Shown: positions 1 through 64,000 of the stretch, in pieces | Layout of the letters: each line of letters begins with the position of its first letter | How positions within the stretch are numbered: the first letter of the stretch is position 1 | Assembly: GCA_004123355.1 (NCBI GenBank) | Contig: SCHM01000004.1 | Location: 6,723,017 to 6,787,016 of the forward strand | Reading direction: 5' to 3' | From: Amphirosellinia nigrospora | Lineage: Eukaryota; Ascomycota; Sordariomycetes; Xylariales; Xylariaceae | DNA length: 64,000 nucleotides | Translations under genes and position numbers: made by a program | The notes under the pieces: model-generated | Seen by the model: only the letters and a program-made list of their open reading frames with translations | Databases searched by the model: none | Told to the model about the DNA's origin: nothing

Positions 1-417
1 CCCGTAGTACAGTGCTGTGGTTCTGTTTCGTGATAGAAATGATTTCAAAAACAAGAAAGCTGAAATAAACAGAACCTCAGCAGTGAAGGGCTAGGGGAGA
101 CAAGTTCGCTTGGACCATACAGACACCTTTCTAAATCATCTTTATTTGAGACCCTAGACATGAGGTACGCAGTAGACACTTATTGCACGCAGGTCTTCAG
201 AACTACCTTTGTGAATGCTATCTGACTATACACGGGAATCCTATTCGTCTATGTCTCTGTAGCTTGCATAGCTGCATGTCTCGTGATAGTCTTATAGCTT
301 TATAACTGTCTGGCCTAGAAATTCGTGAAACTAATGATCACGTGTCTTCCCTGTGTAAATGCCGATAGAAGGTATCATAGACGACTACCTAGTCCATTCC
401 CCTCCAGGGGAGCAGAT
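1..417. other. Left-edge spacer, no gene seen
   Basis: This stretch lies beyond the 3' end of the minus-strand esterase. It has ordinary base composition. I see no sustained coding frame, repeat or RNA gene in it. It presumably holds the esterase 3' untranslated region. Confidence 0.4.
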
Positions 418-1529
418 CTAGTGTTTGCTTACGAATTCTCCGATCTGAGCCGCAACGTTCCACGCACTATCCTCGAAGCCAAACACCTCGCCTACCAAGA
501 AGGTGTCGTGCACCGCGTCTTTCTCGTGATATAGCTCGACGATGTTCCCCTCGATCCCGCGCATCTCTTTCGTGAATTGCATAATCATCTCGTACAGGAA
601 CTCAGCCGAGGCGGCATTCACGAATATGGGGACGATGGTTCGGAATGGGTTGCCAAGTGGCGTGATGTACGGGTCTGGCACGGTATCAGGCCAGCTATCG
701 GCGTACGCATGCGCACCCAGCGCGGGAATGACGGTGGGACGTAGTCCGTCCGGACGTTCGGATTGCCTGTAGTGTCATACTCGAAAGGCGCGACCCACGG
801 CGAGAGCAATAAAGCACACTTCGGCGCAGGGATTTTGAGGTCCGGCCCGAACTCGTCGAGATATCGAAGTAAGGCGGTCGTGAGGTTACCGCCAGCGCTG
901 TCACCACCCACGACAATCTGTTCTGCCGGGACGTGGAGCTCGTTTAGGAGGAAGAGGTAGCTGGATAGGGCGTCCTGCAGCGCGGCGGGGAATGGATTAA
1001 CGCCCCCATAACCTGATAGCCGGTACTGCACGGAGAAGACGGCGTCCGCGCCTCCCTTCTTAAGCAGCCTCTTGGCGAGCGGTGCGCAGCTGGCGTCCCG
1101 CCCGTCACCTTGGATGAAGGCCCCTCCATGAAAGTAGAGGAAAACAGTCTTCCCCTCCACGTCTGCGCCGGGTGCGGACGGGAACCATGTTCCCCCAATC
1201 GTCTCGGGATGGACGGCCCCGTGTATGAGCGGGCCTTTATAAACGTCCAAATCAGAAGGTTTGACGGTTTGGAACCTGTCGCCCTCTTCGCCCTTTTCTA
1301 AAGTGAGCGTTTCAGTAATACCGATTCGAGACTTGAGATCTAGGAGCGAGTAGAGGAGGCGGGTCATGAAAGTCTGCTTTGCGGTCCATGCCCGATTTGG
1401 CCTAAGGGAGGGGACATAGGCCAGCAAAGAATAGTACGGGAGCCGTGCTATGATTGATGCAGAATAAGTCACCTGTAATAGAAGCCGTAGAGGCTGGTAC
1501 GACAATAGCGGGTGTCTCACGCCGTCCAT
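418..1529 (-). CDS. Alpha/beta-hydrolase fold-3 (HSL-type) esterase, frameshifted
   Basis: This is a likely carboxylesterase/lipase of the hormone-sensitive-lipase class, which hydrolyses ester bonds. The oxyanion-hole motif FHGGAF is at about residues 133-138. The nucleophile elbow GGDSAGGN puts the catalytic Ser near residue 211. The C-terminal VHDTFL motif supplies the catalytic His. The N-terminal stretch (HPLLSYQP...LRPNRAWT) is the hydrophobic, Trp-containing leader usual in fungal members. I chose the ATG at 1529 because homology-like sequence begins there; an upstream in-frame ATG at 1640 would add 37 proline-rich residues. The reading frame shifts by one base near 719-726, beside a CCC run on the coding strand. 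Before it the protein reads YVPPSFP and after it ALGAHAYADSWPDTVPDPYITP, which is family-like. With one base restored the product is about 370 aa, normal for the family. No intron is needed. It may be an assembly error or a young pseudogene. Confidence 0.8.
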
Positions 1530-1849
1530 ATTGCTTGAAGGGATGCTCGGATGTGGTGGAATGGGACGCAATGGCCACCACGGTGAAGGTGAATGAATGG
1601 ATTTCCTCTTTTCTTCTAGCACAACATTAGCCTCAGCCACGAGCTGGGCAGTGGGCCCATGCCTGCGCCACCGTGGAGGTACATAAGTAGATTATTATTT
1701 GGTGCACAGCGACGCTGGTTAATATTTTAACTTTTGTTGTGAAATGGTATGATTATATGCAGTTGCAAGTTCAACAATACATCAATTATAAATAGCTGCA
1801 TCGCTCTCAGTTTCGCTACCGGTTGTAGACGCCCGAGTCCATCCCTGTA

Positions 1850-1938
1850 CACTAGTTCCGAATCGAAATGTCGCGCCCCACCCGCACTTTCTGTTGTGTG
1901 TGTGTGTGTTTTTGGGAAACACACTGACAATCGCGTTT
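1850..1938 (+). repeat. Left terminal inverted repeat of foldback element
   Basis: The repeat runs from CACTAGTTCC through a (TG)n tract into TTTTTGGGAAACACACTGA. Its reverse complement lies at 3279-3368 with only a few mismatches. A TA dinucleotide precedes it. Confidence 0.85.
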
Positions 1939-2091
1939 TTAAACATTATTAAACAAATAATAATACTAAAAGCAAATATATATATTAAAATAAAGCTCTT
2001 TTTACTACGTATCTATAGAAATAAGTTTTATTTTTATACGTCTTATATTCGAAGAGTAAATTATAATAATACGTTGTTTAAAACGTATACA

Positions 2092-2400
2092 TACGGACCT
2101 ACGAACACCTACGCAGACCTCTGCAGACCTACGAACACACGCGCAGACCTACGCAGACCTCTACAGACCTATGAGCGCCCGCGCAGACCTACGCAGACCT
2201 CTACAGACCTATGAGCGCCCGCGCAGACCTACGCAGACCTCTACAGACCTATGAGCGCCCGCGCAGACCTACGCAGACCTCTACAGACCTATGAGCGCCC
2301 GCGCAGACCTACGCAGACCTATACAGACCTATGAGCGCCCGCGCAGACCTACGCAGACCTATACAGACCTACGAGCGCCTACGCAGACCTAGCCCGCGTA
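2092..2400 (+). repeat. Left tandem array, 40-bp units of four 10-mers
   Basis: Direct repeats follow a 40-bp period (for example 2161-2200, 2201-2240 and 2241-2280). Each unit consists of four 10-mers, three of which end in AGACCT: CTACAGACCT, ATGAGCGCCC, GCGCAGACCT, ACGCAGACCT. The first units (2092-2160) are degenerate and the middle ones almost identical. Reading frames across the array are repeat artefacts. Confidence 0.9.
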
Positions 2401-2487
2401 AACCCTATGCGTATTATAAAAAGGACTGGTCTGTGCGTATTGGCCCGTGCGCGTAGGGGTACGCGGGGCTAGGTTGATAGCCTCGTA

Positions 2488-3055
2488 CGCGTAGGTCTAC
2501 GTAGGTCTGCGCGCGTGTTCGTAGGTCTGTAGAGGTCTGCGTAGGTCTGCGCGGGCGCTCATAGGTCTGTAGAGGTCTGCGTAGGTCTGCGCGTGTGTTC
2601 GTAGGTCTGCAGAGGTCTGCGTAGGTCTGCGCGTGTGTTCGTAGGTCTGCAGAGGTCTGCGTAGGTCTGCGCGTGTGTTCGTAGGTCTGTAGAGGTCTGC
2701 GCGCGTGTTCGTAGGTCTACGTAGGTCTGCGCGTGTGTTCGTAGGTCTGCAGAGGTCTGCGTAGGTCTGCGCGTGTGTTCGTAGGTCTGCAGAGGTCTGC
2801 GTAGGTCTGCGCGTGTGTTCGTAGGTCTGTAGAGGTCTGCGCGCGTGTTCGTAGGTCTACGTAGGTCTGCGCGCGGTGTTCGTAGGTTTGTAGAGACCTG
2901 CGTAGACCTGCGTAGGTCTATGTGGCTAGATCGCCAGACCCTTCGCTAGACCCTCTGCCACTCCGTACGCGTAGGTCTGCGTAGGTCTGCGTAGGTCTGC
3001 GTGGGCGCTCGTAGGTCTGTAGAGGTCTGCGCGCGTGTTCGTAGGTCTGTAAGGG
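2488..3055 (-). repeat. Right tandem array, inverted relative to the left array
   Basis: The same 40-bp structure occurs in reverse complement (GTAGGTCTGC, AGAGGTCTGC, GTAGGTCTGC, GCGTGTGTTC), with about ten units. It is interrupted at roughly 2,895-2,965 by a short unrelated segment. The variant 10-mer GCGTGTGTTC replaces the left-arm partner ATGAGCGCCC, so the arms have homogenised separately. From 3,060 to 3,240 there is a second, more diverged repeat with a recurring ACGCTGTTT-like core. Confidence 0.85.
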
Positions 3056-3278
3056 CTACGAAGGCACGCAAAACGCGTGTTCGAGGGCTTCGTAGGCTCT
3101 AAGGGCATAAAAACACTGTTTGAGGCTGTTAGCATAAAATACGCTGTTTCGAGGCTATAGGTACCAAAAACGCTGTTTTCAAAGGCTATAAAAGCTCTAG
3201 ATATATAAGAATCGCTATTCCGAGCTAGAAAACATATTTTTAAATAATTAAATGCTAATTGTATTGATTTGCAAATAA

Positions 3279-3368
3279 AAAATGCTATTATCAGTGTGTT
3301 TCCCAAAAACACACACACACACAATAGAAAGTGCAGGTGGGGCGCGACATTTCGATTCGGAACTAGTG
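3279..3368 (-). repeat. Right terminal inverted repeat of foldback element
   Basis: This is the reverse complement of 1850-1938. It ends in GGAACTAGTG and is followed by TA at 3369-3370. Confidence 0.85.
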
Positions 3369-3370
3369 TA

Positions 3371-4244
3371 ACACCATAACCCTACCGACGTGACCGCTCA
3401 AAAATGAAGCTAGAACCTTGGGCGAAGCGCGATTTCAAATGATATATCACGATTTCATGTACTTATCATTGATATTCCTACATGCGATTCCCCCAAACTG
3501 CAGTGGAGCGGACAAACGGCAACAACTACTATCGATGTCTAACATGACTCTATGACAGACTCTTCTTTCTTGGACTTAGTTTGTTACTACGCTCGATAAC
3601 ATCATCAAACCAAAACTGGACTGACCTCTCTCTGAGTTCCAGGTAGTTGGTTACATTGGACATTTCGAAATAGAAGTTTACGAAACCAAGTCAATGGTTG
3701 TAAGTTTGTCGTAAAACTTTTGGTTCTGCTGTTTACTGAGTTTGCAAACAGGTACGTTATTTTTACATACGGCTCTGTTTGGCGGGAGATGTTTGCCTGT
3801 TTGGAAAATTAGTGCTATAGAGGACGCAGAGGAGTGGCGCAAGATGGAAGCTGGAGAAGAAAGAAGGGAGACGGAAACTACCCGCTGATTTGCCGTTTGC
3901 GCCCGAGGGACTAGACATCATGTGGAAGCAAGCCTATGATTAGTTAATTACACAAACGTTTGCCAGGACGGCTTGCTAGCAACATTGACAGAAAGGTTTA
4001 GTTTTGTATGGTCGCAGTGACCCCACGAGGTAGATCCAGTAGACTTTTGTCTATATATATGTGACTGGAGTCCCCTAGATTTGAGAGCTTTAGGAATTAA
4101 TTGATCACTCTATTAAGCCCTAATTACGCCCCTGGTTGCAAGCAGGTCTCTCTATCCACTCTGGAGCTTGACACTGACACAGTTCACACTGCTTGCCTAT
4201 TAACTTATAGTTATTGTGCAATTACGGGGCCGTACTCATTCACC
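3371..4244. other. Spacer with presumed promoter of the F-box/ankyrin gene
   Basis: No coding frame is supported. A TATATATATG stretch near 4,051-4,060 lies about 190 bp upstream of the F-box ATG and could be a TATA-like element, but this is only suggestive. Confidence 0.35.
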
Positions 4245-5748
4245 ATGGCTCTATTTCATCTCCCAGTCGAGATAATCGAGCTTATTTTTGACCAGATTGT
4301 TATGTCGCGCACATTAATACGGGTGTTGCGAGCCCGACTTGTCAACGGTAGGCGCGCCCAGGTCTGCGAAACCCCTCTAGTTTACACGCTTACGCTGTCG
4401 CAGGTCAATTCAAACACTACATCGATCGTTCCGTCTTTCGTCGTCATTCCCTAGTCCGAAGTAGTTGTTTCTCGCCGTGGAGGATATGGTATTTGAATAC
4501 GGAGTCAATTTCATACCTTCACTCTTATATAATGTGTCAAGTATCAAAACAACAGCCCACAGCCATATCCTGCCTTGGCCAGATCCGCCTCGCTGCGAGG
4601 TCTCTCGATGGATCGGATGACGATTTGGAATGTCTCAGTTCCCTCGTCCGCCGTGCTATGATGGCGGATCTCTCATCCCTCCTCCGAAAATCGACCCCCA
4701 ACCTCGACGATTCGCATAGTTTCGACAGCGCGGACACGGAGGCGGATGCCTTTACGGCCGCTGCTTATCTCGGGCGGAAGGATTACGTTTCGGATCTAAT
4801 TGCAAAGGGTGTCCCATCTTTCGAGGAACCCTACAGGGACGCCTTTAGGAGCACAGTTTTCGGCTCGGCCATGGATGCGGCTATAAGCCAGAGGAACTTG
4901 GAGATAATCAAGCTACTGCTCTTGCGCACCCCTCAGTATTGTAGCGGGGGCACTCTGCCAACGACGATCATATCCTTCATGCTCCAGAGCAATAATGCCC
5001 ACAGTCACCGAGGAAATACCTGCGATTACGAAGCTGTCTTCAATTTCATTGTTGACATCATATTCGCAGCCCCATCTCACGAAGATTGGCATTATCTTCT
5101 TGAAGCAGCACTGACGGCCGCCCTATCCCTGAGTGACTTTGAGCGAGTTGCGGCTCGTTTTAGCAACAATTCCAAAACGAGCCGCAAAGATAGATGGACC
5201 GATTTTCTCATGCCGCACGTCATGAATGGAAATATAGAAATTGTCCGCTATATACTCGACGAGGGTGTGTCACCAAATTTGGAAAGCGGGGATTCTACAC
5301 CCCTCATGGCGGCCATCATGAATGGCAACGACGCCATGGTCAAGATGCTGTTGGGCTTCGTGCAAATCCTGCACATCAGACATCTCGTCGGGGAAATGCT
5401 TTAATGACGGCTGTATGGAGGGGCTGGGTGTCCATGGCAAGTTCCCTGCTGAATCAGGGTGTGGACCCCAACGAGGGTTATCCCCCGCCAGTCGTTTTAG
5501 CGGTATTTAAAGAGCATCCGGAAATGTTTAGGCTCTTGAGAGATCATGATGCCAGGCTTGACACGCCTGAGACAGGCGGGTTTTCCATGGCTATGATCGA
5601 TCTGCATAAGCTATCTTCGATGCAAGATATCTTGGTGGATGAGGGCGTCAGCCGAGATGTAGCTAGGCATTATGGCTTAGCTAAGGGCAAAGACTTCTGG
5701 ATGTATCAATCACTATGGGATATACGCGGCCAAATCGCAATCGCATAG
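4245..5748 (+). CDS. F-box and ankyrin-repeat protein, one frameshift
   Basis: This is a likely substrate-recognition subunit of an SCF ubiquitin ligase. Exon 1 starts at the ATG in CACCATGGCT and encodes an F-box core (FHLPVEIIELIFDQIV, residues 4-19). A 56-bp intron (4348-4403, GTAGGC...TCGCAG) joins RLVNG to QFKHYIDRSVFRR. Downstream are ankyrin-like repeats, including AAAYLGRKDYVSDLIAKG, AISQRNLEIIKLLL, VMNGNIEIVRYILDEG, TPLMAAIMNGNDAMVKMLLG and ALMTAVWRGWVSMASSLLNQG. The frame breaks at about 5,360: MLLGF must pass into GANPAHQTSRRG, and one G appears to be missing (TTCGTGC for TTCGGTGC). With it restored the product is about 482 aa. The lesion sits in a GG pair, so either an assembly indel or a single-hit pseudogene is possible. 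Substrates cannot be inferred. Confidence 0.8.
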
Positions 5749-7426
5749 AAACTACTCCAGCTTCTTCTGGCTCTTAGTTGGACGCTACGACACTGGGCCC
5801 GGTAATACCAATTTTGGAATACTCGATTCTCGGAGAGAAAACGCAGACGGCATCCACAAATAGTCACAGGTATAGCTCGTGCATTGTGCGGTCGTATGTA
5901 TAAGCTGCCCGAAGGTTATCATTTGCTGGTGCAGGAAGCTAACCATGGCTCAAGGTTTCTGCTATTGAAGTAGGGCGAGTGAATTACAAGAGCAAATTAG
6001 GCCCGGGAAAAAGGGGTAAATTAATAGGGGTTAAATACGTAAAAGGCCAGAATTCCTTGCTATAGTTCACTTTTGTACTCAGCGAGCAACAAACCTTGGA
6101 GATTTTAAATTTTTTAAAGTTTTATCTATATACTGCATTCTTTTAGATCAACAGACCTCCCTTATTTCTAAGTAACTACGACTTGAACTGGATGAGTAAT
6201 TCCCAAATTACCTCAATTCCCAAGGTCCTAGGCACCCTAGGCCAATTCACTACATCTATTCTTTACTTCGAAATACGAAGACTATCACTGATGCTGGTAT
6301 CTTTTTATTGATGGGTGAATCGGTGAGCTGATACGCATCTCATAGTGCTGTAGCGTTGGTAGCTGCTAGACTTGTCACAGTGTTTCATTGTTGTAACATG
6401 ATCATTGTCACAGAGCCTCGGAGTAGCTCTCCCAGTTCGGTCGTGAAACTAGTAATAACGCTTAGTAATTATAATCTTCACTTAAAGAGAAGATGGCCGC
6501 CCTAAAATCCATAGCGACTAGCCATGAAATCGATGTCTTAGGTGGGCATCATCTTATGTTCGCCGGGGCCAGCAATAGAGGTGAGGGTAGTGGAGGCGAA
6601 AAAAGCAGAAATGTGCTGGCTGCACACCAGCTGTTATGACACCCAATCACACTATATACTCTAACGTTAGGTGCTCTCGGTACATGCCGATCATAGCAGG
6701 CTGTAGGGTCACTCATAACAAGAAGGATAAGAGGGGTGAAAATGACGATGCTACCGTCCCAATGCAACATCGTCGTTATCTTAACCATGCTAGCCTGAAA
6801 GTTAGGAGTATCTCGGCTTATGTAATAATAAACTCCTTATCTTATTTGATATTATCATCACCATGGAACAGGAACGCCATCATAGGTTTCTATCATATGG
6901 GTAGCCAAGTATCTTGTTCTGTCGCTGTAGGCTAGAATTTCCAGACCTAGCAAATAACGTCGGCGACGTAGGGACGAGGACTAAACGCACATAAAGCAGT
7001 GTAATCAAATGCAGTAGCATTGTGCCGTTAATAAAACCTGAGAAGGCAGAATCTGAAAGCCAAAACCTGATGCAACGTCAGAACCAACCCCAACGTATCA
7101 CCGTTTGCCCCAGGGTTGATACTGGCTGACTCCAGTATTAGGATTGGTCCTGTATGCAGGGTGTTCAAACCCTGTCAATGATCTGACTCGGTAAGTTTCA
7201 TCGGGATTTTACGGATTTATCTATGAGGATGATGTGTTGGTTTGCACTTACAAAGTACGATGTTACGGTTTCAACCGTAGGTATATATATGTCAGAGGAT
7301 ATAGACGGCTAAGGAACATATACTAAGAATATCGTACTCTTAGTACCGTAAAGCTATGAGGTTAGAAGTTCTATTTTGAACCACTCTGACTCACACATTA
7401 TTTCTTTAGTTGAGCCTTTGCGGGCT
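5749..7426. other. Spacer, no gene seen
   Basis: There is 1.7 kb of moderately AT-rich sequence between the two ankyrin genes. Short frames, such as those around 6,549-6,935, lack recognisable motifs or splice-supported extensions. The end of the stretch should hold the Clr5 gene promoter. Confidence 0.35.
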
Positions 7427-10400
7427 ATGTTTACTATGTCTATGTCACAAACTACTGCCCGAATTCAGCAGAATGAATGGGATGCTCGCAAAGATCGATT
7501 GATTGAGCTGTATCTTGACCGTTAACTTCCGCTTTGTGGTCATAATGGCATCATCGATGAAATGCAGAAGGAAGGATTTATTGTAATGCAAGTATTGTTT
7601 GATATTGAGTGCAACGACACTTGGAATAACAAGATTAATACTCTTAGGAAACCCCAATATGAATATCAATTTCGGCGGTGGAAGGTGCGCAAAATATGAA
7701 GCGGCAGGAATATGAGAGAATCATACGGGAGCGGCAGCGTGGTGGGGAGTCAATTCCGATCACACTTGAAGGCAGGGTAATTCCAGACGCCAGATCTGCG
7801 AGAGCTCTGCGCCGCTACGCGGGTTGGGTTCCTCAAGGAGAGAGACCAGGTTCGTGAAACGATACTTATAGCACACATGAACGTGTTTAGACTAATCGAT
7901 ATTTTATATCTGCTCAGTTCCTCGTAATACTATTGGCAATCGCCGAACCAAGCAAACACGGAGCGAGGAACATCGATATTTCCCGAGACGTTAGCTCGTC
8001 CATTTCAACCATAGCGGATTATTCCTTCAACAAGATAACGACATAATTGGCATACCTAATAGCGATAACCATGACGCGTTTGGCCCTGATGTCCACATCG
8101 ACAATCTACCAGTTTCAGTCACTTTTGACCTTCAATCGCTCGGCAGCGACGAATTCTCACCTTTCCAACGACATGCATCCCACTGGGTACCTGGGCAGAC
8201 AATGGAGGTTGAGGTAGACCTACATCATCAAGCGCTATCCCCGCGAGCAGGCACATGGTTGGATATAGGGATAGAATCGACTCGGCACTTCTCTCATTTA
8301 TCGGCTCCGGTATTTCCTGGCCTACTTAATAGCCGCATTTTGAAGGGACGGACTTTCTCCCGAAACCAATGGATACCACCTTCCGCTGCAATTACAACAA
8401 CGCTGATGAAAGGTAATTAAGGACACTTATGTTAGCTGAACCGATCTTCCGTTGATGCTAACGTGATAATCGACAGATATTTGTTGCGCAGCCCCCAGTC
8501 GTTCAGCCCACAACACTACCGTGTTGAATCTTCTTAATCTAGCCAAGAGCTTCGAGGACGACATACGAAGTGTTGATGGTTATTGCCCTAACTTTACGTC
8601 GGACCTAAGAAGACTCTTCTCGGAGGACAGTTTCCTCGGGGAGCAGTCTACCATGATGCTACAGGATTTTTCTATCGATATTGCCTCGAAATCTCGTCTC
8701 TACAACCGGCTGATCACGGCAGTAATTAATGATTTTTCTGGCCTCGGCAATATACCGGCTACTGGCGTTATGGTGTTTCTAAATAAGCACCGGACTATGA
8801 GCATATCGATGATCCGGCTTCTGGACTCCAATCACAGTCCCACAGCCAAATCACTGGCCGGGAAGATCTTCCGATTGGCTTTGGAACAGGATAATGCCAG
8901 TATCTTCAGATATTTGCTTGAACATAGCAATTTAGTTCATGCGAACGATACTGTGTGTTTTGATCATGGAAGTCGATGCACGCCATTGGAGGTAGCGACA
9001 GGGGCACAGGCCTATTCAGTCATTGAGCTTCTCATCAGACGAAATGTCGATGTGAACAAGTCTTTCTTAACACGTTGTCATAGCAATGCACTACATCTGC
9101 TGCCCCAAAACAGAGACCGCGAATCGACACTGGAAACCCAGTTCTTGGATCTGATTGATCGCTTCCGGCGCGCTGGAGCTGTATTATGTGGAAAGTGTAT
9201 TTCCTATACACTTGAATTTGTCGATCTCCGCCTTGCGATTCAACTCCTTGAGGAGTCTAGGTCTAGAATACTCGAGGACGTCGATTTAAAGATATTCGAC
9301 CTCGACAGAATCGTTAGAAATCTAAAGAAGCCAGACGCGGAGAGAGTCATTAAGATTATAGTAGAAAGGTCTCAGAGCTCATGCCAATGCCTTCTGCGGA
9401 AGGCTGTTAGGAATAAACTCAAGGCCCTGGTGGAAATACTTGTCCAGCAGGCATCAGTTCCAGGCGAAGGACTCCGAACAGCGATAAGAATCGAGGACCA
9501 ATAATTCGTGTGTTACCCAGAAACCTAAGAAAATGAAAACACAAATTTATTCAAGTCTTTGATTGCCGCTCTTAGGTCTAGACAACAGGACCGTCTTCTT
9601 GTCCTCGAAGAAAATAATGTGCTTAAACAACTCACAAGTAGTGAGATCGCTCAGGCGTTTACCGCAGCTCTTAAAGAAGGGAACCTACGATTTGCCAGTC
9701 GAGTGTTAAACTCCAGTCTTGTTTTCGGTCTCGATGATGACGTAGAGCTTGACGACTTGGATTGGGGGAACCAGGCTTCTGACATCGCTAGTGCTTTGAG
9801 TGCTGCTTTAGTTCATGAGTTTGATGATATTGCTTGGGAGTTAGTGGCGACAATTCCCGAGGATGTGAGCCGTTGGCCGATAATACACGTTGCACTAAAA
9901 AATAGGAGGCCTGACATTATAAGAAGTCTCGCAGAGTCCGGTTCTTACGCTATCTGGGTGAGGACACATGAGAAAATGGAATCTTTTATATTAGAAGCCA
10001 TGCAATGGGCTGACGACTCAACCATGACCTATCTTTCACAGGTTCTCTATTTCGAAGATCTTACTACTATTTGTGTTCTACGACATGCCTATGAGAAGGA
10101 CCGGATGGGCTTGCTTTGGAGCATATTGGACAATCAGAAGACCAAAGAGCTCTCTGAGAACGGCTCAGGGTGGCACGATGTAGTAAAAATTGCAATATGG
10201 CACAAAGATCTATAACTGTTTGACAACCTGATTACGCGTGGTGCTAGCCTATCTGACCGAGCTAACTCAGCATTCTTCAATCGTCAAGCCATTCTTGGAA
10301 CGGTATCGTCAAGCGTACCCGCAAGGATGTCTTGAATGTGGCAAGTTTGTCATACTTGATGAATTGGCTTGCTATTTAACATTTTCCCAAGTCGTGCCAG

Positions 10401-11178
10401 ATATGCTCTTTGAGCTGAACCTTGTGACAGATGGTATTCTCCAGAAAGCTCTGCAGGGCAACCCAGATTTCCTTTATCGTGTTATTCAAAAGGGAGGATA
10501 CAATCCTGGGAGAGAGCATCCCAAGAAATGGCTTATTATTAAATTACTGGACATGGATTGCGACGTCAACTTCATTTTTAACTCAGACGTATGGTCATGG
10601 CCTCGCCCTAAGAGCACTGTTCTATTATGTGCCATCAAGGACACAGATGTGGAGATTGTTGAGCTTCTGATTAAGAAAGGTAGCGAGGTAAACAAACCAG
10701 CACGCTTTGGCATAAGGCGCACTCCTCTACAGGGGCGGCTGAGCTAAACAATATCGAGATTGTTAGTTTGTTACTAGACAATGGCGCGAAGTCAACGCCC
10801 CCCCGCAATATTTGAGGGTGCAACAGCGCTGCAGTTCGCAGCTATCCATGGCAACCTCGAAATGGCAATGTTGCTCATAGAGCATGGTGCTCGACTAGAT
10901 GTGCCGCCGCCGAAGGGACCTCGCGGACGATGGCCCTTAGAGGGTGCAGCCGAGAACAGGCGTCTCGACATGATACAGCTTCTCTGGGATGTCAATGAGG
11001 GACCTTTGATGATGAACAATGTCAGAAGGCTATGCAACTTGCAGAATACTACGGGCACCTCGGCTGTAGGGATCTGATTATGGAATTGATGGCGAAGTCT
11101 TCTTTCGAGTCCTGGATTTGTGAACATGCTATGCGCGCACACGATGGAGGGCTTGGGATTGGCAAATCGTCGAGATAA
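7427..11178 (+). pseudogene. Clr5-domain ankyrin-repeat protein, decayed
   Basis: The N-terminus is a Clr5 domain (QNEWDARKDRLIELYLDR, then LPLCGHNGIIDEMQKEGF, then QYEYQFRRWKVRK), a module common at the front of fungal ankyrin proteins. A TAA at 7523 interrupts it where Glu is usual. Two introns are well supported: 7850-7917 (ends TGCTCAG, has ACTAAT) and 8413-8476 (GTAATT...GACAG). A further intron inside the Clr5 domain near 7,592-7,646 is possible. Ankyrin-like segments follow, such as TPLEVATGAQAYSVIELLIRR, STVLLCAIKDTDVEIVELLI, ATALQFAAIHGNLEMAMLLI and RWPLEGAAENRRLDMIQLLW, then a C-terminal FDDEQCQKAMQLAEYYGH tail. At least six frame changes or stops occur (about 7,523, 7,695, 7,960, 9,504, 10,213, 10,300, 10,735, 10,800 and 11,000). 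Fragments lie at 8521-9504, 9529-10215, 10238-10747 and 10781-11077. Such a load indicates a real pseudogene rather than only assembly noise. Confidence 0.75.
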
Positions 11179-12624
11179 TCATGATGATTAATGACTAACT
11201 TATCTACTATCTCTTCGAGCAACATACTTTTAGACTAAGCTGGTTGTTTTACTTACCATTTTAGGTTCCTTGTAGAGTATAAAAGAAAATGTAGTGAACA
11301 TGAGGGGTTTCGGATATTAAAGAGTACGGCGATGTATAATTAGTGATGGTGCAGTACGCGGTTCCTCCCTAGAACTACATTATTAAAGAGATTATGAACG
11401 ATATATAGTATCTCGTTTTTAGTTGACGATTTATGGGCCGAGTTCTGGGCAATCCGGCTTGAAGGCTGTGGTGCGCGGTTAGAATTTGGTTCAACATATG
11501 ACAATTGTTGTTACACGGGGCCATGAATAGAAACATCGACGTTTCAGTGCTTTTAGGTGTTTACAGGAACGAGCTATTTCTCTGCTTACGGAAAACTAAA
11601 GCTCATTAACCGATACTGAGAGTTATCGATGTGTGGTGAGAAGACAAAGTCTGGCGAAGGGGACTAAAATAGTATAGAAAAAAGAGGGGGTTCACAGGCC
11701 TTGGGCTATAAAACATGAAGTAGAGAGAGAGATAAGTCGAAATATACACTTGTGCGATCGAACTTCTCATAGTCTCCATTAGAACTCATAACTATGATTA
11801 GGTAGCTAGCGAAAGAAGAATGTGTAAATCACAAATATCGGCGTATCCAATCACTGCATCGCGGAAACATTGATGTTTTCGTTATTCTCACCCAGTCCCG
11901 TCGAGGGATAACTGCTTAGTAGACGCTCCGGTCTCGAGGTACGAAAGTGGAAAATATTCAGCTAATGATTGGCTGGGATTGGGGCTCGGCGTGCAGGTGA
12001 GGGAGCCAACGATGTGCACGTGCTTTATCTTGAGGAGGAAAAGGTGTGTCTTTATGGCACACTACATTAGTTGGATACACTTGTGCTCTAAGAGGTGAAG
12101 CGTGGCTCCACGAGACGGCTAGAACAGCCGCCGTCGATCTAGACCTGGGTCGAGACTCTGGAGATGTTCCGCTGCCAGTGCCAGGCCTTCCGCTATCAAG
12201 AACGTCGCGCTAATCATTCATTGACTTTCAGCTTAACACAGTCTAGATTGCCAATGACGTTTTTACATAAGCCTGTGAGGGAAACATTCTCGTATTTTTC
12301 AGTAACAGATATAAAAAGGCATCAGGTATACTTAAGCTAGAGTTTGTTAGTTTGTATCTTAGGGCTGAACCACTTTTCGCAGTCGGAACTTTTTATAAGC
12401 GTTAAGGAAACATGTAGATAGGCACTTTGCCACCGATTGCCCCCGCTGGCCTCGCAGTCGGGATCACGGGGGCGAAAACTTTCCTCTTAACTTACTTCTA
12501 AAACATCCACCCCTGAAGTCGGTTCCATAGATTCGGTGGCACCGGCACCGAAGCACTGAGATCGTCGCTAGGGATGTATATCTTATGACGGTCGTATAAC
12601 CGTCCGCAGTGAAATCGTCTCAAC
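11179..12624. other. Spacer upstream of the histidine kinase
   Basis: There is 1.4 kb without a supported frame between the ankyrin pseudogene and the kinase. It should contain the kinase promoter. I could not single out a convincing regulatory motif. Confidence 0.35.
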
Positions 12625-15624
12625 ATGGCCATGCTTAACAGCGCCTTTCAGGGCAGCAGTAACATGGTGATGCCATATTTCCCTCGCAGCGGGTCCATGC
12701 ATACATCTAGTCTTCTCCTCCAACAATTACCAACGCCACCAGAGATCGTAGCACCAATATTTGATCCAGACCAGTGCAGAGAGCCACTCCCGTTGTTTGA
12801 CCAGGAAACCCACGAGCAGTACTATAACGGCCCGTCAGACTCTGGTGAGGCTCTTCCGCCGCCGTCGCCCGTCGATTTTCCAGACCCGTACCTTGTGCCA
12901 ACGCTGGCGCGTAATGAACGCCTGAGACTCACACTGCTCTGGTATCACACAAGACAAATTGAGAAAGATGAGCGTCTATTAGCCGAAATTGATACCTTGG
13001 TACGGAGTGCGCAAAAGATCATTGGGTGGGAGTATGCTATCGCCGGTATTCTCAATGAGTCCACATACAGGCGGCTGGCTGCCGTGAACCTACCACTTGC
13101 AGTTTTGCCTCGCAGGGAAAGCACGTGCTCTCACACTATCAACCAAGGCCTGGACAGCGTCTTCATGGTCCTCGACATGTCGAAGGACTGGCGCTTCCGA
13201 CATTCACCACACAGCGAGATCGGTGGCTTGAGGAGTTATGCTGGTGCGCCTCTGCGATTGATGACCGACAATGGGGTTGAAATCCCACTAGGTAGTTTAT
13301 GCGTCGCCTCTGATACTCCACAGAAGCCTTTAGGAAAAGTGAGTTGATCAGCTATACGATACTGTTTCAATGATGAAAACATTCACGTCCAATGAGAACA
13401 TTGCTGACTATCACCATAGGCTCAACGCGAATCTCTTATCAGCTTTTCGGAGTTAATCAGCACTGCCATCGCTAGCCATACTCAAAAGCGCCTCTTAAGG
13501 AAACGGCAAGAAATGACAGATCTTCTTACAGTTCTACGTTCGAAGATAGAAGTCGAAGACTATGAAGAGTGTGCCATTCAAATCATACAGCAAGCTTATC
13601 CTGATGCTCATGTGTCCCTCCAGGTCGCAGAAGATGGCCAAGTACCTGTAAAAGGCCGGTCGGCTGTCAAACTCTCAGACGTCGAAGGAGGGCTCTGGGA
13701 AGATACCGCGCTGATCGACCAGGCAATTATGAATGCCAACTTTGAGGAGCTACAACCTGACCAGACTGTCCGCGCCGTTATCGCGCGCTGCGGAAGCTCC
13801 GAAAGGTATGTTGTCGTATCAGGCCTCGATATACACCATGTCTTTGACGATTTCGACGCGTGGTTCATCTTCAAAGCTGCGGCTGTAATGGCGGATACGC
13901 TTCAGAGTCGGCTCCTTCGGCAAGCCCTAGAGGCAAAGGAAACTTTCCTACGGGGGATTACCCATCAACTTCGAACGCCTATCCATGGTGTACTCAGCTC
14001 AACGGAGTTACTCGCTGAGGAGCTTGCTATACGGGGACTGTTGTCGCAGAATGATGCCAGCGCCGCCTCTATCTCGCCAGCTGGCTGTATTGGGACATTG
14101 CGGAATTCCGGGCAAGAACTAATGAGGACCGTCAACAGCATCCTCAAATACAACACTTGGGCCGACGCTAACTGCCGGAAATCCCATAGCCTGTATGACT
14201 TAAGTCGGCTGGAGGAAGACATCCTTCCAGCAACATTATCACATATTTTGCAAGATCATCTTCGTGGGATTTCCATCGAGTTCCGCAATGAACTCAAGCA
14301 CTCATGTTCGATAGTGACAGATCCTGATCTTTTGAAAGATTGCCTTCAGGAAATACTCCTAAACGCCGTGCAATCAGTGACTGGGCGACCTTCAGGAGCC
14401 GTCACATTTACAATACGAAGCGAGAATAAAACGAACCTAATCTTCGACATAATGGATAATGGAGTAGGAATCGGAAACAAGGACCAGATTTCTATCTTTC
14501 ATCCTTTCTACAAGGTGGACGGCTTCAAACTAGGGGCCGGACTTGGACTCACTATAGCCAAACAAATTGCTGCTAGTTTAAAAGGAACAATCGAGTTGGT
14601 TTCGTCCGCATTGGGAGATGGCTCACACTTCCGGGTCAAGTTCAGCAAGGCCATTTTCGATTCGGCTCATGATTACGAGACCAAACCCGACATAACGCTT
14701 CAACATTTACCACGGACATACCATTGGGCGGTTACCGAGACTGACCATGTGCATTTCGCCGACCACATAACGAGATACTTGGAGCTCAACAGCTTCCGAA
14801 AACAAAGCACTTCTGACGTTGGCCTTGTTTTTGCTAATTCGGATACCAAAGAGTTGCGCGATGCGTATCCTTCCGCTGCTATCGTTGTATTTGGAGAAGC
14901 CAAGACCGGTGCTGAGAAATGCCAAAGGTCGGGCACATTCATCATGAGCGAGCCGCTACATACCAAGACGCTGAAGGACATGTTGGTGCAAGCAGATACC
15001 ATATATCAAGGCCTTGCAAAAGAGATTGCCCGCCGAGAATCAGCCAAGGTGGAAATGCCGGTAAATGGCATAAGCGCCGTAGGTGGGCTGCCAACCGCAC
15101 AGATCGCGGCGCTCAGTATTCTAGACAATCCGCCATCAAAATACGATTGCGCTGATCAACCGATCAGAGCGCTACTCGTTGATGACAATCCCATCAATCT
15201 CCGAATCCTCCAGATGTACTGCAGCAAGCGCAAGATCCCATACGCCACGGCAGAGGACGGAAACATAGCAATCGAGCGATTCATGAAGGGAGTGGAAGCC
15301 AAAGACCCCTTTACGCTAGTTTTGATGGACCTCCAAATGCCAAACTGTGATGGAATCGAGGCAACCAGGGCGATCCGCGAATACGAACAGAAGAACGCGA
15401 CACGGAAGTCTTTCATCTTCATGGTGACAGGCCAGGACTGGGGAAAGGACAAACTCGCCTCGCAGAACGCTGGCACGGATGCATTCTTGATCAAGCCGGT
15501 CGCCCCAAAACTACTGGATAAGCATATCGGGGACTGCTTTACAACGTACCGTACTGCTGGGGGTGAGGTACAAGGATATCCGAAGCACAATCGCATAATA
15601 GTACCAAGCACATTCCGCCCATGA
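12625..15624 (+). CDS. Hybrid histidine kinase (GAF-HisKA-HATPase-REC)
   Basis: This is a two-component phosphorelay sensor expected to autophosphorylate on His, pass phosphate to its own receiver, and signal through an HPt protein. It has two exons, 12625-13338 and 13420-15624, with an 81-bp intron (GTGAGT...CCATAG) that keeps phase 0; the product is 972 aa. A proline-rich N-terminus is followed by a GAF-like domain at about 110-265. The H-box FLRGITHQLRTPIHG gives phospho-His 420. HATPase boxes are EILLNAVQSV (Asn 553), DNGVGIG and GAGLGLTIAKQI. The receiver has DD at 826-827, phospho-acceptor Asp 875 in LVLMDLQMP, and Lys 930 in LIKPV. No transmembrane segment is apparent, so it is probably soluble. 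All catalytic residues are present, and this is the only long intact gene in the window. The signal sensed by the GAF domain is unknown. Confidence 0.93.
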
Positions 15625-17817
15625 TGACCAGACCACGCGTCTAAATGTTGAAATACTGCGTTACCAAAGAGAATGGCAGAGCTGAACTTTTGTTGTATCA
15701 TGGAAGACAGCATGCTCACGGAGAGTCATACACAGCCCAGACCATACGGCCGACATACTCTTGACGGAGGCCCCGAACTATTCACAATCCGCTTGTCAAT
15801 GCGAGCAATGCGAGCAGTGCGAAGCATACACAACAACGACAAAGTTAGCTTCGAACAAATTGGCGGCCAAATAGTGCCATATAGATCGACAATGTTCGCG
15901 AATGACACGCCCAAAAAATAGGCGGCATGCAGCAATTCATAAAACGCCTCGACATTTACACTTTAGATATCATGTTAGGAGCATAGGAACAACTAGCCAG
16001 AAATCTTCTAATTGGATTTAACAAATACGCCTCGATTGATAAATGGCGTCAAATACAATGCTAGTACAAAAAGAATATACCGAAATTCAAGTATAACGAA
16101 GTTTCCATGTGTCCTATACTCCCATGAAACCTCCACACTCATAATTTCTGATTTTGCTAACAGAATCAAGAAAGCTAGCGTCAATAGGAGTATACAGTGG
16201 CTATTAAGACCAACCCCCGGATGTTTTACGGATCATGCTCGGAGCTCCCTAAATATTTCCCCACGAGGCAAGGCCGTTGTACGAGGCTATCGTGAGCCTT
16301 AGTTACTCACTGCGGAGATAGAACACCGGAACATACAAACTCCGGCTACACGAGTCTACGGAGGTCCGTAAAGCTGGTAAGAAAGATGGGAGGAGTTTCG
16401 AGCATAAAAGGGCACCGAATCCTGCTGCCTAGAGAACAGAATCTTGGATTTTCATGGCACCTTTGGCACCTTAGTTGATTATTGCTCAGTTGGACTAATC
16501 CAAGCCCTCTATCTGAGCCCTTGTGACACCGGATACCTAAACACAAGTCCACAACCCAAATGTCCATGAACCGCTTAAAAACTCTCAAAATGCAGCCGGG
16601 AACTATAACTTATAGATACTCCTTCCTATAAGCGTCGATGGAACCGAAGGTCAGGCAACTCGTAAACACCATACAATCCTCACGCTAGCACAGGCCAAGC
16701 ACATACATCTCCTGTTTCTATACATAATACCTAGCAACTAAATATTACTAATCGACGTCTCTTACGGCTAAGGCCGACGATTACCCGTAGCAACGTAATA
16801 ATGCAACTCACCTAAAACCAACTTCCGCCAAAGCTATCGAGTTACGCGATCATTCACAAGCCATACTTTCAACGAGGAAGTGCAGCAAATTCTCTACTTC
16901 ATTGCATTTAGTCAAATCAACGGTAACTAGCTGTCAAGTAGTCCTTCAACTGCACCCCGATCCAAAAGTCTACGTAATATATATATGAATAAGTAACAAA
17001 TTGTCTTTCTTCTTTTATTTCTTCACATATACATACACCAACCGTAACCATCCATTCGCCGGCCCATATGAGATTCTCCACAGCAACAAGCGACTTCCAC
17101 ATATCTCCTCCTGGTAGACAAGCTTTGATTCGTAGCGAAATTCTAGATATCGCGCCTAAGTCTAGCTACCATGATCTGTGGTATCAAACGTCCCTCCCCC
17201 CCACTCCTTTCTTCTCGCGAAGCGGGCCATGTCGCAACAGATCAGGATGCTATGCGCAATATCGGCGAATGGATTTGTGGCTATCACAATGACGCAGATA
17301 TATTTGAATGACATCGAGTGTGTTTTGGGCCGGACCTTATCGGGGGATAGTGTAACGGGTGGCCTAAGACACTCATGCAAGTGCGTACGGTTCGGCCCAT
17401 ATTTGGCGTTAGCGCAGATCGAATAGTTTAGGCTGTGCAGGTATGAGTTATTCATTTGGAGTCATGCTCGGATCACTTTCCCAGGCGCAATAACCTTTTG
17501 GCCGTTTGGATTGAGTGGACCTGAAGTAGAGTTCACAGTCTCATCAACAGGCTCACCAGATTGTTCCTTCCGTGGACCCTTTCAAGCAGACGAAGGTCCT
17601 TGGAAACCCCAGTGTAGGTTGAATCTCTCACGCCACCTACGGTAGAAGGGGCCAACGGCAATTGGGTTTGTAGATAGATAATTCGGCAGTAAAAAGTAGT
17701 TCCGATATCAAGACCCGTAGTTGAGGTTAAGGAGAAGCCAAGTTTTGTATCCACTCCACTGCTGTATCCTTGGGGTTCGTTTAATCTAGATTGTGTGCAT
17801 TACTTAGTAGAGAATCA
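15625..17817. other. Spacer between convergent genes, no convincing gene
   Basis: There is 2.2 kb between the kinase and the minus-strand regulator. A frame at 17068-17292 (begins MRFSTATSDFHISPP) and a frame-shifted continuation (SREAGHVATDQDAMRNIGEW) look weakly protein-like but match no family I recognise. They may be relics. Confidence 0.3.
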
Positions 17818-20247
17818 CTATACTGGCATTGTTGGAAAGTCCGCGGTTAACCATTCCTGTGAGAACCACGAAGCGGAATCTACTCCGGTGTTGCCGTATG
17901 ACTCCAGTGCAAAGTCAAACCCATCCATGGCACCCTCGAAAGCATTGTTGTTGTCTAACCCATCAGGAGGAACAACAGGAGGAAGATTCGGTCTAGCCAT
18001 GGTAGGGTCATCAACAGCAAGGTCCGAAAAGGATGGATCGCGGCGATGTTGTGGTGGGCCAGGCGTAGCGTTGGATACTGGAGTAGGTATTGCGCCATTG
18101 GTGGTATTAACACCGGGGGACGGGATGTTCGGGGAGGGCGATGGCACCGCAACCATGGGCGCTTCACCTTCATCTAAGAGATGTATGTGCTGACTATGGC
18201 CGAGGACCTGGCGTGACCAATATTGGCTGTGAGAGAGAACTGGCACTTATGACATCGGGAGTCTCTGGCCGGCTTGGGCTGGCACTCGATCTCAGACCGC
18301 GCGAGATGAGTTTCTCGAGGTCGGACACCTAAGCATATTATTAGTACATTACCGCAGATGGCTGAATATGTGAACGTACAATAGCAGCACCTGCAGGGAC
18401 GTGATTCATGGCTCGGGCAATTTGCAAGCATCGATTGCTATGCTCAATGACCTGATCCGCGGTCAATCGCAACTCGCTCTTGTTCGTTTGGTAAGCAAAG
18501 TAGAGCATTCGGGCGCATTGGTAGGCACAGACGGAAAGGTCGAGGTCCGTAACAGGGAGCCCACCATCCAAGGCCAGGACAAGCCTAAAAATATCAACCA
18601 TTGCGATAGCATGCTCGAAGCACTGGCGTGTGCAATACGACACGAACTGCGGTTCCAGGCGGCTCACGCCAGATTTCGGAAGCGCCTCTTTGAGTCCAGT
18701 CAATACGATACGATAAAGATCGCAATGACACTGTCGCCACCATACATGAATCATGATATACACGCATAGACGCGGGAATAGGCCCGCAGTTGGAGGTTAC
18801 TCTCGGAAATTTGAAAGAGGCGGGTAGGTGGTCGTTGAAAGTATCCAGCTCTTGTGAAAGGACTTTGATCAATTGCGGAGTTGTGCTACCTCAGACTCGG
18901 GCATGTTTAGAATATTCTTGGTGCAATACGAGACCCTGCTCCTCATCCACAAGAGCCGAACATGCAGGGCTAAAGAACCCACATCGTCGGGGAACGCCTG
19001 CGAAGGAAGTGGCCGGAGATGCCCGGTGGTCTGTGGAAGGTCAAATTCGAAATTTCGTTCATTACAAGGCAGTTGAATGTGTAACGAGTCAGGAGGAAGT
19101 AGAGTAAAATCAGCCTGTCCACCATTGACTCCCGAATCAATCGTTAAAAACGCCCACATTAGCCTTCGCCGAGATTCCCTAGCCAAAAAGCATAAGCTCG
19201 GGTTTTCGTAGTTTAGCCTCAGGGCATAAGCAAAACGGGCGGCCGTGGCGGCCAACATAAAGGCGCTCGTAAACCTCCGCGAGAGAATGCGATGTTTCAT
19301 AACGAGCACCAGGGCCTGTATTTTGATAGTGGAGGGGTTTTCAAGGTCTTGTAAGACCATATTCTGACATTCGTCGATGCATCTGACGCCATACTCGCGC
19401 ATACCAGGGCCTAGATCCGTGAGCAGCGAAGTGACACCCACGAGAGCAAGCAGGAGAGCTCTATCCATCATGCCGGCATGATAACGTTGCATAAGCGAGG
19501 CACGATGAAGGAAGGAGAAGACCGGAACGTGGTGTACATGGCGGAAATAGTTGCTAAAGGTACGTTGAATCAGACCTTCGTCTGGATATATGAGTCTGAT
19601 ATTCCCCATATTAGCCTCTGCGAGTCACGAAGACAATGATAGCGGCACACGTACGGGTCGTGACCGAGACGCTTGGGGAGCTGGGCTCCGGACACGTCGA
19701 AGTTCTGCAGATCGGAGCTGCCATTGCGGCGCGTGATGAGATCCTTGGTGATCCCTATGCGTCATGGTGCGCTTCTCTGGGGGTTCCGATGCAACGGATT
19801 CGTGCTCGGAGTCGGTGGTGCCATGCTGGGTGCCGACGGCGGCGCCGCTAACGCCAGCTGATCGTTTGGTCGGGCGGTAGACACATTCTATGCCCTGGGA
19901 CTGGCATCGCGCGCATTTCGGGGTCTCGCCAGTACACCTTGCCTTCTCGAGTGGCAGTTGGTACAAGCCAGCCTCACTCGTCGTCGTGGGAGGCTGAAGG
20001 CGGTCACACTATCGCTATCGGCATGCGGCGACCGGCGTCCTGGAACGAGCATGTGAAGCCAAGCCGTTCACAGTTCTGGCAGATGTCCGCGACCGTCGCA
20101 CCGGACCTTTCGCAGCCGGCAGGTCGAGCAGGTCTGGCTCGTCTTCTTGGGAGGTCGGTTGGCCGGGTCGGCGGCAGCAGCATCGGCCGCGACCTCGGCT
20201 GCCGTGTCCGCCGCCGCCACCTGAACGCTCATGTGTTCCATGTCCAT
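17818..20247 (-). pseudogene. Zn2Cys6 regulator with two tandem zinc clusters, decayed
   Basis: This is a fungal nuclear transcription factor. The likely start is the ATG at 20247 (MDMEHMSVQV). Cluster 1 is CSTCRLRKVRC...DICQNC...C; cluster 2 is ACTNCHSRKARC...KCARC...C. Each has six correctly spaced Cys once frames are joined. Basic and Ala-rich linkers follow, then a fungal-specific regulatory domain (YPDEGLIQRTFSNYFRHVHH, LMQRYHAGMMDRALLLALVG, VYIMIHVWWRQCHCDLYRIV) and a Pro-rich C-terminus (VAVPSPSPNIPSPG). An intron at 18329-18379 (GTACGT...TACTAAT...CTTAG) is clear, and another probably lies near 19,612-19,655. The frame changes about eight times: within cluster 1, between the clusters, at HSR/KAR in cluster 2, near 19,690, at 18,870, twice near 18,770-18,800, and near 18,190. 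No continuous product is possible. Two consecutive zinc clusters are unusual, and the target genes are unknown. Confidence 0.75.
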
Positions 20248-23200
20248 GCCTCTACCTCTGCCTCTACCTTTACCTCTACAGTGTGCCTTCTGTCGCGGTA
20301 CACGTACACGGACACGGAGACGAAACCAGTGGGCGCTCGCGTGCTCACTATTGCTAGCTCCCGCATTCGCCAGTTGATGCAATTCCGCCTTGCGATGGGG
20401 TCGTAAACGGCATCGGTCCGGGCAGCTCTAGGGGGAGGGGTTCGTGTGATGGCGGCGGGCAGTGGATGGCGCGATCGCAGGCATCGGGTTGGGGGTGGGA
20501 CAGTTGACGATGCTCGATCGTCGACCTGTTGGATTATGTTGAAAATAAGTGCGGGAGAAAAAGACGGCGGGCGGATAGCGAAGAACGACCCAGTTACAGT
20601 ACAATGTACAACTTACACCACGGTCACTGGACAGTTCGGCCCGGGGCAACATCGACTTATTAGTGGGGCATCCTGTAGCCCCGGCCCATAACATGTATAG
20701 GACACAAATGTCCCCAGCGCAGTGCTCGGCGACACAAGTACTGGTGACTTACGGTAGACGCAGGCTAGACGTGGTTAATCCTGGTCTGAACCTGAAAACG
20801 ACCGCCTCGGTTACATCATGCAGCCAAATGTAGGTACAACCTTGTATAGGAATGGCATCTGTCAGGCATCTCAAACAGGCAATACTTGAGCTGAAAAGGA
20901 CCGAGAGGGCACCATAGAAAAGAGACGAGGATGAAGTACATCACATTGAACTACCTGTCCTCGTTCTACGGCGGGAGACAATGCCGATAACTTACCGCAA
21001 CCAGCCAGGATCATAAGCTAGGGCATGTGAACACCACCTCCTCAAAGATCTCGCGAGTCTATATGCCGTAGATCTAGATTGCTTGCCAGGCATTTCGGGA
21101 TCAAAGGGGGAAAGGGGGCTGAAACATTATTAATATCTGAGCGGTGTACAAAGCAAGCTCATCATCATGGTCGAATAAATGTCGAGGACGCTGGATGACT
21201 ACATATAAGCTGGTTATCACGTCATGGACGATGGATTGCGACTGTTTGCGCCTTTTGTCTGGAGTATGTCGTCATATGAGGAAATATTGCCATTGTCCTC
21301 TGGGCGTACGGGAGAGTGTTGCTTGGCCAATATAAACACGCCTAAATAAACATCAACGACAATGTAGTAACCATTGAAGAAATATACGGTGGAGAAGAGG
21401 TGGATTTAAATGCGAATAACCAGACCAGGCATGAAAAAGTAATGTTGACGAAATGATGCGCCAACCGTTAAAAGAAAGCTACCGAAGGGGTGAAGGCAGA
21501 CGGGCCGGCCAATCAAGACTCAGCCACCAGGATCGGGCTGCATGTCACCCAGCTTGGCGGGCATGAGGTAGCGTATTATATGCCGCCCGAGCCGACCGAA
21601 CCGTTCGAGAGCCGTTAGTGCCGTTAGGCCTGTGCCGGCCGCCACCCTGTTTGTGGCTTGTGATGCGCAAGATACAATTTGGCAATGGCAACTTAAAACT
21701 CCTTATAGGCAGTTTGAAGGGCTAAAAGGCTAAAAGTTATAGAGTCTTCAGCCGTGTTGGTTTGAATAATGTTCTGAAAGATTTGCTGAGAAAGTCGCAG
21801 TCATACAAGTAGTATGATGCATTAATATGCAGGTTTGCAAATAAGGCAGGGACCCAGAGCCCTTGTACCCAGGCACCTAGTGTAAGTGTGATCATTACAA
21901 GCGCAGGAAATCAATGCCAGGGCTCGATTAGCCCTACGCGAGCTAAGTAATGAAATAAACGAAGCGCATGCCCTATATGAGGATATGTGGGACGTATGGC
22001 GTGATCTTATATGTATATATATGAATACTACAATCTTTAGGTAGTTTGACGACTCTCGGAGGGATTCTTGATTGGGATGGCGCTCTCATAAGTGCGCTAC
22101 CTTCCTCGACAGCTATATTGTTGACATTTTGATGACGGGCGCCTTCTATACTAAGAGTCCCACGAGTACCTGTTATCACCGAAGCAAGATGACGGCTGAC
22201 GGTGTAGCCTATGCACACTCATTCGTATATCTCACAGCTGAGTAGCTCTCGAGAAGCTTATACGACAATAAAATGTAAAAATCTCAATTGAGCATTTTTA
22301 AATCTCTTTTTTTTTCGCTCTCGCCATGTACACACGAGTTTTTACTATCCTTACATACCGGTCCAAATCTCCTTCAGGGTATATCACTCTGCATAAGTAG
22401 TGACAGGTGCTATGCACCTCGATGTATGAGAATCCAGGGCGTACCTAGATACACACAACAGTCTCACTTATCTACCACGTCAATCTCATCGCATCTAGCC
22501 GAGAGATCACCATCATGCAAGTCTTCCCTTTCCGGGCTTCAAGCACCTTCCACCTTAAGGCGCCTTACGCTAGATCTTCGGGCTTGCTCGCCGAGATCTC
22601 ATGAGTCTGACCAGCATAAACCGGAAGATCGGCGCGGTATACGATCTCTCGGATCTCGCATCTCTCCTTGGCGCAGTCGGGGTAACGTCCTTGATAGTCG
22701 ACGGACCTCTACAACCATCATCATCATGCAGCGCTTCCTCAAGTATCGATATTAGATCTTGGACTTTAGCATCTGTGGTCTTATAACTCTTGATATGGGA
22801 CCTATTGCCGCAAACGAGATTAGCGTCAACGATAGGCACTTCTCACCTCAATCCTTCCCACACAATTTCATCTAATCGTCACCTTTCGCCTAACTGTTCA
22901 CCCTTCGACTCGCATTCTCATTATCGGGCTCCTATCACGCCTAGAACAAAATATGATCAAACGAGACTCACTCCTCAGGCACAAGTGACAACCCCGTCTC
23001 GCCTCTTAAGCCTGCTCGATCCCAAGACCAATAATCGCAATCCATGTCTGCTTCTAAAGGGCATATAATTGATAGTCCTAGCGTGTTCCGTGGGGGAATC
23101 GTCAAGCCGGAGAGCAAAGTCGCTACCTGACCACCTCATACGTCCACCAGTCCAGGCCCAGGTCTGTGTACTCTCAGCGTTTGACCTTGTTGTGGTGGAT

Positions 23201-23680
23201 GAGGCGTGGCGGGCCGAATGCTGGAGATAATGAAGGTTTCTTGACGCAAAAACGATATCCTGTATCAACCAGAAGATCTGTCAATTCAGAAATATTGATC
23301 AATTGTTCATAACATGAATGCACCCGGTATCCCTTGACGATCGTCGCGGCACCAAACTTTCAAGTATGAAGGTAACAATCGGGAAGGATATAAGTCAATA
23401 GTAAACCACAATTTCCCTGTCCAGGAGGTTTTAGCAAAGCGATCAACGAGGCGCAGCAGCGAGGCCCCTACAGGCACATGGTGAGCGGGACACAATCTGT
23501 TCACGACATCAAATTATGTTAGCGTCATGATACTACGAAAGGCATAACATAATTTTGTCTACTGTATTAGAGCGCTTTGTTTCTAATAAGTGTCGATGCA
23601 ATGCTACCTAAAACAAATGCGCCCTCCCTCGCTATCCATATATCGCGGATAGCTTACCAGGCTCAGCCCAGCTCTTCTTC

Positions 23681-23681
<1 letters not shown>
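20248..23681. other. Long gene-poor spacer left of the AT-rich block
   Basis: There is 3.4 kb with no supported gene. It holds the presumed promoter of the double-zinc regulator near 20,250-20,700. On the minus strand at about 22,570-22,839 there is a weak protein-like segment (KVQDLISILEEALHDDDG, with RYPDCAKERCEIREIVYR in another frame). It may be a relic and I cannot assign it to a family. Confidence 0.3.
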
Positions 23682-23910
<229 letters not shown>

Positions 23911-23981
23911 ACAAAATTTTACTTATTAGGGCTATAATTTAAACTAATACCTTTTAATAAAGTCCTTAAAATAAGTATTAT

Positions 23982-24183
23982 TGTTAAATTTAGTAATATA
24001 TGTATGTATTAATTTATTTATATATTGTTGCTAAGCTTAATTAGGTATTTTTAATATAAAGTATTTAATAAGAATATTAGCTATTAGTTAAGCCTTAACG
24101 TACTGCTATATATATTAAGTAAATAACCTAATAATTTATTTAATAATATATAGCTAGATTATTAATTAGTACGTAATTTAATA
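23982..24183. repeat. Left LTR of element F
   Basis: It aligns over its full length with 53827-54028. Almost all differences are T here for C there, or A here for G there, showing that this copy is the more RIP-mutated. Confidence 0.8.
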
Positions 24184-26630
24184 TACTTTTTTAAAAAAGG
24201 TAGATTTAGTTGCTTTTTTTAGGTTTTAATAAGCAAGCTTATAATTTATATAAAATATAATAAATAAATTATTTATTAATATATTATATAATAAATACTT
24301 TATAACTTATATTTAATATAATATTATAAAGCTAATTATTACTATATAATTAAATAAATATAAATAATTATAAAGTAATAATAGTTAATTTATTATATAA
24401 ATATATTAGCCGCTTTTTTTTTTTTTTTTTTTTTTTTTTAGCTATTATAGTTTTAAAACTCGTAAATAATAATTACGTAACCCGTATACGCGTACTTTTT
24501 AAATAATAACTAAAATTAATATTAATTTATATATAGTTTAATTAAATAATTATAAGCTTTTAATATATATTAAAGTTATTTTAATAATATATATAATATT
24601 AAATATTAAGCTTAATATAATATATATTTAATTATTAATATATATAAAAAAACTTATTTATATTATTATTTTTTTTATAAATATTATTTATATATTTATA
24701 TAATTTATTACTAAATAACTAGAGGCCTTTTAATTAGGGGTAAAATGCTTAAGTTTTTAGGAACTACGTATTTAAGTTAGTAAGTAAATTATAGTTGCCG
24801 GTTATGCTAGTTTGCTTTTTTTTAATAAGTTACGTATAGTAGAACTTGCTATTTTATTTGATTTATTAACTGTAATATTTTGTTTTTTTGCGTAATTACG
24901 TAATTGCGTTATAAAAATATTCGGCTGTTTAGTTAATAGTAGTAATAGATTTATTTATAAATATAAGCGTTAGTATATAGTATTTTTATATATTTGTTTT
25001 ATTAATAGTAGCAATATATACTAAAGTTATATTATTGCTTTATAATTAAACTATAATTTTAAGCTATAAAGTAAAATTAAAGAGTTAGATATTATAACGA
25101 ATAATTAATTTTTATTTTAGGTAAAAAAACTTATACGATATTAAAATTTTTAAAACGATTTTTAACTTAAGTAAGATTAAAAAAGTTTTCTAATAAGTAT
25201 AAGTTGTTATTTTAAATTTTAAATATAATTATAAGCTATTTTAATTTTAAATATAACTATAAGCTATTTTTAATTTTAATATAATTACGAACTTTATATT
25301 TTAAGTAATAGCGCTATTATAAAATATATAATTTTTATAATATTAGATTTTTATTTTTCGAAAAAAGTTTAAACTTATCGATAAGTTTAAAAAAAACTTT
25401 ATAAATTAGTTAAAACGTTTAAAAAAAAAAACTTTTCGAAAAAGCTTAAACTTATTAATAATCCGAAAAAAACTTTATAAGCTAGCTAAAACGTTTAAAA
25501 AAAAAAACTTTTTAAAAAGCTTAAGCTTATTAATAAGTTTAAAAAAAACTTTATAAATTAGCTAAAATATTTAAAAAAAAAAACTCAAAAACTTAAAAAC
25601 GCGTTTATTATAATCAATTTAAAGCTTTAAAGTTTTCGGAAACTTAAAAATTACGTTTAAAATATTATAATAAAAAGCAAAAAATAAATAAAAATTATAA
25701 ACAAATACCCCGTAAAAAATACTGCTATATTTATTACGTTAATATAATAGCTAATTTATAGCAACTATAGTTTTTTTAAAAAATAGTTTAATAAAATTAT
25801 ATTTAAGCAAAGTTTATAATAATAATACTAGTTTATAACTTAAAAATAATAAATATTTAAATTAATATTAAATTAAAAAAAAAAAATAAAATAACTATAA
25901 TATAATTAAACAAATAATATTAAATAATTGTAATTATATAATATATAACTATTAAATAATCGGGTTTAATAGATATATAACTATTAAATAATTAAATTTA
26001 ATATAAAATTAAATTTAGTATAACTTATAATAAAAAAAATCAAAATAAGATTTTATAATTTATTTATATTATATTATTACTTTTAATATAAATATTTAAT
26101 TTTAAATTATTTTATTAAATTTATAATTATTTATATAATAAAGATAAATGCTAAAAACTAAGATATACGATAGTAAATAAAAATAGGAAGGTTTTTAATT
26201 CGGGTAAAAGAATTTCTTATTTAGGATATAAAAACAAAAAAATTTTTTATCGACAAGAAAACCTTTTTTTTACTTAGTCGTACTTTTTTTATAAAACTTA
26301 AGCATTCGGTAGTTTATTTTTATTTTTATTTTTATTTTTGTTTTCGGGCGAAAAAATATTTTTATTTATTATTTTTTGCTGCTTTTAGTTTACTTATTCG
26401 TATAGCTTTTTAGCCGGCCGATCTAAGTTATATTAAATATATAACGCTTATAAAGTTTCGCTACTATTTTTTATACGCTAGTTCGTTAAGCTTTAGCTAT
26501 TATTATTATAACTATTATTTTTAAAATTATTAGTTTAATATTAAACTTTTTAATAATTTTATTAATTCGGCTAAAAATAATCTAAATAATATTAGTTTTT
26601 ATTTTAGCTTTACTAAATATTTATTTATTA

Positions 26631-26661
<31 letters not shown>

Positions 26662-29600
26662 GCTGTTTTTTTTATTATTATTAGCCCGGTTTATCGCTTA
26701 TATAGTTATAAAAAATATAAATTATTATTATATTATTTTTATTTTAAGCCGGAATATTTATTAATTTACTACGAATTTTATACTTTTAATATATTAAAAG
26801 CGTTTTTATAAATTATTTTAATAATAATTATATAAAAATAATTAATAATAAAATATATTATTAACGTTATATTTTTAAGTATATTTATAAAAGCTATAAA
26901 TATTTTTGTTTTAATAATTAATAGTTTATTTAATAATTAATTTTAAAAATATTAAGCGGGCTTTTTATATTTATATAATATTTTAATCGAACGCGCTATT
27001 ATTTTTATTGCTATTTTTATTATATATTTTTCCGCTAAGCTTATAAGTTAGCTTGCTGCTTTATATATTATAGTATATATTTTATTAAAGCTTTTTAAAG
27101 CGGAAAAAAAATTAAAAAAAAAAAAAAAATAAACCAGTTAAAAATAAACTCCGGCTATTTAAATAATAAAATCGTGGGCTTTTTAAACAGTTGTTTTTTT
27201 TTTTTTTTTAAATTATATTAATAGCTTTTAAAGCTTTAAATAAAATTAATTAATTTTTTTATTTATATTATAAACATTTATAATTTAAATTTTAATATTT
27301 AATAAAAAAAATAAATATAATTAATTAATAGTTTATTTAGCTAATTTTTTGCTTATTAATTAGTTTTTAATTTTTTTAATATAAATAATTAGCTTATTAA
27401 TATTATTAGCTTAATAGATAATTTAGCTAGTTTTAATTATTAAAAAAACGTTATTTTATTAAATAAATAATATTTTAATAAAATTATTAATAATTATTTC
27501 GTTAATAAATATATATTATTATTAAAATTTTATTTTTAATTTTTTAGCATAATTAATAGTTATAAATATTAACGTATTATAGCTTAATATATAAAAAAGT
27601 TAATTTTTTAATAATTAGTTTTATAATTTATTAATTATTATATTAAATTTAAATATTATAATATAAATTATATTAAGCTTAATAATAAGCTTATTAATAT
27701 ATAGTTTTTTTAATAGCTTAAGCTAGCGCTAATAATTTAGCTTTTATAATAAATATTATAACTATATTTTATTTATTAGTTTTTTAATTTATAGTTTTAT
27801 TAAAAAACTTTATAATATAAACTTAAAAGCTTTTTTTATTAATAATATTATTAAATAATATATTATTAATTATTATAAAGTTGTTTTTATTATTAAATTA
27901 TAATATATAATATTATATAAACAATAATATAAAAAATATTTTATTTATAGCTTTATAATATTCGGAAAAAATTATAATTAAACTATAATAGTTTAAAATA
28001 ATAAATATTATATTTAAATATATAATAATAGCTATATAAAATTAAACTTTTTTATTAATATTATTATATATTTAAAATAAAGCTATTTTTTATAAAAATA
28101 GTTTATTTTTTTATTAAAATAATAATATATATTATAATGTTTATATTTTAAAGCTTAGCGATTTTTTTAATATAAAAAGCTTAAAATAATTATAATAATT
28201 ATTTTAGCTTATTTTAAATTATTTTTATTTTTAAAAACTATTATAAGTTTTCGTTTTTAATTAATTTATATTAAATTTTAATATAATAATTGCTATATTA
28301 ATTATTTTAAAGCTTTTAAAATAATATAATTATTATATTATTAATATAAATAAAAATAAATTTTTATTTTTTAAAATAATAAAGTTTATAAATATTAGTT
28401 TAAAACTAATTTTATTTAATAATTTTAAAAGCTTTTTTACTATAATAAAAAAATTCTTATAAACTATAAAAAACTCGTAATAATTTAACTATAATATTTA
28501 ATTTTGTATAATTAAAAAATATATATATATAAACTTTTTAATAAATTTTATATTAATAAAAATATTTATAATATTATATATTTAAATTTAAAATTAAATT
28601 TAATAATAATTATTATTAAAGTTTTAAACGATTTTTTATTAAAATATTTATATAAGTATTTTTTTATTATAATTTAGTTTTTAATTTTATATATTATTAA
28701 TTAAGCTTTATATTATATTATATATTATATTTATTAAATTTATATATATATTATATATAATTAAAAATTAATTTATTTAAAGTTAAGCTTTTAAGTATTT
28801 TTTTTTAAGTTTTTTTTTTAGTAGTTTTATAAATAAATATTTTATTTGTTTAAAATAATTTTTTAATAAATATAAATTAAGCTTTTTATACTATTTTAAA
28901 AATAAAAGTAAATTTTAATAATATATACGTTTTTTTTAAAATAATAATTTTTATAAATAAATTTTAAAATAGTATATTTTTTTTAAAGGATTTTTTTTTA
29001 TTTAGTTTATAAGTTTTTATAAAAATATTTTTTTTTTTTTCGCTTAAAGTTTTTATTAATATTTAATATTTACGATTAAATAAATTATAAATAATAAACT
29101 TTTATAAAAATATTTTTTTTATTTAAAGTTTTTATTAATATTTATTATTTATAATTAAATAAATAATAAATCGTAAGCTTTTATAAAAGTATTTTTTTAT
29201 AAATTAATATTGTTTTTTTTTATATTTAATATTTAAACTTAAATATTATAATATTTAAAAAAAACTTTTTAATAATTTAGCTTTTTATATTTTAATAGTT
29301 AATTTTTTATTTATAATAAATAATTTATATAATTAAAGTATATTAAAATATATAGTTTATAATTTAATAAATTAATTTAAAAATATAAGCTTATTTTAAT
29401 TTTAATATAAATAGCTAAATTAATTATAGTTTATATTTAAATTAATAAGTTTTAATTATATTATAGCTAAATTAAATAATATAATTTTTAATAATTTTAA
29501 TAATATAAATATATTAAAAAAATTTTTTAAATTAATATATAAGTAATTTTTAATATATAATTTTTTAAATTATTTTTTATAAGCTTATTATTATTTAAAT

Positions 29601-29715
29601 TAGTTTTTTATTTAGTTTAATTTAATAGTTTAATAAAGTTTTTAAATAATAAATCTTTTAGTTTATTATTTTTTATAAAAAACGTTAGTTATTATTTTAG
29701 CTATATTTTAATAAT

Positions 29716-30009
29716 AGTTACAGATCTGCAGGCTCTGGTGGCTGTGCCCCACCATTAGCCATAGCACCCGTAATTTCCACTTGCAGTAACTGCCACTTGC
29801 AGTGAATGCGTGACTGCCATTCGCAGTGAATGCAGTTGTAGTGAATGAAGGCAGGCACTGGTAGTAAATGCAGCTGCCCACGCGAGTATTTAAGCAGCTG
29901 CCTATATTGTAAACTTAGACCTTCCTTCCTTCCTACTCTATCTGTAGATTTTATATGCAATATACTATATAGCTGGAGCTTTGTCTCTTTGAGTGTGTGA
30001 AGCGTAACT
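29716..30009 (+). mobile_element. Solo LTR S1 of the D/A/B gypsy family, little mutated
   Basis: The 294-bp sequence starts AGTTACAGATCTGCAG and ends GAAGCGTAACT. It is flanked by a perfect ATAAT duplication (29711-29715 and 30010-30014), so it transposed as, or was reduced to, a single LTR. It keeps near-normal GC inside a block of extreme AT content. It carries CAGCTGC E-box-like motifs and an ACTTAGACCTTCCTTCC tract near its 3' part. Confidence 0.85.
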
Positions 30010-30791
30010 ATAATTAATTTAATTAATAAGTTTTTCGTAATTTTTTAGTTTATTTTTAAAAAATCGTTTTTAAACTTATTTTTATTATTATTAAAAATTT
30101 TTTTTATTAAAATAATATTTTTTATAATAATTATTTTTTTTATATAATAATTAAATTTAATAAATATTAAAAAATTAATATTTTATTAAATATTTTATTT
30201 AAGCTTTAAAGTTAAGTTTTTTATATTTTTTTTTTTTACGTTTTATAATAATAATTATAGCAAAAGTTATATATTTATTATATTAAATATAAAATATTTA
30301 AAGTTTATTTAAAACTTATATAGTTTTATAAATTATTAAAATATAAATAAACTTTTTATAAAAAGCTTTTTAGTTATTAATATAATAAAAGTTCGGTTAT
30401 ATAAATATATTATAATACGAACTATTTTAAACTATAAAAAAATAAAAAGCTTATATTTATTTTTTATTAAACTTATTTATTTTTAATATATTTTAATTCG
30501 TTTTATTTTTTATTAAAATTTTAAATATATAAAAAAAATTATAAATTTAATATTATAAATATTTTATATAAGTTTTATTAATTAAATAGTTTTATTTATA
30601 ATATTTATTAGTTTATTATTATATTTTATTATAATTATATTTTTTATAATAAAACTAAATATATATATATAGTTTTTAAAAACTATTTATATAATATTAG
30701 CGCGTTTATTATTAGTATAATAATTTTATATATATTTTAAATATTTATTAATAATTAATATTATTTTTTATAAACGATTATTTTTTATATT

Positions 30792-31081
30792 AGTTATGCT
30801 TCATACACTCGAAGAAATAAGGCTCTAGCATATATATATTGCATATAAAATCTATAGATAAGGTAGGAAGGAAGGAAGGTCTAAGTCTACGTTATAAGCA
30901 GCTGCTTAAATACTCGCGGGGCAGCTGCATTCACTGCCAGTGCCTGCCTTCATTCACTGCACTGCATTCACTGCGAATGGCAGTCACGCATTCACTGCGA
31001 GTGGCAGTTACTGCAAGTGGAGATTACGGGTGCTGTGGCTAGTGGTGGGGCACAGCCACTAGAGTCTGCAGATCCGTAACT
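30792..31081 (-). mobile_element. Solo LTR S2 of the same family, opposite orientation
   Basis: The 290-bp sequence is the reverse complement of the S1 type, beginning AGTTATGCTTC and ending GATCCGTAACT. It has its own perfect ATATT duplication (30787-30791 and 31082-31086). S1 and S2 are therefore independent insertions rather than the two ends of one element, although they sit 782 bp apart head to head. Confidence 0.85.
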
Positions 31082-32576
31082 ATATTAAAATTATTAAATT
31101 TATAAAAACCGTTATTAGCTAAATATTAGTTTTAAAAACTTTAAATTAAGCTTTTTATATTATTTTTTAATAAGCTTTTATAAAACTATAGTTAATATAT
31201 TTTATAGTTTTAATTTTATTATTTTTTTAAAAAATAATCGTTATTTTTTTAGTATATATTAATAGTTATTTTAAGTATTAATATTATTTATATATATTAG
31301 CTTATAATTAAAAACGTTTAATATAAAAGTTTAAAAAGTTTTTTTAAATATAAAAAATTTATTTTATTAAACGTATTAAAAATATTTTATAATAAATTAT
31401 TTATATTTAAGTTAATAAATATAAAGTTTTTTTTATTAATATTTTAAAAAATTTAAATTAAATTTATTTTTTTAATAAATATTTTTATAATTAAAAACTT
31501 ATAATAAAATAAAATTATAGCTATATTAAAACAAAAAAGCTATATTATAAAGCTTATAAACTATAAGTTTTTTTAATTTTTATATTTTAATATTAATTTT
31601 TTTATAGCTATATATTTTAATCGCGTTATTATTAGCTAATATTATATTTTTTAAATTAATATTTTAAAATTTAAAAAATAATTTATATGGTTAAAATATA
31701 TATATTAAACTTAAAGTTTATTATAATATAATTATAATAATATATATAATTTAATAAACTTTTTATTAATTATAAAAAGCTTATAATATATATTATTAAT
31801 AGCTATATAAATTAATTTTTATATTAATTTATAAATTAATCGTTAAATTTAACGTGTTTTTTTTTTACTAGTTTTTAATACGTTTTATTGTTTTTTTAAC
31901 GTTATTTTTAATAATTATTTATATATAAATAATATATTAAAATAAATATTAGTTTTAAAGTTTTTAAAGTAAAGCTTTAAAAAAATAAACTAATAGTTTA
32001 TAATTAAATATTTTTTATAATAAACTACGTAGTTTATTATATTAAAGTTTTTTTTTTTAGCTTTAATTTATATATTTATTTTAAAGCGTTTATAAAATAT
32101 TTAAAAAGTTTATTTTAAAATTATTATATTAGCTATTTAGTTAATTTTAAGCTATTTAAAAATATATTTTTCGCTTTTAATAAGTTTGCTTAAGTTAATT
32201 TTTATTAAAATAAACTAAATAATTTTATGTTTTTTTTGCTTATTAGTTTTATAAATAGCAAAAGTTTTTTTTTAATAATTTTTATAAATATTTATATTAT
32301 ATTTAATATAAAAGCTTTATATTAAAATTTAATAACTATTATTTAATAATTTAAAATATTATTTAAAATTTTATTATTAAGTTCTTTTTAATAATATAGC
32401 TTAAAATAAATTAATATTATATAAAGCTTTTTTAGATTAATTATAAGTTTAAACGATTTAATAATATTAATTTTTTAATATTTGCTTTAATAATTTTATT
32501 TAATTATTTATTAGTTTATTTAATAAAGTTTTTATAAGTTTTTTTATTATAAAACTAATAAACGTTTTATAATTAT

Positions 32577-32866
32577 AGTTATACTTTATATATTCGAAAA
32601 AACAAAGCTTTAGTATATATAGTATATTATATATAAAATCTACAAAAAAAAAAAAAAAAAAAAAGTCTAAGTTTATATTATAAGCAGCTGTTTAAATACT
32701 TGCAAAGTAGTTATATTCACTACTAATATTTGTTTTTATTTATTATATTATATTTATTATAAATAATAGTTATATATTTACTATAAATAATAGTTATTAT
32801 AAATAAAAATTATAATACTATAGCTAATAATAAAGCATAGCTATTAAAGCCTATAAATTTATAACT
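32577..32866 (-). repeat. 3' LTR of element D, heavily RIPped
   Basis: This is the most AT-shifted of the family's LTRs. A poly-A stretch replaces the purine-rich GGAAGGAAGG region seen in S2. Confidence 0.8.
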
Positions 32867-33892
32867 ATTTTTCTTTCGAAAAAAAAAATAATTTAATTAA
32901 GGTTAAAATCGTAACTATTTTTTAGCAAAAAAAAAATCGCCTCGGGTTTTTATTAATATAATTTTTTATAAAGCTTTTATACTATTAAATTATTATTTTT
33001 TTTTTTATATATTGCTTAAAATTTTTTTGCTTAATATAATATTTAAAATATATATAATATTTATATTTTATTTATACGTTTTTTTTTATATTAAATTTTT
33101 TTTATACTATAATTTTATTATTATTTAAATATAATTTATTAAATTTATTTTTTGCGCTATTTTTAGCTATATTTATAATTTTATTAAAAATTTAGCTAAA
33201 TTAAGTTTATATTATAAAACTTTTAATATTTTATATTATTTTTAAAATTTTTTATTAAATATTATATATTATTAAAGTTTTAATTTTTTTAATTTATTTA
33301 ATATTATAACTTTTAATAATAAAATTAAAATATTTATATTTTTTTAATAATAAAATTTTTTTATTTTTAAGTTTATTATTTTTTTTTTTAAATTTTTTGC
33401 TTTTTAACTTAATAATAAATTATTAAAATATTTTTATAATCGATTTATATAATTATAATTTAATATTTTTTAAATTAAAAAAATATTTAGTATAAAAATA
33501 TTTTTGTTTTTTTTGTATATTTTAAACTTTTATTATATTAAAAAAATCTAGCTTATTTAATAAACGGTTTATTTTTAAAACTATTTTTTTTTAAAATTAA
33601 TATATGTTTTTTATATTAAAATTAAATTTATATTAATTTTTATTAGTTTAATTAATTAATATTTTTAAATATACTATAGTTTTTTTAATTAATTTAATAA
33701 ATTATATTATTTTTTTTATTTTTTTTAATATATTTATTTAAATCTTTTTTTTTTTTTTAAAGCTTTTAAACTTTTATTTATAGTCCGATTTTTTAATTAA
33801 AATAAATAATATTAAAAACTTATTTTAATTTTATAAAATAATAATTTTATTAAAATATAAAATTTAAGCTTAACGTAATTTATAATAATATA

Positions 33893-34666
33893 ACATATTA
33901 TACAACCATCTTGGCCACATAACCATCCTGGCCACTTAGGCTTGGCATTTTACTAAAATTATAATAACTTTACGAACTAAGCTTAATCGGGAAATAATTT
34001 ATAGGTTTAAATATATAACATATTTAGATATAAATAATTTTTTTTAATTTTTTACGCTAGCTTAATAAGGTTATAAACCCGGTTTTAAAGTAAGCTAAAA
34101 ATAAAGCTAAATAAAATCTTATTAGTACTAGCGTATAATTTTACTAAAATTTTGAGAAAATTAAAATTAATTTATTATGTCTTTATATTATATATATTTT
34201 TTCTGAATTTTTAACGTAGGTTTAGATTTTTTTTTATTTTTAAAGTATAAAAAAATGTAAAAATTAAATAAAAAAAATTGAAAAAAATTAAAAAATAATA
34301 AAAAAATAATAAATTTATATTTTAAAATAAAAAAATATTAACCTAGCTTAGAAAATTCAAAAAATATATATAGTATAAAAAAATATAATAATCTAATTTT
34401 AATTTTTCAAAATTTTAAAAATTATACGCTAGTACTAACTAAGGATTTATTTAGCTTTATTTTAGCTTACTTTAAAAACCGGGTTTATAACCTTATTAAG
34501 CTAGCGTAAAAATTAAAAAATTATATTCATATACTAAATATATTATATATTAAAACTATAAATTATTTCCCGATTAAGCTTAGTTCCGTAAAGTTATTTA
34601 ATTTTAATAAAATGCCAAGCTTAAGTGCCAGGATGGTTGTGTGGCCAGGATGGTTGTGTGGTATGT
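33893..34666. mobile_element. Palindromic MITE E inserted in D
   Basis: The 774-bp element has terminal repeats ACATACCACACAACC (right) and ACATATTATACAACC (left). TA duplications lie at 33891-33892 and 34667-34668. The arms pair over almost their full length: for example AAGCTTAATCGGGAAATAA on the left is matched in reverse at about 34,561-34,583, and ACGCTAGCTTAATAAGG by its complement near 34,490. Near each end is a doubled AACCATCCTGGCCAC motif. It has no coding capacity. The TA target and foldback form suggest a Tc1/mariner-related MITE. It is different from the 1850-3368 foldback. Confidence 0.85.
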
Positions 34667-36109
34667 TATGTTTAATTAATTATTTTAATAATATTTATAT
34701 ATAATATAATTTTTAATTAATATATTTATTTATAATTTTATTTATTTTATAATTTTATAATATTTATAATAATTAGCGTATATTTATATTATTAATTTAT
34801 ATAGTTTTATTTATAAAAGCAAAAATAAACTAAATCTACGGTTTAATATTATAATTATAAATATTTTAAAAACTTAGAAAAGTTTTTATAAATATTTAAT
34901 AACGTTTTTATAGTTATTTTATAATATAAATATAATTTATATTATTTATTAAACGTTTATTATAATTAATATATTATTATATTTATATTTGTTTTTAAAT
35001 ATTTATTTAAAATTAATAATAAAAAATACTATATATATTTAAATATTAAAAAAAATATAAATTTATTAAAAGTTTATTTTTAAATATTTTAATAAGTTTA
35101 TATTTATATAGTTTATTATATAATAATTATAATTTTATTTAGTTTAAGCTATTAATAACGTTTAATAATAAATTTATATGTTTTATTTTATTAAAATATA
35201 TAATAATATTTTATAATAGTTTTTTTAATAAAACGTATTTTTAAATATAAAAATTAAAAATAATTAAACGTTTATAAAATATAGTTAATTTGTTTAGTTT
35301 TTATAAGTTTTTTAGTTTATTATTTTTTATTTATTAATAATAAATTTTTATATTTATATTTTTATAGTTTTTTTTAAAAATTTATTAATTAATTATAATT
35401 TATAAAAATATTTAATTTATTATATATTTTAATAAAACTTATTTAATATAATTTTATTTATATAAAAATTAATTATATTATATTATTTATTAGTTAAATA
35501 TTATAAAATAACATTATGTTTTTTTTTAGTTTTTTATATTATTAGGTTTTTTATTTTTTAATAAAATATTAATATATTATTTTTTTTAAAATAATATAAT
35601 ATTAAAAAATTATATTTTTAAAAAAAGTTAATTATTTAGCTTATTTTAAATTAAATATTATTTATTAAAAAACTTTAATATTTAATTATTAATAAATATT
35701 AAAAAAGCTTATTATAACTATTAATTAGTTTAAATTTTTATTTTTTAAAATATAATATAATTATTATTTTTTTATTAAATATTATAATTTAATTTAATAT
35801 TATAAAATATTTTTAAAAAAATTATTAAAATATTAAGTTTATTATATAATTATAATAATACGCTAAAGCTAATATTATTAAAAAAATCGGTTTTAATTTT
35901 TATTAATAAATTATAATTAAAATATTTTAATAAAAAAAAATATATTAAAGCTTTTTTAAATTAATAAAATAATTTTTTATATTTTTTAGTTTATATAAAA
36001 ATATATTTTTTATATTAATTAGTTTAAAAATATAATATATATAACTTTAAATATTAATAAAATTATAATAAAAATTATAAAATTTTAAAAAAATTATATT
36101 TTTAACCGA

Positions 36110-36401
36110 AGTTACAGATCTACAAGCTCTAGTAGCTATGCCCTACTACTAGCTATAGCACCTGTAATTTTTACTTGCAATAATTACTACTCGCAGTAAA
36201 TACATAACTGTTATTCGCAATAAATACAGTGTAATAAATAAAGGCAAGCATTAGTAATAAATATAGCTGCCCTATAAGTATTTAAACAGCTGCTTATAAT
36301 ATAAACTTAGACTTTTTTTTTTTTTTACTTTATTTATAGATTTTATATATAATATATTTATATATTAGAGCTTTATTTTTTCGAATATATAAAGCGTAAC
36401 T
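36110..36401 (+). repeat. 5' LTR of element A
   Basis: It runs AGTTACAGATCTACAAGC to AAAGCGTAACT. It is moderately RIP-shifted and retains several CAG/CTG sites. Confidence 0.85.
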
Positions 36402-39400
36402 ATTTATAAATTATTTAAAATATTATAAAATATTAGGATTATTTTTATAATATTTTTTAATTAAACTAAATAACTAATTTAACCTAAAATATTAAAATAT
36501 TTTTTAAAAATAAACTAAAATAATAAATATATATAGCTGTACGTACTAAAGTTTTGTTAATATTTTTAAATTTATTTGTTTCGAATGTTTAAAACGATAA
36601 ACTTTTTATAACGAAACTTTAATAAATAATAAAAAAATATATTTATTTTAGCTTTTTAAACTATATAAACTATAACGGTAGGCTAAAAGCTAACTATTTT
36701 TAATTAATTTAGTATAATAGTTTGGCACTATTAATAACTATATATTTAAAGAAATAAAAATTTAATATAAATATTGCTAGTTTTAACTATACGGTTTAAT
36801 ATTTAGCTAATAATTATATAAAATTATAAATAAAAAAAGCTAAGCTTAGTTTTTATTTTAAACTAATAATATAGTATAGTAAAATAATCTGGCTTAATTT
36901 TAATAAAAATATAAACTAAACTAATATAAATAATATATATAAGTTTATTGCTATTTTTAAAAAATAAAAATACGCGTTTTTTTAATAACGGTTTATTATT
37001 ATTTAGCTATTAATTTATATATGTTCGCTAAGTTAAATAAGTAAAATAAAGTTTTTCGATTAAATAAAAAAATAAAGTAAAATTGCTATTTTTTATAATA
37101 AAATATATACTACGTTAATATATATTACTAATGTTTTTTAATTTATAATTAAAATAATTTTAATTAACAACGAACTAATTAATAAACTATTAATCGATTA
37201 TTAAATAAACTATAAAAATAATATTAAATAGCGCGATTATGCTTAAAATAACTTAAATGTTTCGAACTAATAAATAGTTAATTTGCTAGGTTATTATAAA
37301 GCAACTTTATTTTATTAAATAATAAAAAAAATAGCTATAGTTAAATATTATATTTATTTTTTATAATAATATAATAAAAATAATTTAAGTTTAAAATATA
37401 AATTTAAGCTATATAAATTGCTTTAAATTTAATATTAATTAGTTTTACGACGATATAGCTAAAATAGCTAATATTAAAACCTATATTAAAAGCTATATAG
37501 CTAACGATTTTTTTTTTATTTTTTATCCGATTATTTTAATATATTTATTAATTTAAAAGCTATTTTAAAATATTTTAAAAAGATTTATATCGACGTTAAC
37601 CGTAATAAAAAAACTAAAGCTAACTTTAATTATTTATTTTAATTAGTATATATAGCTAAGTTTTTTAAGTTTTAAATATTTTTTGTTTGTTTAGCTAGTA
37701 AAACTAAATTTAATAAAACTAAATAAAAAAAAAGAATTTAAGAACAAGCTGTTTTTTAACTAGCGACCGAAACTATATTAGAATATTTAAAAAAAAATAT
37801 TAATTTTAACGCTTATATAAAATATTATTTTTAAATAGTTTATTATTTAATAGTAACTAATATAAAAAAGAAATAAAACTTATAAAAAAAAAACGTAAAA
37901 ATTTGCTATTACGATTTTATTTTTTTTTTTTTTTATTTTGCTTTAAATAATTTTTTGTTTTATTTTAAAACTAAATAATAATAATAGTTAGTAATTTTGT
38001 TTAACTATTTAAGCTTAACGCTAATAAAATAATAATTAATTTTCGATAGTAAATATTTTAACTATTATTAATAAAAATATTTTAAAAAATGCTTTTTAAA
38101 AAATTAAACTTTAGCAAATAAAAAACTTAGGTTGCTATTATTTTAGCTATATATAGTATATTAAATATTAAGCCGGCTAATATATAAAAATAAACTTATA
38201 ATAAGTATAAAAAAAAAAAATAATTTTAAAAAAAATAGTTTTTTTTTTAAAAGAAATATTTTTAAAAAATACTACTAGTTATAAAATAAATTTAATAAAA
38301 AAGTATTTAAGCGGAAAACTTTTATTATATATTTATATTTATATAATAATAGATTTTTTTTAACTACGGATAATTTTTTCGGAAATATAAAAGCAAATAT
38401 ATATATAAGTAAAACTAACGATTCGTAAAAAAAATTATTAAACTATTTAATCCTGTTATTATTATAAACTTTTTTGCTAAAAAGTTATAAAATATAATAA
38501 TAAAAGTAGAAAAAATATTAATTAAGCTTTTTATTATTATTAAAAATATATAAAAAAACTTTTAAAAAAAACTTATAATTATTATTAACTCGACTTACGA
38601 TATAATTTTAAACAAGCTATAGTTTAAATATTATAATATTCTGCCGGATTATTAATAGAATTGTTTAATATTTTTACTTTAGCTACCTTTTAATTATAAT
38701 ATAAAGTATTACTTAGTAATAAATAAAGCAAGTATATAGCTATAATATTTAGCTTATTAACCTAACGCTAATTAATAAAACTATAACTTTAAAATCGAAA
38801 AAACGCGGCGTTAATAATAAAAAAAAAAACGAAATAATATTTAAATAACGCGAAACTAAAAGTATTTATTTTAAAGCGTAGCGATCCAGTATAAAAGATT
38901 TCGATAAATAAAACAAACAATATCCGACTAGCCTTTACTAGAACTTATTTTTAAAAAATATAAGCATACTTTTTGCGAAAAATATAACTTTAATTTTATT
39001 TAAAAGTTTAATAAAAAAGTTTTTATTATATATAATAAAATAGTATTAGCTAGTATAAAAAAAAACCTAATAATTAAAATATTTAGCTTAAATATAATTA
39101 TTTTTAATATAATAATAAAAAAAACCGGGTAAAAAACGTTTATATTATTAGTATTAATAAAGTTAATAAATAATCGGAAAATTAAAAAAAACAAAACGAT
39201 TTTTTAAAAAAAAAAAATAAAAAGTTAAAATAAAAAACGTAAAAAAAATACTTAAAAATACTAAAACTTAGCACGCGTTTTTAATTAAATAAACTTTAAT
39301 ATATTATTGTTATATTGTTTATAAATAAACTATAAAATAAAATTTTTTAAAATAAATTTAAAGCTAATTTAAATTATAGCTTTTTATATAAAATATTATT

Positions 39401-42400
39401 AAATAAATTAGAAGCTATATAAGAATTTTTAATTAAAAACTTATATAAAAGTTTTATTAAGCTTAATAAATTTTATATAGTATATTTATTTATTTATAAA
39501 AAAAACAAATAGTAGGCTTTATTTTTGCGTAAATTATTATAAATTAAATAAAATTATAAAAAAAAACTAATATCCGCTTTTTTTTATTAAAAAGATTTTA
39601 GCTTATATTATTAAAATGAAAATTTTTACTTGATTTAATATATAATAAATATTTAACTATATTTATATACTATTTAGAAATAAAATTATTAATATATATA
39701 AAATATAATATATATTAATTGCTAGTATTATTTTGGTTTTATTAACGGATTTTTAACGTTTTAATATATATTAAATATATTTTAATTTTTTAGACGATTT
39801 TATAGCGTATACGCTAATAACTTATTTATTCGGAAATAATAAAAATATATTATTTATATATATTGTATATTAAAATAATTAATTTAGGCCGGATTATAAA
39901 TTAACTTAAAAAATTTAAATTTTATATTATTAAAACTAAGTTTTTAAGTTATATTATTAATATTAAAAAAATTCGAGTAAATTTTGCTAAAATTAACGCT
40001 ATATTAAAGTAAAAAACCTTTATGTTAATTAAAAGCGTATAATTTTTTTTAAAATTTTATAACTTTTATTCGATTTTATTAATGTTTAAAGTTATATTAT
40101 TATGCTTTTAAACCGATTAATATAAAAAGGTATACTTTTCGTATAAATTAAAAAATATAAGAAATTATTCTATTAATTTAAAAAAGCCTTAGTATGCTTT
40201 TTTTTATTAAATATTTCGATTATAACTTATTAATAAAAGTTAAAACCGATTTTTTTAACGGCGTTAGTTTTAGTATATTATTATAACTATATAATAAAAC
40301 CTAGCATTTATAGCGTATTTTTCGAAAATATTCTATAATATTAAATTAAACTATAATATTTATAAAAAAATTGCTAATAATTACGCTATGCTTTAAAAAA
40401 TAAAAATTTAAGCTAATTAATAACCGTAATAAGCCTTTTTTAGTACTTATTAATAATTAAATATTAAAGTTTTTAATAAAAAATAATATTTTAATTTAAA
40501 ATAAGCCGGATAAGTTAACTTTTTTTTAAAATATAACTTTTTAATATTATATTATTCTAAAAAAAATAATATATTAGCCGACGCTTTATTACGAAAATAA
40601 AAAACTTAATAATATAAAAAGCTAAAAAAAAATATAACGTTATTTTATAATATTTTAGCCGGTAATATATAATATAATTAATTTTTATATAAATAAAATT
40701 ATATTAAATAAGTTTTATCGAAATATATAATAAACTAGGTATTTTTATAAAATTATAATTAATTAAGCGAATTTTTAAAAAAAACTATAAAAACATAAGC
40801 ATAAAAATTTATTATAATAAATAAAAAATAATAAGCTAAAAACTTATAAAAGCTAAAAATAAATTAATTATATTTTACGGATATTTAATTTTTTTTTAAT
40901 TATATTTAAAATATACTTTATTAAAAAACGTACTATAAATATTTATTATATATTTTAGCAAAAATAAAATATATAAACTTATTATTAAATATTATTAGTA
41001 GCTTAAGCTAAATAAAATTATAATCGTTATATAGCGAACTATATAAAGTATAGATTTATTAAAATATTTAAAAATAAACTTCTAATAAACTTATATTTTT
41101 TTAATATTTAAATATATATAGCGCTATTTTATTATTAATTTTAAATAAATACCTAAAATAAATATAATATAATAATATTTAATTATAATAAACTGCTTAA
41201 ATAAACAAGTATAAATTATACTTTATATTATAGAAACAATTATAAAAAACGCTACTAAAATATACTACGAAAAACTTTTCCGAGTTTTTAGAATATTTAT
41301 AACTATAATATTAAACCGTAAACTTTAGTTTATTTCCGCTTTTATAAATAAGCTATACAAACTAATAAGTATAAAATATATATTAATTATTATAAATATT
41401 ATAAAACTATAAAACAAATAAAAATTATAAATAAATATATTAACTAAAAATTATAACTATATATAAATTATTATTAAAATAATTAGTTTAAACGTATATT
41501 TACTATAAATTATATTTAAGCGTTAATTTTTTATATTTTAATAAAGTTATTATTTTATAAAATTAAAATAGGTTTTTTAATATTATTTAATTTTAACTAA
41601 AAAAATCGGACTATAAATAAAAAGCTATAAAAACTTTTTAAAAAAAAAAAAGCGATTTAAACAAATATATAAAAAAAATAAAAAAAATAGCATAATTTAT
41701 TAAATTAGCTAAAAAAAACCTATAGTATATTTAAAAACGTATAATTAATTAAACTAATAAAAGTTAATATAAACCCGATTTTAATATAAAAAACTATATA
41801 TTAATTTTAAAAAAAAAACAGTTTTAAAAAATAGATTGCTTATCGGATAAACTAAACTTTTTTATATATAATAAAAGTTTAAAATACGCGAAAAAATAAA
41901 AATATTTTATATTAAATATTTTTTTAATTTAAAAAATATTAAATTATTATTATATAAATTAATTATAAAAATATTTTAATAATTATTATTAAATTAAAAA
42001 GTAAAAAATTTAAAAAAAAAATAAAACCTAAAAATAAAAAAAAGTTTACTATCGAAAAATATAAATATTTTAATTTTATTATTAAAAGTTAAATATTAAA
42101 TAAATTAAAAAAATTAAAACTTTAATAATATATAATATTTAGTAAAAAATTTTAAAAATAGTATAAAAGTACTAAAAAATTTTTACAATATAAACTTTAA
42201 TTTAGCTAAACTTTTAATAAAACTATAAATATAGCTAAAATAATATAAAAAAACAAATTTAATAAGCTATATTTAAATAATAATAAAGCTATAATATAAA
42301 AAAAAAATAACGTAAAAAAAAAACGCGTAAATAAAAAAATATATAAATATTATATATTTAATATTATAAGCAAAAAAACTTTAATAATATATAAAAAAAC

Positions 42401-42534
42401 TAATATAATAATTTAATAGTATAAAAACTTTATAAAAAGTTATATTAATAAAAACCCGAAGCGATTTTTTTTTTTACTAAAAAGCAATCGTAATTTCAAC
42501 TTTAGTTAAATTATTTTTTTTTCAAAAAAAAAAT

Positions 42535-42823
42535 AGTTATAAATCTACAAACTTTAGTAGCTATACTTTATTATTAGCTATAATACCCATAATCTCTACT
42601 TATAATAACTACTACTTATAATAAATACATAATTACTATTCGCAATAAATATAGTACAATAAATAAAAGCAAGCATTAGTAAAAATATAGCTACCCCGCG
42701 AGTATTTAAACAATTACTTATAACGTAAACTTAGACCTTCTTTCTTTTTTATATTTATAGATTTTATATATAATATACCATATATATTAAAGCTTTGTTT
42801 TTTCGAGTATATAAAGCGTAACT
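42535..42823 (+). repeat. 3' LTR of element A
   Basis: It runs AGTTATAAATCTACAAAC to AAAGCGTAACT. It is more AT-shifted than its 5' partner in its first half. Confidence 0.85.
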
Positions 42824-44316
42824 ACTGATATAAAAATTTTTTTTTAATATAATATTAATTTTAATAAAATTTTTTAAATTTTTTTAATATTAATAATATA
42901 ACTTAAAAACTTAGTTTAATAATATAAAATTTAAACTTTTTTAAATTAATTTATAATTTAGCTTAAATTAATTATTTTAGTATATAATATATATAAATAA
43001 TATATTTTTTTTATTTTTAAATAAATAATAATATTATTAATATATATACTATAAAATCGTTTAAAAATTAAATAATATATTAAAATATTATTAAAATATT
43101 AAAAATCTATTAATTAAACTAAATAATAATATTAATAATTAATACGTATTATATTTTATATAAAATATTATATAATTTTTATTTTTAAATAATATATAAA
43201 TATAATTAAATATTTATTATATATTAAATTAGGTAAAAATTTTCGCTTTAATAATATAAGCTAAAATTTTTTAATAAAAAAAAACAAATATTAGTTTTTT
43301 TTTATAATTTTATTTAGTTATAATAATTTATATAAAAATAAAGCCTATTATTTGTTTTTTTTAAATAAAATAAATATATTATATAAAATATTATTAAGCT
43401 CGATAAAGTTTTTATATAAATTTTCGATTAAAAATTCTTATATAATTTTTAATTTATTTAATAATATTTTATATAAAAACTATAATTTAAATTAGCTTTA
43501 AATTTATTTTTAAAAAACTTTATTTTATAGTTTATTTAAAATAATATAATAATAATATATTAAAGTTTATTTATTAAAAATATATACTAGGTTTTAATAT
43601 TTTTTAAGTATTTTTTTTCGCGTTTTTTATTTTAATTTTTTATTTTTTTTTAAAAAATTATTTTTATTTTTTTTAATTTTTTAATTATTTTATTAACTTT
43701 ATTAATATTAATAATATAAACGTTTTTTACCTGGTTTTTTTTATTATTATACTAAAAATAGTTATATTTAAGCTAAATATTTTAATTATTAATTTTTTTT
43801 TATATTAGTTAATATTATTTTATTTTATTAATAAAAATCTTTTTATTAAATTTTAAATAAAAATTAAAGTTATATTTTTTATAAAAAAATATAGTTTATA
43901 TTTTTAAAATAAGTTTTAAAAAACTAATTAAATATTATTTATTTTATTTTATTAAAGTTTTTTATATTAAATCGTTATATTTAAAATAAATATTTTTAGT
44001 TTTATATTATTTAAATATTATTTTATTTTTTTTTATTATTATTAACGCTATATTTTTTCGATTTTAAAATTATAGTTTTATTGATTAATATCGGGTTAAT
44101 AAACTAAATATTATAGCTATATATTATTTTATTTATTATTAAATAATATTTTATATTATAATTAAAAAATAATTAAAATAAAAATATTAAATAATTTTGC
44201 TAATAATTTAATAAATATTATAATATTTAAACTATAATTTATTTAAAATTATATTATAAATTAAATTAATAATAATTATAAGCTTATTTTTAAAAAGTTT
44301 TTTATATATTTTTAAT

Positions 44317-44608
44317 AGTTATGGATCTGCAGGCTTTGGTAGCTGTGCCCTACCACTAGCTATAGCACCCGTAATCTCTACTTATAGTAACTACTACTCG
44401 TAGTAAATGCGTGACTGCTATTCGCAGTAAATATAGTACAGTAAATAAAAGCAAGCACTAGTAGTAAATACAGCTGCCCCGCGGGTATTTAAGCAGCTGC
44501 TTATAATATAAACTTAAACCTTTTTTTTTTTCTATTTTATTTATAGATTTTATATATAATATATTATATATATTAAAGCTTTATTTTTTAAATATATAAA
44601 ACGTAACT
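44317..44608 (+). repeat. 5' LTR of element B
   Basis: It starts AGTTATGGATCTGCAGGC, is close to S1 in sequence, and is only mildly RIP-shifted. It ends AAACGTAACT. Confidence 0.85.
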
Positions 44609-47600
44609 ATTTATAAATTATTTAAAATATTATAAAGTATTAGAACTATTTTTATAATATTTTTTAATTAAACTAAATAATTAATTTAACTTAAAAATAT
44701 TAAAATATTTTTTAAAAAAAAACTAAAATAATAAACGCGTATAGCTATACGTACTAAAGCTTTTATTAATATTTTAGATTTATTTGCTTTAAATATTTAA
44801 AACGATAAACTTTTTATAACGAAATTTTAGCAAATAATAAAAAAATATATTTATTTTAGCTTTTTTAATTATAAAAACTATAATAATAAAATATAAAAGT
44901 TAATTATTTTTAACTAATTTAATATAATAGTTTATAGTATTATTAATAACTATATATTTAAAAAATAAAAATTCGATATAAATATTACCGGTTTTAATTA
45001 AATAGTTTAATATTTAGCTAGTAATTATATAAAACTATAAATAAAAAGCGCTAAGTTTAGCTTTTATTTTAAACTAATAATATATTATAATAAAATAATT
45101 TAGTTTAGCTTTAATAAAAATATAACTAAACTAATATAAATAATATATATAAAAACTTTATTATTATTTTTTAAAATAAAAATATATGCTTTTTTAATAA
45201 CGGCTTATTATTATTTATTATTAATTTATATATATTTGCTAAAAAATTAAACAAAATAAAAAAATTCTATTTAATTAAATAAAAAAATAAAATAAAATTA
45301 TTATTTTTTATAATAAAATATATATTATATTAATATATATTATTATATTTTTTAATTTATAACTAAAAATAATTTTAGCTAATAATAAGCCGATTAATAA
45401 ACTATTAATTGATTATTAAATAAACTATAAAAAATAACTAAATAATATAATTATTTAAAATAACCTAAATATTTCGAACTAATAAATAATTAATTTATTA
45501 AATTATTATAAAATAACTTTTATTTATTAAATAATAAAAAAAATAACTAATATACGGTTAAAATATTAATATTTATTTTTTATAATAATATAACTAAAAA
45601 TAAACTTAAATTTAAAATATAAATTTAAAACTAATAAAATCGCTTTAAATTTAACGCTAATTAGTTTTATAATAATATAGCTAAAATAGCTAATATTAAA
45701 ATTTATATTAAAAGCTATATAACTAATAATTTTTTTTTTATTTTTTATTTAATTATTTTAATATATTTATTAATTTAAAAACTATTTTAAAATATTTTAA
45801 AAAGATTTATATTAACGTTAACTATAATAAAAAAGCTAAAATTAATTTCTAATTATTTAGTTTTAATTAATATATATTAGCTAAATTTTTTAAGTTTTAA
45901 ACTATTTTTATTTATTTAATTAATAAAACTAAACTTAATAAAACTAAATAAAAAAAAAATTTAAAAATAAATTATTTTTTCGATTAATAATTAAAGCTAT
46001 ATTAAAATATTTAAAAAAAAATATTAATTTTAATATTTATGCGAAATATTATTTTTAAATAGCTTATTATTTAATAATAACCGATTATAAACAAAATAAA
46101 ACTTATAAAAAAAAAAACGTAAAATTTAATTATAATTTTTATTTTTTTTTTATTTAAATAACTTTTTATTTATTTTAAAACTAAATAATAATAATAATAG
46201 CAATTTTGCTTAACTATTTAAGCTTAACGCTAATAAAATATAATAATTAATTTTTAATAATAAATATTTTAATTATTATTAATAAAAATATATTTAAAAA
46301 AATATTTTTTAAAAAATTAAACTTTAGCAAATAAAAAAGCTTAGGTTATTATTATCCTAGCTATATATAATATATCGGATATTAAGCCGGCTAATATATA
46401 AAAAAACAAATTTATAATAAGCACGGAAAAAAAAATAACTTTAAAAAAAATAGCTTTTTTTTTAAAAAATATTATTAATTATAAAATAAATTTAATAAAA
46501 AAATATTTAAACAAAAAACCTTTATTATATATTTATACTTTATATAATAATAAATTTTTTTTAATTATAAATAATTTTTTTAAAATATAAAAATAAATAT
46601 ATATATAAATATCTTAATTAAATTATTAAACTATTTAATTTTATTATTATTATAGATTTTTGCTAAAAAGTTATAATAATATAACAAAAAAAATATTAAT
46701 CGGGCTTTTTATTATTATTAAAATATATAAAAAAACTTTTAAAAATAAACTTATAATTATTATTAATTTAATTTATAATTAATTTTAAATATATTTATAA
46801 TTATATATTATATTAAATTATTAATAAAACTATTTAATATTTTTATTTTAGCTATTTTTTAATTATAATATAAAATATTATTTAGTAATAAATAAAGTAA
46901 ATATATAGCTATAATATTTAGCTTATTAATTTAACGCTAATTAATAAAACTATAACTTTAAAATTAAAAAACGTAACGTTAATAATAATAAAAAAACAAA
47001 ATAATATTTAAATAATATAAAATTAAAAATATTTATTTTAAAGCATAATAATCCGGTGCAAAAAAATTTTAACAAAATAAAATAAGCAATATTTAATTAA
47101 CTTTTACTAAAACTTGTTCTTAAAAAACGTAAGCTATATTTTTTTATAAAATAATTTTAATTTTTATTTTATTTAAAAATAAAAAATCTTTATTAAATAA
47201 AACAAAATTATTATAATATAAAAACTAACGATTAAAATATTTAGCTTAAATATAATTATTTTTAAATAATAATAAAAAAAAACTAGGTAAAAAACGTTTA
47301 TATTATTAGTATTAATAAAATTAATAAAATAATTAAAAAATTAAAAAAAATAAAAACGATTTTTAGAAAAAAAAACAAAAAATTAAAATAAAAAATATAA
47401 AAAAAATATTTAAAAAATATTAAAACTTAGTACGCGCTTTTAGCTAAATAAACTCCGATATATTATTATTATATTATTTATAAATAAATTATAAAATAAA
47501 ATTTTTTAAAAATAAGTTTAAAGCTAATTTAAATTATAGCTTTTTATATAAAATATTATTAAATAAATTAAAAGCTATATAAAAATTTTTAGTTAAAAAT

Positions 47601-50600
47601 TTATATAAAAGTTTTATCGAGCTTAATAATATTTTATATAATATATTTATTTTATTTATAAAAAAATAAATAATAGGTTTTATTTTTATATAAATTATTA
47701 TAAACTAAATAAAATTATAAAAAAAACTAGTATTTATTTTTTTTTATTAAAAAACTTTAGCTTATATTATTAAACAAAAATTTTATTTAATTTAATATAT
47801 AATAAATATTTAATTATATTTATATACTATTTAAAAATAAAATTATATAACGTTTTATATAAAATATAGTATATATTAATTGCTAGTTTTATTATTTAAT
47901 TTTATTAACGGACTTTTAACGTTTTAATAATATATTAATAATATATTATTTAACTTTTTAAATAATTTTTTATAGCGTTTATGTTAATAATATTATTATT
48001 TATTCGAAAATAATAAAAAAATATATTATTTATATATATTACGTACTAAAATAATTAATTTAAGCTAGATTATAAATTAACCTAAAAAAATCTAAATTTT
48101 ATATTATTAAAACTAAGTTTTTAAATTATATTATTAGTATTAAAAAAATTTAAATAAACTTTACTAAAATTAACGTTATATTAAAATAAAAAACTTTTAT
48201 ATTAGTTAAAAATATATAATTTTTTTTAAAATTTTATAATTTTATTATAATTTTATTAATGTTTAAAATCGCGTTATTATGCTTTTAAACCGATTAATAT
48301 AAAAAAGCATACTTTTTATATAAACTAAAAAATATAAAAAATTATTTTATTAATTTAAAAAAGTTTTAATACGTTTTTTTTTACTAAAATATTTTAACTA
48401 TAATTTATTAAAAAATTAAAACCGATTTTTTAATAATATTAGTTTTAATATATTATTATAATTATATATAAAACTTAATATTTTATATATATTTTTTAAA
48501 AATATTTTATAATATTAAATTAAACTATAATATTTATAATAAAAAATTATTAATAATTATATTATATTTTAAAAAATAAAAACTTAAACTAATTAATAGC
48601 TATAATAAACTTTTTTTAATATTTATTAATAATTAAATATTAAAGTTTTTTAACGAAAAATAATATTTTAATTTAAAATAAACTAAATAAATTAACTTTT
48701 TTTTAAAATATAATTTTTTAATATTATATTATTTTAAAAAAAATATATTAACTAATGTTTTATTATAAAAATAAAAAAACCTAATATAAAAAGCTAAAAA
48801 AAAACATATTATTTTATAATATTTTAGCCGGTAAATAATATAATATAATTAATTTTTATATAAATAAAGTTATATTAAATAAATTTTATTAAAATATAAT
48901 AAATTAAATATTTTTATAAAACTATAATTAATTAAGCAAATTTTTAAAAAAACCGTAAAAATATAAATATAAAAATTTATTACTAACGAATAAAAAATAA
49001 TAAACTAAAAAACTTATAAAAATTAAAAAATAAATTAACTATATTTTATAAACGTTTAATTATTTTTAATTTTTATATTTAAAAATATATTTATTAAAAA
49101 AATATATTAAATATTTATTATATACTTTAATAAAATAAAACATATAAACTTATTACCGAACGTTATTAATAGCTTAAGCTAAATAAAAATATAATTATTA
49201 TATAATAAATTATATAAAATATAAACTTATTAAAATATTTAAAAATAAAACTTTTAGTAAATTTATATTTTTTTAATATTTAAATATATATAGCGCTATT
49301 TTATTATTATTTTAAATAAATATTTAAAAATAAATATAAATATAATAACGCTTTAATTATAATAAACTATTTAAATAAATAAGCATAAACTATATTTTAT
49401 ATTATAAAAATAACTATAAAAAACGCTATTAAAATATACTACAAAAAACTTTTTTAAGTTTTTAAATATTTATAACCGTAATATTAAACCGTAAACTTTA
49501 GTTTATTTTTATTTTTATAAATAAACTATATAAACTAATAAATATAAAATATATATTAATTATATAAAATATTATAAAATTATAAAATAAATAAAAATTA
49601 TAAATAAATATATTAACTAAAAATTATAACTATATATAAATTATTATTAAAATAATTAGTTTAAACGTATATTTATTATAAATTACGTTTAAACGTTAAT
49701 TTTTTATGCTTTAATAAAGTTATTATTTTATAAAATTAAAATAAATTTTTTAATATTATTTTTTTAACTAAAAAAATCGGACCGCTAATAAAAAACTATA
49801 AAAGCTTTTTAAAAAAAAAAAACGATTCGAATAAATATATAAAAAAAAATAAAAAAAATAATATAGTTTATCAAATTAGCTAAAAAAAACTTATAATATA
49901 TTTAAAATATATAATTAATTAAGCTAATAAAAATCGATATAAACTTAATTTTAATATAAAAAACTATATATTAATTTTAAAAAAAAAACAGTTTTAAAAA
50001 ATAAACCGCTTATTAAATAAACTAAACTTTTTTATAATAAATAAAAATTTAAAATACGCAAAAAATAAAAACATTTTTATATTAAAATTTTTTTAATTTA
50101 AAAAATATTAAATTATTATTATATAAATCGACTATAAAAATACTTTAATAATTTATTATTAGGTTAAAAAACAAAAAATTTAAAAAAAAAAATAATAAAA
50201 CTTAAAAATAAAAAAAAGTTTATTATTAAAAAATATAAATATTTTAATTTTATTATTAAAAGTTATAATATTAAATAAATTAAAAAAATTAAAACTTTAA
50301 TAATATATAATATTTAATAAAAAACTTTAAAAATAGTATAAAAGTACTAAAAAACTTTTATAATATAAACTTTAATTTAGTTAAACTTTTAATAAAACTA
50401 TAAATATAGCTAGAAACGGCGTAAAAAAACAAATTTAATAAGCTATATTTAAATAATAATAAAACTATAATATAAAAAAAAAATAACGTAAAAAAAAACG
50501 TATAAATAAAAAAATATATAAATATTATATATACTTAAATATTATATTAAATAAAAAAACCTTAAATAATATATAAAAAACTAATATAATAATTTAACGG

Positions 50601-50714
50601 TATAAAAGCTTTATAAAAAATTATATTAATAAAAACCTAAAGCGATTTTTTTTTCGCTAAAAAGCAGTCATAACTTTAACCCCAGTTAAATTATTTTTTT
50701 TTTCGAAAAAAAAT

Positions 50715-51006
50715 AATTATAAATCTACAAGCTTTAATAACTATACTTTACTACTAACTATAATACTTATAATCTTTACTTATAATAATTATTACTTATA
50801 GTAAATACGTAATTACTATTCGTAGTAAATATAATACAATAAATAAAAACAAGCACTAGTAGTAAATATAGCTGCCCTATAAGTATTTAAACAGCTGCTT
50901 ATAATATAAACTTAGACCTTTTTTTTTCCTACTTTATCTATAGATTTTATATATAATATACTATATATATTAAAGCCTTGTCTTTTTAAGTATGTAAAGC
51001 GTAACT
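50715..51006 (+). repeat. 3' LTR of element B
   Basis: It starts AATTATAAATCTACAAGC and ends AAAGCGTAACT. It is clearly more AT-shifted than the 5' LTR of the same element. Confidence 0.85.
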
Positions 51007-53011
51007 TTAATAATTTCTTTTATAAATTATTAATTTATATTTATATATATATTTTTATATTTTTAAAAAAATTATTTATAGTTAAAAAAATCTATTATTA
51101 TATAAAATATAAATATTAATAAAAGTTTTCCGCCTAAATATTTTTTTATTAAATTTTTATAATTAATAATATTTTTTAAAATATTTCTTTTAAAAAAAAA
51201 AGCTATTTTTTTTAAAGTTATTTTTTTTTTTTATATTTATTATAAGTTTATTTTTTTATATATTAGCCGGCTTAATATCCGATATATTATATATAACTAA
51301 AATAGCAATAACTTAAGCTTTTTTATTTAAAGTTTAATTTTTTAAAAAATATTTTTATTATTAATAATTAAAACATTTATTATTAAAAATTAATTATTAT
51401 ATTTTATTAGCGTTAAATTTAAATAATTAAATAAAATTATTATTATTATTATTATTTAGTTTTAAAATAAAACGAAAAATTATTTAAATAAAAAAAAAAA
51501 AAAAAAAATCATAATAATAAACTTTTATATTTTTTTTATAAATTTTATTTTATTTATAATTAATTACTATTAAATAATAAATTATTTAAAAATTAATATT
51601 TTTTTTAAATATTTTAATATAGCTTTAATTATTAATTAAAAAAATAGCTTATTTTTAAATTTTTTTTTTATTTAGTTTTATTAAATCTAGTTTTATTAGC
51701 TAAACAAACAAAAATAATTTAAAACTTAAAAAATTTAGCTAATATATACTAATTAAAACTAAATAATTAAAAATTAGCTTTAGCTTTTTTATTATAATTA
51801 ATATCGATATAAATTTTTTCGAAATATTTTAAAATAGTTTTTAAATTAATAAATACGTTAAAATAATTAAATAAAAATAAAAAAAAATTATTAATTATAT
51901 AGCTTTTAATATAAGTTTTAATATTAACTATTTTAATTATATTATTATAAAATTAATTAGCGTTAAATTTAAAGCAATTTTATATAGTTTAAATTTATAT
52001 TTTAAATTTAAGTTTATTTTTAGTTATATTATTATAAAAAATAAATATTAATATTTTAGCTATATATTAGCTATTTTTTTATTATTTAATAAAATAAAAA
52101 TTATTTTATAATAATTTAATAAATTAATTATTTATTAGTTCGAAATATTTAAGTTATTTTAAGCGTAATTATATTATTTAGTTATTTTTTATAGTTTATT
52201 TAATAATTAATTAATAATTTGTTAATCGGCTTATTATTAACTAAAATTATTTTTAATTATAAATTAAAAAATATTAGTAGTATATATTAATATAATATAT
52301 GTTTTATTATAAAAAATAACAATTTTATTTTATTTTTTGCTTAATTAAACAAAACTTTATTTTATTTATTTAATTTTTAGCGAATATATATAAATTAATA
52401 ATAAAATAATAATAAATTATTATTAAAAAAAATATATTTTTATTTTTTAAAAAATAGTAATAAATTTTATATATATATTTATACCGGTTTAATTTATATT
52501 TTATTAAAGCTAAGCTAAATTATTTTATTATAATATATTATTAGTTTAAAATAAAAACTAAGCTTAACGTTTTTTATTTATAGTTTTATATAATCGCTAA
52601 TTAAATATTAAACTATTTAATTAAAACTAGTAATATTTATATTAAATTTTTATTTTTTAAATATATAGTTATTAATAATATTATAAAACTATTATATTAA
52701 ATTAATTAAAAATAGTTAGCTTTTATAACTTATTATTATAATTTTTACGTAGTTTAAAAAGCTAAAATAAATATATTTTTTTATTATTTATTAAAGTTTT
52801 ATTATAAAAAGCTTATTATTTCGAATATTCGAAACAAATAAGTTTAAAATATTAATAAAAGCTTTAAATATATAGCCGCACGCACTTATTATTTTAGTTT
52901 TTTTTTAAAAAATATTTTAATATTTTTAAATTAAATTAATCGTTTAATTTAGTTAAAAAATATTATAAAAATAATCCTAATATTTTATAATGTTTTAAAT
53001 AATCTATAAAT

Positions 53012-53295
53012 AATTATACTTTATATATTCAAAAAAACAAAGCTCTAGCATATATAATATATTATATAAATCTACAAATAAAAAAAAAAAAAGTTTAAAT
53101 CTACGTTATAAGCAGCTGCTTAAATACTTACGGGGCAGCTATATTCACTACTAATGCCTGCCTTTATTCACTACACTATATTCACTGCGAATAGCAGTTA
53201 CGCATTCACTACAAGTAGCAGTTACTACAAGTAAAGATTACAGGTGCTATGGCTAATAGTAAGGCATAGCTACTAAAGCTTGCAAATCTATAACT
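53012..53295 (-). repeat. 5' LTR of element D (minus strand)
   Basis: This LTR is mildly RIP-shifted and keeps AAGCAGCTGCTTAAATACT and CATTCACTAC motifs. It is followed by the ATTAT duplication at 53296. Confidence 0.85.
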
Positions 53296-53826
53296 ATTAT
53301 TTTAATATTTATATTTAAAAACTTAGCTTATTATTTTATTAAGTTTTTTTAAATTATTATATTATTAATTAAAAGTTTAATAAACTTTTATATAAATTAA
53401 TTTATAGTTCGAATTTATTATTTTTTATATTTATTTAAAAAGCTTAATAATTTTATTTTAATAAATATTATATTATTTTAAAATAATATTATAACGTTAT
53501 TAAATACTAATATATAAAGTTCGTTTATTTATTATTAGATTTATTAGTATAATAATCGTTAAATTAATATTTATAAATATAAAAAAATTAAATATATTTA
53601 ATATATTTAGTTTTATAAGCTAAAAAATCGCGTTTTTTTTAGTTATAAATATTCTTAAAGATTTTTTAAAATTATAAACATTATAAAGTTTTATTTTTAT
53701 AATAAAAAGTTTTCTAATAAATTAAAAGTTATAATAATTAATATAAATATAATAATAATTTTTTAGTACGTATTTTTATAGCTTTATTTTTTAATAAAAT
53801 ATAAAAATTATAATAAGATTTTTAAT

Positions 53827-54028
53827 TATTAAATTTAGTAATATATATATATATTAATTTATTATATATCGCTACTAAGCTTAATTAAGGCATTTCTAGT
53901 ATAAAGTACTTAACGGGAGCACTAGCTACTAGTTAAGCCCTAGCGCACTGCCACATATATTAAATAAGCAACCTGGTGATCTATTTAGTAATGTATAGCT
54001 AGATCACCAGTTGGTGCGTAATCCAACA
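53827..54028. repeat. Right LTR of element F, largely unmutated
   Basis: This is the 202-bp partner of 23982-24183. Its outer two-thirds have near-normal GC. It contains a hairpin-forming inverted repeat, CTGGTGATCTA at 53973-53983 and TAGATCACCAG at 54000-54010. It ends CCAACA before the ACTAT duplication. Confidence 0.8.
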
Positions 54029-54033
54029 ACTAT

Positions 54034-54356
54034 CCCTCAATTCTACACTATAATCCATAATGGGCCCGTCATACTGTACCAGCTTGATGGGTCGCAATAA
54101 GCGCTAAACCTAGTACGACGATACGAGGTGCAACTCGGATTTAACGACAGCAATAAACCCCGCGCCCTACATTAGTCGGGCATTCCTCCTTTTCTAAGTT
54201 CCCTGTAAGAATAGGTTGCGCCGTCAGAACACGAAACTGATATCAGGTAATCTGAGAACGTGACACTACAGTACTAGAGCTAACCAGAGACGGAAGAGGT
54301 CTCGTCTGCCCATTACCTTAAACAGCTATACGAGTTTGATAAGTCTCGGCCCTATC
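54034..54356. other. Spacer, presumed promoter of the Zn2Cys6 gene
   Basis: Normal base composition resumes abruptly at the F boundary. No frame or motif is supported. Confidence 0.35.
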
Positions 54357-55781
54357 ATGTCCAGGAGAACCTCGAGAGAATCCGCCCCCACATTGAACGA
54401 TCTTAGTAATACATTTGTGCTCTCGTCGTCCGCGTCGGGCTCACACCGAGTTCTTGCTGAGATCCCGAAGGCCTTGTCGGTTGATCCATCCAGGCAACGG
54501 CGGGCGCATCTGAAGTCCAGAGTCGGTTGCGAAAATTGCAGGAGACGTCGAGTAAAGGTGAGTAGCCCCAGCACCACCGCAGCCGTGTTAGAATACGAAT
54601 TGACACGGAATAAGTACAGTGCAGTGAAGAGACGCCATGCGCAAACTGTATTCGAAGAAGGGATCACTGTCAGCGTCATGCGCGAAGCACCGGCGTAGCA
54701 TCAATCCCCAAAACGCCGACACAGGCCACGAGTACTACCTCTAGGTCAACAGATACTGCCGTAAATCTCCTTCATATGAAATTGCTTCACCATTTCCAGA
54801 CCAGCACCCGTCAAACACTCCTGTGTGGCCAAGATGCCTGGGATCATGTACTACAGCTCTCATTTGAGTTCGACTACTTGATGAACGCCATAATATCCAT
54901 TGCAGCAAGACATCTCGCTGTTATTCACCCGGACGATCCGACGTACGGGACAATAGCAGCTAGTCACTTATGCCGGGCCTCGTCCGGGCTTCGAGACGAG
55001 TTGTCTAAAGGCGGTACCTCGATTCATCTCGACGCCTTCTTAGCAACGTCGATCTTATTCTATTACGACACGTGGACCAACACTGATTACTTTGTGCCCC
55101 GGCAAGACGACGAAACAGGGTCCGACGCATGGACGGACCGCGTCTTTGGGTTCAGTTCCAGCTTAAAGAAGACCCTGCTAACTGGCTTCGAACGCCCCTG
55201 GGAACAACCATCGGTGTTTCGACAGTCACTTATGAAGAACCCTGTAGATGATATCGCTGCAGCTTCCCAGACGAATCTCGAAAGGCTAGCCGAATACGAA
55301 GACTTCTTCTCATACCATCGGCCTCTCAGCATGGAGATGTTGAATAAGGTCCCAATGAAGGATGTAGATGAAGACCAAGGAAACTCCAGTTTCAGACCAG
55401 ATAATGTCTTTCAGACGCAAACTGCACTCGATCCAGCGGAAGATGCATACGTCCCGGTTGTCCATCGGCTATGTCTCATTCTTCCCTTTCTCAGTCAGGG
55501 TGAAGCACTCGGACTCTGCGTCCAGTCCAGTCCCATCATCCATGCTGCCGTTATTAGCTCAATTCATTCTATCCTTCCCATTGCTAGGATGGAGTACTTT
55601 TCCCACTTTGATCGATCGCGGCGATTCTCACGCTCTCTTTCTCCTCTACCACTTCTATCGTGCCGTCAGAATCCTCCTGTCTCACAAGGACTGGTGGTGG
55701 GCACACAAACGGGCAGTCATGGCAGAAGGCGTCTTGAGGGAGCGCTTGACTAATAAGATAAACAACCAACTTGGCGCGTAG
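54357..55781 (+). CDS. Zn2Cys6 transcription factor, one frameshift
   Basis: This is a fungal-specific DNA-binding regulator. Exon 1 (54357-54557) begins MSRRTSRESAPTLND and ends in the zinc cluster half GCENCRRRRVK. A 62-bp intron (54558-54619, GTGAGT...GTACAG) splits the cluster exactly as in many family members. Exon 2 continues CSEETPCANCIRRRDHC, completing six Cys. The remainder resembles the fungal-specific transcription factor domain found with such clusters (FEFDYLMNAIISIAARHLAV, HLDAFLATSILFYYDTWTN, RLCLILPFLSQGEALGLCVQ). Near 55,550 the frame shifts: HAAVI must pass to AQFILSFPLLGWSTFPTLID, and the protein ends KINNQLGA. With the frame joined it is about 453 aa. The SDR and alcohol oxidase genes lie immediately downstream, so a local regulatory role is possible but unproven. 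Confidence 0.8.
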
Positions 55782-56477
55782 TGAAATTGCAGGCCAGCCT
55801 AATGTCGCTTACACACTAATTATCATATTGAATAGACCGAAAGTATGCAACATCGTGTACAATATATCATGTTAGGTAAGCTAGTATATAGAGGCGCAAG
55901 AGCGCCAAGTACAGGAGGGCCGGATGTGGGAGGACCAAATCCGGCCCTCTTCATAATTATAAGGCGATGACCTGTACATATACTCGTAGAGGGAGCTATC
56001 AAACCATCAGCCCTTACACTACTCGCACAACATTGTGCATGTGAGCTCCTTCGCAGCGGAGATTAGACATACCGCCAAACCCGCATCGGGCTTCTAACTA
56101 ATGAGCTGACAATGAGTAAATATCACCTTGATAACAACTTCTTTAACTGCATCAAATCAAATGTCGTCGTAAGTACGGTGCCGTGGTTTTTATGGTCGGG
56201 GGCTAGTTGCCGCAGGTTTAGCATCTCGAGCTATCCCCAATCAATCTCGTATCGCTGTATTCGGCTTAGCACCAGCGCGAAGCATCACGACAGGGATAAG
56301 ATGAGGCGGGATCGATGTCTATAGAGTATACTTACACCCGTCCTGTTCTAAAGTCCAGTTCACTCACACAAATCGACACAGTACAAAAGCGCACGACGTC
56401 CCCAGCTGAACAAACAAGATGTTTCAACTCATAGAATTCAATGAACCTCGGAGCCCGAGCTGCCGAATAAAGACAAA
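55782..56477. other. Spacer between regulator and SDR genes
   Basis: I see no coding frame. A 20-bp inverted repeat, AGGAGGGCCGGATGTGGGAG (55,914-55,933) paired loosely with AAATCCGGCCCTCTT (55,938-55,952), could be a terminator-like hairpin downstream of the regulator. Confidence 0.35.
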
Positions 56478-57596
56478 ATGGTCGCCCTCGCAGATATCAT
56501 CGCCTCAAACGAGCGCATCCCATCCACGTTGCCCGCGGGTCTCGTAGCCGTCTTCGTAGGCGGAACGAGTGGCGTGGGCGAGTACACTCTCAAGGCATTT
56601 GCGCGACACGCCCGCGCACCAAAAGTCATCATCATCGGACGGTCCCAGGAGGCCGCTGATCGCATTCTGAGCGAGTGCCGACAACTCAATCCCGAGGGTC
56701 GCTTCGAGTTCATACGCGGCGATGTGAGCTTGTTGAAGAATGTGGATGAGGTGTGTCGGCAGGTCAAGGAGAAGGTGGATATGATCAACATCCTCTTCAA
56801 TTCCCAGGGAAATATGGCCTTTAAATCCGGTAAGTTTGGACCCGTGTTCAGTCTCACCCCACACATTCAACGTAAAGGAGGGACATCAAATCCAATACAT
56901 CTACTAACCGGCACAATACCAAATAGAAACAAGCGAAGGCCTTCCCTCAACAACCGCACTGGCAACCTACTCCCGGCTCCGCATCATCCTAAACCTCCTC
57001 CCCTCCTGCAGCGCGCGCCCTCCTCCGGCGCGTCGTGAGCGTCGGGGCGGCGACCTGCGAAGGCGCCATCGACCTCACGAATCTCCCAGGAAAGGGGTTC
57101 CCGCTGATCCAATGGCGGAACCAAATCGCCGCCATCGCAACGCTCATGCTCGAAGAAGCGCAGCGTCGCGCGCCCGAGGTGGCGTTCACCCACACCGTGC
57201 CCGGCGTCGTGGAGAGCGGCATCATGCGTGAAGTGCAGCCTACGCTGCGGCTGTCGATCATCATTGCCGTATCGCGGCTCCTGGCGCCCTTTATCAATGT
57301 GCCGCCGGCGGAGTGTGCCGAGCGCCATCTCTTCGTGGCTACCAGCGCGGCGTTCGCGCCTGGGAGGGGACCGGGCATGAAGGCGTGCCGCTGGATGGGA
57401 CGTTGATTAAGTTGTCAAGGGGACGGATGGGAAGATGGGAAGTGGTGTGTACTCGTTGAGTCAGAAAGTCGACCCCGCATCGCCTAAAGTAGAGGAGGTT
57501 ATCCGGAGGTTGAGGGAAGACGGTACGGCGAGGAAAGTTTGGGAGTCCATCGCTGCAGACTTTAAGAGGATCACGGGGTCAGAGATCGCAACGTAG
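56478..57596 (+). CDS. SDR-like NAD(P)-binding protein, three frameshifts
   Basis: This is a short-chain dehydrogenase/reductase-like protein of the fungal type often found near secondary metabolism genes. A Rossmann motif is visible (VAVFVGGTSGVGEYTLKAFA, residues 23-42), then VIIIGRS and an acidic site, FIRGDVSLL. The usual catalytic YxxxK is replaced by YSRLR (ATYSRLRIILNLLP), as in atypical family members. An intron lies at 56830-56926 (GTAAGT...AAATAG). Frames break near 57,001 (a C-rich run), 57,373 (ccgggc) and 57,420 (a GGGG run). The parts read RALLRRVVSVGAATCEGAID and, at the end, GTDGKMGSGVYSLSQKVDPA through GSEIAT. Rejoined length is about 340 aa. It is either an assembly artefact at homopolymers or a pseudogene. 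The substrate is unknown. Confidence 0.7.
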
Positions 57597-57984
57597 AGTT
57601 GAGTTGGTATTGAAACGGGGATACCCTTTTATCGTGTCGGGAAGATAGCTCCTATACGGCGCACAAGAGATCGCGACCGGTCACAATTTATCTAACGTCT
57701 CTGTATCAAGTTTTGCTATAATGATAAATAAGCGTAAAACTTATAAAATTCAATTCACGTTAGCTTATCAGATCCAATCCGTGCTGAAACATATCTTAGG
57801 AAAGTGGGCGCAATTATATATGCTGTAAATTTAGGGTAATGTATGATATCATATATAAGTAGGTCATTAAACATAAAAATCATAATATCAACAGAGTGAG
57901 AGCAAACTGTTGTAACTTAAATCTGTACTCCACGTAATCCATCCACAACGAATCATATCCAATGATAGTAAATTAATAACCCAA
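57597..57984. other. Spacer between convergent SDR and alcohol oxidase genes
   Basis: This short AT-leaning stretch should contain both 3' untranslated regions. No further gene is seen. Confidence 0.4.
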
Positions 57985-60629
57985 TTAAACCCGGAATGGA
58001 AGCGTGACCTCGCCTGGTGCGTTGTAGGTCGGGACTTTCATATCTAGCGCTTCGCCTGAGTATCCCAGATCCTCGGCGACGAGGACGGCGCACTTCTCGC
58101 CGATGAGCAAGGCAGTTGAGTACCTGAACACAACACGTTAGTAACAACATAGCATTAGTAAATACGTGTCAAGAATAAGTAGGGTATATAAGGGAATGGA
58201 ATGAACTCACGTGTTGCAGCCAACGTTGTCAGGGCAGATACTCAGATCCGCAACCTTGAGACCCTGAACACCGTGCACATTCAAGCGCTCGTCGAGCACT
58301 CCATGCTTGACAATACTATTACCCTCCTTGGGCGCCATCGAGCAAGTCTAACAGAACATGTCAGTTTCGGTCCAAAACATGATGCGATAGGTGAATACTC
58401 ACGCCAAGACAGTGCCAAGTACTCTCGACGTGTCGTTTAACCCACTCCTCAACGGCCTTGATATCCTCAGTACTGTACTTCAACTCTTCGCGAACATTCG
58501 CCTTGTTGCTATTCAAAATATTGGCCTCGGCCGTCTTATCCGGCGCGGGTTGAAGACGCTCCAGCTACCATGCTGCAGGCCGGCGCTCAGGTTTCCGGGA
58601 AGCGCGTAGCGCTTCGTTGTCTCGAGATCCATGTCGTTAGCGCGGGCAGGCGAGTCGTAGTTGAAGAAGGGATGCATAGCCTGCACCTCTCCGGCGTAGG
58701 CATCCATGCGACGAGCTGTCTCGCGCGACTTGATGTAGCCCCAGACCATGGAGCCATGTCCCTCTCGTCGTTCATGAAGCCCGTGTCAAAATCAGGCGTC
58801 GCGTATGGGTCGGCGGACTTGATGTGCGTGAACCCACGCGAGAACGGGTATTCCAAGAAGTGGAACATCGTGAAGAAATTTCCGGGTGGCCTATCAGGAT
58901 GAGAATATGATTAGACCGTAGCTTATTCTATCATAAGGGGAAGGAACTCACATAAGCATATGGTCGCCGAACCAGCCCGCAATGACTGAGTAGTGCATCA
59001 CCGGCTTGTCGGGCTTTTCCTTGAAATACGACTTCCAGCCCTCGGTGAAGTGGGGAGTCGGCCAGGACTCAAACTCCTTAAGTTCGGCCTCATTTGGTCG
59101 GACCTTAACGCCAGCATCGATTCCGTTGGTAGCAAGTGGTCCTGTGCCCTTCAAATCCCACTGATCATAAACCTCTATTACTTCGGTTAGCATGCTGTAG
59201 TAACAAGACCGATACAAACTCACTCTTCTGCACCTCCGGGACACCTCGCACGAAGTCGTCGAAGCTCTCGGTCTCTGGTGTAGCGCGATAGACTGAGAAA
59301 GTAAGGTAATGATCCTGAAAGTTAAGTCCAACGCCGGGAAGGTCGACGATAGGCTCGACACCTGCCTTCCTTAGCTTATCGGGGTCGCCTAGATATCATG
59401 TTAGTTAGACCCCCAAGCCTAGCCAGTGCTTATCATACCAATGCCGGATCGCTGGAGGATGAGAGGTGATGACAGTGTACCACCAGATACAACGATCTGC
59501 TTGCGGGCCTTGAAGATCCTGGGCTTCAACTGGTTTGGATGAAGAGGTTTCGTCGGGCTATAAAATTAGTCGTGAGCGGCGATTACAGAGAGCATTATGG
59601 GAGGGGGGGGGGGGGGGGGGGTTCTTACATAGTCTGTACGGCGACAGCCCGGCCGTTCTCAATAATAACCTTGTCTACTTTTGTATTGCAGGCAAGGTAG
59701 AGGTTGTCGTAGACGGCTCGGGTGGAATGAACATAGGCATGAGCGCTATCGCTGCGTCGGCCGGTCTATGGAAGTGTTAGTAACCATACATTTCGTAAAC
59801 AAAAAATACGGATCTCATACATCGCGGTTAATCCACTTTAACCAGTGTTCGGCGCCATGACCCGTACTCAAGTCTTCTAAATCATCAACGAATGGGATAT
59901 CCTGAGACTCGGCAGCGCGCAAGAAGTCATCCTTGATAGGATATGTGCTAGAAGGTCCAAGTTAGTTCATCAATTCCACAGACCCCTTTTGAAAGCTCTC
60001 TTACTGATTGCCGAAAGACACTTTAATTGGTCCTTCAAAACCGTGGATGTCCCTATTCAGGTCAGTTTTTGTATCTGTGCTTGTGACCTAACCAACACTC
60101 CAACATACTTGTTGTGACAGGCTCTCTGGTACGTCTCATGCTTTTTCATTAGTGGAAGAAGCTCTTTAGTCGACCATCCCTTCGCTTGGAAATCATCGTA
60201 ATCCGAAGCCGATGCACGTGTATACATCTGAACCAAGTTAGCTCGTGGCATGGTCAAAGCAGACATATGGCAATTACCAAAAAGTTAATCGAGGAGCCAC
60301 CTCCGAGAATATGGGCACATGGTACGACTGCCTTTCTACCGGCAAGCCATTTCGACGGACGAGACTCGTAAAATGATGCCGTCTTCGAGTCAATCTTCAT
60401 ATTTTTGGGGTATACGCCCGGCCTGAAGACCCATGGATTGTTCAGATTGCTCTCTCCGGCCTCGATAAGAAGGACTTTGAGATTGTGGTCCAAGTTGGCG
60501 AGACTGCAGTAATTAGCATATCAGTGTAAGTAACAACGATAAGCCGATGACGTACCGACCCGCGACGACACACCCACAACTCCCACCACCGCAGACAATG
60601 ATATCGAACTCCTCCGGTAGCGGACTCAT
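57985..60629 (-). CDS. Alcohol (methanol) oxidase, GMC family, two frameshifts
   Basis: This is a FAD-dependent oxidase that converts methanol or other short alcohols to aldehyde and hydrogen peroxide. The start MSPLPEEFDIIVCGGGSCGC holds the FAD-binding GxGxxG, followed by FYESRPSKWLAGRKAVVPCA, HILGGGSSINF and MYTRASASDYDDF, close to known fungal alcohol oxidases. The catalytic pair is His in ESTWHCLGTCSM and Asn in PDNVGCNTYST. Twelve exons are spliced by GT-AG introns at 60504-60555, 60228-60277, 60053-60108, 59948-60004, 59766-59820, 59558-59628, 59389-59438, 59175-59223, 58891-58951, 58348-58402 and 58124-58210. Exons sum to 2,002 nt; two single-base gaps near 58,752 (before MVWGYIKSRE) and 58,545 (before PDKTAEANI) bring the protein to 667 aa, the family length. 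The C-terminus LPFRV lacks a classic peroxisomal SKL-type signal. Intact splice sites favour a functional gene with sequence errors. Confidence 0.88.
59603..59621. repeat. Poly-G run of 19 inside an alcohol oxidase intron
   Basis: Nineteen consecutive G lie within the intron at 59558-59628, just downstream of the donor (poly-C on the coding strand). It inflates this intron to 71 bp; the true length is likely to be uncertain. Confidence 0.9.
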
Positions 60630-63600
60630 GGTTTTATTTGACTCTTTCTGGTTTGACCTATCTGAGTACCATGGGATATGGAACATCGTAGGGAATTTCG
60701 AGGACGATATGGATATTTATGTTTTCTCAAAGCTTTGGGGCTCGTGTACCAAAAGATACCAGGCGAGAGGGAAGGTAGCCAAGCTGCAGTGTCTTGAACA
60801 CCTCCACTTTGTGTTTCCGGTATGAAGCCGCCAATGAAGACTGCATTCATATCTATGAAAACCAACGAGACCAATTGGCATTAAAATAGGTTCTATAACC
60901 CCTCCCTAAGTTGACAATGCCTGTCTTCATTCAACATCATATGATATCCTAGATGTAACGTCCCCCAATCCCCTCTTCCTAGATAGCCGATGATCTGGGT
61001 GCTTGACCCGGGATCCCCAAATCAGGCCTCATTTCCTTAGCAAAAGGTTCAAGTTACCATGAACGTCTTGGCTGTAATTGGCGGAGAGTCGCGACTGGAC
61101 TCATCGGAAGGAGACTTGTGTCGTAATTGATCTCTAGCAGTGATGACTAATGGCAATAATACGTTTATTCGTGAGCACTGGTTAGACATAATGTGATGTC
61201 TCAGACGCGAGTTGGGTGTATTCGTCGAGGTTACGTAGTGGACAAGGGGGCGGTCATCTCGGTGAGGCTCGGGATGTTGCCCAGCCTTAAGAGGTCCCAT
61301 CCCTGCTACTCTTCTCATTTTTGTAAGACTATGCCTCCTAACGAGGAGTCGATTGGCTCCCCTCATGCAGCAAAGAACGCTATCAAGTACCCGCCGACGG
61401 CTCTCGACGTTAGTGGAATGCGGGGGTGGAGCCGTGGATGAAGTCGAAGGAAGTACTAGTGAGCTTGGCTGTATCCCATCTTCCCCGCAGCCACTGAGCA
61501 AGGTGTTCCCGGTCCGGTAAGCGAACTAGAGGAACACAGCATGATGTTTTCTGCTAAAGAACCAAACTGTGTTGAATCCACCTACCAAGCCATTGGGTTG
61601 CCCAACATATTCGTCTTGGATATAGGGGAGATGGTGGCCATGGTAGTTCGCGAGGGTCACACTACATTGTGTACCCAAACCCCCCATGAATGCAATCCTG
61701 CGGCGTGGTGAGTAGAATGTTAAGAATTCCCAACGCCCTGCTAATGGGTAGTACGCAAGAAGAAGTTCGACGGCGTGGAAGGTAGGTTCCTATAGGGCGC
61801 AGGGACGGTTCATGTCGACCCAACATCAACAGCGTGATGATTGACGAGATGGTGTGCACCCCCAATTTGCCGGAGAGGCGGGCATATACAGAACGTCTTT
61901 CTTACATCTCGGCATAGATCAGACAGTCTTGATTCGCCCAGTCCCGCGTGCAAACGAGGGGCCATCCAGACTAGTGACGTTGGTGTTGCAGTTGAACCTG
62001 CTCAGAATTCAATCCGGCCCAGTCAGCTTCGTGGATCTTCCACGAGTCATGGCTCTATACTCCGGATCCATGCACCAGGCGGCCTCCTCGCAGCAAAACA
62101 CCCAGAGAGGGGTGTCTACCGCCCATTTAAGCTCTCTGCCGTTCCTTCTGGATGTTTGAGTTGGCGAAACTGATCCAGAACACCGCCCGCATCACGAGGA
62201 TAAGCCTGCAGATCGCTCCTTCAACGATCCGCCTCCTATCGCATGATGTGTATGTTGATGGGCAGTAGTGAGCTGTTCTCGGGAGCTCGGATGAACAACT
62301 GGCAGTGATTAAAATTACAATAGGGTATCCGGTTGTGACGGCGAGGTCGTAGAATCCTTTCGGTAAGGCAAGCTATACCAGGGATCTCTCAGCGTGTCAC
62401 AGCCTATTTGCATTTCCACCCTTAGAAAGTTGAGGCAAAGTTAGAGTGACGAGACAGCTCGTAATAGCATAAGACTGGAAATCAGTCACGGGATTTTACC
62501 GAAGCGCAACAAGGGAGGTAACAGGAAAGCTTACTTGGCAACTGTAACCATCTTGTGACTGAAAGCACGAAATGCCGGCAGGCAGTGTTTTTTGATCAAT
62601 ACCTTTCACTATAGACTGCATTCATAGTGGCCGTCATCACTATTCCTGCTGACTTCACCAACTGCCACGTGTGGCGGCGGCCCCGCTATCAGCGCCTAGG
62701 AATAAAGGGTTAAGCTATCTGGGTAATAAAGAAACCCTGGACTTATATGTAGGTGCGGGCGAGTGCGGGCTAGCGTGGACCAACCCAGCGAAGAGTTAGC
62801 CCATGTCGGCAGTGTGATATGTAGGTAGGTAGGTATACTCTGGGTATAGCATCATAATCCCTAAAATGATCAAAAGTCAATGACTGTATAGCGTTGCTAT
62901 CTAAATAGTAGTCAATAAAGATTTATTGCTTTGCGTGCTTTAGTAGACTAATTGTATATGGACAATAGATAACTGTATATATACTTGTACTATAGTAGCG
63001 CTGGTTGAGGCCGTTACATTGGCGAGCCAACACCCGGTAACTTAATCGATACCGCATCCGAGTAGAAGGTTTGGAGTCGGCCCCCTGGCATATCAGCTGC
63101 GTATTATTATAAACTACCTAGGTACTTAGTCGTCGTGTTTCTATAACCCCACCAAGGAGTAAACAATTCACACTAGACCACATGCCCCGCGACGCGCACT
63201 CATACTGAGATATGGCAACTCAATATAAAGGCGCTTCACACTTTTTATATTGCGATAGAAACTATGTTTGAGTTTTTCTGGAGTTTCCTAGAAACCCTAG
63301 TTCGATAAGTTTAGCATTGCGACATTGTCCTTTCTCTCTCAGTCGAATTCATACTTATTATTCATCGTGATTTGTCGTTAAACGTGTACAATAATCGTCA
63401 GATACTACACACAATACTCATGCGCCTCGTTGAAAACTTGCTCAGAGTTCTTTCAATCAAAAGTTATCATTGTTTCATTGAATATCGGACTTCATGAAAA
63501 TTGGATTCCGACGCTCACTCATTCCGATCTCGGTAACATGTTACAGTGAGTGAAAACCACCTAGCGCACTTTGTCTGCAGTACCACAAGATCCAAATTTC

Positions 63601-64000
63601 ATAACAATACTCTCTTCGGGGAGCGAAGAAACTACCGCTCAATGAATTGAAACTATTTAGGACGCCTCAGCACCCCGAGTTCAAGCTCTAGCGCAGCTTC
63701 GGGTTGGGAGTGGATGACCTCACGTTTTCACGTAAACGTCGCTAATTAGTAAGAGGTTGGTGATGTGCTCGCTGACCATGTGGCTACAAGGAAGCAAATA
63801 TCCGATACGATGAGATTACTGAATGCTGAATGATGATGTGCCCGCTGCAGTAAGCTGTTGAGTGGACATGGTCGCTATGCTGGTCGCCAAGGGGGGGTAC
63901 TTACTATGGGGCACACTGCATGAGGCCTGTATTTACACTGAATCTTACACAAGGTACCGATTCTCCGGCTTATCATCCGACAACACGACGGACAGGAAAT
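60630..64000. other. Right-edge region, no convincing gene
   Basis: The first few hundred bases should be the alcohol oxidase promoter. Frames at 61049-61501 (minus) and 61841-62173 (plus) lack family motifs, and their overlaps on both strands look like GC-driven open frames. A plus-strand reading around 61,330-61,520 (CGGGAVDEVEGSTSELGC) is weakly protein-like and might be a relic. A short TAGG repeat occurs near 62,820. I see no RNA gene. Confidence 0.3.

What the first reader, a model, noticed from the sequence alone, without database searches (positions are those of the whole stretch)
23977..54033. Complete five-level history of nested retroelements readable from target duplications
F (202-bp LTRs) was hit by D, S1 and S2; D was then hit by A, B and MITE E. 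Each insertion has its own duplication: F ACTAT/ATTAT, S1 ATAAT, S2 ATATT, D ATTAT, A ACCGA/ACTGA, B TTAAT, E TA. Excising A, B and E rejoins D into a collinear element of about 6.5 kb, and excising D, S1 and S2 leaves about 8.7 kb for F. This explains almost the whole 30-kb AT-rich block with seven insertion events.
Basis: seen in the sequence. Interest (0 to 1): 0.75.

Follow-up and report, generated by a model that had tools for sequence, protein, structure and literature searches.

The report
Nested, mutation-riddled fungal jumping genes
A 30-kb AT-rich block in what looks like a fungal chromosome is a pile of transposons inserted into one another and then crippled by repeat-directed mutation; the history read from the sequence is mostly right but missed one insertion, and such piles are ordinary in fungi.

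Summary
The nest is real. F (202-bp LTRs, 23982-54028) belongs to a repeat family; its other copies are uninterrupted where S1, S2 and D sit. A, B and D are one Ty3/gypsy chromovirus family; E is a palindromic TA-flanked MITE. Corrections: (1) an eighth insertion was missed: G, 24719-26304, with Helitron-like ends, absent from 27 of 29 other F copies examined; F is about 7.1 kb, not 8.7. (2) The nest has three tiers (F; D, S1, S2, G; A, B, E), not five. (3) D is not fully collinear: at the B site it lacks 84-99 bp that A, B and 18 of 20 other copies have. [quoted passage not shown] Solo LTRs S1 and S2 escaped (93% identical to a preserved LTR, against 64-78% for LTRs of A, B, D). RIP-degenerated transposon mosaics are known in fungi; this is an ordinary case with minor points of interest.

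The parts
23982..54028 (.). F: interrupted LTR element of a repeat family (28 other copies over nearly the whole first inner stretch, one partial); orientation and class not determined
   Evidence: LTR comparison; copies; collinear paralog L089
23982..24183 (.). F left LTR, 202 bp, begins TG; duplication ATTAT at 23977-23981
53827..54028 (.). F right LTR, 202 bp, ends CA; duplication ACTAT at 54029-54033; 31% G+C against 16% in the left LTR
24719..26304 (-). G: missed eighth insertion, about 1.59 kb, Helitron-like and without apparent coding sequence; CTAG end on the left, TGCTTAAG end on the right, asymmetric inverted repeat
29716..30009 (+). S1: solo LTR (294 bp) of the A/B/D family, 46% G+C, duplication ATAAT
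30792..31081 (-). S2: solo LTR (290 bp) of the same family, 47% G+C, duplication ATATT
32577..53295 (-). D: chromovirus copy split by A, B and E; duplication ATTAT on both sides; 84-99 bp missing at the B site
33893..34666 (.). E: palindromic MITE, 774 bp, TA duplication
36110..42823 (+). A: full-length chromovirus copy, heavily decayed; duplication ACCGA/ACTGA; similarity to RT at 39399-39970, RNase H at about 40144-40536, integrase core at 41122-41385, chromodomain at about 42085-42195
44317..51006 (+). B: full-length chromovirus copy, heavily decayed; duplication TTAAT; similarity to RT at 47559-48147

Best explanation
An LTR element F entered GC-normal DNA near a TTA microsatellite. A Helitron-like element (G) and three members of one chromovirus family (D, and the ancestors of solo LTRs S1 and S2) then inserted into F; D in turn took two more members of that family (A, B) and a MITE (E). 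Shown: the containment, the duplications, the family relations. Inferred: repeat-induced point mutation (RIP) drove the long elements to 5-15% G+C (a preserved chromovirus copy has about 52%); the two solo LTRs stayed at 46-47%, probably because about 290 bp is too short to be a RIP target alone; and the chromodomain on the family's integrase may explain repeated landing in RIP-made heterochromatin (not tested).
For: Uninterrupted F copies: S1 site in 9 of 11 distinct copies, S2 and D sites in 11 of 11 (12 loci, of which L055 and L089 are one copy); G site adjacent within 30 bases in 27 of 29 (from coordinates). Ends of G of the same type in 12 loci in different surroundings. A/B/D pieces collinear apart from the B site. 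Domains RVT_1, RT_RNaseH, Integrase_H2C2, rve and Chromo in a preserved family copy, with partial matches inside A, B and D. Changes against that copy: A 1242 C>T/G>A, 9 reverse, 41 transversions; B 1361, 8, 21. Retained G/C: D 0.10, 0.093 and 0.13 in three of its four pieces, A 0.223, B 0.163. (CpA+TpG)/(ApC+GpT) is 0.03-0.8 in the decayed parts against 1.1 in the flanks.
Against: On one of three shared stretches D (0.131) is only slightly more decayed than A (0.171) and B (0.187); the alignments behind these numbers are at 51-59% identity and cover only the 3' half. The loss at the B site is not explained by a single clean insertion. In 2 of 11 F copies the S1 site was not found. TpA/ApT is only about 1.1-1.6 in the block, not striking as a RIP index. 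No reads, second strain or chromatin data were available.
Confidence: 0.93

Rival explanations
1. B did not arrive by one clean insertion: either two related elements landed about 97 bp apart in the same orientation and recombined, or integration removed the target, so that the TTAAT pair is not a true target duplication.
For: 84-99 bp present in A, B and 18 of 20 other copies are missing from D exactly at the B junction; a chance 5-mer match in this block is not negligible, 1.5%.
Against: The missing stretch is bounded by two TTTAATAAT words, so slippage between them before or after a normal insertion of B suffices; one other copy, L087, has lost about 86 bp at the same place without an insertion there, so the stretch is prone to deletion.
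Confidence: 0.25
2. The repeated arrangement is partly an assembly artefact in AT-rich DNA.
For: A, B and D are 80-89% alike and lie side by side, the kind of place where assemblers err.
Against: The junctions carry duplications and match uninterrupted copies; A and B differ at 12.8% of aligned sites, too much for a false duplication of one sequence.
Confidence: 0.04
3. AT-richness reflects general mutation bias or age, not RIP.
For: Non-functional DNA drifts to AT in many genomes (general knowledge).
Against: Solo LTRs S1 and S2 sit in the same DNA at 46-47% G+C and are 93% identical to a preserved LTR; G+C returns to about 50% at the edges of F.
Confidence: 0.03

Closest known systems
RIP-degenerated transposon mosaics in AT-isochores of Leptosphaeria maculans (PMC4210507, passages seen)
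   Same: Large AT-rich blocks made of truncated, RIP-degenerated transposons alternating with GC-equilibrated DNA
   Different: There 33.9% G+C on average; here 5-15% in the long elements; here one block is resolved insertion by insertion
Ty3/gypsy chromoviruses (A, B, D, S1, S2)
   Same: RT, RNase H, integrase and chromodomain in that order, 5-bp duplications, paired LTRs
   Different: LTRs begin AG and end CT (AGTTAC..GTAACT) instead of the usual TG..CA (usual ends recalled)
Helitron2-like elements with asymmetric terminal inverted repeats, FoHeli of Fusarium oxysporum (PMC5148889, passages seen)
   Same: Inverted repeat at the 5' tip whose partner lies 26-32 bases from the 3' tip (20-40 bp upstream in FoHeli), 5' start TGC, no target duplication seen
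   Different: Short (about 1.6 kb), no stop-free frame over 62 aa in the window copy, 3' end CTAG before a host T as in canonical Helitrons
Foldback MITEs with TA duplication (Tc1/mariner type; label recalled)
   Same: TA on both sides, terminal inverted repeats, many copies
   Different: The element is self-complementary over nearly its whole 0.8 kb

Membership tests
LTR retrotransposon (F) | paired direct LTRs, TG..CA, target duplication | tested here: met
   TG kept on the left LTR, CA on the right; duplication with one C/T difference
LTR retrotransposon (F) | gag-pol domains | tested here: inconclusive
   no match of the chromovirus RT/RNase H/integrase frames to F pieces or to 12 loci of 11 other F copies at E<=1; none of 32 RVT_1 and 16 RVT_2 matches, compared by eye, lay in the F copies known here; all F copies read are heavily decayed
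Ty3/gypsy chromovirus (A, B, D, S) | RT before integrase, chromodomain at the C-terminus | tested here: met
   preserved family copy: RVT_1, RT_RNaseH, Integrase_H2C2, rve, Chromo; partial matches in A, B, D
Ty3/gypsy chromovirus (A, B, D, S) | LTR ends TG..CA (usual for LTR elements generally, not specific to chromoviruses) | tested here: not met
   AGTTAC..GTAACT in S1 and 11 further LTR loci; domain order is taken as decisive
Helitron / Helitron2 (G) | CTRR end before a host T, no target duplication | tested here: met
   CTAG in 7 of 12 loci, TTAG in 4, TTAA in 1; host T in 12 of 12
Helitron / Helitron2 (G) | hairpin near the 3' end | tested here: inconclusive
   6 of 12 loci fold at -5.3 to -6.6 kcal/mol (RNA energies, no shuffles), 6 weakly, the window copy among them; window copy not better than shuffles (z -0.34)
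Helitron / Helitron2 (G) | asymmetric terminal inverted repeat | tested here: met
   best local match of 9-20 bp, partner 26-32 bases from the 3' tip, in 12 of 12 (no shuffled control; in L064 the two ends read belong to two neighbouring copies)
Helitron / Helitron2 (G) | Rep-helicase protein in a partner element | tested here: inconclusive
   PF14214 found nothing, but it also rang in none of the 14 control genomes
TA-inserting MITE (E) | inverted repeats and TA duplication | tested here: met
   12 loci, the window's own included: TA on the right in 12 of 12, on the left in 11 of 12 as aligned, the twelfth shifted by one base
TA-inserting MITE (E) | matching transposase in the genome | not tested
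   no search made
RIP | C>T/G>A in long repeats | tested here: met
RIP | dependence on sexual cycle and RIP genes | not testable with these tools
   needs crosses; RIP genes were not searched for

The most novel reading that the evidence does not exclude
Deletion outruns mutation: in this organism chromovirus copies often collapse to a solo LTR by LTR-LTR recombination before RIP reaches them, leaving near-pristine LTRs (S1, S2 and at least 7 others with perfect duplications, of which S1, S2 and 4 of the 7 lie in DNA of roughly 3-13% G+C). The ratio of pristine solo LTRs to decayed full copies would then measure the race between recombination and RIP.
Probability: 0.3. Interest if true: 0.45.

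Novelty: new member of a known kind. Interest (0 to 1): 0.22.

Why it matters
It is a clean worked example of how an AT-rich block grows: insertion into older repeats, followed by RIP-like decay. The mix of RIP-saturated full elements and nearly untouched solo LTRs in one stretch offers a natural comparison of element length with RIP exposure. It does not change what is known about such blocks.

Tried and rejected
Considered and dropped: 'five levels' (only three tiers of containment were found). A left boundary of G at 24496, suggested by matches, was rejected because the F copy L089 aligns through 24718 and the 12 loci of G agree on the end at 24719. F as a gypsy or Copia element could not be shown. 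Dating by LTR divergence was not attempted, because the LTR differences are mainly C>T/G>A. The Helitron Rep search with PF14214 was uninformative. Folding of the 3' end of the window copy of G gave no significant hairpin. Stop-to-stop frames of A and F were too short to be useful. Paper searches were used as listings only, apart from PMC4210507 (listed, passages).

Full report
Setting. The window lies in a 48.1-Mb genome in 11 contigs. G+C falls from about 50% on both sides to roughly 8-16% in 2-kb steps between about 25 and 53 kb.

F. The two 202-bp LTRs (23982-24183, 53827-54028) share 160 of 200 aligned bases when 202 and 201 bp are compared, score 188 against a maximum of 69 in 300 random pairs from the block. 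The left one begins TG, the right one ends CA, and they are flanked by ATTAT and ACTAT. F is a repeat family: 41 matches in 40 scored of 100 candidates for the right LTR, the window's own included; 37 of 2184 candidates scored for one inner stretch; 28 other copies over nearly the whole first inner stretch plus one partial (40 of 1312 candidates scored). One copy on the same contig, L089, is collinear with the F pieces of the window (23982-24720, 26319-29714, 30011-30797, 31081-32610, 53303-54028 in order; the ends run slightly into inserts) and is about 7.22 kb long. Subtracting the inserts by hand gives about 7.14 kb for F here, not 8.7 kb.

Uninterrupted sites. I aligned the two flanks of each insertion separately with F copies: 12 loci, of which L055 and L089 are one copy, so 11 distinct. 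At S1, 9 of 11 show the flanks overlapping by exactly the 5-bp duplication; in L049 and L053 the site was not found. At S2 all 11 are uninterrupted (overlap 2 in 10 and 4 in one, with flank ends that I had set 3 bases short of the full duplication). At D all 11 are uninterrupted (overlap 5 in 7, 8-9 in 4, taken as slips of the local alignment). These copies are paralogs, not a sister strain.

The missed insertion. The first 3 kb of F interior matched 42 other places over 1.0-2.0 kb (40 of 1787 candidates scored), 39 of them starting no further left than window 24493 and ending by 26329. The F copy L089 runs straight through 24718 and resumes at about 26305. The stretch between, G, recurs with the same two ends in 11 other loci that I read: read on the minus strand it starts TGCTT (9 of 12, the window included; the other three look decayed), ends CTAG (7 of 12; TTAG in 4, TTAA in 1, as decay would give), is followed by host T in 12 of 12, and carries an inverted repeat of its 5' tip 26-32 bases from its 3' tip. 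A 3' hairpin is clear in 6 of 12 and weak in the others, the window copy among them. In L064 the two ends read belong to neighbouring copies. In 27 of 29 F copies the two sides of the G site are adjacent within 30 bases after allowing for unmatched query ends; one has -31 and one is cut off. This fits a nonautonomous Helitron; the asymmetric inverted repeat is a mark of Helitron2-type elements such as FoHeli (PMC5148889, passages). No coding partner was found, but the search was uninformative.

A, B, D, S1, S2. A and B are collinear end to end, 87.2% of 6592 aligned bases. D, on the other strand, is in four pieces that map in order on A and B. Where A and E interrupt D, the flanks overlap by 5 and 2 bp on both A and B. 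Where B interrupts D, they do not meet: 84-99 bp present in A, B and 18 of 20 other copies are missing. Of the other two, L087 lacks about 86 bp at the same place without an insertion there and L088 matched poorly. The stretch is bounded by TTTAATAAT on both sides. The simplest account is slippage between these words before or after an ordinary insertion of B; a two-element recombination or a target-deleting integration is not excluded. A preserved family copy has RT, RNase H, integrase zinc finger, integrase core and chromodomain in that order, which places the family among the Ty3/gypsy chromoviruses; parts of the same frames match inside A, B and D. The LTRs begin AG and end CT in S1 and in 11 further LTR loci, which is unusual.

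Decay and order. Against the preserved copy (L090, 3' half only), A shows 1242 C>T/G>A changes, 9 reverse and 41 transversions; B 1361, 8 and 21; three of the four D pieces 284/3/10, 652/0/52 and 437/3/40. G/C retained: A 0.223, B 0.163, D 0.10, 0.093, 0.13. On shared columns D is lower than both A and B in all three pieces, clearly in two (0.100 against 0.247 and 0.167; 0.097 against 0.231 and 0.140) and slightly in the third (0.131 against 0.171 and 0.187). The alignments are at 51-59% identity, so single columns are uncertain. This supports D being older than A and B without using the duplications. S1 and S2 are 93.5% and 92.8% identical to the preserved LTR, while the six LTRs of A, B and D are 64-78%. 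Of 11 further LTR loci most like S1, two are the ends of one full copy with duplication TAAAT; 7 of the other 9 have perfect 5-bp duplications and so are solo LTRs, at 48-50% G+C; L037 and L044 have none. Four of the 7 have flanks of 3-13% G+C on both sides, the other three mixed flanks of 23-47%. These are the best matches to S1 among 190 candidates (40 scored), so the sample leans to undecayed LTRs. A solo LTR of about 290 bp may simply be too short for RIP (length limit recalled, not tested); for it to be pristine, the partner LTR and interior must have gone before RIP acted. Frequent loss of direct repeats around the time of RIP is known to me for Neurospora from memory only; the search for it listed three papers that I did not read.

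E. E is 774 bp, TA-flanked, and self-complementary over nearly its length: the window copy matches its own reverse complement at 83% over 786 bp, and most of the listed copies match on both strands at the same place; arms.

Literature. Blocks of truncated, RIP-degenerated transposons are described for Leptosphaeria maculans (PMC4210507, passages), and RIP-mutated gypsy elements and gypsy solo LTRs for Aspergillus flavus (PMC9910759, passages). A search for papers holding 'repeat-induced point mutation', 'solo LTR' and 'nested' listed one, and without 'nested' eight; I read passages of one of the eight only, so I make no claim that escape of solo LTRs from RIP is unpublished.

Verdict. The thing itself looks ordinary for a RIP-active fungus.

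Noticed in passing
29716-30009, 30792-31081; L034-L036, L038-L040, L043: Solo LTRs of the chromovirus family keep 46-50% G+C, S1, S2 and 4 of 7 others inside DNA of roughly 3-13% G+C, while the LTRs of A, B and D are at 64-78% identity to a preserved LTR.
   Followed up: partly
44316/51007 (B site in D); L087: 84-99 bp missing exactly at an insertion site, and an 86-bp loss at the same place in another copy without an insertion: a deletion-prone stretch next to TTTAATAAT words.
   Followed up: partly
36110-36115 and 42818-42823; L033-L044: LTRs that begin AG and end CT (AGTTAC..GTAACT) instead of TG..CA.
   Followed up: partly
33893-34666; L022-L032: The MITE family is self-complementary over nearly its whole 0.8 kb, with dozens of matches in the genome.
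   Followed up: partly
L041, L042, L090: One family copy is hardly touched by RIP (LTR G+C 49%, uninterrupted RT frame) although its outer flanks are AT-rich (6-11% G+C).
   Followed up: partly
2107-3064: GC-rich 40-bp tandem repeats (2107-2391) followed by an array of their reverse complement (2490-2912), forming inverted repeats outside the block.
   Followed up: no
23682-23911: About 230 bp of TTA microsatellite just outside the left end of F.
   Followed up: no
53827-54028: The right LTR of F keeps much more G+C (31% against 16% in the left LTR), mostly in its outer part: an edge gradient of decay.
   Followed up: no
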